A stretch of 29,613 nucleotides of DNA. Source: a virus. A model generated the notes under the pieces. That model did not search any database. It saw only the letters and a program-made list of their open reading frames with translations, and was not told where the DNA came from. A program made the translations under genes and the position numbers. The DNA lies in the IMG/VR virus record IMGVR_UViG_3300037284_000051, positions 1 through 29,613 of that record. The stretch is one strand, 5' to 3'. Each line of letters begins with the position of its first letter. The stretch's first letter is position 1. Below are positions 1 through 29,613 of the stretch, one piece after another.

Positions 1-3000
1 CGGGATCGGTGCGGCTGCCCAGGGTGACCCGCTGGCCGTTGACGTTCACCGAGACGCTGCCGCTCTGCATCTCCTCGTCGATGGCAACGGCGATGGAGCC
101 ATCGTCGACGGCGGTCACGTCCGCCTCGCGACCGCCGACGCGTACGGAAACAGCGTCGGGATTGGTGCCGAAGCCGCTGCCGGGGATGGTGATGGTATCC
201 CCGGCACCGCCAGAGGCCGAGAAGGTGGTATCGATAAAGGGCAGGGCGTTGGATAGGGGCGGCAGGGTCGTGCCGCGCACGCTGACGCCGGGGTCCGGAT
301 CGTGGACGAACCAGACCTGATTGGCGTCATCGGCCGCCACATCACCCACGAGGGGGCTGGCGAGCCCGGAGTTGGTGTCGTAGTAGGCGTGCCAGCCGTC
401 AGGGCGAAGCACGGCGGCGCCAGCCCAGAGCCGGCCCTCATCGTCGACGGTGAGGGGAATGGGATAGAGAGCCGCCCCCTCGGAGCGAGGCAGGTCCTGC
501 TCCTCGAAGGTCGTGCCATCGAAGAGGGAAAGGTGACTCAAAGGGAGAAAGAGAACGCGCTCGCGGGTGCTGACGGCGATGCGTCCGTCCGGGAGCTCGG
601 CCAGGTCGGTGACGGCGTCGGCGGGAAGGCCATCGCTGGACGTGTAGACGGTCCACTGGCCGCGGTCGAGACGGCCCAGGCCACCAACGTTGTCGAAGTC
701 ATCGCCGGTCCCGGCCCAGAGGCGGTCCTGGCGATCGACGAGGAGCGCGTTGACCTGGTCGTGCGGCAGGTCGGAGTTGGCCGTGGTGAGGGTGACGACG
801 AAGCGCTCCCGGTCGTAGAGCGTGAGGCCACCCTCGCTACCGATCCAGACGCGCCCTTCAGCATCCTCGGCCAGGGCGTGGACCGGGGCTGACGGCGGGT
901 CGCCCGGTCCGACCGGGGGCGACTCCAGCCCGCCCGGGGTGTAGAAACGGACCCCGGCGTCGGTGCCGAGCCAAATGCGGCCCCGGCTGTCGGCCAGAAC
1001 GGCGTGGACGGTGACCCCAGCGTAGCTCTCCCAGCTCTGACCGTCGGGCAGCAGGACGTGTAGGGTATCCCCGGCGGCGAAGAAGGCACGGCCGCGGGCC
1101 AGCCACACGCCATCGACGACGGTGGTGCCCATGCTGTTGCTGCTCTCCAGTTGCTGCCAGCGCTGGGCCACGGTGGTCAGGCTACCGTCGTCGTGACCGA
1201 CCCAGACCCGCTCTCCCACGGCGCCGACGGCGGAGGCGGGGCTGTCCAGGGGGTAGAGCTCGTTGTTGATGCCGACAGTCGTGTTGCCGTTCAGCACGGC
1301 CTCGTACGCACCGAGATAGCCGAGATTGGGGCCAAGGTCGTTGAGAGCCACCCAGACGCGGTTGTCGTCGTCGACGGAGACGTCCACAGCGCTCGTAACC
1401 TCGCCATTGAAACCCCCGTTGTCGAAGGGATCGTAGAAGAGACCCGGGTTGCTCTGAACGGGTGCGGGGATGAAGCACAAGCCGCCATCGTACTCGAACT
1501 CGGCGCCCGTCTGTCCCCGAAGGGCCGTCCACATATTGCCGGCCGCATCGAAGAGCATCTGATCCTGAAAGCCGCCGAAGACCGCCAAGCAGGGCTGGGC
1601 GATCTCACTCTCGATTCCCGCTCCTGTGGAGGGATTGTAGATAAGACGGTAGACGGTGTCGCCCTCCCTGGCGCCCAGGTCACCGTCGGGCTCCAGCGCC
1701 AACGACCGTATCGTCTGGCCGTCGAAGTTGGTCGCGGCGATGCCGGTATCGGTGCGCCACAGCACGCCGTTGTCGGTACCGAAGAAGGACGCATTCAGGG
1801 GGTTGGCCGCGCCGGGGCGGACCTCGACCGCGTGTGCCAGGGAACCGCTGCGGAGCGTCAACAGATCATCCGCGTTATTCAGGGCCCAGCCGTTGTCGGC
1901 GGCGACGTAGGTGTAATCGGTGGTTGGATCGTAGCGGACGTCGTTGATCTGGTTCGTCTCCAGGATGGAGTTACCGGTCGTGAACTGGGTGCGCGTGTCG
2001 CCAGCGTCGTAGCGCCAGAGGCCATCGCCGCGGGTCGCGAGGAAGACGCGCCCGGCAGCGCCGTCGATAGCGTCGATGCGAGCGGAGACGCCGACGGGAC
2101 TGGCCCAGTGGCCCACCGGAACGACCGGTCCGTCGCCCAAGGCGATCTTCCACACGTCGTCCTGGGACCCGCTGCGGGCGCCACCCACAACCAGAGCGTG
2201 GCGGCTGGTTTGATGATAGAAGAGGCCAGGGCCCGTGCGCCGCTCGGGGAGCTGAACCGGTGTCCGCCACAGCTCACCCGTGATGGGGTCGAAGGCGAGC
2301 AAGTGCTGCAGCGAGCTCCCTCCGGCCAGGTAGATGAGCCCGGTGTTGGGGTCGACGGCGGCTGCCAGGCCGGAATCTGGCTGGGGGAGCGCAGCGGCCA
2401 GCTGCTCCACCTGGGCGATGTCGCCGGCCTCGTCGAGTGTCACGGCGTAGATAGCGGAAGACGGAACCAGCACGGGGCCAACTCCGCCGAAGAGATAAAT
2501 GCGGCCGGTGAGGGGAGAGTAGGCCGCGGCGGTGGCGTGAAGCTCCATGGGCAACGTGGTGGTCAGCGCATCCGCCTGGCCCGTGTGCGGGTTGAAGCGG
2601 TAGATGGTATCGAGCTGGTCGAACAATTCGTCCCGGCCGCCAAAGACGTAGACCCGATCGGCGCCGGGATGATAGACCGCAGCTGCGTCGGTCACCGCTG
2701 CGGGGAGGGTCGTCTCGGAGACCAGGCCGTCGGGCGCGAGGCGCGCGATGGGGACAGTGTAGACGGTGTCTCGAACCGCGCCGGCGTCGTCCAGCCCGCC
2801 GAAGACGTAGAGAGTCGCCTCATTGGGCACGTATACGGCCGCAGCCTGCCGCCGCGGCTCGGGCAAGTTGTCCAGAGGCGAGACATCCCCGGTGTCGACG
2901 TCGATGAGGCTCACACCGTCGGAGATCGCCCCGTCGCGCATCCCGCCGACCAGGACGCCATGCTGGGCCTGCGCGATGGTGGCAACGGCCACCTCGGATA

Positions 3001-3226
3001 GGGTGAAGGGAAGGTGATTGTAGGCCGGGTCAAGGGCCGTCACGTCTCCCTCATCGAGGCTCGCCGGGGTGGCGAGGGCCGACGAGGCCTGCCCAGGAGT
3101 CGGGCGGGTACGGGCCGCCGCGGGAGGGGCGGCGTAGGCGATAGAAACAGCAAGCAAGGCAGCGGCAAGAACAAGCGTAAGAGGAGGGCGAAGAGCCGCC
3201 CGCTTCGTTGTTTGATATTGAGACAT
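1..3226 (-). CDS. Large secreted beta-propeller protein (Kelch plus two-component-regulator-type propeller plus IPT/TIG), 3' end outside window
   Basis: One open frame runs from ATG at 3226 to the window edge (about 1075 codons seen, no stop reached). AAAGGAG at 3234-3240 lies 7 nt before the ATG. The N-terminus is a signal peptide (basic start, then LTLVLAAALLAVSIAYA), so the protein is exported. Residues about 100-340 hold Kelch-type strands (YVFGG twice, YLFGG, YLAGG). Residues about 560-980 hold repeats of the kind found in two-component-regulator propellers (RVWVAL, RIWLGTDAG, RVWIGSEGG, RLWAGTGD). The last residues seen look like an IPT/TIG immunoglobulin-like domain (IPGSGFGTNP, then VRVGGREADV). 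The likely role is an extracellular binding or adhesion scaffold; no catalytic motif is visible. The domain names are family knowledge and the function is inferred. The AT-rich stretch 3320-3370 upstream is the probable promoter zone, but no well-spaced -35/-10 pair is clear. Confidence 0.85.
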   Translation of the reverse strand, partial: MSQYQTTKRAALRPPLTLVLAAALLAVSIAYAAPPAAARTRPTPGQASSALATPASLDEGDVTALDPAYNHLPFTLSEVAVATIAQAQHGVLVGGMRDGAISDGVSLIDVDTGDVSPLDNLPEPRRQAAAVYVPNEATLYVFGGLDDAGAVRDTVYTVPIARLAPDGLVSETTLPAAVTDAAAVYHPGADRVYVFGGRDELFDQLDTIYRFNPHTGQADALTTTLPMELHATAAAYSPLTGRIYLFGGVGPVLVPSSAIYAVTLDEAGDIAQVEQLAAALPQPDSGLAAAVDPNTGLIYLAGGSSLQHLLAFDPITGELWRTPVQLPERRTGPGLFYHQTSRHALVVGGARSGSQDDVWKIALGDGPVVPVGHWASPVGVSARIDAIDGAAGRVFLATRGDGLWRYDAGDTRTQFTTGNSILETNQINDVRYDPTTDYTYVAADNGWALNNADDLLTLRSGSLAHAVEVRPGAANPLNASFFGTDNGVLWRTDTGIAATNFDGQTIRSLALEPDGDLGAREGDTVYRLIYNPSTGAGIESEIAQPCLAVFGGFQDQMLFDAAGNMWTALRGQTGAEFEYDGGLCFIPAPVQSNPGLFYDPFDNGGFNGEVTSAVDVSVDDDNRVWVALNDLGPNLGYLGAYEAVLNGNTTVGINNELYPLDSPASAVGAVGERVWVGHDDGSLTTVAQRWQQLESSNSMGTTVVDGVWLARGRAFFAAGDTLHVLLPDGQSWESYAGVTVHAVLADSRGRIWLGTDAGVRFYTPGGLESPPVGPGDPPSAPVHALAEDAEGRVWIGSEGGLTLYDRERFVVTLTTANSDLPHDQVNALLVDRQDRLWAGTGDDFDNVGGLGRLDRGQWTVYTSSDGLPADAVTDLAELPDGRIAVSTRERVLFLPLSHLSLFDGTTFEEQDLPRSEGAALYPIPLTVDDEGRLWAGAAVLRPDGWHAYYDTNSGLASPLVGDVAADDANQVWFVHDPDPGVSVRGTTLPPLSNALPFIDTTFSASGGAGDTITIPGSGFGTNPDAVSVRVGGREADVTAVDDGSIAVAIDEEMQSGSVSVNVNGQRVTLGSRTDP

Positions 3227-3372
3227 CGTCGTTCTCCTTTGTGTTACAGCATATCTTGGGTACTACCGGGCGGACGGGCGGAGGGGTGTATCTTGGCTGT
3301 GGAGACGCTCCGGTGCCTCAAGCCTATCATATTTAGATGATTTTGTCAATGAATATTAACATTATTCTAGGG

Positions 3373-3585
3373 GATGGAGACTGGTTTAAGGGCCCGTACG
3401 GCCTCCCTGCTCTCAATGCAGGAAGCCAGCAATGGAGCTCAGATATCCCCGGGCTGTGAAGCACTTAGGAGGTGGAGTATACTTCTCACCGGGACCACGT
3501 GCAGACGCTCCCGAAGCAGCATGGGAGCGAAAGCTGGCCTGCGGACAGACCCCGGACTTCGAGTCCGGGCCTGGTCGTTTTTCAG
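3373..3585 (+). ncRNA. Candidate structured RNA ending in a terminator-like hairpin; possible IS200/IS605 right-end relic
   Basis: No convincing protein fits this interval. Read on the plus strand it forms a chain of hairpins: CCTGC/GCAGG at 3406-3422, GGTG/CACC at 3471-3490 around AGTATACT, GCTCCC/GGGAGC at 3507-3528, and finally an 8-bp CCCGGACT/AGTCCGGG stem with a 3-nt loop at 3551-3569, followed by a T5 run at 3578-3582. That end is terminator-like. The hairpin chain and GC-rich final stem also recall the right end and omega-RNA region of IS200/IS605 TnpB elements, but no TnpB coding sequence is recognisable beside it. The upstream 3320-3370 is AT-rich without a clear promoter. A 101-codon ORF crossing it has no composition or motif support. 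Confidence 0.3.
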
Positions 3586-3632
3586 GTTGCCTCAGACACG
3601 AATCGACATGAAGCGCGGAGAGGAGCGAAGCG

Positions 3633-4001
3633 ATGATGACCAGACAAGCCTATTTGATCTGCCCGGTAAGAGGGCATAATATGAGCGAGACAGCGGACCT
3701 GGTGCGCGGGCTGGAGGAGGAGGGCTGGGAGGTCCACTGGCCGCCGCGGGATACGGACCAGGTGGACGAGACGGGGTATCGAATCTGCATGGACAACCGG
3801 CAGGCGATTCGACAGGCGGACGTGGTGTTCGTCGTCTGGGACGGGAAGAGCAAGGGCTCGCTGTTCGACATGGGGATGGCTTTCGCGATGGAGAAGCCGG
3901 TGCGGGTGCTGGAGCTGCCCCCGGAGACGGAGGAGCGCTCGTTCCAGAAGATAGTGCGAGAGTGGGAGCGGCGATCGGACGCGGACCGTCGTCCGCGGTG
4001 A
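3633..4001 (+). CDS. Nucleoside 2-deoxyribosyltransferase-like small protein
   Basis: This is a 122-residue cytoplasmic protein. The start is ATG at 3633 with GGAGAGGAG at 3617-3625, 7 nt upstream; a second ATG follows at once. The N-terminal strand AYLICPVRG and the segment ADVVFVVWDGKSKGSLFDMG, followed by AFAMEKPVRVL, match the layout of the nucleoside 2-deoxyribosyltransferase / TIR-like Rossmann group. In that group an N-terminal strand and a later acidic, Gly/Ser-rich helix line the nucleotide pocket. The true enzymes are about 140-160 residues, so this is a compact member and a catalytic role is not certain. It stands alone, 60 bp before tRNA-Val, which has its own promoter. Confidence 0.6.
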   Translation: MMTRQAYLICPVRGHNMSETADLVRGLEEEGWEVHWPPRDTDQVDETGYRICMDNRQAIRQADVVFVVWDGKSKGSLFDMGMAFAMEKPVRVLELPPETEERSFQKIVREWERRSDADRRPR

Positions 4002-4021
4002 GCACGGGCGCGATTCTGGAG

Positions 4022-4049
4022 TTGACAACGAGGACAAATCGGGTATACT
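4022..4049 (+). promoter_or_regulatory. Sigma70-type promoter of tRNA-Val
   Basis: TTGACA at 4022-4027 and TATACT at 4044-4049 are separated by 16 bp. The tRNA 5' end is 12 nt past the -10 box. This is a close match to the housekeeping consensus in the right place. Confidence 0.8.
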
Positions 4050-4060
4050 AAATCGTGCTG

Positions 4061-4134
4061 GGGCGCGTAGCTCAGTTGGTCAGAGCGCTACACTCACATT
4101 GTAGAGGTCCGGGGTTCGAGTCCCTGCGCGCCCA
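4061..4134 (+). tRNA. tRNA-Val (anticodon CAC)
   Basis: All four arms can be drawn by eye: acceptor GGGCGCG/CGCGCCC, D stem GCTC/GAGC, anticodon stem CTACA/TGTAG with loop CTCACAT, and T stem CGGGG/CCCTG (one G-U pair) with loop TTCGAGT. Anticodon CAC reads GUG valine. The discriminator base is A at 4134 and CCA is not encoded. It is flanked by its own promoter and a downstream intrinsic terminator. I saw no duplicated tRNA 3' end elsewhere in the window, so there is no evidence that it is an attachment site. Confidence 0.96.
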
Positions 4135-4177
4135 CTCTCGCCCGGATATCATCGAGCCCTAATCACACGGCGAGAAG

Positions 4178-4215
4178 AACGGCTGACACCTCGAAGGAGG
4201 CGGGCAGCCGTTTTT
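4178..4215 (+). terminator. Intrinsic terminator after tRNA-Val
   Basis: AACGGCTG (4178-4185) pairs with CAGCCGTT (4205-4212) and runs into five T residues at 4211-4215. It lies 44 nt after the tRNA, in the right orientation to end that transcript. Confidence 0.7.
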
Positions 4216-4275
4216 GCGTTCTGGGCCCCCTGCTCCGTTCTTGTCTCAAGATCAATCCGCTACGGGGATGCCGTG

Positions 4276-4312
4276 CGACCCCCCGGTCCCTTCCTGAAGG
4301 GACCGGGGGTCG
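4276..4312. terminator. Strong GC hairpin between convergent transcripts (possible bidirectional terminator)
   Basis: A near-perfect stem of about 16 bp (CGACCCCC..GGTCCCTT against AAGGGACCGGGGGTCG) has a 4-nt loop and a single extra C. It lies between the plus-strand tRNA terminator and the minus-strand gene ending at 4341. Neither side has a T run, so it may be an mRNA-end stabiliser and not a classical terminator. Confidence 0.4.
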
Positions 4313-4340
4313 AACTGCATCATCAATTGGAATGGCAGCC

Positions 4341-4682
4341 TCAGCTATCGCGCAGGACGAGCGGGAGGTAGACCCGGTAGACGAAGGTTTGCCAGTAGCC
4401 GGTATGAACCTTGAAACTGGTGCCCTCCACCCATCCGGTTGCAGGCTGTCCAATGGTCGATTGGATGCGGAAGTGATCCGAGGCCATCACGCCGCCGCCA
4501 CCACCGACGACGTTCCAGGCGAGCCCGAAGTGATCTGAGGCCAACTGGAGTAACTGGCCCGTCACGGATTTCTCGGGCGGCGGCGTCTGGGCCTCAGCTG
4601 CAACCGTAGCCAGCCCGACGGTCATGCCGACGCCCAGCAACGCGGACAGTGCAAGTATCCAGAGCTTGTGTTTCGGTCTCAT
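4341..4682 (-). CDS. Small secreted protein with C-terminal YLPLVL motif
   Basis: This is a 113-residue protein. I chose ATG 4682 because GAGGAG (4689-4694) is 6 nt upstream of it; the ATG at 4688 touches the Shine-Dalgarno and the longer ORF start lacks support. Residues about 6-30 form a signal peptide (LWILALSALLGVGMTVGLATVAAEA). The body repeats a short idea (LASDHFGLAWNVVGGG, MASDHFRIQSTIGQP) and then WVEGTSFKVHTGYWQTF, and the protein ends VYRVYLPLVLRDS. A terminal hYLPhhh stretch like this is frequent on secreted Chloroflexota proteins as I know them, and may be a sorting or anchoring tail; that role is inferred. It lies 10 nt after the lipoprotein gene, so the two are one operon. Confidence 0.75.
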   Translation of the reverse strand: MRPKHKLWILALSALLGVGMTVGLATVAAEAQTPPPEKSVTGQLLQLASDHFGLAWNVVGGGGGVMASDHFRIQSTIGQPATGWVEGTSFKVHTGYWQTFVYRVYLPLVLRDS

Positions 4683-4692
4683 AGTCATCTCC

Positions 4693-5883
4693 TCACTGGA
4701 GCATGACCAGCATCTCAATCACACCAGTCCCATTCTCCATAGGCTCCAGCGCTTTGCCGATGACCGTGCCGACAGCGGGGTCATCGTTGGCCTTCATCGC
4801 GTGACCCGGCGTGCCAGAGGTGACGAGCAGGTCGCCCGGCTGGATGGAGCCGTTCTCGGCGCTGGCCTTAACCGGAACGCGGCCGAGAACGGCCAGCGGG
4901 ACCTGTCCCGGCTCGAGCGGATCGCCGTTCTCGTCCACTTCGTGGCCTGCGACGAACCCGGGATCGGTGGAATAGACACCGACCACGGCAGACTGGTTGG
5001 CTTGGCTACAGCGAAGCATGGCCCCTTCAGGACCGACGACGAGGACATCACCAGGCTCAAGATCCGGCTCACCGGACGACATCATCTCCGCGTAGTCAGC
5101 ACCGCCAGGGGTGAACGTGCCATCGGCGAACACATCGCCATCCTCCGCAACGCGGAAGACTAGCTCCGTAGCGCCATTGTAGACCCTGAAGTTGCTGGTG
5201 CTATTGTTATCCTGATCGAGGTAGATTGCCACTTCGTCGTTGCTGTAGAGCGAAAGGTCACTATCGTCGTCGCTGCCACCAGAGTAGATAGAGCCCGATG
5301 CTCCAGGCCCGCTGGTGTCGACTGAATCGGCCCCGGTAAGCTCGAGACCTTCCTGACCCGCGACGCGTAGAGCCGGCAAGGGTGCATCCCCGTCATCAGA
5401 GTTGACAACGTTCAGGATGGCCGTGGCACCACCGGCGCCATGTAGTGTCTCATTCATCGTCTCGGAGATGTAGGCACCAGGCATGAGCGTGAAGGCGTAG
5501 GGCGCGCCGTATAGACGCTGGCGAGGCTCCAGTGTCTCTGTATTGGTGCCATCACTGACCTCAACCTCGAGCCACAGAGGCTGAGCCAGATCTTCCGGTC
5601 CCAATTCGGCGATGACGGTGGTAGGGCCGATGACTGTGTCGAAGAGACCATCGGTCACCGTGATCACATCGGAATCCGTATAGAGGGACGTACCAGCCGT
5701 GGCATCGTCGTAGATTTGGAGCGTGAACGTATAGACCCCGTTGAGCGGATTGCCCCCAGCGTCGGTGAGGCGACCCTGGTAAGTAAATTGAGGCGCGAGA
5801 AACGTAGCGCAGCCGGAGCCGATCAGGGCCAGTGTCAGCAGGACAGCGGCCAGGCCAATGGATAGGAAGAGCTTGCGTTGCAT
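4693..5883 (-). CDS. Secreted lipoprotein with tail-fibre-like architecture
   Basis: This is a 396-residue protein. ATG 5883 has AGGAGG at 5891-5896, 7 nt upstream. Residues 1-25 form a lipoprotein signal ending in the lipobox-like IGSGC, so it should be lipidated on the outer face of the membrane. Residues about 33-60 carry FTYQGRLTDAGGNPLNG, an opening seen in many bacterial surface proteins. Residues about 190-260 look like fibre or beta-prism sequence (SNFRVYNGATELVFRVAEDG, then FTPGGADYAEMM). The C-terminal 130 residues form a PGD-rich domain (PGDVLVVG, PGDLLVTSGTPGHAMKA) similar to C-terminal domains of phage-fibre-like host proteins. It is the first gene of the operon with the small secreted protein downstream. 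The function is unknown; a surface structural protein is the best inference. Confidence 0.8.
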   Translation of the reverse strand: MQRKLFLSIGLAAVLLTLALIGSGCATFLAPQFTYQGRLTDAGGNPLNGVYTFTLQIYDDATAGTSLYTDSDVITVTDGLFDTVIGPTTVIAELGPEDLAQPLWLEVEVSDGTNTETLEPRQRLYGAPYAFTLMPGAYISETMNETLHGAGGATAILNVVNSDDGDAPLPALRVAGQEGLELTGADSVDTSGPGASGSIYSGGSDDDSDLSLYSNDEVAIYLDQDNNSTSNFRVYNGATELVFRVAEDGDVFADGTFTPGGADYAEMMSSGEPDLEPGDVLVVGPEGAMLRCSQANQSAVVGVYSTDPGFVAGHEVDENGDPLEPGQVPLAVLGRVPVKASAENGSIQPGDLLVTSGTPGHAMKANDDPAVGTVIGKALEPMENGTGVIEMLVMLQ

Positions 5884-6141
5884 TGTAATCCCTCCTGAGA
5901 AGTGTGTTGTAGGCGATAGCGGTACTCTGACCTCATAAAACTGATGACATCTTCAGTAAGAACCTCCTTTGTCGCTTCACCACGAGTCTGAAAGGGCCCC
6001 CTGACCTGGACGGTAAGCGGGCCCGTGCCGACCGCTGCTGGCCGTGTAGGTGCTCTTGTTGACAGATTCCCTTTTTTTCAGGTGCTGTTCACGACAAGAG
6101 CGCTGGCTCAGTTCTCGTTAGAGAATACGTAGGCCAGTATA
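5884..6141. other. Intergenic region between the host lipoprotein gene and the phage-like cluster
   Basis: There is no gene here. It contains an AT-rich stretch at 5930-5970 that could carry the lipoprotein promoter, a GGGCCC pair (5995-6000 and 6019-6024) able to form a hairpin, and an A/T tract at 6070-6077. No well-spaced -35/-10 pair stands out, and I see no terminator for the incoming phage operon. Confidence 0.5.
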
Positions 6142-6640
6142 TCACAGCGCTGACTTGAGGGCAAAGATCGAAGGGGAGCTCTCCTGTGCAACCTGCTCCA
6201 GTTTGTGCCCCCCACTCACGCCGCCGGGCTGAATACTGGGTTGGTGAGGTGAGGCGGAGAAGACGCGGCGTGGTTGTTGAACCAGTCTCCGGCGACGCGG
6301 CTTTCGGCGCCTCCGCCGGCTCGGCGGCTGGCGCAACCATCCCGGAGCCAAACGAGACGTCCTCGTACGTGATGTGAAAGAAGGCTGCTCCTGCCCATTG
6401 GGCAGCTCGAAGCCCGTCGGCACCGGGCTCTTTCCCGGCCCGTCCGGCGTCACCTGCACGTTCGGCATCATCAGGTGGAAGTTCACCTGAACGTCGTCGA
6501 CCCCATCGTTGAAGACCAACTCGTAGTTCTCGTCCAAGGTCCGATTGGTAGGCATGCCCTGGACCGGTCGGTTCGACAAATTGACCATTGCGCCGGTGTT
6601 GCGAGAATATAGCGAAAGGATTCCCTGAGCCGAAGGTCGG
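6142..6640 (-). pseudogene. Frameshifted remnant of an unidentified protein gene at the end of the phage cluster
   Basis: Protein-like sequence is broken over two frames. From about 6588 down to 6390 one frame reads convincingly (NLSNRPVQGMPTNRTL, then NYELVFNDGVDDVQVNFHLM, NVQVTPDGPGKSPVPTGFEL). Near 6385 it turns into low-quality Arg-rich sequence, while the neighbouring frame continues with FFHITYEDVSFGSGMVAPAA. One indel near 6380-6395 would join them. The 5' side has no Shine-Dalgarno and merges at about 6610 into repeat-like DNA. It could be a decayed virion gene, a real programmed frameshift or an assembly error; decay is the simplest reading. Confidence 0.4.
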
Positions 6641-6720
6641 AGCAGTCGAATCCTACGGCGGTTCCCCTCCCTTGAAGCCTGGGGGGTCGAAAGCACTTGA
6701 ACTGAGCTGCTCAGGGTGTC
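6613..6720. repeat. Degenerate dispersed repeat of the CTTCGAC..CTCAGG type
   Basis: Noncoding sequence just downstream of the last intact cluster gene. Its minus strand reads TTCGACTGCTCCGACCTTCG followed by GCTCAGGGAA, and a second similar piece lies at 6700-6720 (CTGCTCAGGGTGTCGA). A related copy is at 28707-28726. It belongs to the common class of short intergenic palindromic repeats. Confidence 0.35.
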
Positions 6721-6722
6721 GA

Positions 6723-6971
6723 TCAGGTCCAGGTATCCTTATTGGTCCAGGAGCCGCCGACCCTCTTTTCTAGGTCCAGGTTTCCCCCCGAGTCGATGAT
6801 CAGCCTCCAGTTGCCGTCTTGATCGAAGTCGGTGTTGCCGTCGGCGATGATCTCCAGCTTTTGATCCTGGATGAGCTTCTGGAGCGTGCGTTTCTCGTCG
6901 GGGGTGGGTAGGCGTTTGTCGATCTCGCGGTGGGGTGTTCTGCCGCTGTTTTGGAGCTGGTTGTGTTTCAT
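6723..6971 (-). CDS. Small protein of the phage-like cluster, function unknown
   Basis: 82 residues. The N-terminal half is charged and helical (PTPDEKRTLQKLIQDQKLEI). The C-terminal half reads GNWRLIIDSGGNLDLEKRVG, then GSWTNKDTWT, a short beta-rich module of the kind found at the ends of phage structural operons. ATG 6971 is preceded by the G-rich end of a family A repeat, which is the only Shine-Dalgarno-like sequence available. It is the last intact gene of the minus-strand cluster. I do not recognise a family. Confidence 0.6.
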   Translation of the reverse strand: MKHNQLQNSGRTPHREIDKRLPTPDEKRTLQKLIQDQKLEIIADGNTDFDQDGNWRLIIDSGGNLDLEKRVGGSWTNKDTWT

Positions 6972-6977
6972 AGGTAG

Positions 6978-7053
6978 GCCCCCCCTCTGTCCCCCCCGTT
7001 TTACGGGGGGGAGGTTATGGCGGTGTCCCCTCCCCGCTCTGCAGGGGGGAGGT
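6978..7053 (-). repeat. Family A repeat, two units (C-run / GTTTTAC or GCTCTGC / G-run hairpin)
   Basis: Two adjacent palindromes, each a C7-like run and a G7-like run around a short AT-containing core, fill the gap between two cluster genes. On the transcribed strand the unit ends in an AGAGGGGGGG stretch 7-8 nt before the next start codon. Same family and orientation as 8581, 13107, 14651, 17431 and 22520. Confidence 0.85.
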
Positions 7054-7055
7054 TG

Positions 7056-8504
7056 TTATTTGACTCCGTAGCTGTAGGTGGCGGCGATGCTTTCTAGGCG
7101 GGTGTCCGGGTCGGTGGCGGTGTTGTCGGTGAAGGTGACGCGGATCTGCAGCAGGTGGAAGCGGGCCCCCAGGTTTTCCCCCACGACGTGCCTCACGTTG
7201 TCTGTGTTGGCCACGGCGGTCGTCCAGCTGCTGGTGGTTCCGTCTAGCTCGGTGCGGTACTCGACTTTGACCTCCATGTCCGTAGCCTGACCACTGACGA
7301 CGGCGGAGATCCGGCTGAGGTACTTCTCACTCGTCGGGTGCCCCATGTCGAGCCAGGAGGAGATGAAGACGTTGTTGGTGGCGGCGCGGAGGAACTGTAC
7401 TCCTTCGTTGACGTTGGCGGCTTGCTCGGTGTTCATCACGAGCTCCCCACCGACCGAGTAGATGTCTCCGTATTCCTGCATCCTCTCGGTTGAGCTCAAG
7501 ATCTGGGTGAACTTACCTCCGCTGAGCAAGTAGATGTATTGGCTGTTCTGGGCGGCGAAGTAGAGGAGGAGGCGTCCTTTCCAGGTCAGAAGCCCCCACA
7601 TATCCGGCACGAATCCCGGGTCCACGACGTCCACGAGCTCGACGCTGTTTCCATCAAAGAGGTAGATGGGGACGCGGTCGAAGGCGGGGTTGGCGCTGTA
7701 GGTGCGGTAGGCACCGGGCGAGAAGTAGACTTTGTCCTCGTGGAGAACGTAGGGAACGGAGAAGTCGAGGTCTGTACTTTCGGGCTTGTACTGGCCAGTC
7801 TCGGAGGGGAGGAAGGCGAGCTCCTGGATGCTGACGGGTTCCTGGTCATCCACGCGGTATATGGCCATGGTCCCGTCATCGTGTCGGCCGAAGAGCATGA
7901 AGTAGTCGCGGAAGTGGAGCCAGGTTCTTATCTCCAGGTCCATCGTTGGGCTGAAGTAACTGGCGAAGGCTGTTCCGGTTGGGTCCCATCTCTTTATGGC
8001 TCCGGTAGTGGTCAGCAGCCAGATGGTGTCTTTGACGGCGAGGAGCCCGTGGGCGTCGCCGTCGGTGTAGTTGGCGCTGATGACGGCGCGGTAGCCGCTG
8101 GCGCCGTAGACGTCGCCGTCGTCGCCGACGAGCATCCATTCGCCGAAGGCGTAGACGACGTTGGCCTTGTGGGCGCCGTCGACGGTGGTGGGTCCCTGGT
8201 TGCGGTAGGTGGTGGAGATCGACCAGTCGTCGTGGTTGATGTAGAAGTTGCCGACGTCGAAGGCCATGCGCTCCTGGCCGACGAGGACAAAGCGGTCGTT
8301 CGCCTCGTCGTAGTGGACGGCCTGGCAGTCGTCGAAGTCGGCGGCGTGGTTGATGCGGGTGGCCCACGTGGGGAAGCGTTTCAGCTGCTGGAGATCCCAC
8401 GTGGGGATGAACTGATCGAGGCTGTAGTAGTCTCCCTTGTGGCGGAAGAACTCGACGTTGGGGGTCTCGAACTCGGTTTGCTGCCACGTCTTGACGGTGG
8501 TCAT
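7056..8504 (-). CDS. Putative virion (tail/baseplate) beta-propeller-like protein
   Basis: 482 residues. ATG 8504 has GGAG 6 nt upstream. There is no signal peptide. The protein is rich in aromatic beta-strand repeats that read like propeller blades (FGEWMLVGDDGDVYGASGY, then VKDTIWLLTTTGAIKRWDPT, then WLHFRDYFMLFGRHDDG, then MWGLLTWKGRLLLYFAAQ). A C-terminal domain of about 100 residues (VKVEYRTELDGTTSSW, then RVTFTDNTATDPDTRLESI) resembles the jelly-roll end of tail proteins. Its place among adaptor and tailspike genes supports a particle component. I do not recognise a named family. Confidence 0.6.
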   Translation of the reverse strand: MTTVKTWQQTEFETPNVEFFRHKGDYYSLDQFIPTWDLQQLKRFPTWATRINHAADFDDCQAVHYDEANDRFVLVGQERMAFDVGNFYINHDDWSISTTYRNQGPTTVDGAHKANVVYAFGEWMLVGDDGDVYGASGYRAVISANYTDGDAHGLLAVKDTIWLLTTTGAIKRWDPTGTAFASYFSPTMDLEIRTWLHFRDYFMLFGRHDDGTMAIYRVDDQEPVSIQELAFLPSETGQYKPESTDLDFSVPYVLHEDKVYFSPGAYRTYSANPAFDRVPIYLFDGNSVELVDVVDPGFVPDMWGLLTWKGRLLLYFAAQNSQYIYLLSGGKFTQILSSTERMQEYGDIYSVGGELVMNTEQAANVNEGVQFLRAATNNVFISSWLDMGHPTSEKYLSRISAVVSGQATDMEVKVEYRTELDGTTSSWTTAVANTDNVRHVVGENLGARFHLLQIRVTFTDNTATDPDTRLESIAATYSYGVK

Positions 8505-8580
8505 GGTATGCTCCGGGCTGTGATTTTTTGGCGAAGGCTTTTGGTTTTGGGTCCCATCTGGGTATAGGGCGTGAAACGTA

Positions 8581-8746
8581 AGGCCCCCCCTCTAATCCCC
8601 CCCGTTTTACGGGGGGGAGGTTACGGCCCCCCCTCGGCTCGAACGTCCGAGCTAGCCTCCCGTTTTACGGGGGGGGGTTGGTGGTGAGGCGCCCCCCCTC
8701 GGCTCGAACGTCCGAGCTAGCCCCCCGCTTTGCGGGGGGGAGGTTA
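8581..8746 (-). repeat. Composite block: three family A units interleaved with two family C palindromes
   Basis: The 250-bp gap after the adaptor gene is almost entirely repeats. Family A hairpins lie at about 8585-8620, 8657-8678 and 8721-8742. The 20-mer GGCTCGAACGTCCGAGCTAG occurs exactly at 8636-8655 and 8701-8720, each joined to a C-run half of family A. The composite order suggests that family C inserted into family A and the pair was then duplicated. Confidence 0.85.
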
Positions 8747-8758
8747 TGGCCGCGCGGG

Positions 8759-10018
8759 CTAGGACCAGGTGTCGTCCCAGCGGTCGAGGGGGCCGGTGTC
8801 GGCGATGCCGCTGTGGCGCGATGCCTCTCGAGAGGCGATGCGGCCGAGGGCGGCTTCGAACTCCCGGAGGCGTTGGATCCCCCACTCCCGAAGATCGCGG
8901 TTTCCCCACCAATGCTCTTTCTCCTGGAGCCGCTCCTGGACGGCGTAGCCGGCGGCGCCGGTGACGATCACATTCAGGTCGCGGTTGCTGACGGTGGTGG
9001 TCGTGGCGCTGTCGAGGTCCTCGAGCTTGTGCTCGGTGGTGTACCATATCCGGAGGACGTCGCCGCTGTCGGGCTCTACGGATTCGTCGATGAATAGGAC
9101 GTCCCCAGGCCAGACCTCGAAGTCGGCCCAGTTGGGCTTGTAGTCGGGGTCGTCTTCGTCGTAGTCTAACCAGACCCGCTCGATGTCCAGGTAGGTGATG
9201 CTGCTGATGTCGACCTCGCGGCCGGCCGCCGAAAGCGTGACGGTGGTGATGGCGCGGCGGGGTTTGACCTCGCTGTAGCGGTACATGGCCCAGCGGATGG
9301 CTTCGTCGATGTCTCCCTGGTCGTAGGCGCGGGCGCGTTTCTCGTATACCCTCAGGTCCATCTGGGCCTGGTAGCGGAAGTTCTTTCCCATCTCGTCGGC
9401 GAATTTCCGGAGCTCGTCGAAGACGTCGTCGTGGGCGGTGATCTCCTCGGCGAGCTCGACCACGCGGGTGTGGGCGGCGAAGTGACAGGCGCCGGTGACG
9501 ATGGTCCCCTCGTCGTCGGCGGGGATGGTGGTCTCGGTGGCGCTGTCGAGGTCCTCGATGGTGTGCATGGCGGTGTACCATATGCGGACGACGTCGCCGC
9601 TGGCCGGGGCGGTGCGGTCGTCGATGAAGAGGACGTCGCCGGGCCAGACCTCGAACTGGCGGAAGTTGGGCGGGTAGGACGGATCCCCGGAGTCGTAGTC
9701 CCACCAGACTTTCTCGATCTGGAGGTCGTCGGTGATCGAGCTGATGTCGATCTCGCGGCCGGCCGTGGAGATGTTGACGGTGTCGAGTTTGTGGTGGGGG
9801 TTGTACTTGCTGTACTGCTCCAGGGCGGTGCGGATGGCTTCGTCGAGGTCGTCGGTCGACCAGCGTTCGTTGGACGCATCCTGGAGGCGAGCCTCGACGC
9901 GGTCCCGGATGGTGGCCAGGTTGTTGCTGCTGGAGGTGAGGACGAGGGGCTCGATCAGGCCGGAGGCAGCCTCCAGCTGGGTGCGGATCCGATCGCGGAT
10001 TGTGTTTAGGGTTGCCAT
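8759..10018 (-). CDS. Phage adaptor-like protein with an internal tandem duplication
   Basis: 419 residues, ATG 10018 with AGGAGG 11 nt upstream. Residues about 36-85 (ATIRDRVEARLQDASNERW, DDLDEAIRTALEQYSKYNP) resemble the helical start of head-tail adaptor proteins of dsDNA phages, where a W..dDLd.AI..A motif is usual. The protein then contains the same domain twice: residues about 57-190 and 235-362 share IDISSIT / VDISSIT, FEVWPGDVLFID in both, and GDVVRIWYT / GDVLRIWYT followed by EDLDSAT in both. The likely role is the connector between portal and tail, or a paired tail ring component; assignment to the adaptor family is moderate, the duplication is certain. Confidence 0.7.
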   Translation of the reverse strand: MATLNTIRDRIRTQLEAASGLIEPLVLTSSSNNLATIRDRVEARLQDASNERWSTDDLDEAIRTALEQYSKYNPHHKLDTVNISTAGREIDISSITDDLQIEKVWWDYDSGDPSYPPNFRQFEVWPGDVLFIDDRTAPASGDVVRIWYTAMHTIEDLDSATETTIPADDEGTIVTGACHFAAHTRVVELAEEITAHDDVFDELRKFADEMGKNFRYQAQMDLRVYEKRARAYDQGDIDEAIRWAMYRYSEVKPRRAITTVTLSAAGREVDISSITYLDIERVWLDYDEDDPDYKPNWADFEVWPGDVLFIDESVEPDSGDVLRIWYTTEHKLEDLDSATTTTVSNRDLNVIVTGAAGYAVQERLQEKEHWWGNRDLREWGIQRLREFEAALGRIASREASRHSGIADTGPLDRWDDTWS

Positions 10019-10019
10019 G

Positions 10020-10549
10020 CTAGATTATCCTCCTGAGCCCAAGGGGCGTTGCTGGGCAGAGCCAAACAACCAGGTCTTTTTTGTGGCGTAAGGGTCGGTC
10101 GAGCCGGGCCGGACAAGGCGCCGCCGACAGCGACGGAGCCAGGGAAGTCACGGAAGCCGACAAAAACAGCCGATCGCAGGCTCGACCGACCCGGCTGGAC
10201 AAGACGAACGCGGACAGCGGCAGAGCCCGCGCTGCACGGGCGGCGGGGGACCGGGGGCGAGGACCCCGGCGGCGGGGGGTCCGGGGGGCCGGACGTGGAG
10301 GCCCCGCCGGGTGGTTCATGATCAGACCACCGTCGGCCGGTGCGGGGCCCCCGGCGGTGCCTTTGTCTTCGGACCACCGTTAGCGTCCCGGGCTCTGCGC
10401 GTCGTTTTGCGCAGGGCCCGGGACGCGGGCCATGCACAACCAGCGACGGAGCTTTGGCGGGCCGCGTCGTGTCGTTGCGGGCCGGCAGAGCGGAGGAGCG
10501 GACCCTTTGTGCAACCCTACCTCCCTCCCCTTCTTCTCCCCTGTCCGCA
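10020..10549. ncRNA. Candidate large structured noncoding RNA inside the phage cluster
   Basis: A 530-nt gene-free, GC-rich interval with strong secondary structure. GCGTCCCGGGC..CTGCGC (10383-10400) pairs with GCGCAG..GCCCGGGACGC (10409-10426) for 18 bp; the one irregular pair is U-G on the plus strand and A/C on the minus strand. GGGTCGGTCGAGCC (10092-10105) pairs perfectly with 10179-10192, closing a 73-nt domain. GGCCCCGC (10300-10307) pairs with 10342-10349 around an inner GGTGGT/ACCACC stem. CAGCGACGGAGC occurs twice (10128-10139, 10441-10452). No ORF in any frame has protein character. Size, setting and complexity recall the ornate phage RNAs GOLLD and ROOL, but I cannot match either. 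The strand is undecided. It could instead be a repeat mosaic. Confidence 0.4.
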
Positions 10550-11944
10550 TCAGATCATCGGTCCCGGGAAGCAGCTGCCGCCGACGCCGGGCTGGGTGAG
10601 GTATTCGAGGGCCCCCATGTCGGGGGCGGATCCGGCGTACGGGAGGCCGACGTCGGTCCCGGCGCCGACCGCGGGCGAGCTGGACTGGGGGCGGTAGTTG
10701 TCGTTGGCGGCGTCGACGAACGCGGCGTCGCCGTAGTCGGAGTTCGCATCTCCGCTGGTCTGGGTCTTCCAGTCGGCAAAGTTGTAGGCGGTCCCCAGGC
10801 GGTGCCAGTGGGTGCTGGTCTCGGTCCCTGCAGAGCGGCGATAGAGGTTATAGTCGACGTCCCATCCGGTGACCCCACAGCCGGTGAGGATCGCACAGAT
10901 CAGCTGGGCGGCCACGTCACACTGGACGATGCAGTTCTTCATGGTGAAGTTCTGCGACCGGGCTTCCCCCCAATAGAGGGTGGCCGTCTCCGTCACCGCG
11001 TTGTGGAAGGTGCAATGGTAGACCGTCACGTCCTGGGCGGCGTGAAACTTGCTCTGGTTGTCTGCAAAGACGCTGTGCTTGATGGTGACGTTGTCCCCCT
11101 GACAGTAGAGGGCATAGGTCGTATTTCCGGTGACGATGCAGCGGTCGACGGTGATCCCGTCCGGATAGTTGGCGGCTTCGGCCGTCTTGTGAATGCGGAT
11201 GCCGGTCTCTGTGTTGTCCCGGAAGGTCGACTCCTTGATCACGATGCTTCGATCGGTGTCCGCCGTGTCGTCCTGTTTCAAAACCTGGATGCCGTGGCCG
11301 TCGTTGGAGTAGCATTCGGCGTTTTCGATGGTGATGTTGTAGGGCATGGTCTCGCCGGGGTGGGAGTGGATGGTGATGCCGCATCCGCCGTCGCCGTTGG
11401 AGTAACACTTGACGTCCCGGAAGGTGATGTCGTGGCCACCGTTGGTGACCTCCAGGCCCGAGATGAGGGCGGTTGGGATGTTGCTATAGCCGTTGTAGAA
11501 GGACCCCCCGATGACGTTGCAGTGATGACAGGCGGTGATGAAGAGGATCCCGTCGTTGCCGTGGTCGTGACAGTCGCAGTTGATGACGTCGACGTAGCTG
11601 CAGGTGGTGAACTGCATCCCGGCAGAGTGTCCCTGGGTGCAGACGAGATTCTCGAACTCGAGGTAGTCCTGTTCGGAGGCGGTGATGGGGACGACAGAGT
11701 CCTCGCCGTCGATGATGGGCCGGGCCCCGGATCCGTAGTCGGCGAAGCGGATGGGGTTGCCGGACTCCCCCGAGGCGGTGACGTCGAGCCGGTCGGCCCA
11801 CGTCTCCCCACGCTTGAAGAGGACCTCGTCGCCGGGGCTGAGCTCGGCGGCGTTGACCTTCTCGATGGTCTGCCAGGGTGCGGCTGAGCTCAAGCCGTCG
11901 TTGTTGTCGTCGCCGGCGGTGGCGTCGACGTAGTAGGTGGTCAT
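10550..11944 (-). CDS. Right-handed beta-helix tailspike-like protein
   Basis: 464 residues. ATG 11944 has GGGAGAG about 7 nt upstream. No signal peptide. The start TTYYVDATAGDDNNDGLS, then PWQTIEKVN and LSPGDEVLFKRGETW, is the classic entry of parallel beta-helix (pectate-lyase-fold) proteins. Residues about 90-340 give short helical turns rich in N, G and aromatic residues (ITIENAECYSNDGHGIQVLK, VIKESTFRDNTETGIRIH). The end (YRPQSSSPAVGAG, APDMGALEY) is the usual closing segment of such repeats. In a virion cluster this suits a receptor-binding tailspike or capsule depolymerase. No catalytic residue can be assigned by eye. Confidence 0.75.
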   Translation of the reverse strand: MTTYYVDATAGDDNNDGLSSAAPWQTIEKVNAAELSPGDEVLFKRGETWADRLDVTASGESGNPIRFADYGSGARPIIDGEDSVVPITASEQDYLEFENLVCTQGHSAGMQFTTCSYVDVINCDCHDHGNDGILFITACHHCNVIGGSFYNGYSNIPTALISGLEVTNGGHDITFRDVKCYSNGDGGCGITIHSHPGETMPYNITIENAECYSNDGHGIQVLKQDDTADTDRSIVIKESTFRDNTETGIRIHKTAEAANYPDGITVDRCIVTGNTTYALYCQGDNVTIKHSVFADNQSKFHAAQDVTVYHCTFHNAVTETATLYWGEARSQNFTMKNCIVQCDVAAQLICAILTGCGVTGWDVDYNLYRRSAGTETSTHWHRLGTAYNFADWKTQTSGDANSDYGDAAFVDAANDNYRPQSSSPAVGAGTDVGLPYAGSAPDMGALEYLTQPGVGGSCFPGPMI

Positions 11945-11979
11945 GGGGATCTCTCCCTCTCAGTCGTTGGCTGCGGCAA

Positions 11980-12023
11980 GGTGACCGGCACCTTAACGAC
12001 GTCTTCGACAGGTGCCGGTCACC
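11980..12023 (-). repeat. Family B palindrome after the gene ending at 12030
   Basis: GGTGACCGGCACCT (11980-11993) and AGGTGCCGGTCACC (12010-12023) form a perfect 14-bp stem with a 16-nt loop. It begins 7 nt past a stop codon. Copies lie at 15282-15325 and 16829-16871, each directly 3' of a virion coding segment. Confidence 0.9.
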
Positions 12024-12029
12024 ATAGGG

Positions 12030-12485
12030 TTACTTGTACCAGATGGTGCCGACGACCTCGTTCGCGCCGGGGGCCCCGGTGTCGGCGTCGGCGAGGCCGG
12101 TCGTGGCGGCGACGCAGATGCCGTTGCTGAAGGGGATCCCCATGACCGGGATGACGGGTGACCATCCGGCGCCGTCGGTGGTGCCGGTGGTCTGGAGGGG
12201 GATGGTCATGACGGGCGTCGTGGTGCCGACGGTGACGTTGGCGGCGGTCTGGTCGTAGAACTTGACGTAGCGTTTCGTAGCGGCGAGGTTGTGGAAGATC
12301 ATGCCGTAGACCTGACCGGCCGATGCTTTTACTTCTTCTTCCGACTCGTCGAGATCGAGGGTCTTATGGATGCTGCAGCCTCCGGCCGCGACGGCCTGGA
12401 GGGTGACCTTGACAAAGCCGTCGGCGTCGACGGCGACGGGGATCAAAGCGTCGTTGGGGTCTTCTGCTAGAATCAGGACGGGCAT
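12030..12485 (-). CDS. Small putative virion protein, function unknown
   Basis: 151 residues. ATG 12485 has AAGGAGA 7-8 nt upstream. The N-terminus MPVLILAEDPNDALIPVAVD, then GFVKVTLQAVA, and the later KRYVKFYDQTAANVTVGTTT, then PVMTIPLQTTG, are typical of small beta-sandwich proteins found in phage structural operons. No signal peptide, membrane segment or catalytic motif. It is followed at once by a family B palindrome, as the capsid gene is, which would suit a highly expressed structural protein. Decoration or tail accessory protein is inferred. Confidence 0.6.
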   Translation of the reverse strand: MPVLILAEDPNDALIPVAVDADGFVKVTLQAVAAGGCSIHKTLDLDESEEEVKASAGQVYGMIFHNLAATKRYVKFYDQTAANVTVGTTTPVMTIPLQTTGTTDGAGWSPVIPVMGIPFSNGICVAATTGLADADTGAPGANEVVGTIWYK

Positions 12486-12542
12486 GTGGGTCTCCTTTTA
12501 GGATCTGATCGGCTGGAACTGGATTGGTCAGACGATTGCCGT

Positions 12543-13103
12543 TTAGGTCCTCCTGGGCGGGTTGGCGTAGATGCGGAAGGCGAGGGTATCCTTGGTGATG
12601 TAGGAGGGCCGGACGATCTGGAGGCGGATCCTGGCCCATTTGAAGGCGGACCAGAGGCTGAATCCGACCTCCAGGAAGAAGCGGACGTAGAGGGCGAGGA
12701 GGTCGGCGCCGCCGATGCGGTTTCGGAGTGCGTAGTTTTTGCCGGGGCCCCCGATGACGGCGCGGGGGCCGCGGGTTGGCTGGTCTGCGTGCATGAGGGC
12801 TTCGAGCATGGGGCTGGGGGTGCCGTCGTCGTCGACGAGCCAGCAGTTAGCGACAAAGACGACGGCTCCCTGCAGGTCGGCCGTGGCGAGCTGACCTGCA
12901 GAGAGCGCCGTCGTGAGGTTATCGCCGTACCAGTACGGCTGTCCTTCGAGACCGTGGAGCTTGAAGTACACAAAGTCGTGGCCTTCGAGGTCCCGGATCT
13001 CGAAAGTCTCCATCGTCGTCGGTGGGCACAGGATGGGCGAGGTCCCGGCCACGCGGCGGACGAGGCGACCGAAGGAAGCCGAGCAGTAGGCGAATGTGTG
13101 CAT
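12543..13103 (-). CDS. CHAT/caspase-like putative cysteine protease in the phage cluster
   Basis: 186 residues from ATG 13103. The segment VYFKLHGLEGQPYWYGD puts a His at residue 50 inside an LHG turn. VVFVANCWLVDDDGTPSPML puts a Cys at residue 87 after a hydrophobic strand. The following ALMHADQPTRGPRAVIGGPG matches the way CHAT-domain proteins continue after their catalytic Cys (AGARAV.. strand). A His-Gly turn and a strand-Cys in this order and spacing are the hallmarks of clan CD peptidases (caspase, CHAT, gingipain). A second Met at residue 31 lacks a Shine-Dalgarno; the chosen ATG follows the G-rich end of a family A repeat. Family assignment is inference from pattern; an inactive fold member is possible. 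Confidence 0.5.
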   Translation of the reverse strand: MHTFAYCSASFGRLVRRVAGTSPILCPPTTMETFEIRDLEGHDFVYFKLHGLEGQPYWYGDNLTTALSAGQLATADLQGAVVFVANCWLVDDDGTPSPMLEALMHADQPTRGPRAVIGGPGKNYALRNRIGGADLLALYVRFFLEVGFSLWSAFKWARIRLQIVRPSYITKDTLAFRIYANPPRRT

Positions 13104-13106
13104 TTA

Positions 13107-13179
13107 GGCCCCCCCTCTTATCCCCCCCGCTTTGCGGGGGGGAGGTTACGGTGCTATCCCCCCGCTTTGCGGGGGGGAC
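13107..13179 (-). repeat. Family A repeat, two units
   Basis: Two hairpins of C-run/GCTTTGC/G-run type are joined by GGTTACGGTGCTATCC. The same junction appears at about 22555-22570, so the two-unit block of roughly 75 bp is itself repeated. It occupies the whole gap between two genes and supplies the G-rich sequence in front of the downstream start codon. Confidence 0.9.
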
Positions 13180-13183
13180 GTGG

Positions 13184-14341
13184 TCAGTCGATCTGATACC
13201 AGACGTAGAGGCTGGCTGAGCCCTCGCTGGCGTCGTTGTCGGTCTCGGCGACCTGGCAACGTACATAGCAGTCCTGGGCGCCGACGTCCGTGATTGTGGT
13301 ACTGGCGGGGTTGTCGGCGGTGGCTCCCATACGGATGACGGTATCGTTACCGATGCCGTTGATGCTATCGGCAGCGATCAGAGCGTCGACGTCCGTCGAT
13401 GCACCGCCGTCGATGCCGCAGTTTACCGTGGCTGCGGTGCTGTCGTTCCAGTCGGTCTCGACGACGTAGGTGTAGTCGATGATGTTGGCGTTGGCGGGGA
13501 TGTCGCAGATCCTGACGACGTTCTCGACGTCGGTGTGGGTGTGCTGGCCATAGCACAGCATCATGATGCCGTGGGTGCCGGTGGCGTGGGTGGATGCGTA
13601 GATGGTTTTGCCGTTGGCGAGGGTGACGTCGTCGCGGAGGGTGGTTGTGCCGCCGACGTCGAGGGCGCCGTTGGCTTCGAGATCCCCCTCGACCCCGACG
13701 TCGTTGTCGCCGTCGGCGGTAGCGTAGGTCCCTCCGCCGACGTCGGTGAGGCCGCCGTCGAGCTGGACCAGGTCGTTTGTCTGTGTGGTGTAGCCGGTGA
13801 CGGAGAGCTGCACCTCGTCGGAGTCGCCGTCGAGGTCGATGCTGTCGTTGAGGTCGATGTTTCCCTCGAGGCGGCTCTGGCCGTGGACTTCGATGGTGCC
13901 GGCGATGCCGAGGTCGTTGTCGCCGTCGGCGACGGCGTAGGTGGCGCCACCGATGTCGGTGAGTCCCCCGTCGATGGTTACGTTGGTGTCGACGTCGAGG
14001 GCGGTCCCGCTGGAGATCGTGAAGCCGGAGCTGTCGACCTCCAGCATCTCGGTCCCACCGGAGGCGATGTTGAGGGTGTTGGCGGCGGATCGGAAGATGC
14101 CGGTGTCGGTGTCGCCTTCGAAGGTCAGGGCCGGGGCGCTGGCCGAAGCGGACTCGGTGATGTCGAGGGGGCCGGAGAAGTGGGTCGTCCCGAGCTCGAC
14201 AGGCTCCGGCGGTTGGTCCGGCTGCTCCGGCACAGGGTAGTTGACGCCGAAGAACAGGGATATAGCGAGGGTGGCCAGCAGGATGATGACCCAGGCCAGC
14301 CACTGGAGCTGGTATTCTTTGAAGCGGTCTCGGAAGCTCAT
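13184..14341 (-). CDS. Membrane-anchored, fibre-like repeat protein
   Basis: 385 residues. ATG 14341 has GGAGGAGG 5 nt upstream. Residues about 14-33 (LAWVIILLATLAISLFFGVN) form one transmembrane segment after a charged start, so the rest faces outwards. The body has fibre or beta-solenoid repeats: GGLTDIGGATYAVADGDNDL and GGLTDVGGGTYATADGDNDV are two copies of one 30-residue unit, with related TLNIASGGTEMLEVDSSGFT. The C-terminal part of about 120 residues is Cys-containing beta sequence. Fibre-like repeats suit a phage cluster, but a membrane anchor is unusual for a virion protein; it may be a host-surface or release factor. Confidence 0.65.
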   Translation of the reverse strand: MSFRDRFKEYQLQWLAWVIILLATLAISLFFGVNYPVPEQPDQPPEPVELGTTHFSGPLDITESASASAPALTFEGDTDTGIFRSAANTLNIASGGTEMLEVDSSGFTISSGTALDVDTNVTIDGGLTDIGGATYAVADGDNDLGIAGTIEVHGQSRLEGNIDLNDSIDLDGDSDEVQLSVTGYTTQTNDLVQLDGGLTDVGGGTYATADGDNDVGVEGDLEANGALDVGGTTTLRDDVTLANGKTIYASTHATGTHGIMMLCYGQHTHTDVENVVRICDIPANANIIDYTYVVETDWNDSTAATVNCGIDGGASTDVDALIAADSINGIGNDTVIRMGATADNPASTTITDVGAQDCYVRCQVAETDNDASEGSASLYVWYQID

Positions 14342-14358
14342 TGTGTCCTCCTCCTTGC

Positions 14359-14403
14359 GTTGGAAGGTTTGAACGTTGGAAGGTTGGAACGTTGGAACGT
14401 TGG
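14359..14403. repeat. Short tandem repeat, TTGGAAGG / TTGGAACG units
   Basis: About six 7-9-bp units of the form TTGGAAGG, TTTGAACG and TTGGAACG lie in tandem directly upstream of the start region of the fibre-like gene. The adjacent 14413-14441 holds a GCGGATG/CATCCGC hairpin. Confidence 0.8.
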
Positions 14404-14462
14404 GTATCCGGGCCGCGGATGACCATTGTGCCGGTGCATCCGCGACCCCCTTTGGTATCGTG

Positions 14463-14873
14463 TTAGACGAGACGCTGGCTTAGCCAGGCCTCGATCTGTC
14501 CGACCGTGTGGTCGGAGATTTCGTAGTCCTCAGCGTCGGGCGTTCCGTTCGCGAGCCAGGCGCGGAGGTCGTCGTAGGTGTAGAGGTCCAGGTCGTGGAG
14601 TTTCTGGGCCGTGACGGAGCCGACGCCGGCGATGGCCGTGAAGTCGTCGAGGCCCCCCCTCTTATCCCCCCCGCTCTGCGGGGGGGAGGTTTCCGTCTGC
14701 TTTGGGAGGGTGTCGGTTTTCCCCTCCTGGACGACGGCCGCGATTTCGTAGGTGTCGTATGGGTCCTGGATGAAGAGGACTCCGTCTTCCTCCCAGACGC
14801 GTTGAATCATGGTGATCTCGAGCTGGCGGGCGACGGCCTGGACGCGCGGGTCGGTGCGTGATAGCTCGGCCAC
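14463..14873 (-). CDS. Helix-hairpin-helix protein of the head/connector gene group
   Basis: 136 residues. The GTG at 14873 has AGGAGG 7 nt upstream; the alternative GTG at 14879 overlaps the previous stop. Residues 1-50 look like a small adaptor (TDPRVQAVARQLEIT, EDGVLFIQDPYDTYEIAA). Residues about 77-107 (FTAIAGVGSVTAQKLHDLDL, then YDDLRAW) are a helix-hairpin-helix motif, usually a non-specific DNA or protein contact. The stretch SPPQSGGDKRGG between them, residues about 63-74, is a translated family A repeat that inserted in frame. A role near the portal or at DNA entry is inferred from position. Confidence 0.65.
   Translation of the reverse strand: MAELSRTDPRVQAVARQLEITMIQRVWEEDGVLFIQDPYDTYEIAAVVQEGKTDTLPKQTETSPPQSGGDKRGGLDDFTAIAGVGSVTAQKLHDLDLYTYDDLRAWLANGTPDAEDYEISDHTVGQIEAWLSQRLV
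14651..14690 (-). repeat. Family A repeat, one unit, inside a coding frame
   Basis: A single C-run/GCTCTGC/G-run unit with the CTTATC flank. It is translated in frame (TSPPQSGGDKRGG) within the HhH protein and adds about 13 residues between its two halves. Confidence 0.9.
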
Positions 14874-14875
14874 GA

Positions 14876-15247
14876 TCACCCCTCCTGGAACCAGAGGACG
14901 ATGCAGGGGTCCGCGGGGTCTGTACCGGCGCCGACGTCGATCCCCACGGCGACGATGTCGCCCTCGTCGAGGTGGGGGTAGTCGTCCCCCTGGTTGGACA
15001 CGAGGGCGCCGTCGAAGTCGTCCAGATCCCACACGGTGGGCGTGTCGTCCTGGCCGATGGCTTCGTTATCGAGGTAGCCGTCCGGGTCCGCCTTGGTGCC
15101 GACGTTGATGTAGGTCGAGGTGGCGGTGTTGTTGGCGGCCGCGCAGATTTCCCGGAGGGTGCAAGCGCACGGGACCTTGAAGAAGAACGTCGCGTCGGCG
15201 GCGATGGTGCCGGGCATGGCGATGGCGACTGAGAACATGTTGAACAT
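14876..15247 (-). CDS. Small putative capsid-associated protein, function unknown
   Basis: 123 residues. ATG 15247 has AGGAGG 5 nt upstream; the longer ORF start is inside the preceding repeat. It reads as a beta-rich soluble protein (ADATFFFKVPCACTLREIC, STYINVGTKADPDGYLDNEA, DEGDIVAVGIDVGAG, PCIVLWFQEG). It sits immediately after the major capsid gene, the usual place of a decoration or cement protein, which is the inferred role. Its stop overlaps a GTG of the next gene. Confidence 0.6.
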   Translation of the reverse strand: MFNMFSVAIAMPGTIAADATFFFKVPCACTLREICAAANNTATSTYINVGTKADPDGYLDNEAIGQDDTPTVWDLDDFDGALVSNQGDDYPHLDEGDIVAVGIDVGAGTDPADPCIVLWFQEG

Positions 15248-15281
15248 CGTTACCTCCTGTTTAGGCGTTGGTTGACTTGGA

Positions 15282-15325
15282 GGTGACCGGCACCTCAACA
15301 ACGTCTTCGACAGGTGCCGGTCACC
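15282..15325 (-). repeat. Family B palindrome after the major capsid gene
   Basis: GGTGACCGGCACCT (15282-15295) pairs perfectly with AGGTGCCGGTCACC (15312-15325). It starts 6 nt past the capsid stop codon. Confidence 0.9.
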
Positions 15326-15331
15326 GTAGGG

Positions 15332-17956
15332 TCATGTGACGTTGTGCTTGTAGAGGCCGCGGTAGTCCGTGGGCCCCACAGCGAAGAAGAAGCGGACCTT
15401 GATGGGCATGGTGTCGTTGGTGAACATCAACCCCGCGCGGGGATCCGCGACGGAGAAGATCTCGGGGGTGCGGCCGTAGCGGAACCCCAGGCCGATCGAC
15501 GGATACAGGTTGGGGTCCGCCTGGGCGGCCCAGTTGTCCGTGTCGGTCCAGAAGGGGACGGTGATCACGCGCGAGCGGGCAGCGCGGACCCGGGCGCGGT
15601 GGCTCTCGGCCAGGGTGTCCGGGTTGACGTGGTAGTCGGCGGATCCGATCTCGCCTTCGCCGGCGGCCAGGATCTCGACGGCGGTGTCCTCGAGGTCGAT
15701 GGGGACCCAGAGGAGGCGCGGCCGGGTGAGGGCCCCGAGGCGTTCGCCGCTGTTGAGCTCGGTGAACTTCATCATGAGGATCTTGGTCGCCTTCCACGAG
15801 GCGTAGCTGAGGGCGGTCGATCCGAGGTTGCTGTGGTCGGCGTGGAACAGGACGGTGCTGTCGGTGTCCATGGTCGGGCCGGTGCCGCTGTTGGCGGTGA
15901 AGATCTCGGCGATGGCTTTTCCGAGGGTCATCCAGGCGGCCTGGGCGAGAGCCCGAGGGGCGGCCATGACGCGGCTGGTGTCGTCCTTGTCGATGGTCTC
16001 CAGGGTGATCCCGAGGTAACCACCTTTCTTGATGAAGGAGACTTCTTCCTTCTGGTCGTCCCACGTCATCTCGGTGTAGGCTGCGCCTTCCGCGACGGTG
16101 GGGAGCTCTCCGACGCCACCGAGGGTGATCCACTTGACGTCCTGGAGGGAGGCAAAGTCCTGGATCGTGACGGCGGGGGCCCACCACTTGTCATAGGTCT
16201 GGAACATGTTGACCACCCTCTTGTTGAGGGCATCGGCGACGATGTTGGCCATGGTGGACGTGGTGACGTTGGCCAGGTAGACGCGATCGGGGTTCCAGCG
16301 GCCGGTGAGCTCGTAGTCTCCGGAGAGGAGCATGTAGAGCTCCCGGATCCCGGTCAGCGGCCGGACCCCGCTGGGGGGCCGGGTGCCAGCGATCATGTGC
16401 TCGACGGCGACCTCCAGCTGATCGACGCCGGTGCGGCCGCCATACAAGTAGCCGGGGGCCCGGGGGGCTTCTCCCATGCCCTCGATGGTCTGGTGCTCTT
16501 CCTGCTGGAGCACGACGGTGGAGAGGCGGCCGACGATCTCCTGAATCTTGTCGACGTTGGCCTTGATGCGTTCGAGCTCGGACGTCGGTTGTGGGGAGGG
16601 CGGCCCGCTTGCGGGCTGGGTGGGCTGCTGGGCGGTTGGTTCCTGGGCCGGGAGGCTCGGACGTCCGAGCTGAGAGGTCTCCGGCTCAGGGGCGGGGTCC
16701 GGGCTCGGGGACGAGCTGACGACCTGCTGGGTGCGGGCTTCTTCTTCCATGATGTGACCTCCTGTTGGGTGATTGGATGCGTTGGCGCCGGGAGATCCCG
16801 ACGTCTGCGGGTTTGGTTGGGCGGGCGAGGTGACCGGCACTGAACGGCGGCTTCGCCAAGTGCCGGTCACCATAGCGGATAGGGCTTGGCGGATATAGCC
16901 GGCCGCGCCGGGTTCGTACACCAGGTCAACGGAGTCGACCTTCTTGATGTGGGTCCAGACCTTCTTTCCGGACTCCTTGTCGTAGCGGTACTTCCGGAAG
17001 GCGGCGATGCTGAGGCCGATGCGGGGGACGTCGAGACCGGCTTCCTTGTCGGCGAGGATCTGGTCATAAAGCGTCCGCATCAGCTGGCCAGCCTCGGTGT
17101 CGTAGAGGCGGATGGTGCCGCGGACCCCCTGGAGCTCCGGATCCCATCTCCCCTCGGAGACGACTCCCCCCAGGTCCTTCACGGAGGGCGATTGGTGCCA
17201 GCCGAAGCCGAAGAGCTCGGGATGGTCGACGTAGTGGGAGATGCCGGAGAAGAGCTGACGGTCGGCCGCATCCTGGAGGACCTCGGCGGGGATGAGCCAG
17301 TCGGAGTCGGTGCCGTCGGCGTTCCGGATCCATCCGGGTTTGACGAGGATGGCGTCGTAGCGGGGGGAAGAGGACCCTTCTTCTTCTCCCACTTGTAGCA
17401 TGACGTGACCGAGGGCGGCGGTTTGGGGAGAGGCCCCCCCTCTTATCCCCCCCGCTTTGCGGGGGGGAGGATCGGCTCTCTGAGGGGCGTTTCCGGCCGC
17501 GTTTTGCGGATTTAAGGGATGATTTCCCCTATTTTCTGCTAGAGACGATTTCTGGGGCGTTTTCTGCGGGCTGGTGACGTCTGAGGGCATAGGTTGTGCC
17601 TCCTCTTTCTCGCGTTCTTCGTTGTACTGCTCGGCAGCGTCGCGCAGTGGCTCCATGACTCCGAGGGGCCAGAGGCGACGGAGGAACCAGGCGGCGCGCT
17701 GAATCCAGCGGCGATAGCGTTCGGAGTGGACGCGGCGCAAGTAGTCGAACCAGTCGGCCCAGGTTTTTCCCTCCGGTGGCCAGGTCGGGTCGGCTTTGAC
17801 GGGCTTGAGGTAGCAAAAGCAGCTTTTGTGCATGGGGAGGGGCGGGGCGTTCCCAGGCGCAAAGATCTCGCCAATCCAGATCCGGCATTCGCTGCAGATG
17901 GTGTCCGGGTTGGGGTTGCAGTTGCGGTATTTCAGATTCCATCCGCCGGTGGTCAT
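15332..17956 (-). CDS. Head morphogenesis protein, prohead protease and major capsid protein in one open frame
   Basis: 874 codons without a stop from ATG 17956, which overlaps the portal stop (ATGA). Residues 1-122 resemble the C-terminal part of head morphogenesis proteins (CSECRIWIGEIFAPGNAPP, then MHKSCFCYLKP). Residues 123-402 look like a prohead protease (HYVDHPELFGFGWHQSPSVK, DLVYEPGAAG). Residues 403-874 are scaffold (Pro/Gln-rich, then a coiled coil) plus an HK97-type capsid protein (WITLGGVGELPTVAEGAAY, TVLFHADHSNLGS). Protease-capsid fusions are known. Here, however, residues 123 and 403 are ATG codons with AGGAGG at 8 and 7 nt, so separate products are likely as well. In-frame repeats (family A about residues 162-175, family B and C between protease and capsid) fill the two junctions. 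Confidence 0.85.
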   Translation of the reverse strand: MTTGGWNLKYRNCNPNPDTICSECRIWIGEIFAPGNAPPLPMHKSCFCYLKPVKADPTWPPEGKTWADWFDYLRRVHSERYRRWIQRAAWFLRRLWPLGVMEPLRDAAEQYNEEREKEEAQPMPSDVTSPQKTPQKSSLAENRGNHPLNPQNAAGNAPQRADPPPRKAGGIRGGASPQTAALGHVMLQVGEEEGSSSPRYDAILVKPGWIRNADGTDSDWLIPAEVLQDAADRQLFSGISHYVDHPELFGFGWHQSPSVKDLGGVVSEGRWDPELQGVRGTIRLYDTEAGQLMRTLYDQILADKEAGLDVPRIGLSIAAFRKYRYDKESGKKVWTHIKKVDSVDLVYEPGAAGYIRQALSAMVTGTWRSRRSVPVTSPAQPNPQTSGSPGANASNHPTGGHIMEEEARTQQVVSSSPSPDPAPEPETSQLGRPSLPAQEPTAQQPTQPASGPPSPQPTSELERIKANVDKIQEIVGRLSTVVLQQEEHQTIEGMGEAPRAPGYLYGGRTGVDQLEVAVEHMIAGTRPPSGVRPLTGIRELYMLLSGDYELTGRWNPDRVYLANVTTSTMANIVADALNKRVVNMFQTYDKWWAPAVTIQDFASLQDVKWITLGGVGELPTVAEGAAYTEMTWDDQKEEVSFIKKGGYLGITLETIDKDDTSRVMAAPRALAQAAWMTLGKAIAEIFTANSGTGPTMDTDSTVLFHADHSNLGSTALSYASWKATKILMMKFTELNSGERLGALTRPRLLWVPIDLEDTAVEILAAGEGEIGSADYHVNPDTLAESHRARVRAARSRVITVPFWTDTDNWAAQADPNLYPSIGLGFRYGRTPEIFSVADPRAGLMFTNDTMPIKVRFFFAVGPTDYRGLYKHNVT
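16654..16674 (-). repeat. Family C palindrome variant inside the capsid scaffold region
   Basis: CTCGGACGTCCGAG is a perfect palindrome within GGCTCGGACGTCCGAGCTGA. It is translated in frame in the Pro/Gln-rich N-terminal part of the capsid protein. It differs by one base from the copies at 8636, 8701 and 22871. Confidence 0.7.
16751..16763 (-). promoter_or_regulatory. Internal ribosome binding site for the major capsid protein
   Basis: AGGAGG (16758-16763 on the minus strand) lies 7 nt before ATG 16750, inside the long open frame. It would give a separate 472-residue capsid protein. Confidence 0.75.
16829..16871 (-). repeat. Family B palindrome translated at the protease/capsid junction
   Basis: GGTGACCGGCACT (16829-16841) pairs with AGTGCCGGTCACC (16859-16871), with an inner GGCGGCTTCGCC turn. 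Unlike its two sisters, it is not preceded by a stop codon: the protease frame runs through it as MVTGTWRSRRSVPVTSP. Confidence 0.9.
17431..17470 (-). repeat. Family A repeat, one unit, inside the protease frame
   Basis: The unit is read here as DPPPRKAGGIRGG, a different frame from the SPPQSGGDKRGG reading elsewhere. Two of the three frames of this orientation are therefore open and in use. Confidence 0.9.
17591..17604 (-). promoter_or_regulatory. Internal ribosome binding site for the prohead protease
   Basis: AGGAGG (17599-17604 on the minus strand) lies 8 nt before ATG 17590, inside the long open frame, at the boundary between head protein and protease. Confidence 0.7.
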
Positions 17957-19341
17957 GATTTCTCTTCTTCTTCTTCTTCTTCCTGCGTCTCGGCTCCAGC
18001 GTCGGAGCCAGGCAGCGGTGCGGTGGATTTGAGGATCTCTTTGATCTCCTCGTCCCCCAGGGGCTCTCCGGCGAATTTGAAGGCGAGTTTGGCGGCGGTT
18101 TCGTCGTCGATCCAGCCGTGAGCTCGCATCTGGGCGAGGGCCTGGACGACGTCTTTGGCGGCTTGGGCGAGGGATTGGTTGTCTGCCCGGGCGACCTCGG
18201 CCGCGGAAGCGACTAGCTGGAGCTCCTGCCGGCCAGGCCATTCGCGTTGGGTGATGACGCAGTAGCGGCGGTAGGCGGCGGCGACGATGCCCTCGAGGGC
18301 GGCGATCAGGTCATCTTGCCGCTCAGCGTAGAAGCGGGCGGTCGGTTCTCCCATCTCTTTGGCGGTGGCGTAGTTGACGGTCTCGCCTTCGCCCAGGTAG
18401 TGCAAGCCGACGTTTCCGCCGGTGGCCAGGGCGAGCCGGAGGGCTTTGCCGTCTTCCTTGGCGTCGGAGGCGTCGATCGAGAGGTCGTGGGCGATGACTT
18501 CTTCGTCGGGTCCGCTGACGTAGATGCCTTTTTCGATGGGGTTGTCGGTGCGGATCTGGCGGCGTTTGTTCTCGACCTGGCTGGGGTCGGCGATTTTGAT
18601 TTGGAGGAGGGCTTGCCGGGTGCGGATCCGGTTCAAGCGGACGCGGTCCTTGAGCCATTCGGAGTATCTCCGCGCCCAGGGAAGGACCGGGAGGAGATCA
18701 CTTTCCCCTCGCGTGGCTCCGATGGGTTTGTTGACCGCATAGTGAAGCATAAGCGGCTGGAGCTTGTTGTAGTAGGTTTTGAAGGCCCGCTTGTGTCCCG
18801 GTCCGATCCACCACTTGGGCTCGGCGGTCTGCTCCCGGGTCTGGGCGTATCGGAGCTCGGTCTCGTAGTCGTCGGGGTCGGTTTCGATGGCGCGGATCCG
18901 GGAGGCGGGGACGAAACGGACGTAGGAGATCCCATCGGCTTTGTTGGTGAAGAGGACGGGGAAGACCTCGCCGGCGCGGGTGAACTCGTCGCACATGGGG
19001 CCTACGCGGCGGTCCATGCGGTTCTGGCGGTGGTTCCAGAAGTCCTCGATGAAGGTCTGGACCTGGGGGACCTCGGACGTGATGGTGATTCCGCCGGCGA
19101 CGGCGTAGGATCGCGTAAGCGTGACGAGGCGGCGGACAAAGAAGTTTTTCTGCCAGGCTTCGAGGGTCTCTTCGAGGTCGGAGTATTTGTCGGCCCAGGG
19201 ACGGTCGGCCGGACCCCCTCCCGAGAGACTGTCCCAGCCGGAACTGTCGTCGACGCGGACGCTGACGGCTCCGGCTTGCTGGATCATGTCCTGGATCAGG
19301 TCTCCGAAGAAGAAGTGAGCGAGGGTCTTACGCAGTCCCAT
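17953..19341 (-). CDS. Phage portal protein
   Basis: 462 residues. I chose ATG 19341 (GLRKTLAHFFFGDLI) because AGGAG is 8 nt upstream; the longer ORF start has no site. The portal is the dodecameric DNA channel at one capsid vertex. Family-like features are a helical start with WQKNFFVRRLVTLTRSYAVA, the central RRVGPMCDEFTRAGEVFPVL, then RFVPASRIRAIETDPDDYET, and the wing/stem region RVRLNRIRTRQALLQIKIAD. The C-terminus is Glu-rich (EEEEEEEKS), coded by a (GAA) microsatellite at about 17961-17981 that could change length in frame. It precedes the protease/capsid frame with an ATGA overlap and follows terminase, the standard head-gene order. Confidence 0.85.
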   Translation of the reverse strand: MGLRKTLAHFFFGDLIQDMIQQAGAVSVRVDDSSGWDSLSGGGPADRPWADKYSDLEETLEAWQKNFFVRRLVTLTRSYAVAGGITITSEVPQVQTFIEDFWNHRQNRMDRRVGPMCDEFTRAGEVFPVLFTNKADGISYVRFVPASRIRAIETDPDDYETELRYAQTREQTAEPKWWIGPGHKRAFKTYYNKLQPLMLHYAVNKPIGATRGESDLLPVLPWARRYSEWLKDRVRLNRIRTRQALLQIKIADPSQVENKRRQIRTDNPIEKGIYVSGPDEEVIAHDLSIDASDAKEDGKALRLALATGGNVGLHYLGEGETVNYATAKEMGEPTARFYAERQDDLIAALEGIVAAAYRRYCVITQREWPGRQELQLVASAAEVARADNQSLAQAAKDVVQALAQMRAHGWIDDETAAKLAFKFAGEPLGDEEIKEILKSTAPLPGSDAGAETQEEEEEEEKS

Positions 19342-19407
19342 GGTGGTGTCTCCTGTAGCTCCAACCAAACCCAAACGAAAGTCCAACCCAATTCGGCGAC
19401 GAAACCC

Positions 19408-19437
19408 TTGACAAGCGGATTCCGCGTGTGGTATGAT
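19408..19437 (+). promoter_or_regulatory. Sigma70-type promoter opposite to the operon
   Basis: TTGACA (19408-19413), an 18-bp spacer and TATGAT (19432-19437), the latter preceded by TGG and so having an extended -10. It lies in the longest gap of the head-gene region and points away from the portal gene, towards 19438-19614. Confidence 0.6.
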
Positions 19438-19443
19438 GGGGGG

Positions 19444-19614
19444 TAACCCTCATTAGCCCCGCTTCAGGGGTTCGACGTGATCTCCGGGCGAAGGAGGGCG
19501 CGAGACCACCCCTCCGGTTCGAGGTGAGACTGCAGCCCGGGCTACTGGGCGAAGGTTTTCCCTCTGGTGCCCAACCAGCTTGAGGGGTGGTCGCCTTATC
19601 CACTAGCGCCCTCC
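19444..19614 (+). ncRNA. Candidate structured small RNA, antisense to the end of the lytic-protein gene
   Basis: The predicted start is about 7 nt past the -10 box. A long-range stem closes the molecule: GGAGGGCGC (19493-19501) with GCGCCCTCC (19606-19614), then ACCACCCCTC (19505-19514) with GAGGGGTGGT (19582-19591), 19 perfect pairs in two steps. Inside are CTGGT/ACCAG and GGGC/GCCC hairpins. The 5' part has CCCC/GGGG (about 19457-19470) and CTCC/GGAG hairpins. There is no ORF. The last 19 nt overlap the 3' end of the gene ending at 19596. I compared it mentally with 6S, SRP, tmRNA and common riboswitches and found no match. No T-run terminator is visible, so the 3' end is uncertain. Confidence 0.4.
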
Positions 19615-22139
19615 TGGACTCTGACCAACGCGTCGGCGAGCTTGCGTGAGAAGTCCCCCTCGACGTCGAAGTACTTCCAGTCGCTGTTACCGCCGAAGAG
19701 GAAGAGGAGGGCGGCTTTTAGCCGGCCGCCGTTGTGCGCGTTCCAGTCGACCAGGTAGCGGTTGAGGAGGAGGAGCTCTTCGACGTAGCGGTCGGCAGCC
19801 TGGGGGCCCATGGTCTGTGGCCAGCGCCAGCCAGCGCCCGCGTTGCACATGCCGTGGACGGGGTCGTAGTAGATGGCCCCGAGCTCGGTCAGGTAGTGGT
19901 CGATGACGACGTCGTGTTCGCAAAGTACCTTGTCGATCGAAAGCAAGGAACGCATCGAATAGTGGAAGCGGTTGGGTCGGCCGTCGCTGTCTTCCGTGGT
20001 CAGGGTACAGAACCCATCTGCCCTCGATCCGTGGTAGGCGTGGTGTCCGAATCCACCTCGAGCGTAGGCCAGCGCCCGAGCTCCGCGGACCATGAGCTTG
20101 ATCTGCCGTTCGATCCCCCGGGCGTCACAGAGGTGGTCGTGTTCCGGGTTGCCGACGCCGGTGTTGAAGCCGATGGGGCGGGCGGGGTAGCCGATGCGCT
20201 CCAGGGCGGCGCAGAGGGCTTCGAGCCAGATCCCGCTGGCCCGAAGGGCGGCGTAGTCGTCGATGGCGATGTACTCATTCAACCCGGTGACAAAGTCGAT
20301 CCAGGGGGCGTTTCTCTCGAGAGAGCCCCTGAATTTGTTGAGGAAGCGGTCGGCGGCGGCGTCCGGGTCGTCGGCGAAGAGGTAGGACCCCCAGTCGTTG
20401 TCGACGTAGCGGATGATCACCTTGGTCTCGGGGGACAGCTCCTTGATCCTCCTGGCTTCCTCGTATCCCTGCAAGAGCATCCAGGCGGGGGGCTTGACGC
20501 GGCTGATGAACTCGTCGCGGCCCTCGCCGTAGCGTTGTTGTTGTGCGCCGAACAGGACCGGAGGTCCGACGTCGCCGGTGGGTGGGCTGGGCTGAGGAGC
20601 GGGGGGCTCCGGGATGGGCTGGAGGGTCGGAGTGATCACTCGGGCGGCGCGGATGCCGAGGTAGTCCTCGATGGTCCAGACCTGGCGGGTGCCGTCCCAC
20701 GTTTCGATGACGTGCAACTCTTCTCCTTCTACCCGCTCCAGGACGACAAAGTGCTTGCCGTCGTCCCGTCTGAGGATCACGACGTGGTCTTTCAGTAGGC
20801 TCTTGAGCTCGAACTCGGACAGGCGGCGGTTGTGTTTGATGGGATCCTGGAGACGAGAGAACAAGCTGCAGAAACCGGCTCGACCGTTCCAGGCTCCCCA
20901 GTCGATCAGGTTGCCCTCGAAGTAGGCCACGCGAGCATTGACGAGGAGCTGGTCCAGGATGGGCGGGGTGACGTCGGTCCCGTACAGGTCCCTCAACACG
21001 ATGCAACACGCATCCAGCAGGCAGCCATAGGCTCCGGTCCTGGAGACGGGATCCTCGCCGAAGCGGTGGTCGGCCCAGCGGGGGTCGGTCATCCCGATGG
21101 CGACGTCTTCTGTGAGCGGGGGGAGGAGTTTAACCCCGATCTCGGCGGGCGATTCTCCGTCGATGAATGAGAGCTTGACGTGCGGGTAGTTTGATTCGAT
21201 GTATGGCCGGAGCTCGGCCTCGGCCCATCCGACGGCCTTGACGCTGCAGACGTCGGGGCCGGTGGCGGCGTCTTCTACGCTCTGGGCGTCGGTCCCTTTG
21301 AGGCGGGGGTGGCTGCAGGCGATGGCTCCGGCTGCTCTGAGCTCGGGACCGGCCTGGGGGCCGAAGAGGACGGCGGTTTTTTCGTAGTCGAAGGCGGGCG
21401 GGTGCCAAGAGATGTCCTCCTCTTGCTGGTCGACCTGCACAAGCGAGACTCCATCCCAGTAGCCGTCGAGGTTGCGGAAGGGCCAGCGCATCCTCTGCTG
21501 CAGAAAGACGGTGATGACGTGTTCTTCTGCCAGGGCGGAGACGTGGAGCGCGTGGAAGGCGTTGTAGATGGCCATAGCCCTCGACCAGATCACCCGGCCG
21601 CTGGTTGGATCTCCGCCGCCGGTGGGGTCTATGCCTACGCTGAAAGCGGCGGTGTGGAGGGCATCGGACCAGGGGTCTCCGTTCAAGGGGGGCAGGTCGT
21701 CGACGTAGGCGGCGTATGCGGCCCGACCGGCGCCCCAGCTGCAGAGGGGATCACCGCAACAGTCCTCGTGGCCAGGGACGGCGTCTTTGTCGTTGTGGTT
21801 GCACCATCCGTGGGCGAGGGCCTGGAGACAGTACCGCTGGCCCAGGGTGACGTCGACCTGGGTCTTGAGGCCGGCCCAGATGGGGCCAGCGGGTCCGAAG
21901 ATGCGGTAGCTCTGCTGGCCATGGTCGACGCGTTCCGGGTTGAGGTGGCGCTGCATGAAGGACGATTCGGGCTCGGTCCAGTCCGGGTGTTTGTGTATGT
22001 ACCACACGTCCCACCCATCGGGCTTCTGGATCTGCTGTTTTTGTCTGCGGTATGGAGCTCGGCCCACGGGATAGACTACGACGTCGTGGGATCCGGTCCA
22101 CGGCGTCTCGAGAGAGGGCAGTCGGTTGGCGGTGGTCAT
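19596..22139 (-). CDS. Large putative lytic protein: C39-like peptidase domain plus glycoside-hydrolase-like domain
   Basis: 847 residues, ATG 22139 overlapping the previous stop (ATGA). Residues 1-340 begin with a possible carbohydrate-binding fold (YRIFGPAGPIWAGLKTQVDV) followed by a Cys/Trp-rich part. Residues about 345-490 resemble a C39-type peptidase: Cys373 in YGCLLDACC, His463 in DDGKHFVVLE and Asp482 in ETWDG make a plausible triad, with the usual DPRWADHRFG lead-in. A Pro-rich linker (about 505-525) leads to a TIM-barrel-like domain with TGLNEY (Asn621-Glu622), the general acid/base signature of clan A glycosidases. There is no signal peptide. In a phage cluster, cell-wall degradation is the natural inference. 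The combination is not one I know as a standard endolysin. Confidence 0.6.
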   Translation of the reverse strand: MTTANRLPSLETPWTGSHDVVVYPVGRAPYRRQKQQIQKPDGWDVWYIHKHPDWTEPESSFMQRHLNPERVDHGQQSYRIFGPAGPIWAGLKTQVDVTLGQRYCLQALAHGWCNHNDKDAVPGHEDCCGDPLCSWGAGRAAYAAYVDDLPPLNGDPWSDALHTAAFSVGIDPTGGGDPTSGRVIWSRAMAIYNAFHALHVSALAEEHVITVFLQQRMRWPFRNLDGYWDGVSLVQVDQQEEDISWHPPAFDYEKTAVLFGPQAGPELRAAGAIACSHPRLKGTDAQSVEDAATGPDVCSVKAVGWAEAELRPYIESNYPHVKLSFIDGESPAEIGVKLLPPLTEDVAIGMTDPRWADHRFGEDPVSRTGAYGCLLDACCIVLRDLYGTDVTPPILDQLLVNARVAYFEGNLIDWGAWNGRAGFCSLFSRLQDPIKHNRRLSEFELKSLLKDHVVILRRDDGKHFVVLERVEGEELHVIETWDGTRQVWTIEDYLGIRAARVITPTLQPIPEPPAPQPSPPTGDVGPPVLFGAQQQRYGEGRDEFISRVKPPAWMLLQGYEEARRIKELSPETKVIIRYVDNDWGSYLFADDPDAAADRFLNKFRGSLERNAPWIDFVTGLNEYIAIDDYAALRASGIWLEALCAALERIGYPARPIGFNTGVGNPEHDHLCDARGIERQIKLMVRGARALAYARGGFGHHAYHGSRADGFCTLTTEDSDGRPNRFHYSMRSLLSIDKVLCEHDVVIDHYLTELGAIYYDPVHGMCNAGAGWRWPQTMGPQAADRYVEELLLLNRYLVDWNAHNGGRLKAALLFLFGGNSDWKYFDVEGDFSRKLADALVRVQEGASG

Positions 22140-23395
22140 AGCAGCATCCCGGGTTGGACGTCCAAGCCCATGACCAGAGACTGGTCTCGTGAGCTGACGG
22201 TAACGTCGGTGGCCAGGATCGGGACGCCCATCTTATCGAGATCCCGGTCGACGTCGGCGGGCTCGAGCTCGAAGCGGTCGGCGAGCTCCTCCACCAGGCG
22301 CATCCGCTGGCGGGTGGTGATCGCGTCGAGGTCGAGCTGGTAGGCTTGCTGCGGTGTGTCGTGTTCGGGAAGTTCTACCATGATGGGAACGATCGAGACG
22401 ATGGGGACGGTGGGGGTGTCTCTGTTGGGCTGCGGAAAGACGCGAGCCCACAGGGCGGCTCTCTCTTCGTCGTGTACGGTGGCTGTAGTCAGCCACTGGT
22501 CTTTGGTGTTAGGCATTGGGGCCCCCCTCTTATCCCCCCCGCTCTGCGGGGGGGAGGTTACGGTGCTATCCCCCCCGCTTTGCGGGGGGGAGGTTTGGCG
22601 GTCTCCCCCCGTTTTACGGGGGGGAGGAGCAGGGAAGACGTCCTCGAGGGGCTGGCGGGCTTCGTGGAGATAGGACGTGTAGCGTCGACTGGCGCCGCCG
22701 TTGCGTAGCGAGCGGTCGACCTCCACGGCTTTTTTCCAGTCCTCGGGGCACCTACGGATCTCCTCCCACGTGGCGTCGTCGTGGAAGGGGCAAAAGACAC
22801 AGCTTGAGCTCGGCGGGGCGGGGAGGTTGTGGTCCTGGAGCCAGGCTCTTGCTTCCTCTGGTCCAATCCCGGCTCGAACGTCCGAGCTAGGCTCGATCAA
22901 CGGGAAGCGGTGGGTAATGTACTGGACGCGGCTGGGTGTACGTTCGGCTCTGTGGGCTTCTTTGGCGTGGAACCCGATCCACTGTTCGACGGTGCCGGGT
23001 AGGAGCTTGAGACCTCGTTCCCGGATCATCTTCCTGATGTGACGTTTGGCGGGTCTCACTTTCCAGTCCCGGTTGCACTGCCTTGGTGCCATGCCGTGCT
23101 TTCCCTCTGGTGAGACGGTGAAGACGGGGGGCATCACGGCGCCGCGCTGGATGACGCGATTGTCCTTCGGGGTGACGTTGGCCACGGGGATGCCGCGCTT
23201 CTCGAGCCAGGGAGTCCAGTTCTGGGCGAAGATCCGGGTGGGCGTCCGTTCGTGGTCGGTGTCAGCGTGGATCGCGACGTCGACGAGCGGGACCTGCCCT
23301 AGGGCGGACATCGCGGCCAGGGTCCAGGAGTCGAGCCCCCAACCGAGAGACAGGACTCTCAAGGCCGGTCGACGGCGTGGCTTACCATTCGGCAT
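22136..23395 (-). CDS. PAPS-reductase-like PP-loop protein fused through repeats to a small protein
   Basis: 419 residues. ATG 23395 has GGAGG 9 nt upstream; the TTG six bases earlier is too close to that site. Residues about 14-27 (VLSLGWGLDSWTLA) align with the PP-loop of phage phosphoadenosine-phosphosulfate-reductase-like proteins, although the usual G..S is altered. CNRDWKVRP (about 107) and CVFCPFHDDATWEEIRRCPE (about 199) are typical of that family and may hold a metal or iron-sulfur site. Such phage proteins are suspected in nucleic acid or base modification. Residues 257-292 are three translated family A repeats. Residues 294-419 (from MPNTKDQWL) look like a once separate small protein. 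A family C repeat is read as SSDVRAG at about residue 170. Confidence 0.65.
   Translation of the reverse strand: MPNGKPRRRPALRVLSLGWGLDSWTLAAMSALGQVPLVDVAIHADTDHERTPTRIFAQNWTPWLEKRGIPVANVTPKDNRVIQRGAVMPPVFTVSPEGKHGMAPRQCNRDWKVRPAKRHIRKMIRERGLKLLPGTVEQWIGFHAKEAHRAERTPSRVQYITHRFPLIEPSSDVRAGIGPEEARAWLQDHNLPAPPSSSCVFCPFHDDATWEEIRRCPEDWKKAVEVDRSLRNGGASRRYTSYLHEARQPLEDVFPAPPPRKTGGDRQTSPPQSGGDSTVTSPPQSGGDKRGAPMPNTKDQWLTTATVHDEERAALWARVFPQPNRDTPTVPIVSIVPIMVELPEHDTPQQAYQLDLDAITTRQRMRLVEELADRFELEPADVDRDLDKMGVPILATDVTVSSRDQSLVMGLDVQPGMLL
22520..22627 (-). repeat. Family A repeat, three tandem units, inside a coding frame
   Basis: Three hairpin units (cores GCTCTGC, GCTTTGC, GTTTTAC) are read in frame as PPPRKTGG, SPPQSGG and SPPQSGGDKRG. 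They link the PP-loop protein to the downstream segment, whose ATG (22516) begins just past the last unit. Confidence 0.9.
22871..22890 (-). repeat. Family C palindrome inside the PP-loop gene
   Basis: An exact copy of the 20-mer GGCTCGAACGTCCGAGCTAG also found at 8636 and 8701. It is translated in frame as PSSDVRAG. Confidence 0.85.
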
Positions 23396-24920
23396 CGTCA
23401 ATGTCCTCCAGGACGTCGCCGACCTCGACGGAGGCGCCCTCGGCGGATCCGGGCCAGTCCTGCTGGTCGAGGATCGCGGTTAGGGCGGCCGAGATGATCA
23501 GGTCGTCGTGTCCGTATGCTATGAGGCCGTCATAAGCCACGTCGTCCCACACTCCCCACTTGAGCAAGCGGTTGGGTCCGGGTCGGACCTCCCGCTGGCA
23601 ATTGTTGACCTCGTACCAAAACTGTCGGGTGTCCTGCTGTTCGTCGTCGAAGTAGTCGCGGTAGCGGCCGGTCTCGACGATGCCCAGGAAGTTCCAGCCG
23701 AGGTCCGATTTCACCTTTGAGCTGAATACCACGGGAATGACCTTCCCTCCATCGTCGTCGCGGTGATCCCCCAGGGCCTTCGTCAAGAAGGACGTGAGCC
23801 CGGCGCCGACCCCGGTGGCGTCGACGACGACCCAGACGGCTCTCCAGTGGTTGACGAGGGCCAGGATCTGCTGATAGAGTGTGGTATGCTTGACCCCCAG
23901 CCAGAGCTTGCGGTCCACCACGCGGTATGTGGGGAGGGATCCGTATTCGTAGTCGACGTCGACCACGGTCAGCGCGGTGGCGTCTCGCTGGGGGTTGGCA
24001 AGCATCGCTCGCTCGTGTGGGTCGCCTTCCGTCTCGTCCTCGCCGGCCACGTCCACGAGGAGGGCATAGCGGTGGCCAGGGGTGGGCTCGTGGGCGCGGT
24101 AGTGATCTCCGCGCATCAGGGCGCGGCGTTGGGGTGGGAACATGCCGCCCAGCGCGTCGATCTCCTCGAGGAAGTACTGCGTCTTGACCAGGGGATGGTT
24201 GCGGCCCATCTTCTGGACCCTCTTCGCGACAAAGAGCCTGTAGGCGGGGACCTCGGCGCCGACGGTCTCGGCGTCGTACTTGAAGACGCGGCGGATCCCG
24301 TCGCGCTTCTGCTGACGCTCCAGGTAGGCGATGGTCTGGGCCAGGAACGTCTGGGAGGTCCAGGCGGTGCCGGTGAAGACCGTCGTCGCGTTGGTGGCGG
24401 CGGCCATCGGCTCGAAGTCCTTCCCCCACTTCTCGGCGAGGACGTCCTGGGCCTCGTCGCACTCGAGCATCAGGGATGCGGTCCCACCCACGACGTTGGC
24501 GGTCGGCTCTGCAGAGAAGAAGAGGCAGCGGGCGTTCCCCAGCTGGAAGATGTACCCCTCGCGGCGTCTCCAGCGGCCGGCGTTCCAGTCGTTGGACAGG
24601 TGCTCCTCGAGACGGAGCATCGAATTGACCGTCTGCGGCTTGAAGGTGGGGGATGCTTTCACGATCTGGCCGCCCTTGCGCTGGTAGAGATTCAGCAGGT
24701 ACGCCTCCAGCTGGGCGGTCATTTCGTTCTTCCCCGCCTGTCGGGACATCATGACAGCGAACTCCTGCCCCCGGCCGTGGAGGATCGAGTGAAGGATCGC
24801 TCGGGCGGGTTGGAGCTGGTAGGCGCGGAGGGGTCGGTGGAGCACCAGGCGGGAGAAGCGACTGATGTCGAGGGCCCAGAGGGCGAGAATGCGGGCGGTG
24901 GTGGCTACGGACCGGCGCAT
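23382..24920 (-). CDS. terL: Terminase large subunit
   Basis: 512 residues from ATG 24920, which has GGAGGA 6 nt upstream; earlier in-frame sequence belongs to the intergenic repeat and the small terminase. The protein pumps DNA into the prohead and cuts it. Walker A is SRQAGKNE (residues 59-66), Walker B is LMLECDEAQD (about 150-159), and the nuclease acidic residues are Asp290 (LLVDVAGED), Asp367 (VVVDATGVGAG) and Asp472/473 (YGHDDLIISAAL). The adenine-binding side has LRAYQLQPA (31-39). Length and motif order are those of an intact, potentially active terminase. It lies between the small terminase and the PP-loop gene, overlapping the latter by 14 nt. Confidence 0.95.
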   Translation of the reverse strand: MRRSVATTARILALWALDISRFSRLVLHRPLRAYQLQPARAILHSILHGRGQEFAVMMSRQAGKNEMTAQLEAYLLNLYQRKGGQIVKASPTFKPQTVNSMLRLEEHLSNDWNAGRWRRREGYIFQLGNARCLFFSAEPTANVVGGTASLMLECDEAQDVLAEKWGKDFEPMAAATNATTVFTGTAWTSQTFLAQTIAYLERQQKRDGIRRVFKYDAETVGAEVPAYRLFVAKRVQKMGRNHPLVKTQYFLEEIDALGGMFPPQRRALMRGDHYRAHEPTPGHRYALLVDVAGEDETEGDPHERAMLANPQRDATALTVVDVDYEYGSLPTYRVVDRKLWLGVKHTTLYQQILALVNHWRAVWVVVDATGVGAGLTSFLTKALGDHRDDDGGKVIPVVFSSKVKSDLGWNFLGIVETGRYRDYFDDEQQDTRQFWYEVNNCQREVRPGPNRLLKWGVWDDVAYDGLIAYGHDDLIISAALTAILDQQDWPGSAEGASVEVGDVLEDIDDAEW

Positions 24921-25003
24921 GGGCGCTCCTCCGGACGGGCGGCGAGATATTGTTTCTTCGAGGGTGACATTTTTCGTAAGGAACAAGTATTCCTTTGAGG
25001 GCG

Positions 25004-25107
25004 AGACCCTAAAGGTTTTTCCTGGAGGGACCGGCTCTTCGCTTTCCGGTGGGTATCTGGCGATTGGCGGTGGGTTGGTGGGTTCATGGTAGAAACCTTT
25101 AGGGTCT
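25004..25107. repeat. MITE-like element with perfect 15-bp inverted repeats between the terminase genes
   Basis: AGACCCTAAAGGTTT (25004-25018) and AAACCTTTAGGGTCT (25093-25107) are perfect inverted repeats around 74 nt. The local sequence is AT-richer than the flanks, and a second hairpin (AAGGAA/TTCCTT) lies at 24978-24995. No transposase is present. It separates the small and large terminase genes and could form a long stem in the mRNA. I see no clear target-site duplication. Confidence 0.6.
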
Positions 25108-25113
25108 GCTGGG

Positions 25114-25656
25114 TCATAGGTCGACGCCGAGCTCGGCGCTGAGTTGATCGAGGGCGCGGTTGAGGGCCTCCTCGAGGTGGCCGCCGGTCTCCCCGGTGAT
25201 CGCGCGCCTTTGACGGAGGAGGCGACCGAGGCGGCTGGCGTTCTGGCCGTGGATGCGGAGGAGGCCGCCCAGTTGCTCGACGGTAAGGTCTTCCATATGG
25301 GCATGGATGTACCGCGAGAGGACGGCCAGCTTGAGAGAGACGTCGGTGATGAGGATCTCGATGGACCATCCCTGGAGGTCGCTCAGGCGGCCGGGGTCGA
25401 GCCCACCCGGCAGAAGGAAGTCGTCGAGCCTGGCGACGTCGTCGTCAGGGATGCTCGCCACGACGCGGCGCAAGGTGGAGGGGTCCGCGTAGGCCCCGTG
25501 CTTGAGGGCGTTGGTGTTGCCGGGAGGAGCGCCGATGGGGGCGTCGGTGCCGCCGTGGGCGCCGCAGCGGGGTGGATCGCTGCCGCGGACGGCCCAGGCG
25601 CGACAGGGCTCCCCATCGGCGCGGAGGGCGGTGCAGCGTTTGCTCCGGGTGCTCAT
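25114..25656 (-). CDS. terS: Putative terminase small subunit
   Basis: 180 residues, ATG 25656 with GAGAGG about 6 nt upstream. The N-terminus has a Cys/His cluster that may bind zinc (Cys8, Cys18, Cys31, His34 in RCGAHGG). It is followed by GAPPGNTNALKHGAY, a signature very common at the start of phage small terminase and related DNA-binding proteins. The C-terminal two thirds are helical with a likely oligomerisation segment (LKLAVLSRYIHAHMEDLTVE, LNRALDQLSAEL). Its position just before the large terminase supports the role of DNA recognition at packaging initiation. Assignment rests on context plus the KHG motif. Confidence 0.7.
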   Translation of the reverse strand: MSTRSKRCTALRADGEPCRAWAVRGSDPPRCGAHGGTDAPIGAPPGNTNALKHGAYADPSTLRRVVASIPDDDVARLDDFLLPGGLDPGRLSDLQGWSIEILITDVSLKLAVLSRYIHAHMEDLTVEQLGGLLRIHGQNASRLGRLLRQRRAITGETGGHLEEALNRALDQLSAELGVDL

Positions 25657-25666
25657 CGTGTCCCTC

Positions 25667-25726
25667 TCATTCGACGGCGAGGTGACGGAGGAGCCGGAAG
25701 AGGACGTGGTAGAGTTGCTCGATCAT
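25667..25726 (-). CDS. 19-residue ORF overlapping the holin-like stop
   Basis: MIEQLYHVLFRLLRHLAVE starts at ATG 25726, whose first bases overlap the TGA of the holin-like gene (ATGA), and ends 10 nt before the small terminase start. It is an amphipathic helix. Translational coupling would allow expression, but it has no independent Shine-Dalgarno and may be only a coupling spacer. Confidence 0.3.
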   Translation of the reverse strand: MIEQLYHVLFRLLRHLAVE

Positions 25727-25965
25727 GATTGGAGCCTGTCCTGTGCGTTCAAGCCGTCCTCCAGGGCGGTGCCCAGGATGTAGCCGACGATAGTGATAAC
25801 GGCGGCGGTCAGGGCCTGCTGGTCGACGCCAGCGCGGGGGCCGAGGACGATGAAGGCGACGGCGACGACGGTGGCCCAGAATTTGCGGGAGCGGAGGAGC
25901 AAGTGAAGCTTGCTCTGGAGCTCCGGCGGGAGCGGGGTCGGGCGATGCGACGGGACCTCGGACAT
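25723..25965 (-). CDS. Holin-like small membrane protein
   Basis: 80 residues. ATG 25965 has AAGGAGG 4 nt upstream; the longer ORF start lies in the structured leader. A Pro-rich soluble start is followed by RKFWATVVAVAFIVLG and AALTAAVITIVGYILGTALEDG (approximate reading: QQALTAAVITIVGYILG), two hydrophobic segments, and a polar C-terminus. Size and topology fit phage holin-like proteins, which open the membrane for the lytic enzyme. It is the first gene after the operon promoter, so in this cluster lysis is encoded at the head and not at the tail of the transcript. Confidence 0.6.
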   Translation of the reverse strand: MSEVPSHRPTPLPPELQSKLHLLLRSRKFWATVVAVAFIVLGPRAGVDQQALTAAVITIVGYILGTALEDGLNAQDRLQS

Positions 25966-25976
25966 GGTGCCTCCTT

Positions 25977-26208
25977 GTGCTGCCTGGTGGGGAGCGGCCC
26001 GGGCGGGTGCCCTCCCCCGGGCGCGCTCCCCATTGAACGAAGAAAGGGTGCCGGCGTGGTGGCGTTCGATCCTCGGCCCGGGGGCGGATTGAGGCCCGCC
26101 TCCGGCGAGGGAATCGCGTTCCACCGCGCGTGGGCACCCTTCGTTGCGCGCTTGTGGCCGAGCGGCGGGCGATGGAGGCCCGCGACGTTGCCGCTCGGGT
26201 AATTTGTT
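25977..26208 (-). ncRNA. Structured 5' leader of the phage-like operon, or a separate small RNA
   Basis: The transcript from the 26215-26243 promoter would begin with about 240 nt of untranslated, GC-rich RNA made of three adjacent domains: CCGAGCGGC/GCCGCTCGG (26158-26198) with an inner GGGC/GCCC; a long imperfect hairpin whose ends GGGTGCC and AACGAA (26036-26052) pair with 26133-26145; and GGGGAGCG plus GCCCGGG (25989-26003) pairing with 26016-26031. The last domain ends 20 nt before the holin-like Shine-Dalgarno. It could be a regulatory leader, a packaging-site structure next to the terminase genes, or an independent RNA. I recognise no known riboswitch. Confidence 0.45.
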
Positions 26209-26214
26209 GGGAAC

Positions 26215-26243
26215 ATTATAGCATAGTGGAGATTAGTTGTCAA
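26215..26243 (-). promoter_or_regulatory. Consensus sigma70 promoter of the phage-like operon
   Basis: Minus strand: TTGACA (26243-26238), exactly 17 bp, then TATAAT (26220-26215). Both hexamers are perfect. It lies in a short AT-rich island upstream of the whole minus-strand cluster and is the only strong minus-strand promoter I found for it. Confidence 0.85.
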
Positions 26244-26252
26244 TGGGGGAAG

Positions 26253-26293
26253 TTTGGGATATCTTTTGGGAAATAGGACAGAATTTGGGATAT
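26253..26293. promoter_or_regulatory. Three operator-like direct repeats just upstream of the operon promoter
   Basis: TTTGGGATAT at 26253-26262 and again at 26284-26293, with TTTGGGAAAT at 26265-26274. They begin 10 bp upstream of the -35 box. Repeats in this place suit a transcription factor; none is encoded in the cluster. Confidence 0.45.
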
Positions 26294-26400
26294 ATTGAGA
26301 GGGATGCACTGCATTTCGCGTCCTTCGTGCTCAAACGCTGGACGAGGGGCTGGGAGAAGAGGCGGACCAGGCTGGGGGATGGGGCGGGGGAACGCGGCGT

Positions 26401-26429
26401 TTGACGAGCGGTGCGGGCGATAGTAGAAT
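26401..26429 (+). promoter_or_regulatory. Sigma70-type promoter for the SLC13-type permease
   Basis: TTGACG (26401-26406), 17-bp spacer, TAGAAT (26424-26429): one mismatch in each hexamer. It is divergent from the phage operon promoter and would give a leader of about 450 nt before ATG 26887. No coding sequence with protein character lies between. Confidence 0.55.
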
Positions 26430-26640
26430 CGATCTCCCGTCCCTATCAGCCGTATCTGTGCGCCGAGGCTCGCGCGTCGAGGGAGGCGAGACCGGCGGCG
26501 GTTCCGCGGCCGACGTGGGACCGGAGGGCCCATTCCCCGTGGTGGAAGACGGTGTAGCGAAGAAGGCAGGGGTGAGACCGAACTCCCGCCGCATCCGGCG
26601 CGTTCTACTCTCGTTTGGGCTGGAGGGAGAGGGGGAAGAC

Positions 26641-26862
26641 GCGGGCGACACGCCCGCTTTGAGCAGTGGGGGCGCGGGCGACAGGCGCGCTTTGGGCGGT
26701 GGAGGCGCGGGTGGCAGGCGCGCTTTGAGCCGTGGGGGTTGAAAGCGCGGGCCGGGGTTCGGGAAGGACGCGGGCGACACGCCCGCTTTGAGCAAAAAAA
26801 GAAGGAACGCGCGGTTTGAGCAGTAGAAAAGAAGGAATGCGCGGTTTGAGCGGTGGAGGCGG
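26641..26862. repeat. Tandem degenerate hairpin repeat, about 30-33-bp period
   Basis: At least six units of the type GCGGGCGACACGCCCGCTTT plus GAGC start at about 26641, 26674, 26707, 26770, 26809 and 26839 (one divergent unit at about 26745). The better units are stem-loops followed by TTT. The block ends 25 bp before the permease start and so forms most of its leader. Confidence 0.8.
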
Positions 26863-26886
26863 AGGCAATAAGCAGAGGGAGAGGGT

Positions 26887-28665
26887 ATGAGTCTTGAAGT
26901 CGGGCTGGTTATGGGGACGGTGGTGGCGGCGCTGGTCTTGTTTTCGATCGAGCGGATACCGGTCGATCTGACGGCGCTGGGGATTCTGCTGTTCCTGGTC
27001 CTCACGGGGGTGCTGCCAGCGGAGGTGGCGTTCGCCGGCTTCGGAAGCGAGGTGGTGGTGATGATGCTTGGCCTCCTGATTATGGTGGCCGCCCTGACCC
27101 GGACCGGGGTGACGGACGTGGTGGGACGATTGCTGCTGGACCGGAGCGGGACGAATGAGCAGGAGATGCTCCTGGCGGTGATGGCGATCGCGGCGCTGGT
27201 GGGGGCGTTCCTGAGCAACACGACGGCGACGGCTTTCTTCCTGCCGATCGTGATCACGATGGCCCGCCGCATGAAGACGAGCCCGGCGAAGTTCCTGATG
27301 CCCCTGGCCTTCGCCTCGATCCTGGTCAGCTCGGTCACGTTGATCAGCACGTCGACGAACATCGTGGTCAGCGGATTGATGGAGGACCTGGAGCTGGCGC
27401 GGATCGGGATGTTCGAGCTGGCCCCGGTGGGGATCCCGATCGCCCTGGTGGGAATCGTGTATATGTTCGTCCTGGGACGGCACCTGGTCCCGGACCGCAT
27501 CCCGCCGGAGGATATCGAGCAGATCAGCACACGGCTCTACCTGACGGAGATTCTGATCCCGCATGACTCGCCGCTGGCGGGAAAGACGCTGCAGGCGTCC
27601 GGCCTGGGCTCGGAGATGGATCTGAAGGTCCTGCGGATCGTGCGGGACGACACCCGACACGTGCTGCCACGGGCGTCGACGGAATTGGAGGAGGGGGACG
27701 TGGTGCTGGTCGAGGGGAGCCGCGAGAGCATCTTCGACGTGAAAGATAGGACGGGGGCGGAGATCAAGGCCGACGTGAAGTTCCCCAGCGAGGAGATGGA
27801 GATCGACGTGGAGGAGATGGGGCTGACGGAGGTGATGGTGCTGCCGAACTCGGCGATGGTGGGGCGGACGCTGCGGGGCCTCGACTTCCGGGAACGGTAC
27901 CGGCTCCAGGTGCTGGCGATCAACCGGCAGGGGGAGACGCTGACGCGGGAGATGGCCCGCATCCGATTCCAGGTGGGGGACGTGCTGGTGGTGCAGGGGC
28001 GCGAGGGACGGATCGACGCGCTGGAGAACCAGAATCTGTTCCGCCGGCTGAGCATGCCGGGGATGTCGCTGAAGCGGCGACGGCGGGCACCGATCGCGCT
28101 GGGGATCTTCGGCGGCGCGGTGGCGGCGGCGACGTTCAACGTGCTCTCGCTGCCGGTGGCGATGTTGCTGGGGGCGGCGCTGGTGTTCGCCACGCGGTGC
28201 ATCACGCCGGAGGAGGCGTACAAGAAGGTACGCTGGCAGGTGTTGATCTTGATCGCGTCGATGCTGGGGCTGGGGGCGGCGATGGAGATGACGGGGACGG
28301 CGGCGTTCCTGGCGGATCAGATCGTGGCGCTGTTCGGAGGATCGCAGGTGGTGTGGCTGCTGTCGGCTTTCTTCGGGCTGACGGTGCTGTTGACGCAGCC
28401 GATGTCGAATCAGGCAGCAGCGGCGGTGGTGCTGCCGGTGGCGGTGCGGACGGCGGATCAGCTGGGGCTGAATCCGCGGAGTTTCGCGATGATGGTGGCG
28501 CTGGCGGCGAGTACGTCGTATTTGACGCCGCTGGAGCCGGCGTGCTTGCTGGTGTACGGGCCGGGGCGGTACCGATTTACGGATTTCTTGAAGGTGGGGG
28601 CGGTGCCGACGCTGCTGATTTATGGGTTGTGTATTCTGTTGGTGCCGGTGATTTGGCCAGTGTGA
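26887..28665 (+). CDS. SLC13-family (DASS/CitT-like) permease with two TrkA-C domains
   Basis: 592 residues, ATG 26887 after a GGGAGAGGG stretch. It is an inner-membrane ion-coupled transporter. About five membrane segments (residues 5-195) are followed by two cytoplasmic RCK-C/TrkA-C domains (about 210-300 and 305-390; DLKVLRIVRDDTR, EEGDVVLVEG, VGDVLVVQG) and a second membrane half (about 400-592). The paired substrate/Na+ signatures are GAFLSNTTATAFFLPIVI and LTQPMSNQAAAAVVLPVAV, the Ser-Asn-Thr and Ser-Asn-Gln loops of the family, with TSTNIVVSG after the first. Length is typical. Substrate (sulfate, dicarboxylate or other anion) cannot be told from sequence. It is a host gene marking the right edge of the phage cluster. 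Confidence 0.9.
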   Translation: MSLEVGLVMGTVVAALVLFSIERIPVDLTALGILLFLVLTGVLPAEVAFAGFGSEVVVMMLGLLIMVAALTRTGVTDVVGRLLLDRSGTNEQEMLLAVMAIAALVGAFLSNTTATAFFLPIVITMARRMKTSPAKFLMPLAFASILVSSVTLISTSTNIVVSGLMEDLELARIGMFELAPVGIPIALVGIVYMFVLGRHLVPDRIPPEDIEQISTRLYLTEILIPHDSPLAGKTLQASGLGSEMDLKVLRIVRDDTRHVLPRASTELEEGDVVLVEGSRESIFDVKDRTGAEIKADVKFPSEEMEIDVEEMGLTEVMVLPNSAMVGRTLRGLDFRERYRLQVLAINRQGETLTREMARIRFQVGDVLVVQGREGRIDALENQNLFRRLSMPGMSLKRRRRAPIALGIFGGAVAAATFNVLSLPVAMLLGAALVFATRCITPEEAYKKVRWQVLILIASMLGLGAAMEMTGTAAFLADQIVALFGGSQVVWLLSAFFGLTVLLTQPMSNQAAAAVVLPVAVRTADQLGLNPRSFAMMVALAASTSYLTPLEPACLLVYGPGRYRFTDFLKVGAVPTLLIYGLCILLVPVIWPV

Positions 28666-28965
28666 CAACTGAGAGGGAGACACGGAGAGGGGGAGAGGGG
28701 GAGATCCTTCGACTCCGCTCAGGACAGGGGAGGGGGGAGGGGCGAGGGAGCGAGGGAGCGGGGGAGAGGGGGAGAACTGAGTATAGGCAAGCGAGCGCCG
28801 GTCTGATAGACTGGACGAGAATGATAAGACCGTGGGTAAACTGGACATGGTGTGTGTGTCCGCGCCGGGAGGTTGTCCGGGGCGGATGATTTCGCGTCGG
28901 TGAGCTCTCGCCGAGACGAATTGTAGCCCTGAACTGATCTCATTCAACGGTAAGGAGGTTCCAAA
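28666..28965. repeat. Intergenic purine-rich tract with a CTTCGACTCCGCTCAGG repeat
   Basis: 28671-28783 is a long, nearly pure G/A low-complexity run on the plus strand, interrupted at 28707-28726 by CTTCGACTCCGCTCAGGACA, a short dispersed repeat related to 6613-6720. The remaining 28785-28950 holds no gene; a promoter for the next gene must lie here but no convincing hexamer pair is visible. Confidence 0.6.
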
Positions 28966-29613
28966 ATGCACGTCCGACGACTACTTGGAGTTTTGGTGCT
29001 GAGTCTGGGGCTGGCCGTGTTGTTGTTGGTAGCCTTGAACTCCCCGCCGCAGACAACCCACGCCTGGCCAATACCCTCGCCGGGGGCCAGTCGCTCTCCC
29101 GGCCCGGCCTTCGTCAAACCGGGGGGCACCGGTGATTGGTGTCTACAAGATGATCCGTGTGGCTCCATCCAGTACGCCCTCGAACAATGTGAACCGGGCA
29201 ATGGCGACACCATCTACGTGGCCGAGGGGACCTATACCAGCACCGGCGACGCGGTGATCAGAGTCACCAAGAGCGTCACGCTTTACGGCGGCTGGGACGG
29301 CACGGTAACGACCCCTGTCGTGCGCGACCCGGAGGCCTACGTCACGACGCTGGATGGCGAAGGGGAGCGGCGGGTGATTCACCTCGGCGGTACGCCAAAT
29401 CCGATCACGTCCACCATCGATGGATTCGTCATTGCCAACGGGAACGCGGCCCACGCGCCCAGCAATGCAGGTCGTGGCGGCGGCATTTGCAGCATGGAGG
29501 CCACGCCGCGTATTGCTCACAACGTCATAACCAACAACGTGGCCGGGCCTTCCGACGTCGATGGTAGGGCGTATGGTGGCGGCATTTACGTGCTCAACCC
29601 CGACGGCACAGCC
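28966..29613 (+). CDS. Secreted right-handed beta-helix protein, 3' end outside window
   Basis: 216 codons are visible, with no stop before the window ends. ATG 28966 has AAGGAGG at 28952-28958, 7 nt upstream. Residues 1-34 form a signal peptide (LLGVLVLSLGLAVLLLVAL, cleavage likely near THA). The next segment (FVKPGGTGDWCLQDDPCGSI, then YALEQCEPGNGDTIYVAEGT, VTLYGGWDG) is the standard start of a DUF1565-like parallel beta-helix surface protein. GGGICSMEATPRIAHN and GGGIYV are typical helix turns. It is probably an extracellular adhesin or polysaccharide-binding protein. It is a host gene, unrelated in detail to the tailspike at 10550, although both share the fold. Confidence 0.85.
   Translation, partial: MHVRRLLGVLVLSLGLAVLLLVALNSPPQTTHAWPIPSPGASRSPGPAFVKPGGTGDWCLQDDPCGSIQYALEQCEPGNGDTIYVAEGTYTSTGDAVIRVTKSVTLYGGWDGTVTTPVVRDPEAYVTTLDGEGERRVIHLGGTPNPITSTIDGFVIANGNAAHAPSNAGRGGGICSMEATPRIAHNVITNNVAGPSDVDGRAYGGGIYVLNPDGTA

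Follow-up and report, generated by a model that had tools for sequence, protein, structure and literature searches.

Is a complete set of late phage genes that lies between host-like genes, without genes for integration or replication, a particle system domesticated by its host, or half of an ordinary prophage? The question is raised by IMG/VR record IMGVR_UViG_3300037284_000051, a single metagenomic record that was analysed over its whole length of 29,613 bases (the window). A preliminary description had placed a 20-kb module of capsid, packaging and lysis genes at 6142–26243, closed on both sides by host genes, and had read it as a domesticated, GTA-like (gene transfer agent) or short-tailed particle system of a probable Chloroflexota host. 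Much of the described layout was borne out. Every ORF of the cassette lies on the minus strand, the late operon spanning 6723–26243 (−), and all three of the claimed ATGA overlaps were found (portal/capsid, 17953–17956; PP-loop/lysin, 22136–22139; and after the holin, at about 25723). The flanks are host-like, as described: tRNA-Val (4061–4135) and lipoprotein genes on the left, one of the latter having relatives in Chloroflexota genomes, and an SLC13/DASS permease gene on the right, with 52% relatives in Chloroflexota. G+C content is similar between cassette and flanks, and a Chloroflexota host, as had been suggested, is probable.

Transcription of the cassette passes from the holin-like gene through TerS, TerL, the PP-loop gene, the putative lysin, the portal and the protease–capsid fusion to several small proteins, the fibre-like protein, the beta-helix spike, the adaptor, the nozzle and a small last gene. 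The features, in that order, are:

26253–26292, minus strand: three upstream boxes, TATCCCAAA / TTTCCCAAA / TATCCCAAA, candidate operators (pattern search)
26215–26243, minus strand: sigma-70 promoter, TTGACA-17-TATAAT with extended TG (12/12; kept in L002 and L022)
25966–26212, minus strand: putative structured 5' leader RNA with three hairpins (promoter-to-first-gene interval; fold z-score −4.8 against shuffles)
25723–25965, minus strand: holin-like small membrane protein (weak PHROG holin matches; likely start 25965)
25114–25656, minus strand: terminase small subunit, TerS (phrog_9231, E=3.5e-6; NCBIfam TerS below cut-off)
23382–24914, minus strand: terminase large subunit, TerL, 510 aa (ATPase and nuclease residues intact)
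22136–23401, minus strand: PP-loop/PAPS-reductase-like gene plus a second ORF (phrog_424, E=2.8e-28)
19596–22139, minus strand: putative lytic enzyme (lysin), 847 aa (two-part domain reading by eye)
17953–19386, minus strand: portal (phrog_10963, E=8.6e-28)
15332–17956, minus strand: prohead protease/major capsid fusion (Phage_capsid_4, E=6e-33; PHROG head protease/capsid)
14876–15301, minus strand: small late protein downstream of the capsid (29–78% across the family)
14463–15032, minus strand: helix-hairpin-helix protein (weak Pfam HHH matches)
13184–14341, minus strand: membrane-anchored, fibre-like protein (phrog_28766 tail fibre, E=2e-6)
12543–13103, minus strand: conserved late protein, function unassigned (38–86% identity across the family)
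12030–12485, minus strand: conserved late protein, function unassigned (85% in L022)
10550–11944, minus strand: right-handed beta-helix protein, probable tailspike (PF13229, E=8.7e-15)
8759–10018, minus strand: head–tail adaptor, a tandem duplication of the usual domain (predicted structure and fold search)
7056–8504, minus strand: tail nozzle, beta-propeller (predicted structure and PDB fold search)
6723–6971, minus strand: small gene that closes the conserved late module (homologues at the corresponding position in G008, G010 and L162)

The ATPase and nuclease residues of TerL, which probably starts at 24914, are invariant across the alignment as well as intact, in agreement with the earlier claim. 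Identity to the related loci L002 and L022 is 75–82% for TerS and 69–74% for the holin-like protein. What had been taken for one PP-loop ORF is a gene of about 256 aa and a second ORF starting at 22516, the two being joined by repeat DNA; the PP-loop gene was undetected in L022 and lies at other positions in L161 and L045. The putative lysin gave no library match; its identity is 79% in L022 and 71% in L187, where it adjoins an unrelated terminase. The protease–capsid fusion, with a probable start at 17956, matches the NCBIfam protease–MCP fusion model under the cut-off, and the helix-hairpin-helix protein carries an in-frame dispersed repeat (14648–14721) within a linker. A tRNA-Ala called by ARAGORN at 10672–10763 was discarded: it lies within a coding gene and lacks Rfam support.

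Tape measure, sheath and tube had been reported missing. Their absence stands, its reading as a loss does not: they appear to be absent because the tail is of the short type, in which adaptor and nozzle replace tape measure and tube, and candidates for both are present. The predicted structures are of moderate confidence (pLDDT 67–68). For the nozzle (pLDDT 67, pTM 0.72) the four best PDB matches are all phage tail proteins, Sf6 gp8 and P22 gp10 ranking first and the tails of VP1 and Pa223 next; the adaptor model (pLDDT 68), whose gene carries internal repeats at 8990–9192 and 9524–9726, matches the adaptors of KHP30, GP4, crAss001, N4 and others. Judged by these models – which support the short-tailed part of the original proposal – the particle would most likely be podovirus-like, with no tail component obviously absent.

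An intact prophage is expected to carry an integrase and attachment-site repeats at both ends, and the window has neither. No tyrosine integrase was found anywhere in the 29,613-base record, no early genes of the kinds seen in the complete relative G010 (below) were recognised among the window's other ORFs, and no direct repeats of at least 11 nt join the left and right flanks, so that the ends of an intact prophage are not seen. The claim that late genes stand here without an integrase, and without integration or replication genes generally, is thus supported. Attachment at tRNA-Val was considered and rejected, the right end having no matching repeat and the complete relatives no tRNA; an empty-site test by way of the SLC13 gene was likewise abandoned, its best relatives being at 52% and their short loci lacking the other flank genes. 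The left limit of the module is not as described: the conserved part stops at 6723, where in relatives the early half begins. The ORF at 6142–6696 gave no match in any search; by eye, its reading frame appears to be shifted midway.

The other half is found in relatives. Scans of viral contigs with TerL and with the portal gave 20 and 29 loci, respectively, to which scans with the nozzle, adaptor, lysin and leader added few. In the TerL tree the window is nested in a 29-row group and forms a fully supported clade with its closest relatives by TerL core, L002 (93%) and L003/L022 (89%). Temperate relatives, at 55–70% identity, keep the order from TerL to nozzle and then continue with a tyrosine integrase plus early genes amounting to about 20 kb; the integrase is present in 7 of the 20 longer family records. 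The window has homologues of the TerL, portal, protease–capsid fusion, adaptor and nozzle of the group of G002, G008 and G010, arranged as they are there, and lacks the integrase and early module that also mark that group. G010 (IMGVR_UViG_3300033513_000025) is a complete circle of 40.7 kb, the ends of which overlap by 127 nt at 100%; its early half of about 20 kb holds a tyrosine integrase – on the strand opposite to the late genes, past the last tail gene – together with an FtsK/SpoIIIE-like translocase and a ParM-like actin. In both G008 and G010 the integrase lies at most about 2.5 kb past the homologue of the small last gene. G010 and G002 (IMGVR_UViG_3300031539_008075) resemble the window in TerL (66–68%), portal (57–60%), capsid (49–51%), adaptor (56–58%) and late gene order; what sets them apart is a tyrosine integrase, with early genes that take up about 20 kb. 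The preliminary description had named an integrase or replication module adjoining the late genes of a relative as the sign of an ordinary prophage. Since an integrase and early module do adjoin them in these relatives, the window amounts to one half of the usual layout of a temperate phage.

For a GTA, the flanking host genes must be syntenic and the TerL tree must follow the host tree, both of which the preliminary description had proposed as checks. Among the family loci compared, neither was seen. The genome collection holds 59 family loci, nearly all in Chloroflexota and with a patchy, phage-like spread, and no host flank gene common to family loci was found. Of 400 Chloroflexota genomes, 61 hold portal relatives. 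The best of these, at 57% (G021, Thermoflexales), consists of TerS, TerL and portal alone with host genes around them, and is evidently a remnant. Further remnants show a truncated TerL (L162) or an in-frame stop in the portal (L026). A conserved late cluster in Dehalococcoidia was tried as a GTA and rejected, because its host neighbours are not shared.

A further test concerns decay, for which many broken genes and relaxed dN/dS had been named as the signs; both are absent. In simple counts of the Nei–Gojobori type, made without a fitted model, dN/dS against L022 is 0.17 for TerL, lysin and adaptor, 0.19 for the portal and 0.30 for the capsid. On the window's own branch omega is 0.076 for TerL and 0.114 for the portal, near the values of the sister branches, and every frame that has detectable homologues is unbroken. 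The late genes are under strong purifying selection, the terminal branch included. Low dN/dS and unbroken frames together mean that the operon was functional until very recently, or still is, and exclude old decay. Purifying selection on particle genes is what a GTA is expected to show, but it is nonspecific, being found in phages too: the pattern fits a recently stranded prophage and a domesticated operon equally.

The perfect TTGACA-17-TATAAT promoter that had been claimed is present at 26243–26215 (−) and is the sole 12/12 site among five promoter-like sites (against 1.9 such sites expected from shuffles). The boxes, too, are kept in L002 and L022, and sequence farther upstream diverges: window, L002 and L022 can be aligned through promoter and boxes up to 26294–26295, and not beyond. 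Past this point the next gene in the window is the host permease, while the sequence of L002 and L022 extends merely 217 and 239 bases. The L002 flank holds a repeat of chromosomal type, with one match (G021) among 51 Chloroflexota genomes, and with that single match the host origin of this flank is unproven. The boxes were also considered as transposon ends and rejected, the left end having no inverted copies. The leader (about 250 nt) would fold into three hairpins that hold in the window, L002 and L022: 95.9% of pair cells are standard in the three sequences (39–53% in slid controls), and there are four two-sided changes. Comparison with Rfam gave no credible match. The evidence from three sequences for a newly recognised structured leader RNA is good but not final; it may act on the long late transcript by attenuation or antitermination.

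The cassette is also rich in repeats, with seven copies of a C-run palindrome and three of a 52-nt palindrome, and zero in the flanks. Other family members carry dispersed repeats as well, one of them integrase-bearing, and the tested repeat patterns were not found in Chloroflexota genomes, save for one genome in which the second palindrome occurs once; repeats were accordingly rejected as proof of long residence in a chromosome.

To the reading we favour we give a probability of roughly 0.6: the cassette represents the whole late operon of a short-tailed temperate phage of Chloroflexota, and the locus is a late-only defective prophage. Its early half (integrase, partition, replication, repressor) would have been lost, and the late operon would have remained in the chromosome, in accord with conserved genes that stop at 6723 and again at 26295, a short way beyond the late promoter. 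Transcription from 26243 would then lead to HK97-type heads built of the protease–capsid fusion, to be filled by TerS/TerL and portal and closed by adaptor and nozzle; fibres and spikes would be added to the particle before the cell is lysed. With its own replication and excision genes absent, only the host's or a helper's genome would be available for packaging. Intact, selected genes count against a defective prophage, so that decay must on this reading have been very recent. The common outer limit of window, L002 and L022, with unrelated flanks, is a further difficulty: it is unexpected from random deletion and hard to reconcile with it, and gives the idea of a defined unit its strongest support. 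The limit could be a recombination site, or may simply mark where a conserved regulatory region stops. Were it the former, the cassette might be a mobile unit ending at 26295 outside the late promoter, its recombinase being supplied from another source or having disappeared together with the left end. Three elements with one limit and different flanks speak for such a unit; yet its left end has no matching repeat, in G008 and G010 the integrase is found at the opposite end of the late module, beyond the final tail gene, and the boxes resemble operator sites next to a promoter, which makes it unlikely.

The same boundary bears on domestication, in which the host would keep the late operon with promoter, boxes and leader, control it through a regulator of its own and release short-tailed particles with host DNA. 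In its favour are a 20-kb operon that is intact and strongly constrained by purifying selection, the terminal branch included, regulatory sequences kept in three relatives that diverge upstream at one point, and the missing integrase. However, a free phage lineage under selection would yield equal dN/dS, the sequence of L002 and L022 reaches only 217–239 bp past the boundary, and patchy occurrence (nearest portal at 57%), family loci without common flank genes and close relatives that are temperate phages, with integrase and early module beside the same late genes, all weaken the preliminary description's GTA-like reading; we consider it rather unlikely. Quite unlikely is its fullest form, a leader-RNA-gated, short-tailed Chloroflexota GTA with one promoter and three operator boxes, present in at least three lineages and having lost its early half before they split. 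Finally, a phage contig might have been joined falsely to host DNA, the early half missing from the assembly alone. The evidence is a single metagenome record, and repeats such as those of the cassette can break assemblies; but two independent joins, one per side, would be needed, the right join is a boundary conserved in two other samples, and flanks and cassette are alike in G+C. An artefact is thus improbable, and the late-only defective prophage remains the best explanation.

Among known systems the GenBank phage collection offers only distant matches (best 37%, for TerL; none for the adaptor), and the literature searched on Chloroflexota phages, phage-plasmids and GTAs held nothing specific and no Chloroflexota GTA. 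The short tails of P22 and Sf6 are comparable in the nozzle model, matched by Sf6 gp8 and P22 gp10, and in the beta-helix spike; they differ in that the fold match is at about 10% identity, the window's adaptor is tandem-duplicated and its capsid is a protease fusion. The cf-PICIs are small elements with their own capsid and packaging genes; they also encode an integrase and replication proteins, while tail genes are missing. The window shows the reverse pattern, with tail genes and without an integrase. Chloroflexota phages have scarcely been described so far; the window now supplies the set of late genes, the kind of tail and the late promoter for one lineage, which occurs in many metagenomes. 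The tail of RcGTA is long and siphovirus-like. RcGTA and the window nevertheless have in common that late genes occur without genes for integration and replication, as expected of a GTA, that a single promoter precedes the late operon, and that particle genes are under selection (PMC9765227); RcGTA is conserved across many alphaproteobacterial genomes, whereas the window's family is patchy and most likely short-tailed. Should late-only copies prove to be fixed at one site in related hosts, the family would provide a candidate short-tailed GTA in Chloroflexota.

The putative lytic enzyme gene of the window (19596-22139, minus strand) has a relative (71%) at another locus, L187, where it precedes a terminase and a portal in which no relatives of the window's genes were detected; the lysin is thus transferred between phages. 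The adaptor gene (8759-10018, minus strand) is a tandem duplication, with repeats at 8990-9192 and 9524-9726, and the match in more distant relatives is limited to its first half, which suggests that their adaptor is a single domain.

Late genes at L163 and L164 (Thermoflexales genome G021) comprise TerS, TerL and portal only, flanked by a histidine kinase gene on one side and NifX/MinD-type genes on the other: this is a minimal late-gene remnant. The circular relative G010 (loci L117/L118), which encodes a tyrosine integrase, an FtsK/SpoIIIE-like translocase and a ParM-like actin, is possibly a phage-plasmid.

Noncoding or repeated features of the window and of the close relative L022:

3370-3590, noncoding, with a terminator-like hairpin at its end; a deoxyribosyltransferase gene lies downstream
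6973-7046, 8579-8749, 13104-13177, 14648-14721, 17429-17502, 22516-22625, C-run palindromic repeat
11979-12030, 15281-15332, 16827-16878, 52-nt palindrome with conserved loop
L022 1541-1598, 10502-10559, 12515-12572, palindrome with the same loop

The noncoding stretch looks small-RNA-like by eye; its folding energy is ordinary, and a search of Rfam gave no match. The C-run repeat (seven copies) occupies intergenic gaps or lies in-frame within protein linkers, as TSPPQSGGDKRGG, and is absent from the window's host flanks, from 20 relatives and from 400 Chloroflexota genomes. Between window and L022 the loop of the 52-nt palindrome is identical while the arms differ; this palindrome is REP-like.
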